From contig JAGUCH010000008.1 in assembly GCA_019096065.1 (NCBI GenBank), positions 6,453,001 to 6,517,000 on the forward strand: DNA of 64,000 bases, read 5' to 3'. Position 1 is the first letter of the stretch, and every line of letters starts with the position of its first letter. Made by a program: the position numbers and the translations under genes. The stretch comes from Paracyclopina nana. Lineage: Eukaryota > Arthropoda > Copepoda > Cyclopoida > Cyclopettidae. Below, piece after piece: positions 1 through 64,000 of the stretch. The notes beneath the pieces are model-generated. The model saw only the letters and a program-made list of their open reading frames with translations, had not been told where the DNA came from and did no database searches.

Positions 1-520
1 AGCTGCTCTAAATGAGTTATCGAGTCTGGATTTGAGATTTCACTACAATTCAATAGCCTTTCCTGAGATGTCAATTAGGCCTATTATTTCACGGCCATAA
101 GCCTGTACTTGACCTTTACTGCAGTTAATTGCTTGATCTTGTTAGTAGAACGAGCCACACTTTTTCAGGTTTATTTCAAAGCATACTTGGTGCTTTTGCA
201 TTTTAAATCAAAAGGTTATCTTGCAATATATTAGAATAATCGCAATCCACTTTTGTCACTTACCAGCATGGTATTTGTCCATATTTTCAATTGTTGCTCA
301 AGAGTGCTTTCTAAATATGAGCTTTCACATTCACGGCTTGTTTGATGAAGGTCGAAGGCAGCAAGATTTCCATGCAGATTTGGAGAAACGCCTACAGCTA
401 AATTATGATTTCAATTGTACATTGAGCATAGTTTTTAATCATCATCACAAGTTCAATAATGGATATTTTGATGAGCCTTTCAATAGTATTGTGAATAACG
501 GTTTTCCTTGAATTTCACAG
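1..520. other. Left edge, probable upstream intron/exon of the WD40-like gene
   Basis: No exon can be supported firmly. A plus-strand open frame at 221-511 contains a plausible stretch (residues after the Met at about 317), but it ends in a stop immediately before the acceptor at 519-520 and resembles nothing I recognise. The first supported exon of the plus-strand gene begins at 521, so this region is probably intron or an earlier exon in a frame I could not resolve. Confidence 0.4.
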
Positions 521-2677
521 GTGTTTTATTGTGGAAATGCTGGCAGCAATTGCCTCTTTTTATATTGGGTGCTTGATTGTGAGGTTCAGCTGACTTGGAT
601 CAAATATCAAATGCCAATTGGTGGCTTATATCAGGTTCTGGATGCTTGCTTGTGTCCTGGCATGGCAAAGGTGGCAGCAGCCACAAACAGAGGCAGAATA
701 TTGATATTTAAGGCTCAAATCAAAGGACAAATTGTGGACAGCCAATTACCAATCAAGGAGCACATTGAGACTCAAGTTATAGTCAAAGTGGCCCATGAGG
801 TAAACTCTGGCTGTACTTCCCATTGTGCTTTCCACATTGAGGTGGAGGAAATTGCTTTTCTTTTTTGACCCTGGCAAACTTAAAAAAAGAACTTACAACA
901 ATCTGGTGAAGCTCAAAGGAGAAAAAGGGATTGAGGGAGAGGCTCTCCTATAAATCTTGCAAAAGGTGTCAATTCATCCTTTGTTACTTTTTTCACCTAC
1001 TCCAAAGCTGCAGCTATTTAATGGCTACTTAAGATTATGACCTCACTTCTGAGTTGAGTGAATTCATGACTACCTTTTTGGTGGCTCTCGCAAGAGGCAA
1101 TTTTCTCAAGTATCCTCCTCCTGCCTTTAAAAATAGCAGGGAGCTTTAATTAGGCTTAGTGTATATGCTATCAGTTGGAAGTACAGGCGACTTTGATTAG
1201 ATCCCAATGCTGTTATAGTATACCTTTTGCTTTCAGGGACCAGTGACTTGTGTGACTAGCAGCCAATCAGGATATTTGATTCTATCTGGCGGAAAGGATG
1301 GCAAAATTTGCATTTGGGAACACAATGGAGATGACTTTCCACAAGAAGTATGTGTAATTTTTGATTTGCATGTAAAAAAGTGGCTCAAAATAGCCTTGTT
1401 TAAAATGAGAACTTGCTAAAGAAATTAGCTCTCAGCAAATTAGGTTGACGTCATCATCCTTGCTTAGCAAAATGCATGCTACTACAATGTATTCTGACCT
1501 TTTCTCTCTATTTTTAGGTAGGGTACTTGTATTTGTCAAACCTTCCAGTTTTGAGCCTTGTAGGAGTGCCAAAGGGTAGTCAGGATGTGGGAGAAATTTG
1601 GGTGGCAATGGACTCATTCATAATCAATTTGAGAGTGTGGAATAGAACTCAGCAGCTCTTCATGATGGAGCAGCAACCAGCCAAAAATGTTAGGTAACAT
1701 CCTCGCCTACTATGATGTAATGATGTACCACTACTACTAAGGATCACGCCACATCCTGATCCTTGCTTTTTAAGGAATCTAGAGACAAAAAATTACACAG
1801 AAAAACCGTCTAAGTGGTTTTAGATTGCCTGTGATTAATGACTCTCTATACATTAACGCATCAATTTGGAATACACTTACTTAAGATACTATGTATTGCA
1901 ATACACTGCGTAACATATGGCAGATTATGAAAATCCACGTTTAAAATGCTTGCTTTCTCTTTTTATGGCTTTTTGTTGAGAGCAAATATGCCGATACATT
2001 TTTCAACTTAAAAGTCATATCACAACAATTTTCCAGCAGACTTCATCAAAATTGTTGGGTGCAAAATTTTCTCAATTCATGATATTGCTGTAATCTCTGG
2101 CTCATCTCTGATAAAGCTTTTATTCCAGGCTACAGAAAGAAAATAACGATAAGCTAGTAAGCCCTAACTCCATGTATTTGCTGCAAGATGACTCCCAGCC
2201 ACTACTTATACTGAGGCCATCCAAGAAACTGGCACAAATTGTGAATTATACTGATTTGAGCCTGCCAGTCACCAATTTGGAGATGGTAATTCCATGCTTG
2301 AACACTGAGGTTAGTAGATTTTGGTTGGCCGCGCCTTGAAGGAATTGCAACTATTTCATAGCTACAGAGGGCAAATTCTCTGCATTTTTCGTCTTACTCC
2401 ACTGATTCCCTTTTGTAACTTTCCCCTTGAAGAAGATTTCTTTGATGCACTGATTTTTGTGGCAGCTGAAAGCAACCTTCTCAGTTGTTGAAGAGCTCTT
2501 GGATGAGTGCATCATCTTTTTTCTGAATGAATACAATTTCTGAGTTACAACAATTCTAATGGCCTCTTTTGCTACTTCCAGTCTTCTTCATTGGAGGATA
2601 ATTCCAAATGTCAAATCACTGCCATTGGCATCATCACAGAGGACGAGAGACCAGAAATTCACCTTTGGATCAAATAG
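521..2677 (+). CDS. WD40-like repeat protein, 3' part (partial)
   Basis: Five exons join in phase: 521-799, 1237-1347, 1518-1693, 2129-2309 and 2582-2677 (TAG stop), each bounded by GT donors and AG acceptors. Exon 2 holds a clear WD40 blade: S-G-G-K-D-G-K-I-C-I-W-E. Exon 3 has a second degenerate blade ending in L-R-V-W-N-R, and the last exon ends in an I-H-L-W-I-K blade edge. The protein is therefore probably a beta-propeller scaffold. Which family is not clear to me, and the 5' end lies outside the window. It converges with the GPCR gene; only about 220 bp separate the two stop codons, so their 3' UTRs probably overlap. No canonical AATAAA is seen close to the stop. Confidence 0.65.
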
Positions 2678-2898
2678 AATCATATTGTATTTCATTTTTG
2701 GCATGGGTTGCATTATTGTCATTATTTAGGAATAATATACAAAAATACACACAAGTAAAATACATCTAAATGCCATTAACAGTGATACACCAAAATTACA
2801 TGTAAAACTGATAAACCATTTATATTGTAACAGAGCTATTTGAAACCTTAACATTCACATAAAATACCTATCTGTATTCATAGTTACACTTATGTTTT

Positions 2899-5800
2899 TC
2901 AGACAAAAACTTCCTTATCATTGTCAGGTCCACTTGCAGTATCAGTGTCTTTGGTTCTACTGATCATTATGACACAGTGAGGGCAGCTGCCATCAAATGA
3001 GCTGCCACAGGAGGAATTGGTTCCAGCTGAGCAACTGCTCACTGTGTCTTCATCATCAGTGTCAAAATCTTCATCCCTGTCTTCTTCATCCATGTGTAAG
3101 CATGAGGTACTTTTGTTTACACAATCTTTTCTTCTGTCAGCTGATTTGTTAGGCACAACAACAGCAGTAGCAGCAGCGACATGTTCATCTTCATCATTTG
3201 ATGAGTTATTAGAGAGTGACAGAGTGACCTTCAAGTTAGGCTGGCTTTTGCTCAAAGGAGTTCCATGGCCCAGAAATGACCCATAGGGCATGGATACAGT
3301 CAAAAGTAAGTTGGGATGACTGCCAACCAACCAAGCATTGACTGGCATGCACCTGACCCCTAACTCCATCTTTGGAGGCTCCACAATGGCCACTGTTTCC
3401 TTGATGGTGCTCAAGTCACTGACTGCTCGGTTATGGTCATCAAAGGACTTCATTTGCTTCTGGAACTTCATCCTGTAATACCTTGAGTTGTTGTCTGAGG
3501 AGTTGGTCTCAGTGATGGAAGTATTGGTGACCAAGCCTGTATCCATGGTGGCTGTAGCTGTGCCTGTATTCATGTTGTCACTGAGCTGACCATTCCTCTC
3601 ATAATTGCCACTATTGTTGTTTCTTCGGGTCTCCATGGCTGCATAGCCTTCGGAATGCCTGTCAGTGCTCAGGACCTCGGAGACAAACAAGCAAATAGTC
3701 ATCACTTTGGAAAATATGATTTTGTACATCTGCTGCCTGAATACTTTGCCAGCCAGGCAGTAAAAGATGAAGTTGATGCTGGAGTTCAAAATGAGGGCCA
3801 ATTTTTCAAAGTAGGCCAAAATGAGCACCCACAAGGGCTGAAAGTAGTGCCTGTTGTATTTCTTCATGCAAATGTCCCTCTCTATGCTCATGGGCACTTC
3901 ATAGATATTGAGGACAATCCTGGGAGTGTGACAGAGCAAGAAGGTGGTGGTGAGGCAGAAGAAGGTGATGTATAATGCTCTTTCTTGGTTGTGTTGGGTT
4001 GCTGTTGAGTTGTTGGTCCTGGCATTGGCTGTATTATTGGCTCCTTCCAAGTCAGGGCTACTGGTTAAGTGGGCCTGGTTAAGCACAAAGCTGAAAAAGG
4101 ATACATCAAAAATAGTTCAAGAATGGAAAATAAACCTCTCCATGCTGGTTTCAAAGCCTATCTTTATTGATGTTTTTGTAAATGGTGTAAGATACTACAC
4201 CTAGGCGATGCTCTAAAGCAAATAATAGATATCAAAGAATTTATCAAGATTGATTGTCATCTTTCAATTTGACTTTGAGCATCCAATGCTCTTAGTACAA
4301 CTAATAAGGAAAATCATTTTTTTGCTGTATCTCTACAAATGTGGTCAAGGCTAAATAAAGGTAATCACAATGTACCTGTTTCTCTTGAAGTAAATGAGGA
4401 TCCTGAGGTTAAAGAAGACCATCAAGATAAAAGGAAGTGCTGCTGTCACCAGCAGCCTGAACCAAAGAGTGTAAGCTGTGATGTAGACTGGATCGTTCCT
4501 CAACTTTGTGTAAATGAAGCCAGCAATGTTGCCATCCTTGTCAAGGGTTGTGGTGAGCTCAAAGAATCTTGGCAAGTCAATGATGGTGCTGATGAGCAAA
4601 ATGCCAATCACATAATACCTGGCTTTTCTCACCACAAAGGAGTTGTCTGATTGGGCCCTACAAATGCCCAAATACCTCTCCAAAGCAATGGCCAGACAGG
4701 TATAGGTAGATGCTAAAAAAGAGAGCACAATAATCATAATCATATGCTTCTGGATACAATTACATTCATTCCCCCTAAGAAAGTGGTGTAGAGCTAACCT
4801 AGAGGAAAATGCCACCATTATCATGGTTATTGATGCGGCAAATTCCAAGGGCTTTGCTTGAATTTTGTGAAATCATGCCAAGATAGTTATTAAATGTTAC
4901 AGGGAAGAGAAAGCCTTCTTCATCTTGATTACTAATAATGTGTGTCCATGAATGGCCTTTCTCCATGCATGATTCATGCTCCTCCATGAGCCTAATTCCT
5001 TCCTTCATTTGTAGGTAAGACTGACAAATTAGGCTAAGAACCTGAATAGGAGAAAGCTGACATCTTTCATAAAATCATAATGTTGTGAAAGCCTAGTATA
5101 CTTTTTTTGAAAAGTGATGCCCAATCTGAAGAGAAAGCATCTGAGAGCAGAATAATTTATGCATTACAGCAAACATCACCATTTCTCCCTGCTTAATGAC
5201 AATGCTTAATATAATGGTTCTTGTAAGAGTAATTGATAAATTCAAAGGGTACAATTTGCAAAAGCATGAAATTAATAATGATTAGAAAGCAAAAAGGATA
5301 TGCAATATGCGTTTGTACCCAAGATTGTATCATGTCACTTTTAAGGAGTGTTTTTGCAAAGTGGATTATTTGGTATACGGAAAGGCTAGCTTTCCTTTCT
5401 AAGTGAATTGACAGCTTCGCATAGCACTTTCCTTCAAATTATCTAAGGCACATCAAATGCTTGTACGAGCCACATTTTTTCGCATTATCCTCAAGTGAAG
5501 AGAAATACCAATTTTTGCAATTTGAGCTCAATTTATTAGCTTTCTGTCTCTTTCCCTGGAGATTGGCTTTCACCTCTAACAATATCATCATAAGCTACTT
5601 CGAAGCTCTCATTAGAAATAAGACAAGGCCTTTTTATTCGCTGTTAGCCCTAGTAACCCTACCTAGTGGGCTCAATTAGGCACTTGATCACTACTCACAA
5701 AATCAGTACAAAGAGGATTGTGTAAGCTGTAATTTACCTGTCATGCTAAATCCTGCCAAAGGGTAGATGAGTTTTGGGAACAGAGTGTTGTAGACTGTAT

Positions 5801-6224
5801 TGGTGAAGCTGAAAGCTTGTTGCAGCATAAATAGGCCGCCATTGATTAGGAAGAGGAGATCGAAGGTGGTCAAAGCCAGGAGGAGCTTGATAAACAAGCC
5901 TCTTTTGCTCATGCTGGCCAAGGTGACAAGTGAAATGATGTTGCTCAAGATGCCAAGGCCTGAAGTGATGGCCACTGACAGCCCAGCCACGTAGAACCTG
6001 GTGGTGATCACAATTGGGTCTGTTTTCATGCTGTGTCCACATAGCTGGCTTGGAGTCAATTCATCATACTCTAGCTCCTCGTGTGATGCCACCAAATCTT
6101 CGTGAGGATCTTCTATTGCCAAATTTGGAAGTCTGTCAACAAATGTGGAAGATGCTGCCATCACTGAGCTGCTACTGTTGTAATGATCCACCATGTGTCC
6201 CAACATTTTAAGTATGTTGTCCAT
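2899..6224 (-). CDS. Class A GPCR, FMRFamide-receptor-like
   Basis: Three coding exons (5738-6224, 4376-4712, 2899-4090) join in phase to give 671 aa. Exon 1 encodes an acidic extracellular N-terminus of about 75 residues with N-glycosylation sites, then TM1, TM2 and the start of TM3. Exon 2 has the end of TM3 with ERY in place of DRY (A-L-E-R-Y-L-G-I-C), then TM4 and TM5. Exon 3 has TM6 (C-H-T-P-R) and TM7 (N-S-S-I-N-F-I-F-Y, replacing NPxxY), followed by a Ser/Asn/Asp-rich tail of nearly 300 residues. The ERY and NSS-IN-F-Y signatures fit arthropod FMRFamide-receptor-like peptide GPCRs; the ligand is inferred. An acceptor just upstream of the start (about 6233) implies a separate 5' UTR exon. 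The long cytoplasmic tail is the unusual part. Confidence 0.85.
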
Positions 6225-8380
6225 GTTTCCTCCTGTAATGAATACATCATGAATACTTCTTTGGCAGCTGTATTAGTGAGGTCTTGTAGAGTAGTGGAAT
6301 TATTTTAAAGAGCCTCTTGAGACTTTGCTGCTGCAGATGTGATGTCATGGCAGCAAATGTGGAGAAATGCAAATTTAAACTATTTCAATGAATGAGCTGG
6401 AAGCCTTTTAGAACAACGTTGTTGTAAGTGTGTTTGCTAACCTTTGAGTTTTGTCTGCAGCGTTCAGAGGTTCTGATGAATTCCTTATACAGGCTTCATG
6501 CTACAACTACTCAAAATTTCCCACATTTTTGGGATTTCCTGGTTTGCTTTAAATTAACATAAAATAGCCAACTATTGATGTTTATTTTTAGCATGGCATT
6601 TTCAGCTTTGACAAAAACAGCATTATGGCTCACTTTTTAAATGTAATGAAATTGTACAATCCTAATATAACAAGAAGAGTATAAAAATAGGATTGCAATC
6701 TACTCTACAATGAAAATGAGCTAGCATAATTCTCTCGCGGATACAATTTTTGCTTGTATTCTATTGGCCATAACACAAAAAACTCTGAATAGAATGCCTG
6801 AAATTCTAACAATGTGAAAGCCTAAAAATAGCCCTAACCAAGAAAAAAATGAAGAAACTGCAGCAGAAGAAAAGAAATGAATCAAGAAGATTTTTCCCTG
6901 AAGAAGATGAAGTAAATTGAATTATTTCTGCACACATACAAGAGTAGTACTAGTGTACCAGTACACTTGTTGTAATAAGAAAATGTGCAGGAAAGCTTGC
7001 TTACGTCACCAGAAAGTTGCTTTAGTAACTCATGAATGGATGGGAAAGCCCTTATTGCTACTACTACTGTAGTACAACTTGAGTGGCAACAGGTTTCTTC
7101 TCTGGAGTATTCATTTCTTTTTTCAAAATGTGACCTCATCATTTCAACCACTTAAAAAAGAGGGAAAATGGAAGTGGAAACTAGTGTAAGAGAATCTTTG
7201 GCGTCGATTTATGACTTTTTAAAAGCTAAGTGTAGATGCCAAAAAAATTTGGCTCCTGAGACAAATTGGCACCTTAACATATAAATGGGAAATTATTACC
7301 AACCTTTTTACAAAAAGTAAATAACACATGAAAGCTTGTCATGATTTTTATTATAATTTTAAAATTGCAGTCAATCTGAGTTCAATTCAATAGGTTTATT
7401 ATTTGTCAGACAAATTATTAGTGAGTCAAGCTAAATCTTACCTTTTAGCTGAATACAGATATGATAGGTATGTATTTTTCTAAATTGGCCCCAAATTATG
7501 CTTCGAGGTGGTTCCTAGAGTTTATTGATAGGTAATGAAATATAGCTGTTGATGTCTGACCTCTCCTGCTATCAGAGACTGACTACAACTACCACAAATT
7601 CATGTTGGCTAAATAAAAAGCTGGGAAAGCTATTCATGCCAAAAAGAGGAGAGAGAGAAAGAAAGCAACCGACGACCAAAAAATAGAGAGAGAAGAGCTG
7701 ATGCTATGGCAGTACTCAAGATGGACACACTGGGGTAAAAAACCTAAAAGTCTAGTATCTTTAATTTTAAACAGCTGAAATCATTGAAAATAAATAAATA
7801 GGCCAATACTGTAGCTTTCCAAAACTCCATTTTTTGTTTAGTTTTGTTTTGTGCGCAAGTGTGCAATAGGAAGACTTTGCCACCAAACTCATGAAGAGCC
7901 AAAAATGAAGACCACTTTTTCACATAGTATACACGAAATTTGCTGTCTAGCTTATGTAGTCCATTCATACATCAGATGCACTTTTACCCTTTTAATGCTA
8001 TACACTATTATGTTATCTTAAGTGCATAATTTACTATGTAGGCAAACAGGATGTTAGCAGAAAGTTGGTGTTATCTTTCAGTATTTATGGACTCGCACTG
8101 GCACATTTTTGAACATTTACTAATATGCTAAAGTTCCTACTAATGATGACAGAAGCAAAACTTTCATAATATCACTCTACTAATGTTTGCTTTCCAAGAA
8201 AGTTCCTTGGAAGTAAGATACAGACAATTAAAGAGCTTTTTCTGCCTCAAGGTTCTCTTTGTTTTTATAAGCTATTCAGATTATGCTGACTGTCAATGAA
8301 AACTTAGGCCAATAAAATTATGTACTGCTGCTTTTTTCATCATCTAATATTCAGCTTTATGGTAAAGTGTTTAAAGAAGC

Positions 8381-8437
8381 TTCTCAGCATCTCTGAGACT
8401 TCTCGGCATCTCTGAGACTTCTCAGCATCTCTGAGGT
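8381..8437 (+). repeat. 3 x 19-bp tandem repeat
   Basis: Three consecutive copies of a 19-bp unit (TTCTCAGCATCTCTGAGAC) with one or two differences. Each unit contains a short inverted segment (CTCAG...CTGAG). A partly inverted continuation follows to about 8452. Confidence 0.85.
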
Positions 8438-8944
8438 ATCTCAGAGAATTCTTTTCTCATCTTCAATGAGACTTTTGTTATTGCTCTGAGACTTTTCAAA
8501 GACTTGACTCTAGGTTGACTTTCTTTTGGGCATTTTTGATGCTTTCAAAAAGTGTCTGATAATTCTTAGCATTTTTATCCAGAAATGTCATGAAACAGAG
8601 GTTTGTGCTACTCGCCTTATTTTTCAAGGCAGGAACTGCTAAAAATAGCCACATCCAAAAAAGGTCGCTGATCAAGTGGCAAATCCATATTTAGGGCCAG
8701 GGATTTTACTAATATAAAGAGATGAAATTCCATCATGTAAAAGGTACCCAAATCTGGTTTACATTGGTATGGCTTTTCAATTACCGCCAAGAGCAATTGA
8801 GTTGACACAGAGTGACACGTGAATATTGGCTGAGTACAAGGTGAAAAATCAAGGTACAAGTTAACTGATGAAAAGCTAGCTTGTCAATTGAAGTACAACT
8901 GAACCAATTACCAACCAGAACATAATTAGCCTGCTCAAGATGAT

Positions 8945-9064
8945 CTATAATACAGTCTGTCCTGTAGATTTCTTTACACTTTGAAATCAATAGTTTGTGT
9001 TACAAATTCGGGAAATATTAGACACAATGGATATCATTGGAAAGCTCGAATCTTTTGCCATCTT
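8945..9064 (+). repeat. Dispersed repeat, left inverted copy
   Basis: About 115 bp matches the reverse complement of 32951-33069, roughly 75-80 percent by eye. Shared blocks include ATACAGTCTGTCC, CACTTTGAAATCAA, CAATGGATA and TTGGAAAGC, ending at GCCATCTTT. It is probably an old interspersed element; no coding capacity was recognised. Confidence 0.7.
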
Positions 9065-9548
9065 TGTTTGCTTCAATGGATAAAAGAAATTAAAAGTAAA
9101 AAAATGAGAAAACTTAATTTTCCTGAGGTACCCTTAATTTTTCTCCCAAAAAAGAAAATTTGCCAAAACCGGCTATAATTGACCAAATTTTCAGCTAAGC
9201 TAATCCTGGCTATTTTTTTGACATTTTTTCATGAAAAAAAATCTTGCAGCATTGTGCTGGCTCATCAGAAAGGTGGATGATTGGAAAGGATATTTTTCAG
9301 TAAAAAAAAAGACAATAAGGCCACTGACTACTAAAAAAGTTTCAAAATTAGTTTTTTAAACTGGAGCACTGGATTTTTTGTTTTTGAAGATCAAATGTTT
9401 AACCAATTTTATGTGAAATTAAAAAAATAATTTTTTGTGAATGTGACTTTTCATCAAAAAAATCAGTGAAAATGGGCGTGAATTTGGAGTAACTATCAAT
9501 TTTGTGGTCTAAATCAGAATTTGAATTAATACTTTTTATAAATCTCAA

Positions 9549-9552
9549 AACT
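9549..9552 (+). other. Target-site duplication AACT, left copy
   Basis: AACT precedes the TG of the 5' LTR, and the same four bases follow the 3' LTR at 32947-32950. A 4-bp duplication is in the usual range for LTR-element integrases. Confidence 0.8.
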
Positions 9553-10477
9553 TGATGGGCAATAAGTACATCATGTCTCTGGTGCACGTTACGACCAGAA
9601 TAGGACTTGATTGGACCCCTCCAGTGGAACCTGTGGAAACCGTGGAGCCCGTGGAGCCGCCAGAAGTCCGGAAGGTTGCCCATTCACCGCTACATCACCA
9701 CCTCAAAATCACAAAACCTCCTTTCTTAAAAACACCTTTTCATCTCCTCCAACTCTCTGATTGTTGCTGCTGCTGCTGCTACTACCTATGCGTTGAGCCT
9801 TACCTATGGCAATTCACCTGACCTTGAGTGGAGAAGTTGCTAGCCATTGTGTGGAGGAGTTGCTAGCTGCTACATAGAGAGGACCTGCAGCTGCATGATA
9901 ACGGAGAGAAGCAGATGGAAGCTGATGGAACTTGCTGCGATGCATCGAGTGGAGAAGAAGGAGAAGACTCGGGGAGTTCGATGGGGGACTTCAGAGAAAC
10001 AAGACATGGACCAAGTGCACATGGCCCATTGAGTGAGCTCTGCCCTGCTATTGTCCCACCAAAGTTCTCCAAAGTGTGCTGAGGCATGAAGAAGATGGCC
10101 ACAAGAATATTTACTGCAGTACTTATTTCTTTGTATTTGCTGCCATTAATTTGTGTGGTGTTAAAAGCCGAGTGAATAAGACAACCTTGTTTGACTTTGT
10201 TCGACCATAACTTGTATAGAGGTTTCCTGGGCAGTTATGCACCCTAGTCTGAGGCTGTTGAGGCCGTTTAGGACGTGGGTAGGAGGCCCAATCACTGGTC
10301 TACAGCACTGAAGCTTGCCATGTGATGTATCTCGCCAGAGTTGGAGCACTGAGGCTGCGGCTTTGGGTCCAAGGCGAGTAGACATCCGGCCAGCACCCGG
10401 AGGCTGCGAACGGTACCGCGACCATGAAGCCGATGCTAACCATCCTAGGCTTCAGAGGGTGTGACCGTCGCACACCA
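9553..10477 (+). repeat. 5' long terminal repeat
   Basis: 925 bp, beginning TGATGGGCAA and ending CACACCA. It matches 32022-32946 with the same length and no differences noticed in side-by-side reading. It contains a (CTG)5 run near 9764-9779. No strong TATA box or canonical AATAAA is seen; GAATAAGA near 10172 is a possible variant poly(A) signal. Short ORFs inside it are present in both LTRs and look non-coding. Confidence 0.95.
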
Positions 10478-10480
10478 TTT

Positions 10481-10500
10481 TGGAGGCCCCGGAGGGATTG
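10481..10500 (+). other. Primer-binding site, probably tRNA-Thr
   Basis: TGGAGGCCCCGGAGGGATT starts three bases after the 5' LTR. TGG pairs with the tRNA CCA end. The following A implies a U73 discriminator, and GGCCCC pairs with the GGGGCC acceptor 3' strand typical of eukaryotic tRNA-Thr. GGGATT then resembles the complement of a T-arm. The position is seen in the sequence; the tRNA identity is inferred from remembered tRNA-Thr ends. Confidence 0.65.
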
Positions 10501-11732
10501 AAGGCCACTTTCTCTCCTAAAGGTTTGATGACCAAAAAAACCATGAAGTCCCGGAAAATGTCTTGGTGTGGATCAGGATTCCTGCTCTGCGGCGCAGGTT
10601 GGGCCGCACGCTGATTGCGATCAGGGTGTGTCTACTACAGTACAAAAGCAAAATCCCGAAGGCTGACGAGCCGATGGGGGTCACTCCGATGGCATTTGGG
10701 CCTATGTGGTGCGTAGGCTTTAGATTCCCTTAGACCCAAATTGCGCATTGATGCCGTTGGCGGGTTGGAACTGGCGCGCGGGGAGTGCAAGAAGGTACAG
10801 GCCGTGACGTACCACCAGCCCGCTGATGATGTCTTCCATGGACCATTGTTATGATGATGAGCCTACACAAAGTAACAATGACACTGTCTTTCCCGGAGGT
10901 GAATGCATGCGTGCAGGCTCCGCATGGCATAGCTTGGAGTATGGGTGCCATGGCAGCCGGAGAGCCAGCCAAGGTGCAGGTTGCGACCTGAGCCTCTGTT
11001 GCCTATCCATAATGGGGCGAGTGAGCGCAAGAGTGTTGCGACACTAGTGGGTCTCGTCCGTGGGTTTGGCCACACAGATGGAAGAAGATGATGTAATCTA
11101 TGACTCCGCTGTGAGTCAATGAACCCCAAATAGGCCACGCGTGGAGCCAGAGTGGGAGCCACAAAGGAAAATGCGTGTTTGGGGCCCAAAAAACTGGCTA
11201 ACCTTGGACAAGTTGCTGAGGGCACAGGGAAGGTTGGCCGGCCCGCAACTCGAGGAGGAGTGGGCAAACCTAAAAAATTCTTTCATTCACTGAGTCGACA
11301 CTGGTTGGCGAAGTGGCATACCTTTTTTGCGTAAAAAGTTGATGCACCTTTGTTTCAGAGACTTAGAAGAAAAACCCTACCACCTGTAGCACCAGTAGTG
11401 CTAAACCCTAAACCTTTCTTTATAATATAATAAGTGAGTATATTTGTGCGTGTGTGTGAGTGTGTGTTTTGTCTTGGCCGCTCATAGCCTTGACAAAAAA
11501 TAAATAAACGAGCTTAGCAATTGCAACCTTTTTCTCTGTGTCACTTGACGCGGCGTAGTAACTAGGATAAGCTTCCCTGTGCTTTGAACAGCGTATAGCT
11601 TTTAATTCGGTATTGCCGAATTTAGTACACATAGTAGTGTACTAAGACCAGAATATTGCGTGTGACTCCGTTGCACCTCTAAGAGATAAGAAATACTCAG
11701 TGTGACTCCGTCACGCCTTTTACAAGATAAGA
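10501..11732 (+). other. Retroelement 5' leader, non-coding
   Basis: A 1.2-kb untranslated leader between the primer-binding site and the Gag start. It probably holds packaging and translation signals, but none can be named. It is GC-richer than gag and has many upstream ATGs in short frames. A GT-rich microsatellite lies at 11447-11468. Just before gag there is a 40-bp-spaced duplication (GTGTGACTCCG at 11660 and 11700, each followed by a GATAAGAA block); the second copy runs into the Gag ATG. Confidence 0.7.
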
Positions 11733-14297
11733 ATGGCAAATCAGGATTCTAGGATTGCTGGACCTACTCTGGCTGAGGAAGTTACGAAAGTCAAGGAGCG
11801 ATTGTTGCACCATCTTGGGATTAGTGAGGACACTTTTCAAGGGTACTTATCCCAATGCCACCCAAATGGGACCAGCAGGACTGTCTTGCAAAGATTTCTG
11901 CCACACGTTGCTTACCCTGAAGCACTAGAGTTTGTTACGGTAACCCCAACACAAATAGCAGCTGTATGGGATAGGACTCGAATAGTAATTGTTCCTAGGG
12001 AGCCAATTAGACCGTTGGATGATCATATTACGGCAATCATTAGTACTATGCCTCTTAAAGATCCAGTAGGCCAGGTTGTAAATGTGGTTAAATATATTGA
12101 TGCACTTGACCCTAATTCATTGACAAGCACGACATGTGCTTTATTATGCATTTGCTTTGGTCTGGATGAGTTCCTAACTCGTATTGAGGAAAAGAAAGAT
12201 CTGCAGCGTATCCAAGAAGTTGATGGAAGCTCCATGACCTACGCAATGTCAGGGACGCATGAAATGGTTGCGACATTGATATCCAGGAATTGGCTAAAGA
12301 TACGGGCATTTGGAGATGGATTTTCTATTGTAGCAAGGCTTTATGGCCTACAAATCGATTATTTCCTAAATGAGCCGCTTAACCTGAAGCCACAGAAAAC
12401 TTCAGGCCAGAGTGTACATTTTCCAAACAATGAGACGAGTAATGCTGTTCCAGATATGTCCTCGATAGCAAGTCCACCTGGGACTAACCATCACGAGTTC
12501 ACTACTGGAGCTGACCTGAATGTCCATAATAAGTCAGTCCTAACTTCGACTAAAATGAATCCTCGTGATTTGCACAACTTGACTAATTCTGTCACGCTTC
12601 CTCCAATGGAAATTGTACATAGGATGGTACAAAAGATGTTGTCAGGAGGCCATTTGAATATTCAGGAATTAAACACGGTAAAAGCTTACTACACGAAAAT
12701 GCATGATGCAAGCACGGCAAATAAAATTATTGCCTCTGCACAAATCACAGCTAAGCACATGGTTGGGGCAAAAGTAGAGTCTATCTTCAGTAAGAATTTA
12801 GAAAGAACCTTAAGCATAGTAGATGCTGCGACGAAGGAAAGAATGGTGCCGGAAACTGACGTCATCTACGATGAGTCTGCTCCGATTTCAGAGAGGCTGA
12901 AGTTAATTAACACCGACGAGATTAAGGATGTGGAATCAGCCAGACGAGTAATCCTTCAGATGGTTGACCCAAACTTATCCTCAGGAAAGAAATTGATTGA
13001 GATGCAGAAGCTCTTTAGTGTACTTAGCACGAGGGACGAGTTTACTTCTCTCCAAAAGCAGATATTGGCAGAAGGCTACTTGAAGACCCCTGAAATAAGT
13101 GTGGCCGCTGGAGTATCAGCTGACACTTCTAGGAGCATTTATGACCCGACCACCATGAGAGGTTACATTGCTGCACCTACGAATGGCCATGTTAAGTATG
13201 CAAGCTCACAGTCAATGAAGGAGATTAGGCACAAATATACTAAAAAGTTTGACCTACATAGTTCCTCATTAACTGCTGAGAATATAATAAATTTTCTGGA
13301 CTATATGGCGAACGAGGCTGGCAGACAGCATTGGTCTCATGCAGCTTTGTTAACAGCTATGTGTGAGGCTTCATCCCAGAATACTAGTGAGTATTTTAAG
13401 GGGATGGCTGGAGAAGGAAAAGATGGTATGGAATTGCTATGGCAAGATATCTTTAACTACACGCAGTTTGTGCGTAAAGAGGATCCATATTTCCTCATTC
13501 AGGAGATGATCCGGAAGCCTACTGAGTGCTTCACTGCCACACTTAAGGCAATTCTTCGACTGCGAATGAAGATACACAGCACAACCATTGGAAATGGCGG
13601 AGATGCTCATGCAGTCTCTGAAGCCATCTCTGATGGTTTTGCACTCCTAGGACGTCATTGGCCTCAGAATTACCAGTCATTAGTAAACAAATACAACGAC
13701 TATCTGCTGAGAGCGAATATACCTGCTAGGAGTTTGCACGCCTACAATATCATGATGAACCTAATTGGTAGTGACCTAGGTACTTATGTGCCAAGGGACC
13801 CGGATAGGGCTCATAAAGAGGAGAGGCTGCCAATGGTACCCAATATGCGTGCCAAACCTAGAATTGCTATGGTTGAAGCTACTGAAGAGGAGGTGTTAGA
13901 CAGTGCTAGCACTATGTCGGCAGCCTCTGGCCGTAGTCAACGAAGTGCTAAAATAATAAATGAGCTACAAAGCGAGTTGGCTCGAGCAAATTTTGAATTG
14001 AGTAGGCAAGCTGTTGAAGTAGCTATGATGAAAGCTGAATCACCATCCGAGAAAATAAATAGGCTGGGAAAAACTTTTAACATAGATACATCTAAGTTGC
14101 CTGAAGGAAACCCTCTTCAGACTAATGGGTGCTTGTTCTGCAACCAATTGCATTACGCTACACAGTGTACGAATTACCCGAACACGAATTTGACCTCAAT
14201 TAGAAACGATGGCACATTGTGCCCGTTGTGTAAAGGATTGCACCTTGAGTTTAGGGGAGAACAGTGTTGGAAGACACGACCTGCTCGTAAACAATAA
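11733..14297 (+). CDS. gag: Retroelement Gag polyprotein
   Basis: This 854-aa ORF is the structural protein expected to form the particle and bind genomic RNA. The N-terminal two thirds are mostly helical in composition and I recognise no named capsid motif there. A predicted coiled coil lies at about 725-775 (repeated leucines in N-E-L-Q-S-E-L-A-R-A-N-F-E-L). The C-terminus has two Cys/His knuckles: CX2CX3HX4C from Cys800 and CX2CX3HX7C from Cys830. The first pattern is the one typical of BEL/Pao Gag proteins; the second has a lengthened last spacer. The start has a good context (A at -3, G at +4). Gag ends in TAA overlapping the Pol ATG. The ORF is long for a retrotransposon Gag and shows no breaks. 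Confidence 0.88.
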   Translation: MANQDSRIAGPTLAEEVTKVKERLLHHLGISEDTFQGYLSQCHPNGTSRTVLQRFLPHVAYPEALEFVTVTPTQIAAVWDRTRIVIVPREPIRPLDDHITAIISTMPLKDPVGQVVNVVKYIDALDPNSLTSTTCALLCICFGLDEFLTRIEEKKDLQRIQEVDGSSMTYAMSGTHEMVATLISRNWLKIRAFGDGFSIVARLYGLQIDYFLNEPLNLKPQKTSGQSVHFPNNETSNAVPDMSSIASPPGTNHHEFTTGADLNVHNKSVLTSTKMNPRDLHNLTNSVTLPPMEIVHRMVQKMLSGGHLNIQELNTVKAYYTKMHDASTANKIIASAQITAKHMVGAKVESIFSKNLERTLSIVDAATKERMVPETDVIYDESAPISERLKLINTDEIKDVESARRVILQMVDPNLSSGKKLIEMQKLFSVLSTRDEFTSLQKQILAEGYLKTPEISVAAGVSADTSRSIYDPTTMRGYIAAPTNGHVKYASSQSMKEIRHKYTKKFDLHSSSLTAENIINFLDYMANEAGRQHWSHAALLTAMCEASSQNTSEYFKGMAGEGKDGMELLWQDIFNYTQFVRKEDPYFLIQEMIRKPTECFTATLKAILRLRMKIHSTTIGNGGDAHAVSEAISDGFALLGRHWPQNYQSLVNKYNDYLLRANIPARSLHAYNIMMNLIGSDLGTYVPRDPDRAHKEERLPMVPNMRAKPRIAMVEATEEEVLDSASTMSAASGRSQRSAKIINELQSELARANFELSRQAVEVAMMKAESPSEKINRLGKTFNIDTSKLPEGNPLQTNGCLFCNQLHYATQCTNYPNTNLTSIRNDGTLCPLCKGLHLEFRGEQCWKTRPARKQ

Positions 14298-14300
14298 TGG
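14288..14300 (+). promoter_or_regulatory. TAATG stop-start overlap between gag and pol
   Basis: The Gag stop TAA (14295-14297) shares its last A with the Pol ATG (14297-14299). The Pol frame is closed by TAA at 14288-14290, so a -1 frameshift could only happen within about three codons, and no slippery heptamer is visible there. The Pol ATG has A at -3 and G at +4. This points to coupled termination-reinitiation rather than a Gag-Pol fusion. Confidence 0.7.
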
Positions 14301-17300
14301 GACCAAGTACAAAAACTCCCAATAAGAATGATAAAGATAGTTACATCTTGCCTTCATTTATGAGGGGAGAATGTAACAAAGAAGTAGGACGAGCTTACTT
14401 TGATTATTTAAAGGAGCAATCTGTGAAAAATGCCGAAATTATGACTCGTGGAAGTGAGGACAAAAAGGCTCTGGTCCTTGCAATAAGGGGTAGAAAAAGT
14501 CGGTTTGTCCATCAGCATACTATGACTGTAATTGAGATTAGCATAATACTGTTTGCAATAACAATATGTCAATATTGCTTATTTGGTTGGGATTATTGGC
14601 CAATTACAGTAATCTGTAGTGGGGCAATAATAGCTTTATGGTACTACTGTGTAAAAGGTAGCACGAGTGATGAGCAAAAAACTTGTAGTAATGATGGTAT
14701 CGTTACACATCTGGCCTCGGTAAATGCTAATGAAGCAGAGCCAGTAACACATTTTGAACCTTTACCGAATCCGGAACTTGAAGATGACATGCTGAGTATA
14801 TACTCATTAAAGCTACACAATGTTTGTGAAAGGTATTTTATACCAGTGGAGATAACTGGAAAAATACGTTTGCATGCTTTATTTGACAGTGGAGCAATGG
14901 TGCAGATAATATCACGCACCCTTGTAAAACTGATCGAAGACAAGATTGGTTACACTCTACCTCGAGTTGAAACTAATTATGTAATTAAGAACTTTAATGG
15001 AGAAGAATTCCCAGGGAATGAAGCTGTCTCTATTCAAGTTGCATTTGGAAATCGTGTTTTAATCAGACAGGCTGTTTTCCTTGTATCTGATTGTGATACA
15101 CTATTAATGATAGGAAACTCGTTATTAGTGGACAACAATGTCCGGATGACTAGTAAAGATGGAAAGCACTTTATGGATTTCCCTGGAAAATCTAAACATA
15201 AGAAAATTCCACTCTTACTATCAAAAGAGGCTTTCTACCCAGTGGCAATAAATGAAGGGATCACTCTGCTCCCTGGAGAAGAAGTGACCACCATGGCTAG
15301 TTTACCTCATGATTTACCTATCATCAGTAATGACATTCAAATAGATTCTGACTCTGACGAAGATGACGACCTTGGTCGTACCCATCACCAGAAAAATGTT
15401 TATTCCGGATTGGTGGATAAGTATTTAAACTTTATGCCTAGTAACGAGTACCGCGGAGTGACCTCTGAGGGGGCACTTACTGCTGTCACTCGTAAAGGTA
15501 CCTTCCCAGTAAATATTGGGAATAATACTGAGGATCCCATCTACTTAAATGCACATGCAGTGATTGGGCGAGCCAGGATTGTCAAGAAACAGAAATTTAA
15601 GAGTACGGTTGCAGCCCATGTGGCTAACATTAGTTTAAAGGCCCTGGAGCATGAAATGGAGTCATGTTACTGCAATTATTTGGATTCGCACGTAATTGTG
15701 CAGTTTACGGATATAAATGGTCTTTCTTTTACTGATATGCATTTTTTCAATGCCTATGAGCCATTAAGGGGAAGCCACAAGCCCTTGATTAGTAGAAAAG
15801 GAAATTACGTATTTATCTCAGCTAACCAAAGTGATGGTTACGAAGAGATAACTGATGTGATAATTAGCAAATTTATGAAACGAGAAAAATGGGATGAATT
15901 ACCGTGGGCTGTTATTGTCCCAGGACATAAACTTTTGTCTGGCGAACAAAAGCGCATTGTAATAAAGATGAATATGATGGTGGATAAACTTAAAGTAGTA
16001 TGGCTAAAATATAAGTATATTTGCCCACCATGCATGACCATTGCCTTGTGTCCTATTGAATCCTACCTCAATGGGATGGATAGGGTCATAATAACTATGA
16101 TGATACATGAGTATGAGAATTACCCCCTTGCTTATCAAAGAAATGAACTAGATAAGTATTTTGAACTAAATGTTCTTGGAGCTCATGGTATCATGTTTAA
16201 GTTGTCCAACAATGTTGAGTTAATATTCCATGTCCCAAGCGAACATGCTGAGAATATTGGCTACTTAACCACGCTTATGTACATAATAATTGGTCAATTA
16301 CGGTACCAAAATGTGGCCGACGACGTGTGGATCAGAACACTTATGGATGGCGATGTGCATGTAGGTGACCCACTTTGTATGGCAACCACCGCTGCATTGC
16401 TAGTGTTATCTGGGTTACAAATGTACCCTGATGACCTTACCAAAGAGGATATAAAGACAAAATTTGGTAAATTTATACCATTTGTACTTGAACCACATGG
16501 TTGCTCGTGCAAGCCTTGCTTGGCAAAGAACATGGGCATCAAAGTGCCACTTAAGAGCTTCACTACTATTTACGAAGGTCCTATTGTGGATACCAGTGTC
16601 AGACAAACAGTTCTAAAAAGTCCTTCTGAACTAGACCTCGTATCAGCTAGCCTGGAGCTTTCTAAAGATGAGAGAAATAACCAAAAACTATATGATGAAG
16701 TTTATAATCTCCTTCTGAAATTTCCTAGTGAGTTTGACCCTCTCCGTGTTTTAAATGGAGTAGCAGGTTACACATTTCCATTGAAACCAGAAACGATCCT
16801 GAACATGGATCTAGAACACATTCCGGATGAAGTTAGAGAGGACTTTAGGGACCTCTTAATAGAATATAAGACTATATTCTCGGAGGATCCTAGATCATAT
16901 AGGCTATGGAATGTCGAACCCATGAAGTTCCAGCTAAAGGACGATAAACCATTAGTGCCAAAAGTATTTAACATGTCGGAGTATGAAACTACGCAGGTTG
17001 ACCGTAAAATAGCATTAATGCTGTCATCTGGATTAATTGAGATTGTGGATAAGTCACTTAATAGGTACTCGGCTTGCCCTTGTTTCTTGACTTCAAGGCC
17101 AAACGATGAGAAGCTGCCTATGAAGCAACGCAAGCCTCGGCTACTAGTTGACTTAACATCTTTTAATAAAAATCTGATATTTACGACTTCGGAGCACATA
17201 GTGCCACCTATCCCTACCTTGCTAGGGATGTTATCTAATTCATGTTTGATGTCATCTTTCGATGTGACATCCGGATACGATAACTTACCTGTGGACTCTG

Positions 17301-20300
17301 ATAGTGCTGATATGTGCTGCTTCGCGGTAACGTCCCCTCGCAGTATATATAGATCAGTCTTTTTGAAAAGTAAGTCATGCCTACAAGGGATCGCCATTGC
17401 TCCGAGAATGTTCGCAGAGCTCCTCCAACAGGCCCTTAACCCTGAGATATTGCCCTTTACATGTGTATATGTAGACGATTTGGTCGTGGCCTGTAAGAAC
17501 CCTGGCAAGCCTAGGCCTGCTATGTTGGATGATTACATACGACATTTAGGTGATTTGAGGAAGTTGTTTCAAAGCCTCAAGGACTTAAATGCCCTATTAC
17601 AAATTAAAAAGACTCAATTAGGTGTGAAAGAAGCTACAGTCTTAGGGCACCTAATATCTATTGATGAAAATGGGATTATGACTATGCGAATGCCCGATAA
17701 ATTCAGGTCTGCATTTGATGATTTCCCTATTCCTACAACCAAGAAACAGCTGCAAAAGTTTATTGGGATGACAAACTGGTTAAGCCAGTATTGCCCTAAT
17801 ATGGCTACATACACAGCCCCACTGCTAGATGTATTACAAACAGCACAAGGGAAAACAGGAAAGTTCACCTTCACTGCTTTCCAAGAAAAATGTTTCTATA
17901 AAGTAATAGACGAGATTAAAACAGGTATGTCGCTGGCATTGCCACGTTTTAAAGAAGGTTATCTAGTGGTTGATTCTGGGGTAATAAGTACCTCGGCATT
18001 ATTAATGGAGGTAAATGAGGATGGTAAAGCTGTGTGTGTTGGTGCACACAGCGCACGCTTTCCTTTATCAGTTTGCCTCTCGTACCACTCGTTTCAACGT
18101 GAAGCATTAGGAGTGTTAACAATGATAAATCATTTTAAAAGTATACTATTCGCCTATGAGCGACTAGTCATAGTTACGGATTGTCTATCAATAGCCAGCG
18201 TGCTGGCTAGTTCGTTTACTGGTAAAGATGCATTTACTCATAGACTAGCAGCTCGTATTTATTCCCTGCCTGTAGCATGGAAATTGAGGGCTGTACCTCG
18301 CACAGAGGTAGAAGTAGTTGATGTATTATTAAATAAGTACCATCAAACGCCAGAAGGCGAAACTGTATTTTATGCGCCCTACTCTATTGCGGGACAGATT
18401 ACGAAGGATATTTATGCAAATAAATACCCTCTGCCCGATGCAATCAAAGACAAGGTGCTGACGACACAGGAATTACTTACACATGTGTATGATACACTTG
18501 TGAATTCTGGAACTATGAGTAAAACTCTACTCCAGAAAAGGTTGCATTGCCTAAATGACAAATGGGTTGACATGATCGGCACGAAGCCGCCATTTGTGCA
18601 CGACGACACGTCAACCTTACTTCAAGCAAAACATGATGATGATGAATTTTTTGAGGACGAGATACTTTCTAAATTATCTCATTCATTTCATGGTGAAGCT
18701 GATTTTGATTCACCAGTAAATCATATAGAAAATAACTTAAGAGTAGATACAGTAACTGTTAAACGGCGAATATCGCCACATTTACCAGGAATTACACGCA
18801 ACCTACTCATTAAGTTGCAACAAAATTGTGAAGAAACACAAAAGATAATAAATCTAATTATGCTTTCACCTCCAGAGAAAGTACCACTAGATGTTGCAGT
18901 AAAATATCGTGTCCTTGACGGTGCTCTGTTGGTCATTCGCAAGAATGTAAAGTTACCTTTTAGCGTTGCGACCAATACGAAAGTATATATGAGTATGCCC
19001 AACTGTGTGTACCTGATGGCATGTATTCATTTGTTACATAACCATTTGGGAAGTAAAAAGACTAATACTCTTTTTACCCAATCTATGTATTCAACTTACT
19101 CAGCCAGAATCAGTCGTATTATTATTGGTGCGTGCATGCATTGTGCTTTATACCGCCAAGCTAATACTAGGTTTGTTGGGAAGGGGCGTTTCCGCATCCC
19201 GACTCAGCCATGGGAATTGGTAATGATTGATTTGGCCAAGTTCGATGACACTTTAGTCAAAGGGTCTTCCGCAAAAGACCTGTTAGTATTTGTCGATGTT
19301 TATTCTAAGATGATAATTGCTAAACCACTATTGGATGCTAAATATAAGCAGGTAGCGAATGCTATGGAAGAAGTAATTTCTTTGTTTGGGGTGCCAAAAA
19401 CATTACTTGCAGATAATGGTGCCCAGCTAACGACTAATAAGGCCCTCCAATGCCTTGTTGATCGTTATAAAATTAAGGAGTTATGTCATTACCGAACTTT
19501 ATCGCCATACAAGCATTCGAACGCTTACGCTGAAAATGCTATACGAATAATAAGGAGTGCATTAGTTTTAAACTCTAACTCATACAATATGAGGTTATGC
19601 GATGTGTTTAAGACTTCTATTTACGCAATAAATAATCGCCCTCTTACTTATTTGGCATATACTGATGATAAAGGGGTGAAGATCACCCCCACACCTTTTT
19701 CGTTATTTTTCGATAAAATGCCGTTCTATCACTTGGGACGGGATGTGTTTGAAATACTTAGTGAAAGCGAGGACAAAATTCATAAAGCTGAATGGCGTCA
19801 ACGCATGCGTGAATATGATCTAGAAGAACAGTTCCACTTAGAAAAAATGAAGGCTACTGAAAGGCCTTCCTTTAAGCCAGAGATTGGATCATTAGTGTTA
19901 GTAATAAAACATCCAATAAATAAACAACGGTATAAATTTATGGATGATTTATTTGAAGTTATTGACATTGGACAGCATTCGACTGTGACTGTAAAGCCAT
20001 ACCTTTATGATGGGCTTACTCGTGAAGTAAGCTTAGATCATGTTAAGTTATATCGATTCCATGAACTATATAGGTTCCTTCCGGAAAAATTGTCCAACCT
20101 CTTGAAACGACCTTATACTCCGGAAGAAATCCTGCGTAAGAAAGCCAGGAATGAAATTATTGAATTTCTTGAAGGGGCAGCCCCTGAAAGTCATGAATAT
20201 AGTCTGCGGAATCGCACTAAGGCCTCCAGTATAGTGGCCTCGCAAAGTTCATTAATATCACAATCATCAGCAACGGACACTGAGCCAAGTGCAATTCACC

Positions 20301-22300
20301 AAACCTATAAGCGCTCTGGCTCTATCCTCATGCAAAAGGCTGCAAGCTTGTTTAAACCCTCGGATATTTTGCGAATACAAGAGGAAAACAAGCAACTCGT
20401 ACAAAAGCAATGGGAACAATATGATCGTAAGAAGTTAGAGGATAACTACCTAGCTAACAATGCTGATAATAATTTTGTCCGCAAAGAAGCAAGTGAATCT
20501 TTGTCAGACACTGATACGGATGATTTTATTGAACGAGCAATTGCACTAAGTGCGAATACAGGGCCTAATGAAGCATTTTATGAGGACATGCTGGCCTTAA
20601 GCCAACGTGGCCCTCCTACTTTTGCTGAAATGGCCCAACAAGAACGACTATACCCAAATTTGCCAAGTGTTAAACCTGAGCACATTAGTACTCCTGATCA
20701 CTCGAACGTCAGTGAAGGTACTCTTGCTGGGGTCAGCCCTGTAAAGTGGGCCTTTCGAGGCCAATATCGTGACCAACGTGTGGCAGATATACCTGAAAGT
20801 CCGGAGAAATTTCACACTCCTGACCAAAGTATGTCCGCAACTCCTAACAAGGACAATGATAATATAGATGAGGTAGTTGAAAAAGCAGCCTCTTTCATTG
20901 CACCTTCCAAATTTGACACTGACCTAGAATCTCTATCTGCTGGCCTGGAAAGTATGCAATTAGCACTGCCTACTGATCCATTCGGTGGAAATACACAAGA
21001 CGATGAAAATGAAAGTAGTGATAGTGATGACACTACCACAATTTATTACACGGCACGCCGTAATCTGCGGCGTACACCGCTGACAAAAAGTATTAAACAA
21101 AATGTTCAAAGGGCAATCGATATCGTACGACGCCAGTTAGAACTTTCACCACGTAAACGGCCTCCCTCTCCACCAATCGATAACCCTATGGAAGGGCCCA
21201 GTGCCCCGAAACCGGAGATTAACGGAGCTGAAGGAGGAGAGCCACAAGTTCGTTACACTGTAATGAAAAGTCCAGTAAGGAAACCTGATTTGCAACCTAG
21301 TAATAGTGAGTTACCAAATGCAGGAGTACCACAAATTGTGCCAAGCACGAACGTACTTGAGCACTCCTCAGCAGATGTTACACCTTTGAGTGACCCGGCT
21401 ATGACTGAAAAGGAGCACCTTGCTCATCAAGCTACTCCTGAGGTTGCACGCCCCACTGTCATGCAGACTAGCCATGTAGTTCCACAACCGGGTACTCAGA
21501 AACCACCTGAGGCTGCTGTACGAGCTTCGTATGAACCAGAAAAGTTGTCCCCATTACGTTTTCTTCCTCATAACCTAAGGAGAAGAAAAAACGTTAACTA
21601 TCGCTCCCTGGCAGGGTTTCGAGAGTATAATAAAAATAACGTACCTGCGGGTCCTCCTGCGATTGCTCAGCCTGATCCTCCGGAAGCATTGACTCATCCG
21701 GAAGTAGCATTGACAGTTGAACAGGATACAAGTCCTCCTCGGGCTGTCCAACAGCCTCCAGACACGAACCCTGTGGCATCCTCGGTCCAACCGAGTGGCT
21801 CGTCAGCCACACCAATTGCTGGACCAAATGAACCAGAGGCTTCGGCCGCTGCTCAACCAGCAGTTGATTCCGGAATTAGTGAGCCCACTCCAATAAGGAT
21901 CCTTCCCAGACGACAACTGCGGGAGAGAAAGGGAACTGTAGATTATAGGGAGTTGGCGGGCATAAGAAAGTATGGGAAAGAGAAAAGCAAAGCTGGTAAA
22001 GAACAAAAATACTTTCCTAATGTTCCACGAATAGCTCCTTTAGATCGGGAGGACAAGGAATTCGCCCGTGTTAGATTTACAAATACGAAAGAAAGGCCTG
22101 ACCAAAAAGAGAGAGAGTTACTAGAAGAGGTAATTCCTAATTGGAAACTGAATAAAAACATGGCTGCAGTCCCTGATTATATTCAGTTTCTTAAAGCGAC
22201 TGGCATGGATCACCAAGATGATAGCAACATAAATGAAATGAAGCGGCTGCGTCTCACCTATGATGAACTATACAAGCTAGCTTTTAAGAAGTTTAAATAG
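14297..22300 (+). CDS. pol: Retroelement Pol polyprotein (PR-RT-RNase H-IN)
   Basis: A single open 2667-codon frame. Residues 76-96 and 101-119 are two hydrophobic segments able to span a membrane, which is unusual for Pol. The aspartic protease has D-S-G at 197-199 and a later L-L-M-I-G-N strand. About 500 residues without a recognised domain follow. RT catalytic Asp are D989 and the Y-V-D-D at 1058-1061. RNase H acidic residues are D1226, E1269, D1295 and D1342. The integrase zinc-binding residues lie between H1578 and C1616 (C-x2-C at 1613-1616), with D1645, D1706 and E1746 as the catalytic triad; the last spacing is 39 rather than 35. A GPY/F-like region ends near 1940. The last 700 residues are a low-complexity, charged extension with a duplicated basic motif (about 2419 and 2532). 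All key catalytic residues are present. Confidence 0.93.
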   Translation: MGPSTKTPNKNDKDSYILPSFMRGECNKEVGRAYFDYLKEQSVKNAEIMTRGSEDKKALVLAIRGRKSRFVHQHTMTVIEISIILFAITICQYCLFGWDYWPITVICSGAIIALWYYCVKGSTSDEQKTCSNDGIVTHLASVNANEAEPVTHFEPLPNPELEDDMLSIYSLKLHNVCERYFIPVEITGKIRLHALFDSGAMVQIISRTLVKLIEDKIGYTLPRVETNYVIKNFNGEEFPGNEAVSIQVAFGNRVLIRQAVFLVSDCDTLLMIGNSLLVDNNVRMTSKDGKHFMDFPGKSKHKKIPLLLSKEAFYPVAINEGITLLPGEEVTTMASLPHDLPIISNDIQIDSDSDEDDDLGRTHHQKNVYSGLVDKYLNFMPSNEYRGVTSEGALTAVTRKGTFPVNIGNNTEDPIYLNAHAVIGRARIVKKQKFKSTVAAHVANISLKALEHEMESCYCNYLDSHVIVQFTDINGLSFTDMHFFNAYEPLRGSHKPLISRKGNYVFISANQSDGYEEITDVIISKFMKREKWDELPWAVIVPGHKLLSGEQKRIVIKMNMMVDKLKVVWLKYKYICPPCMTIALCPIESYLNGMDRVIITMMIHEYENYPLAYQRNELDKYFELNVLGAHGIMFKLSNNVELIFHVPSEHAENIGYLTTLMYIIIGQLRYQNVADDVWIRTLMDGDVHVGDPLCMATTAALLVLSGLQMYPDDLTKEDIKTKFGKFIPFVLEPHGCSCKPCLAKNMGIKVPLKSFTTIYEGPIVDTSVRQTVLKSPSELDLVSASLELSKDERNNQKLYDEVYNLLLKFPSEFDPLRVLNGVAGYTFPLKPETILNMDLEHIPDEVREDFRDLLIEYKTIFSEDPRSYRLWNVEPMKFQLKDDKPLVPKVFNMSEYETTQVDRKIALMLSSGLIEIVDKSLNRYSACPCFLTSRPNDEKLPMKQRKPRLLVDLTSFNKNLIFTTSEHIVPPIPTLLGMLSNSCLMSSFDVTSGYDNLPVDSDSADMCCFAVTSPRSIYRSVFLKSKSCLQGIAIAPRMFAELLQQALNPEILPFTCVYVDDLVVACKNPGKPRPAMLDDYIRHLGDLRKLFQSLKDLNALLQIKKTQLGVKEATVLGHLISIDENGIMTMRMPDKFRSAFDDFPIPTTKKQLQKFIGMTNWLSQYCPNMATYTAPLLDVLQTAQGKTGKFTFTAFQEKCFYKVIDEIKTGMSLALPRFKEGYLVVDSGVISTSALLMEVNEDGKAVCVGAHSARFPLSVCLSYHSFQREALGVLTMINHFKSILFAYERLVIVTDCLSIASVLASSFTGKDAFTHRLAARIYSLPVAWKLRAVPRTEVEVVDVLLNKYHQTPEGETVFYAPYSIAGQITKDIYANKYPLPDAIKDKVLTTQELLTHVYDTLVNSGTMSKTLLQKRLHCLNDKWVDMIGTKPPFVHDDTSTLLQAKHDDDEFFEDEILSKLSHSFHGEADFDSPVNHIENNLRVDTVTVKRRISPHLPGITRNLLIKLQQNCEETQKIINLIMLSPPEKVPLDVAVKYRVLDGALLVIRKNVKLPFSVATNTKVYMSMPNCVYLMACIHLLHNHLGSKKTNTLFTQSMYSTYSARISRIIIGACMHCALYRQANTRFVGKGRFRIPTQPWELVMIDLAKFDDTLVKGSSAKDLLVFVDVYSKMIIAKPLLDAKYKQVANAMEEVISLFGVPKTLLADNGAQLTTNKALQCLVDRYKIKELCHYRTLSPYKHSNAYAENAIRIIRSALVLNSNSYNMRLCDVFKTSIYAINNRPLTYLAYTDDKGVKITPTPFSLFFDKMPFYHLGRDVFEILSESEDKIHKAEWRQRMREYDLEEQFHLEKMKATERPSFKPEIGSLVLVIKHPINKQRYKFMDDLFEVIDIGQHSTVTVKPYLYDGLTREVSLDHVKLYRFHELYRFLPEKLSNLLKRPYTPEEILRKKARNEIIEFLEGAAPESHEYSLRNRTKASSIVASQSSLISQSSATDTEPSAIHQTYKRSGSILMQKAASLFKPSDILRIQEENKQLVQKQWEQYDRKKLEDNYLANNADNNFVRKEASESLSDTDTDDFIERAIALSANTGPNEAFYEDMLALSQRGPPTFAEMAQQERLYPNLPSVKPEHISTPDHSNVSEGTLAGVSPVKWAFRGQYRDQRVADIPESPEKFHTPDQSMSATPNKDNDNIDEVVEKAASFIAPSKFDTDLESLSAGLESMQLALPTDPFGGNTQDDENESSDSDDTTTIYYTARRNLRRTPLTKSIKQNVQRAIDIVRRQLELSPRKRPPSPPIDNPMEGPSAPKPEINGAEGGEPQVRYTVMKSPVRKPDLQPSNSELPNAGVPQIVPSTNVLEHSSADVTPLSDPAMTEKEHLAHQATPEVARPTVMQTSHVVPQPGTQKPPEAAVRASYEPEKLSPLRFLPHNLRRRKNVNYRSLAGFREYNKNNVPAGPPAIAQPDPPEALTHPEVALTVEQDTSPPRAVQQPPDTNPVASSVQPSGSSATPIAGPNEPEASAAAQPAVDSGISEPTPIRILPRRQLRERKGTVDYRELAGIRKYGKEKSKAGKEQKYFPNVPRIAPLDREDKEFARVRFTNTKERPDQKERELLEEVIPNWKLNKNMAAVPDYIQFLKATGMDHQDDSNINEMKRLRLTYDELYKLAFKKFK

Positions 22301-24038
22301 AGATTCGTAAGAAAGGACGTGATGACGGTAATCGTAGTGCCCATATTTTATGGGGTCACTACCTTTACTTTGTCAGTCCAATATGGGCGCACCGTTTTAC
22401 CAATCAAGCGCACCCAAAAGTAAGTTAATGCAAAATGTCGATTGTGGACCTGAATTTGGCCACTTGCCAAAAAGATCATAGAAATGGATACTAACGGGCA
22501 ATGTCTCTTCGCATGCCCGCCAGTAAGGTACAATATGCATAAAGGTAATGATAAGTTGCTGAACAGTACATTGACAGCAAGAAAACAACTAACGAGACAT
22601 GCAACTTTTGCAGTTCGTTAGCAATGCTAAGAATATGTATAAAAAAGAAAAGGTTAGCTGCTACTAAAACATTGAACTTGACCTTCCTCGAGGGCTTGTT
22701 CAATCCAACAACAATACAAACCTCGCTTGCTTTGACAAAATAAAACGAAGTTTGTATAAGTAACTCGTACAATATTGATGGGACAAATACATTTGTCCTG
22801 TTTCCTGACAAATACCGATACAATTTAGCTTTGCTCGGTACTTAAGTACTTAAGCGTGCATGCCCCATACTACTATAGTAGGGGGATAGGCTTACAATAG
22901 TTTTTAATAAAGTTAAAATGCTTTTACGAAAACAAGGAACATGGATAAAACTCTATGCATCATATTACCCCAGCGTAGAGGACAAGATTGAATTACTTCA
23001 ATCTTAGGGCTTCGCAATAATACTGCACTTAGCCCTACTGAGGTGTCAATGGGCCGATTGGCCTGGATAAAGTTTGACTGTTATATAAAGTAAAGTACTA
23101 TTAACACGCCATGCAAGAGGGAAGTTGCAGATGGGCGTAATACCAGAGGGGCAAATGCCCCATCTGAATAGCTATGTTTTGAAAACTATGGTTAAAGCTC
23201 CACTGAGCTATGTCCAAATGGAACCACTATACACTCCACGCCTCGCGTGAGTTGATAGTTACTAGGACACTCGTACTTTAAGTACAGCAATAGTTGTCAC
23301 AAGGCACTGTGCAAGTGGGACACAATAAAACCTCACAATACGTGAGGAGACTTGTGTTGGCACATTATATATATAAAATCTTGGAAAGATCTTGAATAAA
23401 ACTCAGAAGAACTTAGAAAAAACTTGCCCACCCTCCGAAATGAGGAATGAGCTCTGATAAAAAAGAATGACTATGAATTAAAATTGTTCGGTCATGGAAA
23501 CGATACCAATATCACAGTAGTACATGCCAGAAAATAAAAACTCGGGTGTAGCGACTACTGTGCCTATAATATCAGAGTGTCTCGACCATGACCTGGTTCG
23601 AACTTCAGGCCTGGTCGTGGCGCCTCCGGACTTTGATTAGGATGGAACATGGAAATCTGTACAAAAATGGGATTCATCTCCCTAAGAAGGGATCTTGAAA
23701 TACTAAGTACAGCTTTGTGCCTGGGCGAATAATCAGCCCAAACTATAGTCTTCTTGCCCCAACAAAATGTGGGGACCCACTCTCTATTGGAATGGGCCGC
23801 TCCCTTGTGGCTACTAAAGACAACAAAAAACCTATATGCTGGTGAACTCATCAGCTTTGGATACAACTGGGGTACCTTGGAGGTGAACAAGTGTTTCCCC
23901 ATAAAATACCATTTTACATTTCATTTGCCCAACAGTCTATGTGTGACAAACGAAATTGTAATTCTAAATGAAAATAAAGTTCAATATGTGCCGTGTTTCT
24001 CTTCTTACTATGGCACGATTTAGTATATTGATATCATG

Positions 24039-24060
24039 GATGGTGCCCACGGGCGCCATC
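24039..24060 (+). other. Hairpin followed by AATAAA signals
   Basis: GATGGTGCCC, a 2-base loop, then GGGCGCCATC pair with one G-T wobble. Two AATAAA hexamers follow (about 24066 and 24076). Possibly a 3' end for a sense transcript terminating behind pol; this is inference. Confidence 0.4.
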
Positions 24061-24134
24061 GTTTAAATAAAATTGAATAAAATTAGCCTAGCCGCTAAGA
24101 TCTTTTATAGTTTAAGATTCGAAAACATACTTAC

Positions 24135-24206
24135 CTGAATTTTGTGTGACTGCTCACTGCAGTTCCCACAAAATGCAGAAAATTGTGGAGGGGGGAGTAT
24201 ATATAC
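24135..24206 (-). promoter_or_regulatory. Possible antisense promoter with 5' splice site
   Basis: Reading the minus strand, TATATATA (about 24206-24198) is followed about 40 bp later by a CAGTG initiator-like site, then by CAG|GTAAGTATG, a near-perfect donor at 24135/24134. This arrangement looks like a short first exon of a spliced antisense transcript, but I could not find a convincing coding exon downstream of it. Confidence 0.35.
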
Positions 24207-24481
24207 GTAGCCGCAGGAAATGCAGCCTGCGCCCCAAAAAATTTCACAAAATTTGAGCGCCCTCGTGCTCTGAGAAAGTATTGTAAACAAAATTTCTAGA
24301 TAAAACTGGAAATGGCAAACTGCCGTGAATCTATAAATCTGAACGCTAGCACATAAATGTCGCACAATCTGCTTCATATATTATTATTAGTGCTAACCGA
24401 AATTAGCTGAAAAGATCGGTGCTGATAACCTCAATCTTTTAAATCAATTTCGGTTATGAGCACCCGAACTTGATGCACGCA

Positions 24482-25610
24482 TCAAGACCGAGCTGGAATG
24501 CAGAGCTATAATAGCTATGCAAGTCAGTGATAACAGATAAAACATAATCTATGAGTCTGTTCAAAATGGCTAGACAAAAAACATTTGAGCAAGAAAGACT
24601 GAAATGTGAGTTGCATTGCGCAAAGACGCTGAGCCAGCTTTTGTCGAACAGATACCCGACTCCAAGGGGGGCAAAAAGTTGTTATGGAACAAAAATCCAG
24701 AGACGCTCCCACACTAGAAAAATCCAGTTTGAGCGGCTTCGCTTGGAGATGTAGAATGGTGGCGCCACCATGCGCCTAACCACGAACCAAAAACGTTTTG
24801 CCCAAGGCTAAAACGAACAATGAAGATTGGAACCGCCGGTGCACCTACAATTCACCTGGGAAGGTTTTTGAACCTAACTAAACTCAAAAATGGCCACACT
24901 CGGCTCGAGTGGCGACTCAAATTCCGGGATTTATTATGCGAATACAATGAATAAAATAAAACGTTGCATAAAAGTCAAGAGAATCAAAATGACTAATGTA
25001 TAATGATACCGCTAATGATCGCCAGATGGACCAAAAGATGAAAAGGTTCAAAGTGCACAAAGATTAGGCATATTGTTAAATAAAATATGTGCTGAAATGT
25101 GGCTATCTTGCAGTTGCCACATTACTCCCCTCTTTTTTGGTGGAGAATTCGAGTTACGCTAAACACAGCACTAGCAAAACAAGCTAGGTCAGCACAAATT
25201 GTAGACTGACATGTGAGAAAATGAAAAATACACGTTTTTTAGCTCAATATGGAAAAGAATTATTGTGCCATTGCCTAGTGCTTGAGCTTGCTTTTGCTAT
25301 GTGCAATGACATACGGCCGGTTTTCCAGTCCTGTAGGGATGATACGAATCCCAAGCCACCTTCAAGGCCTAGCTGGAATGCGGGACAATTTCCCTTGCAT
25401 CAAGGCCGAGCCGGAATGTCAATGGAAAAAATGCTGCTAATTAGCATTGGTACCCCATAAGCACCAAAGCTCAGCCAGTAGTATTCGCAGACACTCAAAT
25501 AATAGTGATGCACCAAGCCCGAGCTGGAATGCAGGGCTATAGTAAACGCTTTTCTTGAACATTGAAGCATCGTTTGCAGTGTCAAGGCCGTCAAGGTCGA
25601 GCTGGAATGC
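24482..25610 (+). repeat. Five spaced copies of a 20-bp repeat
   Basis: Copies of TCAAGGCCGAGCTGGAATGC, with one to three changes, start at about 24482, 25362, 25400, 25512 and 25591. Copies 1 and 4 share a further extension, CAGRGCTATA. Every copy keeps GGAATG, whose complement CATTCC is the core of the TEAD/Scalloped binding site. They are same-strand and irregularly spaced, so they look like protein-binding or RNA elements rather than a simple tandem repeat. Confidence 0.75.
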
Positions 25611-25888
25611 TAGCCTTTTTACAGGCCCAAATCTGTGGATTTGGGCCGCTAATGAGTAATTATGCAATTTAAGTGCAATTCCCGACACCTGAGATATGGT
25701 CTATGGTCCTTTTGGCCATGCAATGTAAACAATTGGACTCGAAATGTGCTTGGCTATGATAATGAACTGCTGAACTCGACTAGAAAGGTGCTGAGCTCCA
25801 TACTGAATAAGGCTGAGCTACCTGCTGAGGTAAACGCGAAATGAGTTGCGGTGAACACAGTAGACACAAAAGTACAAAGAACGTGGAC

Positions 25889-25894
25889 TTTATT
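25889..25894 (-). terminator. Poly(A) signal of antisense gene B
   Basis: AATAAA on the minus strand, followed by a GT-rich stretch (TTGTACTTTTGTGTC), about 165 bp past the stop of the antisense gene at 26059-26596. It suggests the antisense transcript ends inside the retroelement. Confidence 0.55.
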
Positions 25895-26058
25895 GTCCCG
25901 TTTGGGAGGCCTCCTGGCTGAGGGGGGCGGGCTGGCCTTGTGCCACGTTGGGGCCAGCCCTGGCCGGTGCGGTGGCCTACCGATAACGAGATGAGTTCTG
26001 CAAAAGATAAGATGAATATAGTGATGCTGTAATAGCTTAAGTGAACGAGTTAGACTTA

Positions 26059-26596
26059 CTAGACGACTCCCTCGAGGGGGTCCGCCTCCGCCACGCCCAA
26101 AAGGCGGAGGACCCACGCGCTGATGCGGGGGAGGTCCTCGGGCTCCGCCCACACGCGGCTGACGAGCCGATAAAGGCCTCTTGGCCTGGTCCGATGGACC
26201 CAAACGAGGGCGGGGAGGACCACCACGTAATACGTGGCCGCCCCTGCCACGTTCAGGGCCACGCCCTAGAGGATCTCTTCGGCCTGTAATACGAGAAAAA
26301 GTCGAGCTTGACCAAATAGATAACGAATAAGTGCACTTACGAAGCCCTGAACAGGGCAGGGAGGGCACGCCTCCTCGTGGCCCAAAGGGGCTGCGGGCGG
26401 GGCCGCAGGTGGCTGGGGCCACCCCGCCGCGGACTCGGCCGCGGGGGGCGCCCCTACGGGAGCCTCAGTGGCGGGGGCCACTGTTGTGGTTGAAGGATTC
26501 TACATTCCAAATGAAAAGATACAGTTTTATGAAAGGATTCAACGGATTGGATTCGAAATAAAAACTTACGAACAGACCGTGGAGGAAGCCCGCCAT
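26059..26596 (-). CDS. Antisense accessory gene B, small putative membrane protein
   Basis: Proposed exons 26570-26596, 26341-26499 and 26059-26265 (TAG stop) all join in phase 0 and give about 130 aa. The donors are GTAAGT. The order is a short N-terminus, a Pro/Ala/Glu-rich segment of about 50 residues, a hydrophobic span at about 65-85 (A-T-Y-Y-V-V-V-L-P-A-L-V-W-V), and an Arg-rich tail. Two acceptors compete before the last exon: one after 26284 keeps an in-frame TAG after five codons, while the one after 26266 removes it and allows the membrane segment. A further perfect donor (GTAAGT) overlaps the final stop. The region is far GC-richer than gag-pol. A TATA-like AATAAAAAGAGG lies about 80 bp upstream. 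I recognise no family; the model rests on splice logic only. Confidence 0.45.
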
Positions 26597-26771
26597 GTTT
26601 TGAACTTTTTAGTAAACAAGGCGCGCTACCAGACAAATCCGGTCTGAAATCGGCCAAATTTTACGTGAAAAAGCCTCTTTTTATTACGCGCCTCTACGTG
26701 AAGTCTGGGAGCGCTGTTAGATGAAGGTAACGGCTTCGCTAATACCTGCTACCCCACTTGAATTCGAATTC

Positions 26772-26777
26772 TTTATT
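26772..26777 (-). terminator. Poly(A) signal of antisense gene A
   Basis: AATAAA on the minus strand about 300 bp beyond the stop of the antisense 304-aa gene and upstream of the start of gene B, so the two antisense genes could be separate transcription units. Confidence 0.45.
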
Positions 26778-27080
26778 ACATATATATAGAATACAAGTAC
26801 TATAGTATATACTCGAGTATATTGGAAGCTTTGAGATCAAAATAAAAACAAGACGAGTGCAATTGCCAAAAGCCGGCTTTGAAGTCTGCAAGTCTGCGAG
26901 GCCTCGAAAAGTTTGCGAGATCTCGAAAAAGTGGAAAAGTCCGCGAAGACTGCGGGAAATGCAAGTTATAAAGTGAGAATTCGCACGCGATAAGAAGGAC
27001 AAAGTGCAAAAGTTACAGAAAACGCGCTTAAATACGTGCGAAAAGAGGGCGATCTTCGTCTCGCAAGTTCGTGGCGATCC

Positions 27081-28130
27081 TTAGTTGGCATCGCTGTTGA
27101 CGTCTTGGGAAGCCTTTGATCCAGCTGAATCCTGGTCCTCATCTGCGATTGAGAGAGGTTCAGCCTCATTGACTTCGTCTTTGTCCGGAATGGACTCTGC
27201 TGCCGAATCCAAGCGACGGTTATCTCGGGCTCGAGCCCGGCGAGATCGTCTCTTCAAAGTCCGCTGTCCACACCCTTCAGTAACAGGTACCTGAAAAGGT
27301 GCATGGAAAAGAGTACATGAGTAACCTGTTTACAGTTCATAAATTGATAGGCCCTTACCCAGCCCTTGGGATTAGGGACGTCATAGATGTGGGCCAGCCC
27401 TGACATGATGCTGGGGTTCCGGCGTAGTGTCCCATAGGGGTCCATGGCAGCCATTGCCATTTGGAGCGAATGGACATCAGGGTCACGCATAGTCGGGGCT
27501 GGTGGCAAAGCTCGGACCTCTGGTGTACAGCAGTGAAATACCGCTGCATGCTCAGATGGGGCCTTTGTTGGAAGCATTTGCATGGCTCCACTGGCAGCCG
27601 CTGATTCCGTACGAATAGCTCGAAACGTGGCCACGAACCTACGGCACCATCGTGATGTCCACACGCAGAAGTACACCAACATGCCAAGCAAAATCTGTAA
27701 GGAAGAGGTGGTAAATAAAATTTGGCCATAGTTGCAAAACTAGCCATAAAGTTGAACTTACCAAAGCCATCCCAATGGAGGCTCCAAGACCGATCCATCC
27801 CATTACACCGTATCGGTGATAATTGAAAACCTCATCGATCCAGTCCCTCTGAGGGGCAACGGGACGATAACCATTTGGTACCGCTGGCAATAAATCTCGG
27901 GGGTCAAACACCTCCACTTCAAAGGGATCGACAGGAGCTGGGTCAAATCCAGGTCCACCCTCAGCTTCAGAAATGCCACTCTCAGGAATAGCAACATTAG
28001 GACCTACTGGGCCCGTGTTTTGAGAATCCACAAGCGCAGGATCCACTGTTGATGACTGGATAGGAACCTCCGTGGGAGCCTCTGCAGAGCTGCCCTCTGG
28101 AGTTAGAGAAACCCAGGCCAAAATGACCAT
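27081..28130 (-). CDS. Antisense accessory gene A, spliced single-pass membrane protein
   Basis: Three exons (27762-28130, 27359-27694, 27081-27290) join in phase 0 to give 304 aa. The introns are 67 and 68 bp, with GTAAGT/GTAAGG donors and pyrimidine-rich CAG acceptors, the same size as host introns. The predicted protein has a short possible signal peptide (1-16), a Pro/Glu/Asp-rich ectodomain, one transmembrane helix at about 110-133 that is formed only when exons 1 and 2 are joined, and a long cytoplasmic tail with an Arg cluster at about 245-261 and an acidic C-terminus. It runs opposite to the retroelement and is divergent from the sense gene at 28495. I recognise no homolog. Layout resembles gene B (acidic/Pro-rich ectodomain, helix, Arg-rich tail), so the two may be related. 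The function could be a surface or receptor-interaction protein, but that is only a guess. Confidence 0.65.
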
Positions 28131-28494
28131 CGCGATTTGATTGGGATTGGAATATCTCTAGAAAAGTGACCAGCCTGGACGAAGTCCGATGGGAGAATGA
28201 TTAACATTAAGTGAAAGCTGAGAGGTGCAACTGCCTGTTGCACCCTCGCTACGTTTCACGACCTAGGAAGTCAAAAACGTCCGTGCAGCTAGATGATGAG
28301 CGTGCGCGCACGCGCCCATCTTATAAGGAAGTGGCATAAGTCCTGTTACCTCATTCTTTTTTTACCGAGACAAAAAACGACCTTGGGTTTTTTAAAGGGA
28401 CAACCCACGCATTTAAATGCCCGAGAGTGTGGGGCATATCTGTAAAGATGCGTATAAAAAGGGCAGGTTACGGCCTTACAGCAACAGTCTGGAA
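28131..28494. promoter_or_regulatory. Divergent promoter of antisense gene A and the sense unknown gene
   Basis: For the sense gene, TATAAAAAGG lies at 28453-28462 and a CAGTCT initiator-like site about 33 bases on, just before the ATG at 28495. For the antisense gene, CTTATAAG at about 28320-28327 reads as a TATA-like box on the minus strand, about 190 bp before its ATG. Between them lies the 12-bp palindrome CGTGCGCGCACG (28301-28312). Confidence 0.55.
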
Positions 28495-29793
28495 ATGAGC
28501 GATAGCTTGAATAGCCTCGATAATCTAAGGATGTCTCTGATCACCGAATCCATGGAAGGAGAATCTGCATTGGTCTCTATGATGGAGACTGATAAGACTG
28601 GAGAGTTCAACGAGCAAGAGGTTAGTGAGCTCCTAAAGGATGATGAGCCAGTTATGGATCGCAACATGCCTGCTGTCAATATTGAGAACCAAGCCCAGAA
28701 TCAGACGACTAGACACCAGGACCAAGAGGAACCCCTCGAGGTCCCATTGGAAAGGGTATCCTCCAGTTTGGGGTACCCATTGCCATTTGAGGATTTGATC
28801 AGGCCTCCCCACATGGAGGGTCTACAGGCCTATGCAAGGGAGGCGAGCCGGACCAGAGCTACTATACAGCAGCATTATGATGCAAGCCTGTTGAAGATAG
28901 CTACGAAAGAGGTCATGACTGTTGGAAAGGAGGTGCCTTTTGACCTAACGATTAGGATAAATGGAGAACCCTATGAACGGACCGAGCCTCGTAGGCCATT
29001 GAAGGTGAAAAACTTTGACTGCATTGAATTGATTATCGAGCCAGTGAGTAAAGGTGGGGAGATTCCCGATTTTCTTGTTATATTTCCGATGCTAGACAAT
29101 CTACCAGTCTACAATTTGCCTGACAAGATGGAATATGACGAGAATGTCCATAAGTTGGCCAATGTCAGAAGTTGGTCTGCCGTCCAGAGCCCAACAGCTG
29201 TTGGGTATTATGTTCATGGAATCCGTGGACAGGGTGGAGCTCAACTCCCTGTAGTAGTCTCCAAACATTATACCAAGCGAGGCTGCATTCAGATCATGCC
29301 AACATTGGACTCATCATTTTGGGATCCGCGGATGTTCCATGATTTGACGTCACCTTACTTGCAACTGTATGTGGGACCGCCGTCCTGCCTTAACAATGGT
29401 GTGGCCCAAGCACCACGAAAATTGGACGTGAAGATCGATATGACCGCACTCCTGCCTACCATGGTAGCCCAGTTTGTTGATCGAGCCATTGGAACGTATC
29501 CGCAATGCGTGAGGTACACAGCCGGGGCCAGGCCCCAAAAACTAGCCGCGTTTGTGGAGAAGTCTTGGCAACAAAAACCAAGGCGAGGACCTAGACTGTA
29601 CGCCGATGTAGCGCGCGGGCGCCCTTTTGGCGCAGGAACAAATGGACCAGACATATTGCACGCTAAGCGCTCCAAAGTCGATAAGAATAAGGAGCGTGTG
29701 AATTATCTCCTCCAGACTAAAATGGAGGAAATGACCCCCAGCGACATCAAGGTATTCACTGAGGCGATTAATGGATTTGTCGGGCAGTTCTAA
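28495..29793 (+). CDS. Unknown retroelement accessory protein, intronless
   Basis: 432 aa from the ATG at 28495; the frame is open from an ATG at 28417 (458 aa). I prefer 28495 because a strong TATA box lies at 28453, so mRNA from it would lack the first ATG. The N-terminal 100 residues are acidic, Ser/Glu/Gln-rich and probably disordered. The middle (about 120-350) is rich in alternating hydrophobic residues and looks like a beta-rich globular domain; the C-terminus (about 365-432) is basic, then helical. There is no signal peptide or transmembrane helix. A jelly-roll capsid-like or nucleoprotein-like role is conceivable from the composition, but I see no diagnostic motif and assign no function. 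Confidence 0.7.
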   Translation: MSDSLNSLDNLRMSLITESMEGESALVSMMETDKTGEFNEQEVSELLKDDEPVMDRNMPAVNIENQAQNQTTRHQDQEEPLEVPLERVSSSLGYPLPFEDLIRPPHMEGLQAYAREASRTRATIQQHYDASLLKIATKEVMTVGKEVPFDLTIRINGEPYERTEPRRPLKVKNFDCIELIIEPVSKGGEIPDFLVIFPMLDNLPVYNLPDKMEYDENVHKLANVRSWSAVQSPTAVGYYVHGIRGQGGAQLPVVVSKHYTKRGCIQIMPTLDSSFWDPRMFHDLTSPYLQLYVGPPSCLNNGVAQAPRKLDVKIDMTALLPTMVAQFVDRAIGTYPQCVRYTAGARPQKLAAFVEKSWQQKPRRGPRLYADVARGRPFGAGTNGPDILHAKRSKVDKNKERVNYLLQTKMEEMTPSDIKVFTEAINGFVGQF

Positions 29794-29966
29794 AAAATGA
29801 AATTACCCTTCAGAATCGAATTGTACATATTGATAAAATACTTGGTTGTGGGCCAATACTCTTAACTTTTTACCATACATGTCGACATGCTATGATAATA
29901 AAAACCAATGGAAAAAAGCAAAGAGTGTCTAGACATAGTAAGGTGGCGTGCCCATACTTGTCTGGG

Positions 29967-29975
29967 TTTATAAGG
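29967..29975 (+). promoter_or_regulatory. TATA-like box upstream of the envelope-like gene
   Basis: TTTATAAGG lies about 60 bp before the ATG at 30031, with GTTTCTGATCAGAA downstream offering a TCAG initiator-like site. It would allow an unspliced subgenomic envelope mRNA, which otherwise needs splicing from the LTR transcript. Confidence 0.4.
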
Positions 29976-30030
29976 AAAGTTAGCGGTCTTGGGGCCCATA
30001 TAGTTTCTGATCAGAATTTGTGCTGGTAAG

Positions 30031-31917
30031 ATGTCGTTTGAATTGGTCTTCATACTCACCCTTTTGGGATCTGGCACTTGGGGCCTGTCCAACTACCCAA
30101 ATACTCAGTTCGTACTGGATGAGGCACTTTGCCATTCCGGACATGCCCTAGTTCCAGTTAGAGTGGTCCATCATCCTAGAATGGTGAAAAAGGCTATGGT
30201 GTTAGATACGAAGGATTACAGTGGCCTTTTGCAATCAACAATTGGCGTCCTGAATAATATTGACACCGTGGTAAAAGAAGTTAAGGACAAGGAGGACTTG
30301 GTCCATATTGGGAATATGTTGGCAGTTGGCGAAGAGAGTACCCCTAACACCATCGACAAAGCTTGTTCCAAACGTCAAGGGTTTGTACCATTTGCCCCTA
30401 AAACTTATGAAGACATGGATGTTTTTCTAGAACTATTACGTTATACGGCAAAGGAAAGCCCTCTTGCCACTAAGGTAACTTTATGTGTAAAGTTTCGGAT
30501 TGTCAATGAGGTACCTATGTCCTTGGATGGGAAAACCACATTTCCTCAAGTGGGGTATGAGAAAAAACCGGACGATGAGATAATTGCAGGTTACCCGTGT
30601 ATCACGGGGTATTTCACTGTGGGACAAGGGCCGAGGACCATGACGTCAGTTAAAGCCCATGCACCACACAGTGATGGGAAGGCAACGATATGTGTCCAAA
30701 ATGACTTTGTCATCACCCATAAGGACTTTGTCAAATCTGAATTGTCTGGGAGGAAAAGCTTCCTTGAAAAGGCCTACAACGCCGTGATGGCCCTAGCAGA
30801 ATCAGGTAAATCGACAAAATTCACCGATGGCATGATAGCAAATACCACTCCACTGAGAGTACCACCGAAAGTTTCTTTGGCCTTTCGACTACTGAAAGGT
30901 TTTAGCAAGGTCTTTTTGAAGTCTGGATTAATACCAAATGATCTGCAGCAAGTATTGTCATATGCTGACACAGTTGTGCAATTTGCCAGAAATTTTGGAC
31001 AGGCAGGCACACGGTTCAGCATACCAACTCTGGCGCATAATAGTGACAGAAATGCGGCCACCATTACTAATGTTTATGAACCTTTGGCGAACACTGAGCA
31101 GAGTGGAGACTTTGTCACTCAGGGAATAGTTGGGTATAAAGAAATGGACCCTACCCCTGAGGTCACATATCATATTGTGTCACGAAGCAAAAACGGATTC
31201 TTACTGCATGATAGGTATTTGACCCGCCGAAATGATCTAGTGTTTGTGTCTCGGGAAATACCCATCTATAGTGATTGCTTCGTTCATGACCATAATTTAA
31301 CCGTGTGTGAAAACAAGGACTTTGACTTGACAGAAGGAGTCCAACACTGTGCTAAAGTACTTTTAGGGCTAGCTCTGGGTGACCCTTTTGACGCCTGTGA
31401 ATTAGAGCCACTTAAAACTAACACGCTCATTGATGTGGGATGTGCTAATTATAAAGGGTTCTTAAATTTGGTCTCAAGTGCAATGATTAATAGGACTTGT
31501 TTAAATGACTTCAAGAACTCGATGGTATTGGAACCAGGATCCTATCAGATCCTTAGCAATTGTAAGGTTTCCCTTGGAACTCAAAGTACTGGATACGAGG
31601 ACTCTCCTTGGGAAAGTGATATGGTGAAGTTCTTTACAAAATTCCCTGAAGATGAACTTGGAGGTTTATTCAATAATTGGGAAATAATCCTGACGGTGAG
31701 CCTATTGTCTGCAGCACTGGGATTCACGTGTATGGGCATATTGATTTGGAAAAGGCGGCGAGTATGCAGCCGATGTTATGATGATGGAGGCTATGTGAGA
31801 CCTAATACGTCCCGCTCACGGCCTCGCTACAATAGAGGAGATCGCAAGAAAGATGCTGACCAAAATCAGCGCCTTACTGTGCGAATGAGTGGCCTGGGAG
31901 GCGCGACGTTAGTATAA
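30031..31917 (+). CDS. env-like: Envelope-like type I membrane glycoprotein
   Basis: An intact 628-aa ORF with a hydrophobic signal peptide (about 1-19), a large ectodomain with paired-looking cysteines and N-x-S/T sites, one transmembrane helix at about 551-573 followed by a K-R-R-R stop-transfer, and a 55-residue basic tail. A cysteine-rich cluster lies at about 430-515, before the membrane. Position between pol and the 3' LTR is that of a retroviral env. I see no clear R-x-K-R furin site and cannot match it to gypsy-type, baculovirus-F, phlebovirus or chuvirus glycoproteins by eye. It probably mediates membrane attachment or fusion if the element is infectious; this is inference from layout. 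No break is seen. Confidence 0.78.
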   Translation: MSFELVFILTLLGSGTWGLSNYPNTQFVLDEALCHSGHALVPVRVVHHPRMVKKAMVLDTKDYSGLLQSTIGVLNNIDTVVKEVKDKEDLVHIGNMLAVGEESTPNTIDKACSKRQGFVPFAPKTYEDMDVFLELLRYTAKESPLATKVTLCVKFRIVNEVPMSLDGKTTFPQVGYEKKPDDEIIAGYPCITGYFTVGQGPRTMTSVKAHAPHSDGKATICVQNDFVITHKDFVKSELSGRKSFLEKAYNAVMALAESGKSTKFTDGMIANTTPLRVPPKVSLAFRLLKGFSKVFLKSGLIPNDLQQVLSYADTVVQFARNFGQAGTRFSIPTLAHNSDRNAATITNVYEPLANTEQSGDFVTQGIVGYKEMDPTPEVTYHIVSRSKNGFLLHDRYLTRRNDLVFVSREIPIYSDCFVHDHNLTVCENKDFDLTEGVQHCAKVLLGLALGDPFDACELEPLKTNTLIDVGCANYKGFLNLVSSAMINRTCLNDFKNSMVLEPGSYQILSNCKVSLGTQSTGYEDSPWESDMVKFFTKFPEDELGGLFNNWEIILTVSLLSAALGFTCMGILIWKRRRVCSRCYDDGGYVRPNTSRSRPRYNRGDRKKDADQNQRLTVRMSGLGGATLV

Positions 31918-32000
31918 TAACTGTATCAACCTTAATGTGATGTAAGCGATCAATGACACCTTTTTTATATTTTTAGAGCTTAAAAACTATTTCAAAAGCT

Positions 32001-32021
32001 GAAAAAGTTAGGGCCGGGGAA
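32001..32021 (+). other. Polypurine tract region
   Basis: GAAAAAGTTAGGGCCGGGGAA directly precedes the 3' LTR. It is purine-rich but interrupted by TT and CC; GGGGAA at the LTR border is the likely second-strand primer. Confidence 0.55.
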
Positions 32022-32946
32022 TGATGGGCAATAAGTACATCATGTCTCTGGTGCACGTTACGACCAGAATAGGACTTGATTGGACCCCTCCAGTGGAACC
32101 TGTGGAAACCGTGGAGCCCGTGGAGCCGCCAGAAGTCCGGAAGGTTGCCCATTCACCGCTACATCACCACCTCAAAATCACAAAACCTCCTTTCTTAAAA
32201 ACACCTTTTCATCTCCTCCAACTCTCTGATTGTTGCTGCTGCTGCTGCTACTACCTATGCGTTGAGCCTTACCTATGGCAATTCACCTGACCTTGAGTGG
32301 AGAAGTTGCTAGCCATTGTGTGGAGGAGTTGCTAGCTGCTACATAGAGAGGACCTGCAGCTGCATGATAACGGAGAGAAGCAGATGGAAGCTGATGGAAC
32401 TTGCTGCGATGCATCGAGTGGAGAAGAAGGAGAAGACTCGGGGAGTTCGATGGGGGACTTCAGAGAAACAAGACATGGACCAAGTGCACATGGCCCATTG
32501 AGTGAGCTCTGCCCTGCTATTGTCCCACCAAAGTTCTCCAAAGTGTGCTGAGGCATGAAGAAGATGGCCACAAGAATATTTACTGCAGTACTTATTTCTT
32601 TGTATTTGCTGCCATTAATTTGTGTGGTGTTAAAAGCCGAGTGAATAAGACAACCTTGTTTGACTTTGTTCGACCATAACTTGTATAGAGGTTTCCTGGG
32701 CAGTTATGCACCCTAGTCTGAGGCTGTTGAGGCCGTTTAGGACGTGGGTAGGAGGCCCAATCACTGGTCTACAGCACTGAAGCTTGCCATGTGATGTATC
32801 TCGCCAGAGTTGGAGCACTGAGGCTGCGGCTTTGGGTCCAAGGCGAGTAGACATCCGGCCAGCACCCGGAGGCTGCGAACGGTACCGCGACCATGAAGCC
32901 GATGCTAACCATCCTAGGCTTCAGAGGGTGTGACCGTCGCACACCA
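32022..32946 (+). repeat. 3' long terminal repeat
   Basis: 925 bp, TG...CA, same sequence as 9553-10477 as far as read. It should supply the poly(A) site for all sense transcripts. Confidence 0.95.
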
Positions 32947-32950
32947 AACT
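32947..32950 (+). other. Target-site duplication AACT, right copy
   Basis: AACT directly follows the terminal CA of the 3' LTR and matches 9549-9552. Confidence 0.8.
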
Positions 32951-33069
32951 AAAAAAGATGGCTTAAGTTTCAAGCTTTCCAACAGTATCCATTGCGTCGA
33001 GTGTTTCCAGAAGTTTTAACAAAAAATTTTGATTTCAAAGTGTACAGAAATCTACGGGACAGACTGTAT
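32951..33069 (-). repeat. Dispersed repeat, right inverted copy
   Basis: Reverse-complement partner of 8945-9064. The retroelement insertion point lies at the very end of this copy, so before insertion the two arms would have been about 0.5 kb apart in inverted orientation. Confidence 0.7.
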
Positions 33070-33134
33070 AAGGTGGATAGCTCGCCAAGCGTCTTTGCCC
33101 CGTAATCACGGGGGACTGCTTTTTGGGCGAAAAT

Positions 33135-33208
33135 CGCGTCTGGCGGGTTTAATACCGGCCAAAAGCGGAACGAACGCGTCGGGCAGGTTTGATTACCTGC
33201 CAAAAGCG
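33135..33208 (+). repeat. Two 33-34-bp tandem units with internal hairpins
   Basis: CGCGTCTGGCGGGTTTAATA... and CGCGTCGGGCAGGTTTGATT..., both ending CAAAAGCG and repeating with a 40-bp period. The second contains a perfect 7-bp stem, GGCAGGT/ACCTGCC. Confidence 0.7.
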
Positions 33209-33239
33209 TGATAATAATGAGCTCAAATCCCAACTTACA

Positions 33240-36036
33240 CTATCCCCTACGAATATCCAGTCCTCGTGGGTTCACCAGCCTGGGTAATCCGTTGGGCGCC
33301 ATGAAAGGAAGATAACCAGAGGTACTATGCCTTAGGAAAGTCTTCCAGAATACGCAGTGAAGCCAAAGTGTGAACTTTGTACAAAAGTGCCGAATAAAGG
33401 ACAACTTGATCGTATGGGAAAACAATATGAACTGACTATATTTTCAGCGGTAAGCTGTACAGAAGTTGAATTGACTGAGTAAACTATAGAAGAACTATAG
33501 TTGAGAGGTCTCCAGGGAATCAGCGCGAGTATCGGGTTGCGTGATCGGTAGCTACGGAACATTTCTCATCAGTGACATACTAGCTGAGCTTAACTTCTAT
33601 GAGCTGTCGGACTATACTGTGGTACCCCGTCTGACGAAAAAAATTGAACACTGTGAATTTTATCAATATTAACAATTTCATTTTTTGCCAGAGTTTCACA
33701 GAAAACGCCAAAATAGAGAGCTTTTGAGAAGTAAAAAAAATCTGGCAACACAGACTTCAAAACAAAATAGTTTCAGCAAAAATTAGCCACATTGGATTTA
33801 AAGGAGTAGATGAGAAAAGTAGCAAAGATGCTGATAGTAGCACTTCCTGTTTTTAAAGCCTGGGCTGGAAAATTCAATGTCATTGAAGTTTAAGTTGATT
33901 ACATTATAAATTGATAATCATAGCCAAGCTAAAAATGCATTTCAAAATGAAAAATTCTTAGGGAATAATATTAGAAATCATTAGCTCCAGCATCTGCATT
34001 ACTTTCTACTTTAGTTCCCTCTTTTAGTGATAGCAGCGCCGCCGCAGTTATGACGAACAGATTTCGTGATTTTATGTCTTTTTGTTCCGTCAAGAATAGC
34101 CTTACGAGATGGGGCTGAGCCTGCTAACTTCACGTTAATACGCCACAAGAAGGAAATAGGGCCTCTTTTGTGCAAATTACACATCAGGTAATTTATTCTT
34201 GAAAGGACTTTCTTCAATTACAAAAATATGAAATATCTTTTGACAATACTTTTGACACAGTTGCTCACAGGTAATTCCATTTCTTCCCATTTTCCTTCAA
34301 TAGGGCTGCAACAAATTACCAAGCTATTTGATTGCATTTTTAAGCTTTAACACTTATACTTACCATCAAGACTAGATAATTTACATGGACATCAATTGTT
34401 ACATCAGTGAAAAAAACATGCCTTGGACAAAATTTGAGGTGTCATTAAGCAAATTTCCAATTCTGCAGCCTCCATAATAAGTGACACCTGCCACAGTGAT
34501 TTTCATCAGTTCTGAAGTCAATTTGAGAGATTCCAGCTTAAAAATTCGTCCCCCAGTCAATTTTCGGGCCATTAACTCTGCTTTGCTCGGTGTAAGGCAC
34601 AAAATGACCAAAAGCAAGAGCAAAAAGAGGATCTTTGCATATATACACATTGTGTACACTTTGGTAGTACACAGCTGTCCTCGCAAGAAAGTGAGAATGT
34701 TTGACAAAGATGGGAGTTATCACATTCATAACAACATAAGGTGGCCAACTGTTGGTACAAAACGCCAAACGGGGTGAAAAGAGATGAGCCACATCGGGTC
34801 ACGCTTACTTAGTAGTGCTCAATTTCATGGATGTGGATTTTTATTGAGAATCTTTTAAAGCGTTGTAATCTACAGAAGAGCCGATTTCTGCATACATAGT
34901 CTTCATATTTGAAAAGCATGCTTCAAATGAAATATCTGCGCAGCTTTGTACTAATAGCATTAAATATTGAAACCTTTTCAATGATCACAGCCACAAAAGG
35001 AATTTATGACATTTCAAAAAAAATTTGTTGCTTAGTGTACACTTTTCTTCGCTGACAAATCTATTTTAACCAGGTTCTCTTAATTGGTACACACTTGAGG
35101 CTCTGTAATTTCAGTCATGTTTTTCTGGGCATTTCCGGGTAATATGGCTCTCATTATTTTTTCAGCCAAAACTGATCATCCGCTTGGAGCAATAGCTATT
35201 TTTAGGCGTAACTATCAAATGGCTTAGGCAAAATTAGGCACTTTTTATCTGAGAAATCCTGATTTAGGGCCACGGGAGCAAGAATGATAAAAGTAACTTT
35301 TTTTCAAAAAAAAATTTGTTTCAGCTTTGAGGGCTTTTTGAGAGGAATGTCCAGTGTGGACCATGGGCCTCAATTCATCCATGTTTTCTTCTTGGGTTAT
35401 ACAAAACACTGGCTAATCGATGAAAACACTTGACGCACTCGCTAAAAACACAAATGGTTGTTTCATGACAAAAACAAGGTAAAAGAATAATTAAACATTT
35501 GCAGCATCAATCGTTTATTTAACAATCATCTTTTAAATCTTTTTGGCATACTTTTATGTTTCTACAGGTTTTGTTCGACGGAGACATGAGTTAAATATTA
35601 GTAGCATTGAGTTGGTTCACGAAATGGAAAACAGAATTTTTTTTTGTGTGTGTTGCAACATTTAATAAGGACTTATCATTAACGAAAATGGCATTATGAA
35701 TCATTCCCAGTTTGTTCGCATGCAAAACAGACTTGATTGCATTTCTCATTTGTATCGAAAGAAGGAAGGCCACAGAATACTTTTTTTCGTTTACTTCAGT
35801 GGAAGACGAACATCTTACTGGCTTACTAAAGTAGTGCGCAAGATTTCTTTTTTTGGCAAAATGCAACATTTTTTGGGGAGGAGAGTTTTTCTCGTGAAAA
35901 AATGCCAGTGTGACACACATCATTCATCCATGTTTTCACCCTCCTCGAGTTTACAAAAAACACCGACAAATCGATGAAGACATTGCTTTTAAAAATGTCG
36001 TTAATTGAGTAAATGCCTATAGAACTACTACTACTA
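33240..36036. other. Intergenic, one weak small ORF
   Basis: No gene recognised apart from the small secreted-type ORF at 34399-34650. Sequence is AT-rich. The stretch 36018-36036 is the 3' UTR of the CDC14 gene. Confidence 0.55.
34399..34650 (-). CDS. Possible small secreted protein, 83 aa
   Basis: From the Met at 34650 the ORF begins with a strong signal peptide (a run of Ile/Leu ending P-S-K-A), followed by about 60 residues with a single Cys. A donor-like GTAAGTATAAG follows the stop at about 34363, which would put an intron in the 3' UTR. There is no recognised family and no supporting neighbour, so it may be chance. Confidence 0.25.
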   Translation of the reverse strand: MCIYAKILFLLLLLVILCLTPSKAELMARKLTGGRIFKLESLKLTSELMKITVAGVTYYGGCRIGNLLNDTSNFVQGMFFSLM

Positions 36037-38823
36037 CTACGTGAAATGATTCGGAGGTGGCAACACTCGTTTCTTCTTCTTCATCTCCCCTCGATCCATC
36101 CGAAGTGTAATATGCTTGCCAAGGATATTGCTGGGGAGGTCAAAGGGGTCATTTGAGGCTGAAGTGGCGGCCCCGGAGGCTGTCGCAGAGGCCACTAAAT
36201 CTTTGGAGCTTTTCATGGGGTAAAAAGCCGGCCTTGCCCGCAGAATCCGGATCGTTTCAATCTTGTTCAAAATCTGGCCTCGACGAGCCATCTTCTCAGG
36301 CGAGGCCGTGAGGCCACGATAGTAATGGCTGCGAGTGCCACGGTGAGGCGTCGGAGTGTCTGGAATTTGTACTGGAGCATCCTCGCCAACTCCGCCATCC
36401 GGATTGGAGGCTGCACTGTGGGACCTCTTTGAGGAGCCTCCGAGGCTGCTTTTCGCAGAAGAGGTTGCCGCAAACAGCACCGGCACAGTGTGGCCTCGCG
36501 AGCCTTTTCGAGCTGATCTTCGGGTGCTATGGTGATGCAAGACAGTCCTTGAAAAAAGGCACGGAATTTTTTCACAAACATTCCATAATTTATTAAGGAC
36601 TGAGCAATGATGGTGAATTGAGAAGAAATCAGATTCACAAAAAAGTTGAGGTTACCTGTTGATGTCTAATGGTGGCAAGGTTTTGGTCGTCTCGTGCATT
36701 CCTGCGGAAGTCATCACAGTTCTAGTATGCTTTTTTCTCGGAGAAGTCAAGTAGGGACTCATTTTTTTGTTATTGTTGTTGTTGTTGTTATTGTGGATTG
36801 TGGATTTGGAAGCAGTGGCCGTGGGAGTGCAACGACAGTAAATGTCATCATGGTCAGCTGTTTGCTGGTGCTGCTGATGACCAGTGTGTCTAACCACAGT
36901 GACCTCAGATGCACCACTGACCACTGCGTGCAGTCATCTAACTGCGCTCGTTTTCCGCGAGTTGGAGGCTGTGGAGGATGCGTTGCTCGACTTTTTGGGG
37001 CTTTTGGCCTCTAGCAGCCTGGTCAATGGCCTGAAAAAGCGAAAAAAGTTAGTAAAAAGATCTTGACATCCATGCGAGAAGAGCAATAGAAGAGCAAAAC
37101 TAATTTTCTTTGAAGCTAGTGGTTGGGTAAATTTGGGTAAAAATTAGTTCTATGTATACCTTGATGGGGAAACCGCAGCTGAGGTTGTCGGGAGGTTGCC
37201 ATTGTTAGCTGAGGCTGCCAAATTGAGTGATCTTGAGGTTGGCACCGACTTGACCCGCACATGACCCTTGAGCTTTTCCACGGGCACATTGCCACAGGAC
37301 TGCGTCTGCTGCTTTTTGGCCTTGATGGCGTTCAACCTGTCTCCCTGCGTCATAGTTTTTGGCCTCGAAGAATCTCCCTCCCCATCCGGATCCTCGTCGT
37401 CGTCGTTATTGCTCAAGTTGTTGCCATTGTTGTAGTCGATGACAGGCCCATTGCCATTGTGCTCATCCTCAATCTTGATCCTCTCCACTTTGTTGACTAT
37501 CCTGGTGAACTTGGCCGCCTCATCTCCGGACTGGAGCAGCAGCGAAGAAGAGTTGGCCGAAGAGGCCCTTGAAGATCCGGAAGACTTTTTTGCCATTTGA
37601 TCCAGCAGGATATTCTTCAGCTCCAGACTGTAGACAGGGTAAGGAACTGGTCTGTTCAAGTAGACGGGCTTGTCCTTGTGGAGTTTCCTGTAGGCATCGC
37701 CTTGCCTCCACATCTCTTCCTGCTTCTCTTCCATCCAATCCTGTTGGTGGCCAATGATCGATCCGGGCCTGCAAATCCGGAGCCAAGCGATGGTCTCATG
37801 CGCAGTCCACTTCCAGTGCTTCATTACATAGCATCCGATCAAGGAGCCAGTCCTGCCAAGGCCAGCCTTGCAGTGCACTGCAATGCCACCAGGAGCAGCC
37901 TCGCAAATCTCGAGGAATTGCTGAAGGATCTCATCCGAAGGCGTGGACCCATCGGTGAAGAAGAGGTCCTCATGTTGGAATCCACCCCTGATGAACCTCT
38001 TGGCATCGTAAATCTTCTTGTTGAGCCTGATAATGGTGGAGACCTTGTGGAGCTTGAAGTAGGGAAAATAGGCCTCTGGAGCATGCAGAGGGTAGCCGTT
38101 GTCGATTTTGCTCTGCGCGTGAGGCCCACAAAAGGCGAGGAATTTCTGAGGGACTAGCCAGTTGAAGTCTCCATTCTGCACCTTCTCGTAGTGCTCGTAC
38201 TCATCGCAGTCGAAATCATCGAAATCAAAGAAGTTGGCCTTTTTGGCCTTTTCGACTGCGCGCAAGCAGTCCAAAATGCTGATGGTGTACACCGCGACAC
38301 CGAATGAGGCATCTCGAAAGGGCAAGAAAGGTGGATTGAGTCCACCTTGCAACGGTGCAAAAGCCTCTTCTGGAGTTTTGTCCAAGTAAATGACAGCATA
38401 TGAAGCAATCAAGTAAGCTGCATTGGCCCTCTTCTGAGGCTCCACACTGGTGTAGTGCACCAGTTTCTTCTTGGCCAAAGTGTAGGACTTGAGCTTCTTG
38501 TTGAGCTTAATGCAGTATCTGTGCGTGAAAAAGGCATGAATTGTTATTTCAGGAATTTTCCATCATTTGAAATGCCCAATTGAACACACACACAAATTGT
38601 GACGCATCATTCATTCAAAATTGTACCTGTAAAGTTGTGACAAGTTTAGCGGTCCAAAGTCGGCATAGAAATTTTCATAGATGAGCTGGTCATCTACGCA
38701 GAAATAGTGGGTGTTTGCAGTTGATTTGGGCTTCACTGAGGTCTTCAGTGTGACAAAATACAGCCTGTCGGGAATATATTCAGAGGCACACACGAGTACA
38801 TCACCTGGATTGTCCTCCATCAT
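36037..38823 (-). CDS. Cdc14: CDC14-family dual-specificity phosphatase
   Basis: Coding exons 38627-38823, 37160-38518, 36656-37030 and 36037-36547, all joined in phase. It removes phosphate from CDK sites (mitotic exit, cytokinesis, ciliary roles in animals). The N-terminal half-domain has D-R-L-Y-F-V-T-L and [11 protein letters not shown], as in animal CDC14. The catalytic loop is [11 protein letters not shown] with Cys282, and the Q-Q-D-W motif follows. After about 450 residues the tail is low complexity. Exon 3 contains an in-frame TGA (36934-36936, followed by CTG), giving a 550-aa product; yet the frame stays open after it and splices in phase to exon 4. Skipping exon 3 gives 688 aa; readthrough would give 813. 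An acceptor at 38846/38847 just before the start implies a 5' UTR exon upstream. Confidence 0.92.
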
Positions 38824-38845
38824 TGCCAATTCATAAAGGTGCAAA

Positions 38846-41005
38846 CTGAAACAAAAAAATAACACTATAGATCAGTTATCGAGCTTTGAGAATGCCAAAT
38901 GAAATTTAAAATCACCGAGTGTGCCAATTGCAACCAAGTTGCTTTTGGCAGTTCGCAAATTCAGCCTATAGCAATCTAACTTGGCCTTATGCGTAGTTAG
39001 TTAAAAAATCCCATTGTTTTTACTTGAATTATAGGTGAGGTGAGCGCTCCACACTACTAGGCAAAGGCAACAGCTAGCTGCTGGTGTAATGTAGGTATAC
39101 CAGGTAAATATGAGGTGTGGGAGAAAATGTACCGTAAGAGCAGCAACACATGTATGATATGCGAGCAGAGATGCTATTACAATTATTCACAAGTTTGTCG
39201 ATAATCATCAGACTTATAGTGAAAAAGCTACTAAAATTGTCAGACCCATGAAAATTCTTGTTACCTCTTGAATAATTTATCAGTTCTACGTGCTGGTAAT
39301 GCAATCTAATACAAAGAGTTTCGTTTTATCGACAACACAGTACACTGTGTGGGTATCATTATTATAAGTTATATGCGTGCCACCAAACTGACACATGAAC
39401 GAATTATCAAAAAAGGTCATGACTATTTTTCATTTTCCCGCTATTCAGCAAAGTGAGTACAAACGTTGCACAGAATTCGTCATGAAAAAAGGAGAAATTT
39501 TCAGTTCGTGCCGAAATTGCTCACTTTCCCCCTTCCCAATTCAATTTCTGTTTTTCAGTCTTCATAGAACCAGAAAATTTGAAAATAACAGCACCGTTTT
39601 CTCAATTAGGACGGAATAACAGGTAAAAAAAGTAGGAACTTGTGTGGAAAGAGCCAATTTCAAACAACCCACAAGGCCAAACTAAGGCCTTTCCAGGCAT
39701 GTAAAGGCTGAAATTTGAATTTGGCACTCTGACCACAAATGTCAATGGCAAAAAAGCAACCAACTGACTTTTGGTGCTCCCTGCTTTCGAGTTTGTTTAG
39801 ATTTGCGAAAAGTTCGCCAAATGGCAAGGGGCTTACCGTCGCTTGTTTACTTTCTGCCGAGTGCCCTCAGAGTTGGATTTTTTGCATTTTCATGACGCAA
39901 AAGATGGAAATTGGAGCCTATTTCTGCTGATTGCAACGACGGTTGGACTGACTTGCTTCTGCTGACAAAAAAGTACGGCCAAGTCTGGTGTGCACCGGCC
40001 CAACCGGCCCAAAAACAACAGAGCTCGCGCGCGCCCTTTCCCCCGCCGGCCCAACCGCCCGTCCCGGCCGGCCCAACGAAATGCGCCGTGCACTGTGGGC
40101 ACTATGAAGCAGGGAGAGCCGCCATTTTTACGCCTAATTTTGACAATTTCTCCAAATGACTACTTCCAGTTCATGCAAACCAACCCGGTGTTTTTGGCAC
40201 CCAAATTCATCATAGGCCAGAAATGAATAATATTTGCCTAGTTATGCGTTTGTAAAACTTAAATAGTGGTAATTAATCGAAGAAGCAATATGATAAGTTG
40301 TAATTCCAATGACAAATACATAAGCAGCTGTAAGCCCCTTTTTTAGATATTTAATTGAATTGCAATTGTAACTATTAAAAATAGGTTGTAACTTGGTTTT
40401 TGAACAGCACATTATCATATATTTTGTTTTACTAAATAAAATGAGTTATTTTTATCAATTGATGTAATGTGTTGCTTGATGTTTGACTTTACCATTTGCA
40501 AGGCAAGAAATGTAAGCATTTCCATGCACAGTTTCTTAAACTTATCGTTCAACGATTTTTAAGCAATACACATAGTGTTAACTTTTTAATAGGCTGTCGA
40601 TGATATTTAAAGGTATGAAATGTATACGTTGTTGGCTTGGCAACATTTCTGAAAGTTGTAATCACCTTTTTATGCTAAATGTGTTGGCCTTCATAGTACT
40701 TACCTTATTATTACGATGGCCTTTGTTTGCATAGGGATTCTTCCGTGATTTTCACGGAATTCTACACGCAATCTTATCAGCCTAAAAGATTTGAAGCACA
40801 GTGGGACAACTGCAGTGGAGCAAAAATGTCGCTTCTTATACATGTCCATTGTTAAATCCATGAAGAAAATTTACTTATAATTTACAGCAGTTTTCTTTTT
40901 AAATTTTTAGCCCTCAAGATGCAGTTAAATTGACGTCAGTAAGTTTATGACACTTAGATTAAATAGATCTGGTAAATGCTGCATTCGGTCATCAGACTTG
41001 CAATC
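38846..41005. other. Intergenic between divergent CDC14 and chitin deacetylase genes
   Basis: No ORF of interest. A GC-rich patch at about 39985-40085 (repeated GGCCCAACC) is a likely promoter region for the CDC14 gene, whose non-coding first exon should lie here. The last part holds the chitin deacetylase promoter. Confidence 0.5.
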
Positions 41006-42580
41006 ATGATGAAGTTTCTCTTTGCCATTCTGGCCTTTTTGGCCTTGAAGGCCTCAGCTGAGAATTACGCCACTTGTAAGGTGAACCAGACCACTTGCTA
41101 CCCTGCCAGCTGTCAAACTCCCAATTGCGCCTGCTCTGGAGATGAGCCAGCTGTGCCTTTGAAACAAAGGCCGCAAATTGTCTACTTGACCTTTGATGAC
41201 GCCATGACAGCCTTATTCGATGTAGATTTCTATGAGGAACTCTTCATGAGTGGCAAATATACCAATCCCAATGGTTGTCCCATCAAAGCCACCTTTTTTG
41301 TCACTGCCAGGTCCAATGACTACCACGTTGTAAGTTATAAGTTCTGAAATCGGCCACTAGGTGTCGCTAGTGAGTGTTGTTCTTCCTTGCAGACTCACAA
41401 GTACTGGAGGCATGGACATGAAATTGCGGCTCATTCCATCACGTAAACAAATTGACATTTCCCAAAATAAGTTTGCTTACATTTTTGGGCTTTTTTAGGC
41501 ATAGAGGAAATACAACTTATTGGAGAACTCTCAGCCCTAAAGGTTGGGCAGATGAAATGGTTGGTGTGAGAGAAATGGTCTCCAAATTTGCCCGCATTCC
41601 AGCTGATGATGTCATTGGTACGTAATAATACAGTGCCCGCAAAAGTATCCAAAAATGTATCCACGTTGTTTTCGTATCCAGGTGTTAGAGCACCTTATTT
41701 GCAAGGTGGCGGAGATGAGATGTTTGACATGCTCAAGTCAAATGGCTTCAAGTATGACTGCTCAGCACCTTCACTCACTTTTGGCTATGAAAATATGGAC
41801 TATGGCAGGTGGCCTTACACACTGGACTACTACAACGACATGGACTGCCAAATTGAACCTTGCCCCCGCTGTGCTTCCTCAGGCATCTGGAGTCAACCAA
41901 TGCTCGACTTGGAAGACAACCGGATTGGACAAAATCCTGCCAATCCTACCATGGGCTATCCTTGCGCCATGGCCGACACTTGCCAGTGAGTAGTATTTTG
42001 AAAAGCAGCTCAGATGAGATGTATCCGGATGTATTCTAGGATTCCGGACAATTCGGCCGATTCTGTATTTGAAATGTTCAAGCGCAATTTCGAGAGAGCT
42101 TACAATGGCAACACAAGAGCACCTTTTGGAGTCTACTTGCACACATCCTGGTTCGTGAGCCAAGACAATGCTTGGCACTACGAGGGATACAAAAAGTTCA
42201 TTGAGTACGTCCTAGAGAAACCCGACGTGTGGATCGTTCCCATCCGTGATGGCATTGCTTACACCCAAAATGGCACCTTGACCAATGCCGATCTTACCGA
42301 CAATGCATTTGAACCATTCAACTGTTCGCCAGATCCGGAACCACTCAACTGCAAAAATACATTTTGCACGTAAGATACATTTGAAATTCTACCTAACTCT
42401 CAGCTTTTATGCGGTCCGAACTGAAATCAAGTTCCTCTATTATGTTCACATTTTCTCAATATTTGCAGGTTCAAAGGAGTGGTCAATGAGGACTTCAATG
42501 GCGAAGAAATACGTATGGCCACTTGCGAACTTTCTTGTCCCAGGAATTTCCCTTGGCTTGGAAACCCGCGCGGTGATTAA
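41006..42580 (+). CDS. Secreted chitin deacetylase (polysaccharide deacetylase family)
   Basis: Six exons (41006-41329, 41393-41442, 41499-41617, 41682-41985, 42040-42369, 42469-42580) join in phase to give 412 aa. It should remove acetyl groups from chitin in cuticle or gut lining. Visible: a signal peptide (1-18), a short Cys-rich lead, then carbohydrate-esterase-4 motifs: T-F-D-D (62-65; metal and catalytic Asp), H-S-I-T-H (metal His122 and His126), R-A-P-Y (167-170), a D-Y-Y-N-D-M-D region, and L-H-T-S-W. There is no chitin-binding or LDLa domain, which fits the short arthropod group-V type. All catalytic residues are present. AATAAA sits three bases past the stop (42584), so the 3' UTR is very short or another signal is used. 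Confidence 0.93.
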
Positions 42581-42589
42581 TCAATAAAT

Positions 42590-43025
42590 GACGGGTTAAT
42601 CAGCAAGATAGCTTTGTTGTATGTATTTTCAAATCAATTCTGGCGGACTAATTGTGCTGCTAGTTAATACATAAAAATCAACAACAATGAATATGGTGGG
42701 GGTGGATGAAGTGGGTTAATCCTAATTTGTAGCATACATGGTACAAACGTTTCTTGTGGGCAATTCCATAAATTAGGGCCTTCTTTTTATCATGACTAAG
42801 TAGTTATAGGTAGTTGTCTTTCCTTGCTAAAGCACCATTTCAAATCTGATCATTTTTCCTTCATCTGTAGTTTGAGGGGGGTGATTTCATGCACTTTTTT
42901 TGCTCACAGTGATGCCGAAAAATTAAGTTAATTAGTGAGTTACATTGGTGCACTTGTACAATTGTAGTAGCTGATGATGGGACATAATAAGTTCAGTCTT
43001 ATTCATTTCTGGTTTCATTAAAAAT
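42590..43025. other. Short intergenic / convergent 3' UTRs
   Basis: Separates the convergent stops of the chitin deacetylase and the Winged-eye-like gene. No gene seen. Confidence 0.6.
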
Positions 43026-46000
43026 CTAAGCTGGATTCTTGAACAATCTTCGTTTGCTCGAATCATATACTCTCCGGCAGAGGAATACTCGATCCGGAGC
43101 CACACGACAATTTGGCAATTGGTGGGCACGATCATACCCACCCATGGGGTCTGGTACGATTGAGGTTGAAGCAGCCACGCCTTCTTCAACCATTCGCAAA
43201 AATTTGCGATACCTGGAAAGCAATCCGGATTAGTTCAGGATCATTGACATGACTAGGATGCTCAAGCCATGTGGATTTGTGTCTTCCGCATGAGGTAAGA
43301 AGAGGGCAGACATCACTTACCTGCAATACTCATTATAGGTCATGACGTAGCACTTGTCCTCGATACAAGCTACAGAAGTGTGGTCTCGATGCCTTGATGC
43401 ATATATTTCATCCATTGTATCATACGGTTTGCGTCCGCAGTCCAAATGCTCCGGACGGTAATACCAAAATAGGCTCATACACATTTCACCTATAATTTGA
43501 AAGAGAGCTCGTGGATGAGGTCACATACTTTTTTCCAATTGAGATTTATTTTACCGTCATCTGGGTTCTCCCACAGAGCTGTGACCTTTGCGACAAAAGG
43601 TAAATCCTTTTTGCGGTTGCCTGAAGCCACAAGGATGCAGTCGCGAGGTGTGACAACGTCGCCCTCCACATGCTTCATGGAGGAGTAACAAACTCGTGAA
43701 ACTGGAGCATCCTCGTTCTGAAGATGAGAAAATGCAAATCATGATTGATGCTCAAGTTCCGCAAACTCATGTGAATGGCACCAAGGTGTTACTTACGTTT
43801 AGGTACACTTTTTGCTCATGGCCTTCACCAACCCATGACCATCCGTTGGAGTTTTTTGGAGGCCCCAAGTTCCGTTTGCTCCAAGGAACAAGTGGTCTCA
43901 TTAGCTTGGCACAAGTGACTGGATTTTTTGCCTGCTTTTTGGAGGCTGCTCCCATACCACTGGGCGGACTAGCTCGGTTCTTCGCCATGGCCAACGATTG
44001 AGGTGGAGGCCGTTCCCTTGGGCTCACACTGCTGTTTCTTGAGGATGACCTCGATGACTCTGGACTTGTTTTGTACATGTTTTTCGGCCTCTTGGGCGTA
44101 CTCGAAGGCTTCAGCAGAGTCGCTCGAGGCTTTGGAGGAGTGGACTTTTTCATGATGCCAGACTTGGCCATGGACACAGAAATGGGCGAGGCCACCATGG
44201 CCTTTTTGGAGGCTGCAGAGGCCGGGCTCTGGTCCACTTTGGGGGTGATTTTGGAGGCCAAAGGCTGCAGTGAGGTTGAAAGCTGAAGAAGGCCATTTGG
44301 CATTCCAGGATGACCTCCAGAGCTGCCACGAGGCAGTTGAGGCTGCTGGAGTCCTTTTTTCAAAGTCTTCTTGTGGACACTCCCACCAAAAGAGGAGGTT
44401 GGGATGTATTCCGGAATGTGAAGGACGGGGAGGCCGTTATTGTTGTTGTTGTTTTTCGAGGCCTTCGAGGTCTTGATGACCTCGACCTCGGGCGTCAACA
44501 CTGGAGGCTTGGGGCTCTTTGACGGCCTCGGGGAGGCCGCAGGGGCCGATACAGGAAACATGGACACCACAGGAGGCTGAGCCTTGAAGGCGGCCAAATT
44601 GGGGTTTTTGGGGCCCAAAACGGCCGTCACGCTGACCTCAGAGCCCGAAAGGGCCTTGGCAAACTCCTTGGCCGCTGTGGAGGCTGTTGATGAGGTTGGA
44701 TACTTGGCCACGGCGGCGGCCTCGGAGGCCGGAGCGAGCTTGTGAGGCTGCTTTGGCCTTCGGTAGTCTCTCAAGGCCGATTTGTTGGCATGTGGAGGCT
44801 GTGGGCTGTTCGACCCCCCCTTACCAACACCCGGGGGTCCAGCCTGAGAGTTTTTTGGAGCCGGAGGCTCCACTTGAGGCTGCAGCGTGGGAGGATGAAA
44901 ATTAAAGATGGCCGCCGAGGTCGTTGTTGAGGAGGTTGCCATTGGAGCCACTGCTGGTGGGGCAGCAGCTGTTGGAGGGGCTGGTGGGGCTGCAGCTGGA
45001 GGCGCTGAAATAGAAAAGAAATTATCACCTTTTATTCCAAAAAGTAACAGCTTCTCATTAAAGCCTTAAAAATGAGGCTAAATTGTGCTAGTTCAACTCG
45101 AGATCTGACAATGTAAGTCATGATAAAATGAAACTCAAGATTGAATGTAAAAGGATGAGTTCTGTTTCGATGAATGACCCAAGGTGACTTTTTTCAAGAG
45201 CATCTACAGAAATATTTGTAAGGATCGTGACGAACTCAAATTGCAAGGGCCCACCAACTCTTGGAATGACTGGAGAGTTTTCCTTTGAATGTTTAGCCTT
45301 GAAAAGGATTTCCTTATCGCAACTTGAGTTGAAAAATCAACTATTACACTCGTAAGAACTTTTAAAATGTGTGAATGCTAACCTAGAGCCAGGATTGGGG
45401 CTACAATCCTACCAGGATGTGAGTAGGGATATGTGTATCCTCCATAGAAGTAAGCTGATGGGGGCGGGGCCGCCACGGAGGGGGGTGGCACCATGCCCTC
45501 AGAGTTCGAAGTCACCGTAGATGTGGCCGTTGACGGATGATAAGACAAAGCCGGGGCAAGATAATAAGAACCGTATTGGGGCGGGGCCGGGGGCGGGTAC
45601 AGAGGGAATCCTCGGTAGTCAAAGGCATACGGCTGAGGTGCAAAGGGCGTGGCCTGCATGGCAGGCGGGGGCGGCGCCCCGTGGGGAGGGGTAGCTTGGT
45701 AAAATGGGTGTGGTGGGGGCGGGTAGAAGGGCGGGGCTGCGGCGGCAGCTGCAGCCGCGGCTGCAAAGTAAGGGTAGCCAGGTTGGAAAGAGGGCGGGGC
45801 TACTTGAGGAGTGGGCGTGGGCTTCACAGGTGATCCTGGATCTTTTTGACTGGGAGAGAATTCAGAATCCCTGCAGGCTGAGGTTCCAGAGGTTGCAGAG
45901 GCCGCTGATGGCCGATTGGAGGCCACAGAGGTGACCACAGTGGGCTGGACGGTGGCGGTGGGCGGGGCCGCAACGCTACTGGTGCCCCCTGGTGAGGCTG

Positions 46001-49000
46001 ATCGAATAAGTGGACCAGCAGGTTGATAAAAGCCTGAAAAAACAAAAGTTATGTAGCGCGTGCACTCAAAAAGGCGCGCGGTTTGTTTACATTTAGGTTT
46101 AGAATAACAAAGCGCAGCTCGCAGAATAAAGTAGAGCTCTAGCTTTTGATGAGTAGATCGTTCTCAAAAGAAAGTTCCAAAAACAGCCTAAAGGTGGCCG
46201 GCAGGCGTACAGTAGCACAACATCTGCACATTTTTATTATATATTATGTTATGCTAATTTTTATTTGGTATTTGGCAATTGTACCGAGAAGCCATGAACA
46301 CCTCAAAATTTCGTTCCGATCGGAGCTGTAGTTTGAGCTGAACTTTAGTAAAAGGTAAGCTGTTGTTGAGAGCGAGATACTCTCATCAAATTCAGTGCTC
46401 TAGAATAAAGTAAAATAATTTGTAAGACAAATCTCGCCATTTTAAGGCAGCCAACTTTTTAGCCCTGAGGGCTCGGTGGAAAGATAAATTGGCTCTCGGT
46501 TGGCTGGAAAAATGCATTTTTGCAGCTATTCCAAGGCCTGCAGTCTGCACTCGGTGCAAAAAATCAAACTTCTACCATACTACAGCAGGCCTTGATCAAG
46601 TGCTTCATACAGATGAGCAGGGCCCATTTTTGCAAAAAATGATTGATTCAACTCTTGATTTTAAAGGTTGGAGCCCAGGTCATGTGCTGGATATTATCCA
46701 AGTTGAAGATCATCTTGCGAGCAGCAATAAATTCGTTGCACTTTAAGACCTTATTTGGATGCTCGTGATGCCAAAGGCGCTATAAAAAACGATAAGAGCT
46801 TCTTGATGCCCGAGCTGCACTTTTTAGGGCATCATCAAATTGGCGAGGGTGTTTTTTGGCGAGAAAAAACTTTGCCTGCCTCCCAAAAAAAGTTTTTCCA
46901 TTAAATGACAATTAATTACCTTGGTGAGGCGCGAAATGAGGTTGCGGAGGCTGATGATATGTTGAGGCTGCTCCCGTAGGAAATCGAGGCCCGGATTGAG
47001 GCTGATTTCCGGTCGGAGGCTGCAGTGAGGCCAAGGCGCCTAACGGGGTGTAACGGCCGCCCGGCGCGCCATTTCCGGCTCGGGATGAACAGGTTAACCC
47101 GCCATTACTCTCATTTTGGACCTGAAAGGCAAGAATTCAATCATTATTATGAGCCTCATCAAGATCACATCTACTCTCATGATAATAATAAACAGATCGT
47201 TTCAAAATCCAAACAAACAATGAGAAAAAGGCAATTTTTATGGTCCTGTCTGAGCGTGTGTTTTTCACCACTTGTTTGCTTAACCTGCATGCTCCAGTTC
47301 TAACCAAACATAACATAATTGACCTGGCAGGAAAAACCACAATTATTTGGTGTTTTTGTGCTCAAGTGTGACTGAATAATCAAAATGTGCCAGTCATCAC
47401 TCCCATTTTGGCTTTTCAGCTGAGTGCCATTAAAACATAGACATTTCGAAACTGGGACACCCTGTGTCATCACGGAATTTTCACTGCTAGTCATAAATTA
47501 GACATAGGTGTAGAATTTCTTCCATAAGGCAGACCACATCAAGTCTCGTAAGAGAAAGCATCTTCAGTAACTCCAGTCTCACAGTGAGAAAAAGGATGCA
47601 AAGAGTGGGCCTTTTTCTACTCAGTCTCCTTTCTTTCTGCTGCCTGGAAATCCAAGCCCAGGCTCCACTAAAAGCTCCAGGTAAACAAATGCAATCTTTT
47701 GCTAAAACACTGAATTTTAACTTCCAATGGCAGATCCTGGATCTCCTCCACAAGCTGGAGCAGTGAATCCTGAGCCTCACCCAGGAGCTCCCAATGCTCA
47801 GCCTCCTCAAGCATTGGGTCAGCCTCAACAGGTTCAGCCTCCAGTGGCAGCACCCCCAACTTTGGGAGCTCACCAAGGAGTTCCAGAGGCCTCTGGAATC
47901 CCTCAAGGATCTTTGACATCACCTGGTAGCATAATTGACCAGCAACAACAACAACAGCAAACTTCGGCCCAAAGCAGCAGCAGCAACGCTGAAGTGACTC
48001 TCGGTCCCATCAGCGTTACTGAAGATACCTCTGCAACAACCATGCACCCGTGCGCGAACCACAACATTTCCACGTGTTTCCACATCATTGCTGAGCAAAT
48101 CAACAAAACTGAGGAGTTGCTGAGAATGGCAAATGAGACCTTGCTGGGGGGCATTAAAGTGGCGATGATGGGACAGGAGGTGCCCACAGTGTCGGAAAGT
48201 GTCCCGATTTCAGCCAGGGTGGAGGATGAGGGAAAGAGAAACCAGGGCAACAAAAATAATGCTGCTAAAAGGCACAAAAGAGAGACTCAGTTTTCCCCAA
48301 CTTTTGTCTTTTCGAGAGCCAAATCATCCAGAGTGGAAGGGAAGCCCAAAAAGGGGATCAATGAAGTTCTTAAGGAAACTGAGAAGGAAATAAATGAGCA
48401 GGTGAAAAAATTGGCCAAAAATGGTGGAACCACAATGACTCCTCCAGTCACAATTACCAGCCCAAAAATGCCCGAGGACTCTAAAAAGAAGAAAAATGGG
48501 CCCTTAAAAAGAGGGCATAAGAACCTGAAAGGGCAGAAAATCAAGAACAGGAAGAAAAGCAGGTCCAAGCCTAAATCTATAGAGGAATCCGAAGAATCGA
48601 GTGAGGAAACGGTGGAATCTTCTGAAGAATCAAAGGAATCCGGAACCAAAAAAGAAGGTAAGTTCCACTATCTTTAGAGCATACAAGGCTCATATAAGGT
48701 TCACTTTACTGCAGTGGAGCCAGTGACAGTGGCAGCCAGAACCCGAGATGTTCCCAAGAGAATGGAGAACCACCAGGTTCTGTCCCAACCAATGGAACCG
48801 GTTTTGACCCCATTCCCAGACAGAGTTGTGGCCATGGTCAAAAGTGTTCCGAGCTCCGATCGAGTCATGGGCGGGCCCAGTGACAGCGCTGAGCGCACGT
48901 ACATTCCCAAAAAGCACCAGTACATTCGTGAAAAACGCCAGGCTGTCCCACCATCACCAATTGCTGGAACGGCGGACCAGTTTAACAATTCAGCTGTTGT

Positions 49001-52000
49001 TCCCCTTGTGACGTCACCAACTCTAGTGACGTCATCGGCAACAGCTGAAATCAGCAGCATCCCCACACCAGCAACGCCAGCAATGGGAACATTGAATTTC
49101 GAGTCCAAGCTTGAATCGGAATTAAGTGCAGCTCCCAAGGGGCTTGTTTTGATCGTGAAGGAGCCAGGGGAATCGAATTTGATTGCAGGAGAGCAAGTCG
49201 ATGGCAACTTGAACCCGATTTCAGCTTTGGCACCAACACTGACAACAGCTACAGACAACAGCAATATCTCGAATTTGAACCTGATGGCGTCCAAAGTTGG
49301 GCTAATGAGCAATAAGATGGGGACAATGATGAATGACAGTAGCACACTAGCGCCACCTACCACAGTCAACAACCCGCCAACAATTCAACAACAAACAGCT
49401 GTCACGCCGGTCATCAGCCCAGAGGCGCAAACAGCTGCTGCTGTGGCAGTTGATGCCAATTTGGCGGGAATTTCAAATGTGCCAACAACAATAGCAGTGA
49501 TGACAGCAGCGCCAACAACAGCAACGCCACCTGTGGCAAACCTAAGCAACATTAATCAAACGTCAGCTGTTGTAACTACAGCTTGAAAATGACCTATAGT
49601 AATACATTTTTTCTTTTGACCACAAATAAAGTATGAGTAAGCTAGGAGGTTTCCATGATGATTATTTTTTTCGTGTGTGGCTTTTTGCAGGAATGCACTT
49701 TTTTAGCCACACAAAATGCGAAGAAAACAGCGGCAATTTCTCATGACATTGACAAAAATGAGAAGATAAAAAACGAAAATATGGCCATTTGCACATAGTG
49801 GAAGAGTACTGTGAAATGGATGTGTACCAACATCAGCAGTGGAAAACGGTTTTTATTGTCTGTTGAGCAGTTTTGTAAATTGCAGGTAAAAATGCCAAGC
49901 ACTCACACAACAGCGAAGCAGCCAGCTACTGCCATTGTCAACAGCAGCACACTGGGCTGAAATATGACTATTTCCCGCCATTGAAAAAAACAACCACCAA
50001 ATTCTAATGATGAATATTTAGGCCAGGAAACATGAGCATTATCAGCAAATATTGACCTAGTCTTGCTGCAATGTCAGCATTTCCTGAAAGCTTACACTAC
50101 ATCATGCTTGCGTAGCAAGATTTCAACTTTTCTCTGTGGGTCGATACCATAACTTGTAATGATGCAAAAGGAAATAAACGATTCTTTCCACTTGACACAT
50201 GAAAAGAAGCTAGAGTATTGCATGTTATTGGCATCCCACCAACAACACTGAGAAATAATCAATATGCTGCACTAGCTGCTTTAAAAAGGCATCTTGGGCG
50301 CCACAATGTCTAGACGGACTTTTCTAACGGTTTTCTTGACGCGGCCAAGTCTAGCTGCAATCTTTGGCCTATGAATATAAAGACTGATTAGGTCCACTAT
50401 TTGTCATGTTTCCCCTCATGCTAATAATATGTATAGCATTGCTGAATAATAATAAGCTGCTAGCTGAATGGTCAATATTTGTGGGACACACATCCACACT
50501 GGCCACAAAACCATCATGATCTGGGAAGAGAGAGTCATTGAAAGGCGTAACAAAAGAAAGGCGGCTTTCCCATCAACTTAAACCCCTTTTTGGATTTGTT
50601 CAGCTTGACTTGGACATGACAAGATGAGCTGGAGCATGGAAAACACACAAAAAGTCAGATAATGCGAGGGCAGGCGAGGAAGCGGAACGGTACGGCACGC
50701 GCGCACTAGCCAAAACAGGTATTTTGTAAATAAAAATGAGCCGGATCTAAATTGGGTGATTTTAAAAGTGGGTCATTTTACACTTTACACAATCTGCTTC
50801 TTGTGAGGTTAACATCCGCATCAAAAAGAGTTCTTCCCATTTATGCAGGCCACCATAAATTACATTGGCCTTTTGCACCAAATAGCCTCTTTATGTAGTC
50901 TGCTTCCCTTAGAACTATCAAATAGAGAGCTGAGAGTAGCCATAGCAGCTTCAATGCACGCTGGGGACAGATAGGCCTCAAAATCCCACAACCTCTATTT
51001 AATTTTAACTGAATTAAAGATGGTCTCTTGTGATTTTTCGAGAGGAGCTGAGAGAGGATTTTTGAGGCAGAATGCCCCAGTGTGCTAGCAAGCAACTTTC
51101 CCTCTTTCCAAGCTCCGACTTTCCAACTAACAACAGCTTCTTCTTCCACAACATCCAGTGTTCACAGTGGGTATTTTTCCGTTTAATTTTCAGCTGAAAT
51201 ACAGCCTATTTATAAAGAACTATGCCCAGTTGTGAAATTCCATGAAAATGTGCTGTTGAGGTAATTGAGAAATCTAAATGAAAGAACCGCAGAGTGCTTT
51301 CTTTGCTTAGCATAAATAATGCAAATATGCTTATTTTTGTTTGCTATAACAAGATTTAGTTGAATGTTATTATTGTGCACGGTGGAAAAAAAACACCGCC
51401 AACATTGCAGTGTGTATGCGTAGTAAACGATTTTTAAGAAATCTCTCACGTACCGAAAATATGGTGGCACAGTGGACAATTTGAAAATATTGGTCTACAA
51501 TACACATGCACAGTTGCAGATAAATGGGCTTTTCTAGTAATGTCGCACATCTTGTAAAGTGTATATAAAAAATTGTAGGATACTACTACATTTAGCACGA
51601 TAGGAGAAAAAGTCCCCAATTGAGTTCGCTACTACATCTATGCATTTTTAAGGGGTTAATTCCCCAGTGTGGAAAAAGCAAGCTGAAAAAAGGCTGCATA
51701 ATTTTGCATATGTCACTTTTTCACTGAATCATGCTGTTTTTTGCCAGCATCTTTCCGCAGCATAAAAAATATTTCGCGCAAAAAATTGGGTGGGAAAAAA
51801 GAAAAAGAAATTGTTGACAGTTTCCCTTTCAATGTCCATGAATGAATTTGTTTACAATTTCCCCTCATGGCTGAAAACACAATGGGCAAAATGGACTGTA
51901 AAATGTCATGAATTTTAGGACTAATAGGAAATCCGGTTTGGATTTCTAATGGAAATAAAACAATTCCATGATGGCAAATTGATCCAAATTGCAGGGATTG

Positions 52001-55000
52001 CTTCAGCTACTTTAATGATGCTAAAGCCATCATTTTTCATGGGAGCAACACAAGTCAGCTGTACATGAACTGGGCCTTAAAAGATCTCGAGTAGAAGAAG
52101 AAGAAATCGTCCCTGAAAAGAACGAAAAAACTTTCACTACACACACACACACACAGAATGCAGCTTTAAAGTGAATTCACAAAAGCCAAAAGCTAGCCAA
52201 CAGAAAATGCTACCAAACAAAACAACAAACAGCTGGATATTACAGTAGCAAAAAAGGTATTGAATTTTCAATTGGTACATTTCCTCACACCATGTATTTT
52301 TCACAATTTTTTAGGATATCAAAATCTATTTTTATATTATTCACATGATTTTAAAGGATTTAAGGAAATAATGCTGGCTAGTCACGTGACCACCACGTGG
52401 TTTTTCAAAGTGGTTCAACCATCTAATAATCATTTTAATCTGCATTATAATGATACCAAGATTGCTTCTTAAAAGTTCAAAAACATGTTTTTGCCTCCTT
52501 TTAAAAGTGTTTTGTTAATTAACCTGTGCAATTAGTCATGGCATTTTCTCTAATGAGTTCTCATAGTTGCAATTATGCCTTCATTTTTTGGGATTCACGC
52601 TCAGATAGCAGCACACAATTGGCAATTCACTTGCTTCAAATAAGCAAAAATATTGTAGCAAAAATGATTCTAGCAGAGAAAAGGCCAAATGCCGAGAAAT
52701 GGCCTTTGAAAACTTTCTGGACATTTACAACTGCCAAAAGATCTTAACTTGTGCAATATCCAATAAAGTAATGGAGTCTTCAATGGAAGAACTTAACCTA
52801 CATTCAGCCATATTTTGTTGCATCACTATTTTACAGGGAGCTTTGAAATAGCTGGTTTGCATCTTGCTATGTAACTCCATTCAGCTGACTAATTTTCAAT
52901 CGATGCTTTGACATGGATGAGACAATAAAGGTGAAAAAACCAACTGAGCCAATTGACATTTGCATTGATCTTTACAGAAAAAGTCACACGCCTAAATTGT
53001 CATAACTTGGCTATTCAGTCTAGTTCCCTTATAGACCTTTTAAGAATTACTTTGAGTAAATGAATTGATAAATGATGACAGCATTTCTTTTTCACGTTTC
53101 TAGTACAACATTGATAACTGATGTCCAGCTTTAAAATTGGGAGAAGTTTTTGTATTATTGCCATGCTTAGCTTTCAAATTGTTAACTTTGCTCTGGAGTT
53201 CCATTTTGAGAAATGATTTAAATCAAGGCCATCACTTAGTTATGACAGCTAATGTGAAAGAAATCAAACTAAGCCAAGAGGTCATTTGAGATTCCAGATG
53301 ATCTTTACAAAAAGATGTACTATAAAGTTTGGCTTCTTGTCAAATAACACCCATATTGGGAAGATTGGTGGTCAAAAAAGGAGGTGGGAGGTTATTTGTC
53401 AGAATTGCTTAGTGTGCCTTCTACGCAGTGAATCCCAAGAAATCTATCTTCTTCATGGCTTAGCTAGCACGAATTGAAAAGTACCATAATTAAAGGCAGT
53501 TTCAGCTGGAGGAAAGAAAAAACTAGATTTGGACCAACAGAAAAAGAAAACAGAGAGCAAATCAACCGAGTAAAAAATGCCCAGTTCAAAAGATCATTAA
53601 TCAGAATTTGAGCTGAAAAGAAATGTTGGCAATTTATTGAGCCACTCTCTGCTAACATCAGACCTTGAGTTGTGCAACTTTCTCGATTTTGAGAAGCACA
53701 CTGGGGCAGCTGAGAGGGTAAAAAGGTCAACAGAGCCTCCAAGTGATTTATTACAATCAATTCAAATTTCAAAGGAGGCAAAACAAAGAAACCTTCAACA
53801 CTTTTTGTCCTTTTTTTGTGAAATTGGCCTTTTTCCCTTAAATCTGACCTTTTTTAGCCAATTAGTGTCCACAGTGAGGCAAGAAAAAAATCGAGTTTTC
53901 CAGCAGAAGCAAAAACAAAAGCGAACGTGACGTGGCATGATGATTTTCTGTGAACTCTATTTGCCAAATAAGAGCCATGTCACCAAAAATCATTGTGTAA
54001 AAGCCAAAATTCTGCTAAAACAACAACAACAACAACAACTGCACAATTGGCAGCTGCCAACACTGCAAACACAAAATTAGAAAAAAGACCACCTGGATAT
54101 GGTGTATTCAAGTTTAATGAAAGTTCCGAATTTTATGACTATTGGGCCGACTAGGTTGGTGGTCCAAAACAGGCGAATTTGACTGGAAAAGTTGCTCACC
54201 AGGTGGCGCCACTTTCATACTAATTACAGCCTTTTCCCACATTAATATCAAAAACTTTACACATTGAGATTGCTCCAACAGTACACCACCTGTCGATAAC
54301 AAATAGCGTACTTGATATCAGCTTTGACCTTAGTTTTGAACCACAATGCAGTGTATCACATACACAGCTTGATGATAAATTGTGATACGAAAACTAAATT
54401 CCATTTGCATTTTTGCACGTACGGCTGCATCATGTTGACATTTCAACAGCAAACTTTCACATACATATGATGAAAGATTAATTAGCCAGTGTTTAACAGC
54501 GAAAAACGATAGCTAAAAACGCCCAAATTGCGAGAAAAACGGCTTCCAGTGTGCTGGTCATGGCGCGGCACGCCAACCAAAATGCAAAATGCCTGCCCAC
54601 GTGTCCTAGTTCGCCTAGACTTTGAACAAAAGCAAATGAACACACAATGGGTCAATCGCAAGTATCTACAACCAGTTTATTGCGCCTGTCATGGCGCGGC
54701 ACGGCCTAAAACAAGAAACGTAAATAAAGCGTCTTGGCGCGGCACGCCTACACACGTGGCCTAGCAGCTAATGTAAACAACTGAAGTTTGGCTTACCTGC
54801 TGGTCATCTGCGACAGATCTGGGCACGACAGCAGTTGTCGTTGAAATGGTCTCAAACCGATGCTGAATCACTTGATACATGCCAGCCACACTCCTGCCGT
54901 CGACAATGACGTCCACCTTGTTCATTTCGGTCTTCAAGGCCATCGGATTCGAGCTTGAGGCCGAATTCGGCCTTAGTCGAGCGCCCTCAGTAGTGATTTC

Positions 55001-57391
55001 CTCAATTTCAGATTCACTGCTCGAGCCAGAGGCTGAGCTAGAGGATGACGAGGATTCAACCACTCGCAAAATCTTGGCCTTTTTCTGCCCCTTGGGCCTA
55101 GACTGGTGGCCTTCGTGGCTGCGCTTCTTGGGAGGCAACTTGGAGGAAGCCATCTCTTTGGCCTTTAACGCGTCTGAGGCTTTGAGAATGAACACATTCT
55201 GCTCCTTGTTCCCACTGCCGTTGCTCGCCTTTTTGGCCTTGTTGGCCTTGGCCTTTTTCATCGCACTAGCAATGAGCTGAGATTTGATTCTCTCATCTTC
55301 GATTTCAAAAATGATTTGGCGGGGCTCAGGCTTGGCCTTTTCGGCCTTGGCAGCAGCCTTCTTGGCCTTTTCCGCCTTTTTCAAATTGGCCTTCGCTTGA
55401 CTGGGTGAGTATGGAACCAAGGCAGTGGCCAGACTTTCAGCCTTTGGCTTTTCCTGAGCATAACTGGCTGACATGATGGCCGAAGCGTTGAGGCTGGCCA
55501 GCCGTTTCTTTACAATCATGTCCTTAAAGTCCAGCTTGAACTCGTCCTTTTTGGCCTTTTTCCGTGGCATAGGTGTCTTCTTGGCCTTCACTAATTCCAC
55601 CTCAGATTCACTGGAGCTGTCTTCACTTTCACTTGTGCTCGTCGTATCACTTTGGTTTTTGCTGTAAATCGGCTGACTGGCCTTCTTCTTGGCCTTCTTC
55701 TGGCCTTTACTGCTCCCTTTCTTCACTTTGCTTGAATTCACTTTTGCAGTGGTGGCCAGCATTTGGTCTTCATCGAAGGACTCTCTGACAACTGGAGGGG
55801 AAGACTCACTGCTGGCCTTCGAGGCCTTCAATGCGGCCTTCAAGGAGCTCAAAGGCTGCTCGTTGTCATACATGAAATGAACCATGGCTGCTGCATTCAA
55901 CGAGGCGGCCCTTCTCGGTGGAGCCCCCCAAAATCCAGATTTTTGCATCAGCTTCAGCTTGGCCTGGGCAGCCTTCACTTTGTCCTTTGCAGTGGCCTTT
56001 TTCTTCACAATTACCTTTTTGGCTTTTCGTGCTGTTGGCTTGCTTTTAGTTTTACTGTCGATTTCCGACTCTGAGTCGGATGAAGATGATTCTGACGAGG
56101 ACTTTTGGACGACAGCAGCCTTTTTGGCCTTGGTGGCCTTCGTGGTCTTTGGTGCTGGCCTTTTCCTACTAATTGGCTTCTTATTTCTCTGATTGGTCAC
56201 AACAGACTTCACCACATCTTCAGTGTCACTTTCAGCCTCATCATCAGAAGAAACGATGACTGCCTTTTTGGCCTTTGCTGCACTGATACGACCTTGCGCA
56301 GCCTTTGCAGCAGAGCCCCTTGATGGCTTGGCTGTTTTCTTTTTGACTGGCGTGGATTCAACTTCAGAGTCTGATTCGTCATCAGTGGAAGAAGTCACAA
56401 CAGTTTTTGCACCACCGGCCTTTGTGGTGGCCTTTTTGGCCTTTTTGTTGTTGGCAGCTGGCACTTTTCTCTTTGTGACTGCTGGGCTCTTCTTGCTGTC
56501 CAATTCTTCATCAGAAGAATTCACAGACTTATCGGCCTTTTTGGACTTGACAGCACTCGCTGCCGAGGCCATGCTTTTGGCCTTTGGCACAGTGGCCTTT
56601 TTTGCCTCAGCTGACGAAGATGACTTTTTGGGACTTTTACTAGGAGATGTTGTTACTTTCTTTTTCGCAGTTATCGGCTGCTCTTCATCAGATGATGGCT
56701 CTTTGGCCTTGCTCCCAGCTGTCCTTTTCTTGGCAGGTGAGCCACTTGACTTTAATGATTTGGCCTTTGTGGCCTTACCGGCTTCACTTTTTGCTGGTGA
56801 AGTTTTCTTGCTGGAAGCAGGAGGAGACTTTTTGGCCTTTGCCACTGGCTTTTTCTTGGTCTTCTCATCGCCACTCTCGTCATCCTCATTCGAGTCCTTA
56901 TTCGCGACCTTTGACACCGCGGCCTTTTTGGCCGCCTTCGCCACCTTCTTGGCCTTTGCTGGCTTTTTCTTGGTCTCCTCTTTCTCACCATCACTGTCTT
57001 CGGAGCTCTCAACGGCCTTTGCCGATTTCTTGGCCTTGGACGCGTTTTTGGCCTTTGGAGGTCGTTTCTTGCCCTTGGGCTCTTCATCACTCTCCTCGGC
57101 GGAACTTTCGGCCTTTTTGGCCTTACCAGCTGCCTTTTTCACTTTTGCCACTACCACCGCCTTTTTGCCCACTGGGCGGCCCTTGGCCTTCGTAACGGCC
57201 TTTTTCGCGAGCCTCTTGACAGCCACCACTTTTTTGGCCTTGCTGGCCTTCACTTCCTTGGGTTTTGGCTTGGCCGCAGCCTTCTTGGCGCCGGCCACAG
57301 GCTTTTTCTTGACGGCACCCATGATTTGACGGGTGTAACGAGTGACTCGTTCGCCTTGTTCACTCGGGCTCGTCGCCCGTCCAACTAACAT
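43026..57391 (-). CDS. wge: BAH-domain chromatin protein, Winged eye / BAHCC1-like
   Basis: Seven exons in phase: 54797-57391, 46920-47121, 45383-46033, 43797-45004, 43555-43717, 43321-43489 and 43026-43212, giving 1724 aa. The first exon (865 codons) is Lys/Ala/Ser-rich, with dozens of A-K-K-A blocks and acidic Ser clusters, like a linker-histone tail. It also holds two copies of an A-S-L-N-A motif followed by a short conserved helix. The middle is Pro/Ala/Gln-rich with a poly-Ala tract. The C-terminus (about 1553-1724) is a BAH domain with [16 protein letters not shown] and C-I-E-D-K-C-Y-V, close to Winged eye/BAHD1/BAHCC1, which act in silencing and histone-mark reading. The link between the first exon and the rest, across a 7.7-kb intron, is inferred from matching phase-0 sites and the family layout. 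The start could also be the Met at 57322. Confidence 0.8.
47596..49586 (+). CDS. Nested secreted low-complexity protein
   Basis: Three exons (47596-47680, 47734-48657, 48715-49586) join in phase to give 626 aa, and AATAAA follows at about 49624. A strong signal peptide (about 1-21) is followed by a Pro/Gln-rich segment, a small region with two Cys and N-glycosylation sites, a Lys-rich segment with K-R-x-K-R and a run of Glu/Ser, then a Ser/Thr/Ala/Pro-rich C-terminus. Basic sites (R-H-K-R and R-E-K-R) could be cut by furin-type proteases. It lies wholly inside the first intron of the Winged-eye-like gene on the opposite strand. Composition suggests an extracellular-matrix, cuticle or mucin-like protein; no family was recognised. 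Confidence 0.75.
49630..54796. other. Remainder of large wge intron, no gene seen
   Basis: AT-rich DNA with only short chance ORFs. It contains a CA microsatellite (about 52138-52156), a (CAA)n run (about 54021-54039), and three copies of a GC-rich motif near the first wge exon. Confidence 0.55.
54559..54748 (+). repeat. Three copies of a GGCGCGGCACG motif
   Basis: CATGGCGCGGCACGCC at 54559, CATGGCGCGGCACGGCC at 54690 and TTGGCGCGGCACGCC at 54734, in otherwise AT-rich intron DNA. CACGTG E-box-type sequences lie close to two of them. Confidence 0.7.
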
Positions 57392-57399
57392 GACTTGGC

Positions 57400-60300
57400 G
57401 TGGCAGTAGGAAAACTCCTCAGCGCGCGAACGCTCTGTTCATACGCTAGCAGCGTCACAGCAGAGAAAGGCTGGCGGAACGGGCCTCCACCTGCACACTG
57501 GGAAAACCAGCATGTGAAACCTCATCAGTGTCCAAGGACAAGTTGTCCATTTTTAAGCGAGCTTTTTGCTTCAGCGGCAGTTTTCTCGCTTCGAGGTTGA
57601 GCGATGCAGCGCTGAAGCATGCATTGCGTGCCACGTGCGTCCGCCCACGTGGCTTTGTTTACATCATTCTTATAAGGTAAACAAGTCTTTTTCAACGTAT
57701 TTGAGTTAAAGCTGGCTAGTATTTTTGAGCGAAAACTTGAAAAGGAAATCAAAGGTGTGTACGGTTTTTGGCCTTTCAAGCCCCCAGCGTGTTATTATCA
57801 TGTAGTGAGTTGAACCCGCGCGCTTTGCAACAATTGGCCCATGTCGGAGTTTTTAGTAGGGAGGAGTGCGCTCGTTCTCGCGCGCGCCCGCGTTCCTCTC
57901 CCTCCCTCCGCGCTTCCTTCCTCCTACTTGAAGTTGATCACCATTAGCTCTTCTTTGCTACCACGTACGTCCAATGTGCCAGCCTCTTCTTTCTCGCTTC
58001 TTCTCTTTTTATTTCCATTTTTATTTCGATGACGACAGCAGCACCAGCCAAGAGGCCTCCCCCTAAAAATCGCAATTTATTGGCATTTGCAAGGGATCTC
58101 GCTTAGCAATGATAATTGGCATTTTGGGAGGCCACCAGAGGATAGGCAGCGCGCATTCATACAGAAAGATTTCCTCCTTTGGTGCCAAACCAGCTGCCAT
58201 GCCAGGAAATGGCCATTTTACGTCGAGGTGTGAATTGTCTTGCGATGGTTTTATTGCCTTATTTGGCCACCTGGCCTGGTGGTCATTTCACTTCAGTTTG
58301 GGCTGGATTTCGTATTCGCTTGCGCATGTCAGGCTCGACTTAGTGAAAAATATAGATGCTTCTTACATCAAATTAATTGCAAAATGTTGGCATTACTCCA
58401 AACTCGAACTTTTGGCGAAATTGGAGCAAAAATGTATTTTCATGTAATGGATGCGTTTTTGCGTTGCAATTTGAAAGAATCACGTTTCCCCTCAGTCTAA
58501 CTGTTGCGCCTTTGTCTTCCATTTACCATAAGCGTTTTCGTCCATTTTCTGGATGATTTTCCGGCGCCAATTGTTTACGAGTCCACAGCCCAAAATAAGA
58601 GGCTTCTTCTTTGCTTTGGAGGTTTTCCTCTTGTGCTCTTCCTTTTCATCTTTCAGCAATTCTTAACAATTTAAAAGGCAGATCTTATCAAAAAGAGGAA
58701 CTTTCCTTATAGATCCGACTTTTCGTTTCCATTTTTAAATGACTTGAAAAGCAAAATATTACCTAGTTAGGCGTCCAAAGTGGTGCAGTGCCGACTCGGA
58801 TTATTTGAGCGGCGCCTTTTGCATCAGAAGGAAAATCAGCGTTTTTAGGTGTACTGATGCGACCAAAGGTTGAATCACTTGAAAAAAGTGCAAATTTCAA
58901 AATATCATGAATGGCTGGGGCCTAACGCAACGTACTAGGAAAATTAAGTAAAACTACTATTGCTGGAGAATTATTGTATAACGGAGTGCCTGAAAAAAAC
59001 TAGTGACCTCTAGTGACCAAGCAAGACTTACCAAACTGTATTTGCCTAGATTTACAAGCTATTCATTACTAAAGTTATTAAGCAAGATCATAAAGATTTT
59101 AATAGTAGTACCAGGGACGATGGGTTACGTAGTGCCAAGTCAGGAATGTCTCCTTTTAATAAGCCTAAGGCGTAAAGTCGCTAGATTCCATGCGCCATCA
59201 AGCCCGGCAACTTTGCTATGCACTTCAAAGGTGATCACTAATGGGCTATTTTTTGGCTTTTGGTGCACTAATTCTAAAAACTTTATTAATATGACATAAT
59301 CTACGGATAAAATGGCACCCTTTCAAGCCAGAAAACCATATGCAACTCACTCAAATTTCCAAGCTTTTCATTGTTGAAACCATTTTTCTAACCTGGCCTC
59401 GCTGATCAGCCAATCAAATTGCCGTCCGTGATCACGTGACAAGTTTTGCGCGCGACAGTTTTTCCAAATACGTATACTTGCCCAAAAAGCGCCATCTAGC
59501 GAAAAAGTTTGTCCCTCCAATGGCTTATACCAAATACGATCCATAGAGTACAAGGCGCTTGCATGCTCCGACAGCTCACCTCGCTCCGCTCAAACAATGA
59601 GAAACCGAGAGGAGGTGCTCTCAATAATTGGGGATGACCTCACTTAGCAAACGTCAACTGCAGCATTTTTTAAGAAGAAATGCTTCACAAAAAATGCTCA
59701 ATTAGCCTCCCATGCATTCCAGCCATGTTTTGAAAAATCCGCAGCATTTTCGCATTCCTCGCAATCTGCTCCTGTTTTGCATATCACTAGATGAAAAAGG
59801 CCCAATTAAGAAAAAATCTCAATTGCAGACGCAATTTATGACTTCCTCGCGAGAGATTTTTGCCAACCTGCTGAGGGCACCTTTGTTAGAGTGAGAAATT
59901 CTCTCAAACTCGAATTTTCTTTTCGGCGGATTTTTCTCCATAAACTAGAGGCATTGAGCAAAAGCAATTTACTCGCGAAATTAGGCTTTCAAAGAAAGCT
60001 CAGCCTCACTCGAAACTTTTGCACGTTATTTTTTTCGCCATTTTTACCTCAGCGTGCCGGTGTATCTATTTATATATGTAAACAATTTATAAAACAAGCT
60101 AATAAAATAGCTGAGCAAATTTTGTAAAGTAGAAATCGAGTGGCATTTTTGCGGGCTCGAGCTTGCGAGAGCCAAGTAATGCCACGAGATTTTTACTTTG
60201 CAAAATGAGCTCATATGTTTTGTATACCTATTTTATAATTTGTAAACATCTATATGCGATATTATATGTTGGAAAGTAATTTTCAAATGTTAATGAAGTT

Positions 60301-60562
60301 ACCAGACCAGGCGATCTTGACTTAGCACCTGATCCATTACTTGAAGGCTAGGGTTGAGAGACCCTCAGTAGTGCAAGAGTAACAGAAAGCGTTAATCAAT
60401 CAATAAAAAAATTGTGCACTTAGAATTTGGCATTTTTGGGGGCTAAAAGATGTGTTAGATTAAGTTTTGTCTGGTACCTCTGAAAAGGCTCTACTGTTTT
60501 ACTAAGCTTAGCTCAGCTGAGAATAAGAATAAGAAGGAATTCTGACATTAATTATTCTGTCT
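57400..60562. other. Intergenic, upstream of the wge-like gene
   Basis: The first part is promoter-like: GC-rich, with CGCGCGCGCCCGCG and C/T-rich runs at 57850-57950. No supported gene follows. Confidence 0.55.
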
Positions 60563-60635
60563 GTATTGGTAGCTCAGTCAGTAGAGCGTTGGACTCCTAA
60601 TCTAGATGATCAGGGTTCGATCCCCATACTCGGCA
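60563..60635 (+). pseudogene. Degenerate tRNA-Arg(CCT)-like sequence
   Basis: 73 bases with a good D-arm (GCTC/GAGC), a 7-base anticodon loop CTCCTAA (anticodon CCT), a T-loop TTCGATC, and a T6 Pol III terminator just after. The acceptor 5' strand (GTATTGG) does not pair with the 3' strand (ACTCGGC), which would need GCCGAGT, and two T-stem pairs are mismatched. So it is probably a tRNA pseudogene or tRNA-derived repeat rather than a working tRNA. Confidence 0.65.
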
Positions 60636-60639
60636 TTTT

Positions 60640-61618
60640 TTCTCCTTTTTTCTAACATGGGATTTACTTCTTGGACAATATCATGGTCTCTGGTCAAACA
60701 GAGGAGCAACACACCTTATAAAATACTTTATAATGCGTGTCACTTGATAAAGTTAAACGTCAGAGCTTTTATATATGTATAGTAATATGAACTGAGACGA
60801 ATTGGTAAACTGAATTATACATGCGAAAATTGCTTTCCATCATATAAAAAATATGCCGTCTCATGAGCCAAAAATATGGAAAAACTTGTATTTTCTGTTT
60901 GCACAAGATCTTTTCATCATCACATGCAACAAAAGAAGAAATGATTTGTCAAGCTTCAAAACACTCGGCGAAGAAAACAAAAACATTTCAAGTGGAACTC
61001 ATTTTTAGCGAGCCGAAATAGTCTAACCGTCGTTCGCGCCGCGAATCGCCGTTACAGGAAAATATGCTGAAAAATCGTCTCACAAAGGGATTTTCATTCG
61101 GAGTTTGGAAATTCCTCAAAGACAGTAATGAATGGAGTCATTTTTACGACATCATCACCGATGAGAAATAGCAGAAAATTAAGGCTCAACTTTTGAATTT
61201 CGCGCTTCTTTTCCTCTGGTTGTAGTCATTGAATCGAGGAAAGCTCAGCAGCGCTCGCGCCTTAGCTGCGGCTAAAAATCCAAGCATCCAGAGGAAAGTG
61301 AACAGTCCAAGTTTTTTCACAAAAAAGTTGCCAAACTTCGCCACCAGATGGCGCTTTGGATTTGAAAAAAATTAGATATAGTATTAATTGAGCCAGGTTA
61401 TCATCAAATATTCACACCCACGGCAAAAAATGGGTGTGACACAACTGACCTTGGCAGATAAAAAAGCTACTTCAAAACTCATGTCATGCGCGCGTGCATT
61501 TGCAGTTATACCATTAAAGCAGCGTTCATCTACTATGAAAATACTACACCAAAGAACCGCTGCTCTTTTATAAACTACCATTCGTGTTTTAATAATACAA
61601 AAGGAGTAATAAGTGTCA
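60640..61618. other. Intergenic, no gene seen
   Basis: No convincing ORF. It ends in the 3' UTR of the sushi-like protein gene. Confidence 0.55.
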
Positions 61619-63781
61619 TTACAAGTCAACTACTTGAAAAGGGCCGAATTGAGGCCTCGGGCTGCCAGGAACTGGTGGAGGCTGGGCAAAGGGCTGGTCA
61701 TCAGGGATGGCAGGGAAAGTCCTCAAATCTGGTTCCCCACCGCCCAGCAAAACTGGATTTCTGGGATCAACCACTTCAAAAGGGCCGAAAAATCTTCCAT
61801 CCTGGCTTTGGCCTCTATTGGTGGGCCCGTCCTCAAACAGGAATTGGACTGGGTGAGGCTCACTCGAATCATCACTTTCCACTTTGGGAATCTCCTTTGG
61901 AATTGAAGTGACTCCTGCATTTTTCAATATGGCCAACTGCAGAGGAGACAAGTCATTGGAACTCTGAGTTCTGGGGGTTGTCTGAGGCTGTGGCTGTGGC
62001 TGAGGTTGTGGAGGCCGCTGAGGCTGTGGCTGAGGACGAGGTTGTGGAGGCCGCTGAGGCTGAGGCTGCTGAACGGGTTGACGAGCTCTATTGATGGGGT
62101 TCGCCACTGGCTGAGGCTGCTGCTGCCTGTTGAATTGGGAAATATCTTGGACAGGCTGCTGGGGCTGAGGCTGTTGTTGGCCTCCAAATTGGCCAAACTG
62201 GTTCAGCCTGTTGACAGCTCCATTGATGATGTCCAATTGCTCCTTGGAAAAGCCACTCTGAGGCTGCTGCCTTCCAAAAGGCTGCTGCTGAGGCTGCTGA
62301 GGGAAGTTTGCAAATTGAGGCTGCTGAAACGGCCTCTGAGTCGTGACCTGCTGGAACAAGGGCCTTTGAGTCTGAGGAATGTTGACTTGCGGAGCTTGAG
62401 TTGGGAAAAATGAAGATGGCCTTTGAGAAGAGGTTGCTGTTCTGAGGCCAGCATCAGCAAGGTTGGGCACAAAGTTGTCATTATTGCCTGCTTGAGGAGG
62501 AATGAATGAATTGGAGGCCTGAGGCCTCTCAGTTTTGGCAATCGGGCCAAAAGGCAGGTTTCCAGCAAAAGTTGGCCTGATCCTCCTGTCATTGGTTGGA
62601 GCTTGGGCTGGCCTTTGGCTGGTGATGCCCAAAATGGCCTCAGCTGTTCTGTTTCGAGGCCGCCCATTGGGGCCAGGACACCCATCACACCCGTCCTGGG
62701 TTTCCCTCAAATCCCCTTGGCAAGTTGGGTATGGAGTCCAAGTGCCATCCTCAGTGCAGATGGAGTCGATGTTGGGCCCAAAAGAGCAAGTGAATTTGCA
62801 GCTATTGCCGACAAATCCCTCTGAGCAGTATCCGGAAATGCCTGGACAAAGACCAGGAATTTGCTCCACCACACCAGGATCATGTTCAACGCAACGTGGA
62901 ATGTCTGTCCAAGTGCCATCCTCCTGAAAAAATTAATTGCTTACATGACAGGTTAGGCAACGCTTCCCTTTGTTTCAAAAAGCGAACGAAGAATTTCAAG
63001 GCACTTTGATGATATTGAACAGACGAATACGATGACTAACCAATGCTAATTCCATCAAGCTTGAGTTAGATGTTTTTTTTTTAACTTGAAAAAAAATAAT
63101 ACATTCCATGGCATTCCAAAGAATCTCAATTTGCCTGAGCTCAGACGAAAAAGTAAGGAAGATTGGGCTAATTTTCTAAGCCTGCAGATCTTGACTCTGG
63201 CCGCAGCTGAGGATTTTTCAGGCCTCTTTTAAAAAACTGATAATCCCATTTTTTGTGTCCCGCTAATCAGTCATGCATACAATAGTGATATATGTAGTGA
63301 TAACAAATGGACATGCACAACAAAGCAGACATTCTTTACATGTGGTTTGGCTGCATAAAGTAGCGACACGTTCTTTTTCGCACTCCATCTTTAATGCCTG
63401 GGCTACTTTTCCAATCAAGCAAAATGTGGCTCACCTGACATAATGGAACATTGGGACGTCCTCTTGAGCAGACAACAATGCAAGTTTGCCCCGGAAATGA
63501 TTCAGAGCAATAACCAGGGAATCCAGGGCACGTTTTGGCCGAAATGCCAACATTGCTCGAAATGCCAAAGACTGAAAAAATGAAAAGGAGATATTTTCTA
63601 TTTGGCATTCTTGCAAAAACTGACAACTTAACTTCCTTGAGAGCCAACCTACTGAATGCTTTGCAGTTATTCTGTGGTTTTTTCCTCATGTTCAATCATA
63701 AAAATATTTTTCGCATTTGTTGTACTATATATTTTGCTTACCGAAAATAAGTTTTATGAGTGAGTGGATCAAATGCGCCAT
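61619..63781 (-). CDS. Secreted protein with two sushi-like Cys domains and a Pro/Gln-rich tail
   Basis: Three exons (63742-63781, 63435-63571, 61619-62923) join in phase to give 493 aa. The signal peptide (about 1-25) is split by the first intron. Two short cysteine domains follow, each with C-P-G-x-x-G-Y-C-S-E, two central Cys, and D-G-T-W-T plus a final Cys; the first spans the exon 2/3 border. The rest is Pro/Gln-rich with many Q-P repeats, including a block at about 250-310, and ends in repeated F-G-P-F-x-V-V-D motifs. The layout resembles secreted arthropod cuticle or matrix proteins with sushi-like domains. The function is unknown; the P/Q tail suggests a structural role. Confidence 0.82.
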
Positions 63782-64000
63782 GGTTAGTGTTGTATTTGCA
63801 CAATTGATAATTTAAGTGATTACAACGCCAGCTCGCACTTCATAAGTTCAGTTTTAATACTGCGCTTGTCTGCAATATTCTACTTACTGAAATATCTCAA
63901 ACATGTGCGACTGCAGCTTGATCATCATCTCACTGTGTGGGACATAATCGCCCCATAAATTGTCCCCAAACCATCAAACCATCAAAGGCTCTGAATAATT
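63782..64000. other. Upstream region of the sushi-like gene
   Basis: Contains the 5' UTR or promoter of the minus-strand gene. Nothing further recognised. Confidence 0.5.

What the first reader, a model, noticed from the sequence alone, without database searches (positions are those of the whole stretch)
9553..32946. A 23.4-kb intact LTR retroelement with a 9.7-kb accessory module
Matching LTRs, target duplication, PBS and full gag-pol prove one element. Behind pol it carries two antisense spliced genes, an unknown sense gene and an envelope-like gene, with long non-coding DNA. This is two to four times the usual size and looks like a complex, possibly infectious, retrovirus-like lineage.
Basis: partly seen in the sequence, partly recalled or inferred. 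Interest (0 to 1): 0.92.

Follow-up and report, generated by a model that had tools for sequence, protein, structure and literature searches.

The report
Giant copepod retroelement with two-strand genes
A probable copepod chromosome carries an intact 23.4-kb virus-like jumping element, one of many young copies of an undescribed lineage, with extra genes on both DNA strands that appear to have their own switches, an organisation rarely seen in elements that copy through RNA.

Summary
9553-32946 is one intact LTR element: 925-bp identical LTRs, 4-bp duplication AACT, tRNA-Thr primer site, gag, a 2669-aa pol frame and a 9.7-kb module behind pol. The host is probably a copepod. The element belongs to family A of a clade (A-D, plus one A' copy) whose RT is 21-25% identical to its best database matches and nearest Ty3. 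Copies lacking the module were looked for: 68 of 84 RT places have the antisense exon plus P0001 or env downstream; 13 of the other 16 are C and D, whose one read copy each carries the sense genes. Sense, env-like and antisense genes show more silent than replacement change. Newly noticed: a TATA box 60-62 nt before the env ATG in 5 of 5 families; pol AUG at the gag stop in 4 of 4; hydrophobic stretches before the protease in three; a tandem splice acceptor in one antisense gene, its second AG inside an in-frame TAG. Most likely a Ty3-related, env-bearing element with internal promoters and genes on both strands. Transcription and infectivity were not tested.

The parts
9549..9552 (.). target site duplication AACT, left copy (right copy 32947-32950)
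9553..10477 (+). 5' LTR, 925 bp, TG...CA
10481..10498 (+). primer binding site, 18 nt complementary to tRNA-Thr(AGT) 3' end with CCA
11706..14297 (+). gag frame (first ATG 11733), two C-terminal Cys/His knuckles, no Pfam capsid match
14295..14299 (+). UAAUG: gag stop overlaps pol start
14297..22300 (+). pol: hydrophobic stretches, protease, RT, RNase H, integrase, long C-terminal extension
14513..14653 (+). hydrophobic stretches at the N-terminus of Pol, ahead of the protease; also in the B and C copies read, below threshold in D
24385..24465 (+). stable hairpin in non-coding DNA, also in A' (z -5.4 and -5.6)
24479..25622 (+). five copies of a CAAGGCCGAGCTGGAATGC-like motif (24479, 25359, 25397, 25510, 25588), five also in A'
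26570..26596 (-). antisense gene AS1, exon 1 (ATG at 26596)
26341..26499 (-). AS1 exon 2, Pro/Ala-rich
26060..26283 (-). AS1 exon 3; tandem acceptors give starts at 26283 (reads AEEIL then stop) or 26265 (membrane-span domain)
25889..25997 (-). AS1 last exon (stop at the junction), AATAAA at 25894-25889
27762..28130 (-). antisense gene AS2, exon 1 (ATG at 28130)
27359..27694 (-). AS2 exon 2; by eye the exon 1/2 junction lies inside a membrane span
27081..27290 (-). AS2 exon 3, basic then acidic tail
28322..28327 (+). TATAAG, 95 nt before the P0001 ATG
28417..29793 (+). P0001, 458-aa sense protein of unknown fold, no membrane span
29969..29974 (+). TATAAG, 62 nt before the env ATG
30004..31917 (+). 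env-like gene (ATG 30031), hydrophobic start, conserved Cys, C-terminal membrane span
32011..32021 (+). G-rich tract GGGCCGGGGAA before the 3' LTR (polypurine-tract position), conserved in A' and nearly so in B, similar in C
32022..32946 (+). 3' LTR, identical to the 5' LTR

Best explanation
It is a complete, recently inserted member of an undescribed, deeply separate lineage of Ty3-related LTR retroelements in a probable copepod. It replicates like other LTR elements: LTR transcript, tRNA-Thr primer, Gag particles, reverse transcription, integrase (inferred from anatomy). Pol is probably made by termination-reinitiation at the gag stop and probably starts with membrane-spanning segments (inferred). 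The accessory genes are probably not expressed by splicing of the LTR transcript alone: env, and perhaps P0001, have TATA promoters inside the element, and at least two genes lie on the opposite strand, where introns survive each cycle because a sense genomic RNA does not show them to the spliceosome. AS1 probably makes a short and a membrane-spanning product by choice between two adjacent splice acceptors. Env most likely acts in entry or budding (inferred).
For: Integrity and youth: (17 of 23 LTR pairs, the window's included, without mismatch, one of them with 2 gap columns; the other 6 with 1-2). Ty3-type RT: best solved relative Ty3, E 1.3e-21. One clade of A-D, support 100/100, branch 2.6 changes per column. 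The module goes with the element: 68 of 84 RT places; P0001 and env homologs also in the one C and one D copy read. Selection: silent 0.68-0.82 against replacement 0.09-0.37 differences per site for env, P0001, RT and AS2 exons; AS1 exon 3 0.48 against 0.17; AS2 in the two other frames 0.35-0.59 against 0.34-0.45. TATA at -62, -62, -60, -62, -61 of the env ATG in 5 of 5 families, one copy each, chance product 1.0e-6. Pol AUG at the gag stop in 4 of 4 families, one copy each. Tandem-acceptor 23-mer: 69 exact genome matches.
Against: No RNA data were available: promoters, splicing, reinitiation and both AS1 products are read from sequence only. The TATA test was framed after seeing the sequences, and the families share ancestry. 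For P0001 the promoter case is weak: TATA at -95 in A and -71 and -106 in C, only -19 in B, none by eye in the A' sequence printed, D not tested; no TATA stands close to the AS1 or AS2 ATG. AS2 exon 2 was found by sequence only in A and A'; AS1 and AS2 were not found in C with the A queries, nor AS2 in D; likenesses in B and C frames are by eye. The A' copy has a stop in AS2 exon 3 and a shifted AS1 exon 3. Gag shows no known capsid domain and its knuckles (CX2CX3HX4C) recall BEL/Pao (recalled). Env and P0001 have no known fold; both single-sequence models were unusable. Family D's Pol start scored no membrane span. AS1 was not tested in other frames.
Confidence: 0.7

Rival explanations
1. An ordinary env-bearing Ty3/gypsy element (errantivirus-like): env and P0001 come from spliced LTR transcripts, TATA boxes are chance, and minus-strand frames are by-products or regulatory antisense RNA.
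For: Env in errantiviruses is usually a spliced product of the LTR transcript (recalled). Antisense transcripts without coding role are known in LTR elements (PMC7264820 passages). The P0001 TATA is not constant between families.
Against: The env TATA spacing is constant in 5 of 5 families. AS2 exons show a stronger excess of silent change in the stated frame than in the two others, though one other frame of each exon also has more silent than replacement change. AS1 splice signals are kept between families.
Confidence: 0.15
2. A composite: an old LTR element that took over a whole gene block (P0001, env, antisense genes) from another virus with genes on both strands, now carried with viral functions kept. 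This concerns origin and is compatible with the best explanation.
For: Gene-by-gene promoters on both strands are typical of DNA viruses (recalled). Env and P0001 differ far more than RT between A and B (44-46% against 87-88% identity).
Against: No donor found: none of the 7993 scored candidates for env in the protein database and no relative in viral contigs. The sense genes keep one order in A-D, so any capture is old.
Confidence: 0.25
3. An artefact: nested insertion, chimeric assembly, or LTRs from different insertions.
For: Some other copies lie nested, judging by overlapping coordinates, or head to tail, which could mislead.
Against: Matching 4-bp flanks and identical LTRs here and the same layout at 68 of 84 RT places.
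Confidence: 0.02

Closest known systems
Ty3/gypsy elements (Metaviridae), errantivirus-like env carriers
   Same: LTR, PBS, PR-RT-RNase H-IN order, Ty3-type RT, env-like gene after integrase (PMC7879559 whole text)
   Different: RT 21-25% identical to the 18 proteins found; internal region 21.5 kb; antisense spliced genes; TATA in front of env; pol AUG at the gag stop; hydrophobic Pol start
Burro giant gypsy-like elements of planarians
   Same: internal region over 20 kb, gypsy-like pol, accessory ORFs, env-like region (PMC6431247 passages)
   Different: Burro puts Env homology and many domains into one polyprotein; here env is a separate gene behind pol and accessory genes lie on both strands
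Plant Retand/Grande elements
   Different: there 2.9-6.6 kb regions whose sense ORFs show no membrane spans, and no introns mentioned in the passages seen; here introns, membrane-type proteins and env
Foamy viruses and HTLV (Retroviridae)
   Same: foamy viruses have an internal promoter (PMC7828637, one figure-legend passage); HTLV has antisense genes (PMC7264820 and PMC11963269 passages)
   Different: RT is nearer Ty3 (E 1.3e-21) than the best retroviral entries (E 2.7e-11 and weaker; that these are foamy viruses is recalled)
SART1 and similar two-ORF retrotransposons with UAAUG coupling
   Same: stop and start overlap as UAAUG (PMC2881922 passages and a reference title)
   Different: SART1 is a non-LTR element; here the junction lies between gag and pol of an LTR element

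Membership tests
Metaviridae (Ty3/gypsy) | LTRs with internal region, 18-nt PBS after 5' LTR | tested here: met
   (PBS three bases after the LTR)
Metaviridae (Ty3/gypsy) | pol order protease, RT, RNase H, integrase, Ty3-type | tested here: met
   (RVT_1 above cut-off; RNase H, protease and integrase below curated cut-offs)
Metaviridae (Ty3/gypsy) | Gag capsid homologous to Ty3/retroviral capsid | tested here: inconclusive
   no Pfam or solved-structure match
Metaviridae (Ty3/gypsy) | about ten A/G residues before the 3' LTR | tested here: inconclusive
   GGGCCGGGGAA, purines broken by CC, conserved in position
Metaviridae (Ty3/gypsy) | RT falls inside known Metaviridae clades | tested here: inconclusive
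   clade set apart by a 2.6 branch; mostly unnamed comparison rows, midpoint root
Errantivirus (genus) | env gene behind integrase | tested here: met
   by anatomy only: hydrophobic start, Cys, C-terminal span
Errantivirus (genus) | env of the gypsy/baculovirus-F type (recalled) | tested here: inconclusive
   no sequence match; folds could not be compared
Retroviridae | RT/RNase H nearest to retroviruses | tested here: not met
   Ty3 best, retroviral hits weaker
BEL/Pao | Peptidase_A17-type pol (name recalled) | tested here: not met
   no such Pfam match at E 0.1
Burro | one giant polyprotein with Env homology and apoptosis-type domains | tested here: not met
   separate ORFs; no such domains found

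The most novel reading that the evidence does not exclude
A retrovirus-like lineage with the gene layout of a DNA virus: separately promoted genes on both strands, true introns kept in minus-strand genes because the plus-strand RNA genome hides them, and a splice-acceptor switch whose own AG is the stop codon, giving short or membrane-spanning AS1. Recombination between co-packaged genomes shuffles the AS1 cassette among copies.
Probability: 0.45. Interest if true: 0.9.

Novelty: new variant of a known kind. Interest (0 to 1): 0.8.

Why it matters
LTR elements usually express one genome-length RNA and splice it. If confirmed, this lineage shows a reverse-transcribing element that gained DNA-virus-like control of single genes and can keep introns. 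It adds another animal case of internal regions over 20 kb, and the young copies in one genome make promoter, splicing and recombination questions directly testable.

Tried and rejected
Coding in the long antisense frame 25754-26464: rejected; its conserved parts are AS1 exons in another frame. An RNA family in the module: none. Similarity of env or P0001 to solved structures, by single sequence and by alignment: none credible. Env relatives: none at E 0.01 among the 7993 scored candidates of the protein database, and none among 22 pattern-matching stretches of viral contigs. Single-sequence structure prediction of env and P0001: mean pLDDT 31.1 and 33.5, not used. A third antisense start near 24.2 kb (TATA and a donor, kept in two other A copies): no coding exon recognised and no AATAAA to its left on the minus strand, left open. 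Frameshifting between gag and pol: less likely, since family C has both in one frame and the AUG position is what is kept. Literature searches for a described copepod element of this kind (listings only, apart from the papers cited) showed none.

Full report
Observation. The LTRs 9553-10477 and 32022-32946 are identical over 925 bases and flanked by AACT. After the 5' LTR come three bases and an 18-nt primer site; a genome pattern search with the matching tRNA 3' end gave one place, which ARAGORN calls tRNA-Thr(AGT). gag (11706-14297) and pol (14291-22300) are open. Pol matches RT (RVT_1, E 6e-13), Ty3-type RNase H and protease and an integrase core, the last three below curated cut-offs. The internal region is 21,544 bp.

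Host. The CDC14 gene at 37153-38562 (minus) has copepods as its best relatives that bear a species name (Eurytemora carolleeae 69% over 71% of the query, Lepeophtheirus salmonis 60% over 97%); a EukProt entry at 62% carries a tag that I recall as Tigriopus, and many better hits (up to 94%, partial) are unnamed. The host is therefore probably a copepod; the assembly has 92 Mb in 10 contigs.

Copies. LTR search: 40 of 142 candidates were scored, and 40 matched at 97-100%. RT search: 138 rows. I dropped 34 rows at 29% identity, another Ty3-like family, and 20 second fragments, leaving 84 places. By RT identity these fall into A (the window), one A' copy (94%), B (about 88%), C (65-66%, six places) and D (48%, seven places), besides fragments. 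Open pol frames of 2669 (A), 2513 (B) and 2578 aa (D) recur in several copies. LTR pairs: with the window, 23 pairs were compared; 17 have no mismatch (one of these has 2 gap columns) and six have 1-2; 22 of 23 have matching 4-bp flanks. These insertions are young.

Is the module part of the element? Places were taken (84 of 138 rows; 79 of 80; 74 of 96; 68 of 71), second fragments dropped. Of 84 RT places, 68 have AS1 on the opposite strand and P0001 or env behind it. The other 16: seven D places with AS1 only, six C places with neither, one with AS1 only, one with P0001 and env only, one with nothing. In the one D and the one C copy that I read, P0001 (22-23% over 243-271 residues) and env (27-30%) homologs lie in the same order. 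So 'lacking the block' is not a property of any family read. Of 79 AS1 places, 76 have an RT place 5-22 kb upstream and 70 a P0001 or env place downstream, on the opposite strand; one (C6:6501187) has neither in the ranges used and was not followed up. Of 74 P0001 places 63 have env close behind.

Antisense genes. AS1 has donors at 26569, 26340 and 26059 and AS2 at 27761 and 27358 (minus strand). AS1 exon 3 is 72% identical at protein level in B, 65% over its first 57 residues in A' (whose frame then shifts) and 50% over 54 residues in D; all seven D places have it. AS2 exons are 41-55% identical in A' (exon 3 with a stop there); in B exon 1 matches at 28%, and by eye the next B frame continues the membrane span. 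AS2 exon 2 was found by sequence only in A and A'; neither gene was found in C, nor AS2 in D, with the A queries. Differences fall on silent sites in the stated frames: AS2 exon 1 0.78 silent against 0.28 replacement per site, exon 2 0.82 against 0.29; the other two frames gave 0.59/0.42 and 0.35/0.45 for exon 1, and 0.56/0.34 and 0.42/0.42 for exon 2. AS1 exon 3 (A against B) gave 0.48/0.17; other frames were not tested. Env, P0001 and RT give 0.68-0.82 silent against 0.09-0.37.

AS1 switch. Exon 3 has two acceptor-like AGs 18 nt apart, TTACAG|GCCGAAGAGATCCTCTAG|GGC. The first leads to AEEIL and an in-frame TAG; the second AG is that TAG, and using it opens the membrane-span domain in the same frame. 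A, A' and B keep this; D has the same arrangement with 12 nt (TTTTCTAG|GGCTTTGATTAG|GCC). The 23-mer AGGCCGAAGAGATYCTCTAGGGC occurs 69 times in the genome without mismatch, while exon 3 proteins of A copies range from 100 down to 79%. That both acceptors are used is inference.

Internal promoters. Upstream of the env ATG, TATA[AT][AG] stands at -62 (A), -62 (A'), -60 (B), -62 (C) and -61 (D), one copy each; the chance of one in a 45-nt window is 0.058-0.073 per family, product 1.0e-6. The test was framed after looking, and the families share ancestry. P0001 is weaker: TATA at -95 in A, -71 and -106 in C, only -19 in B (so the B start may lie further in), none by eye in A', D not tested. No TATA stands close to the AS1 or AS2 ATG.

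gag-pol junction. A and B read UAAUG, C UAAAUG, D AUGA. A, B and D have pol in the -1 frame, C in the gag frame. The constant is the pol AUG at the gag stop, which fits termination-reinitiation as reported for SART1 (PMC2881922 passages and a reference title). The Pol N-terminus shares an LPSFMRG-like motif (LPPFMQG in D) in A-D and hydrophobic stretches in A, B and C, overlapping each other in C; D is below threshold.

Non-coding parts. A hairpin at 24385-24465 folds at -24.8 kcal/mol (z -5.4), its A' counterpart at -21.3 (z -5.6), with no shuffle of 200 as good in either; longer cuts give z -4.0 and -2.8. The stretches were chosen because they hold an inverted repeat. Five motif copies follow in A and in A', none in the B, C and D sequence examined; an exact pattern for the motif has 151 genome matches. 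Role unknown; perhaps an enhancer or an export or packaging signal.

Mosaic copies. Reading side by side, high and low identity in 22301-23300 and in AS1 exon 3 occur in all four combinations (for example 98% with 84%, and 87% with 100%). Two A copies compared over the module have 86% (L042) and 85% (L041) in 26051-26300; the other bins of L042 are 90-100%, but L041 also has bins of 84-88% elsewhere. This suggests recombination between element genomes; it was not tested formally.

What it is. RT is nearest Ty3 among solved structures (E 1.3e-21), then a caulimovirus-type enzyme (label recalled; E 9e-14), then retroviral enzymes. In the protein search 18 of 7986 scored candidates passed E 0.001, at 21-25% identity. 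With these 18 rows and one host Ty3 row, A-D form one clade with 100/100 support. I file it as a new lineage near Metaviridae; capsid and polypurine features were inconclusive. Giant gypsy-like elements (Burro; PMC6431247 passages) and antisense accessory genes, in Grande with an own promoter (PMC11963269 and PMC7264820 passages), are known separately. The combination with introns, env and a fixed env TATA was not seen in the searches named.

Noticed in passing
window 37153-38562 (minus): CDC14 phosphatase gene next to the element, best species-named relatives in copepods; used to place the host.
   Followed up: yes
G000 C4 about 883-906 kb (L015, L061): A 3' LTR followed directly by a primer-site sequence, i.e. 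two elements head to tail sharing an LTR.
   Followed up: partly
G000 C1 about 2.63-2.65 Mb (L006, L020): A copy of about 26 kb in which the 22301-22900 block occurs twice, 5.8 kb apart: a likely internal duplication.
   Followed up: no
window 14291-22300, last third of pol: The C-terminal extension of Pol holds a repeated motif (NYRSLAGFREYNK and DYRELAGIRKYGK, by eye); possibly a tethering motif.
   Followed up: no
window 24134-24205 (minus): TATA box and a splice donor about 70 nt apart, kept in two other A copies: a possible third antisense transcript without a recognised coding exon.
   Followed up: partly
G000 C6:6501187: An AS1 exon 3 match (72%) with no RT, P0001 or env place in the expected ranges; a fragment, a nested copy or a stand-alone gene.
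   Followed up: no
G000, 34 rows: A second, ordinary Ty3-like family (29% RT identity, frames up to 1742 aa, mostly 1443) with many near-identical rows.
   Followed up: partly
window 60563-60630 (+): tRNA-like match just above the Rfam cut-off (31 against 29 bits).
   Followed up: no
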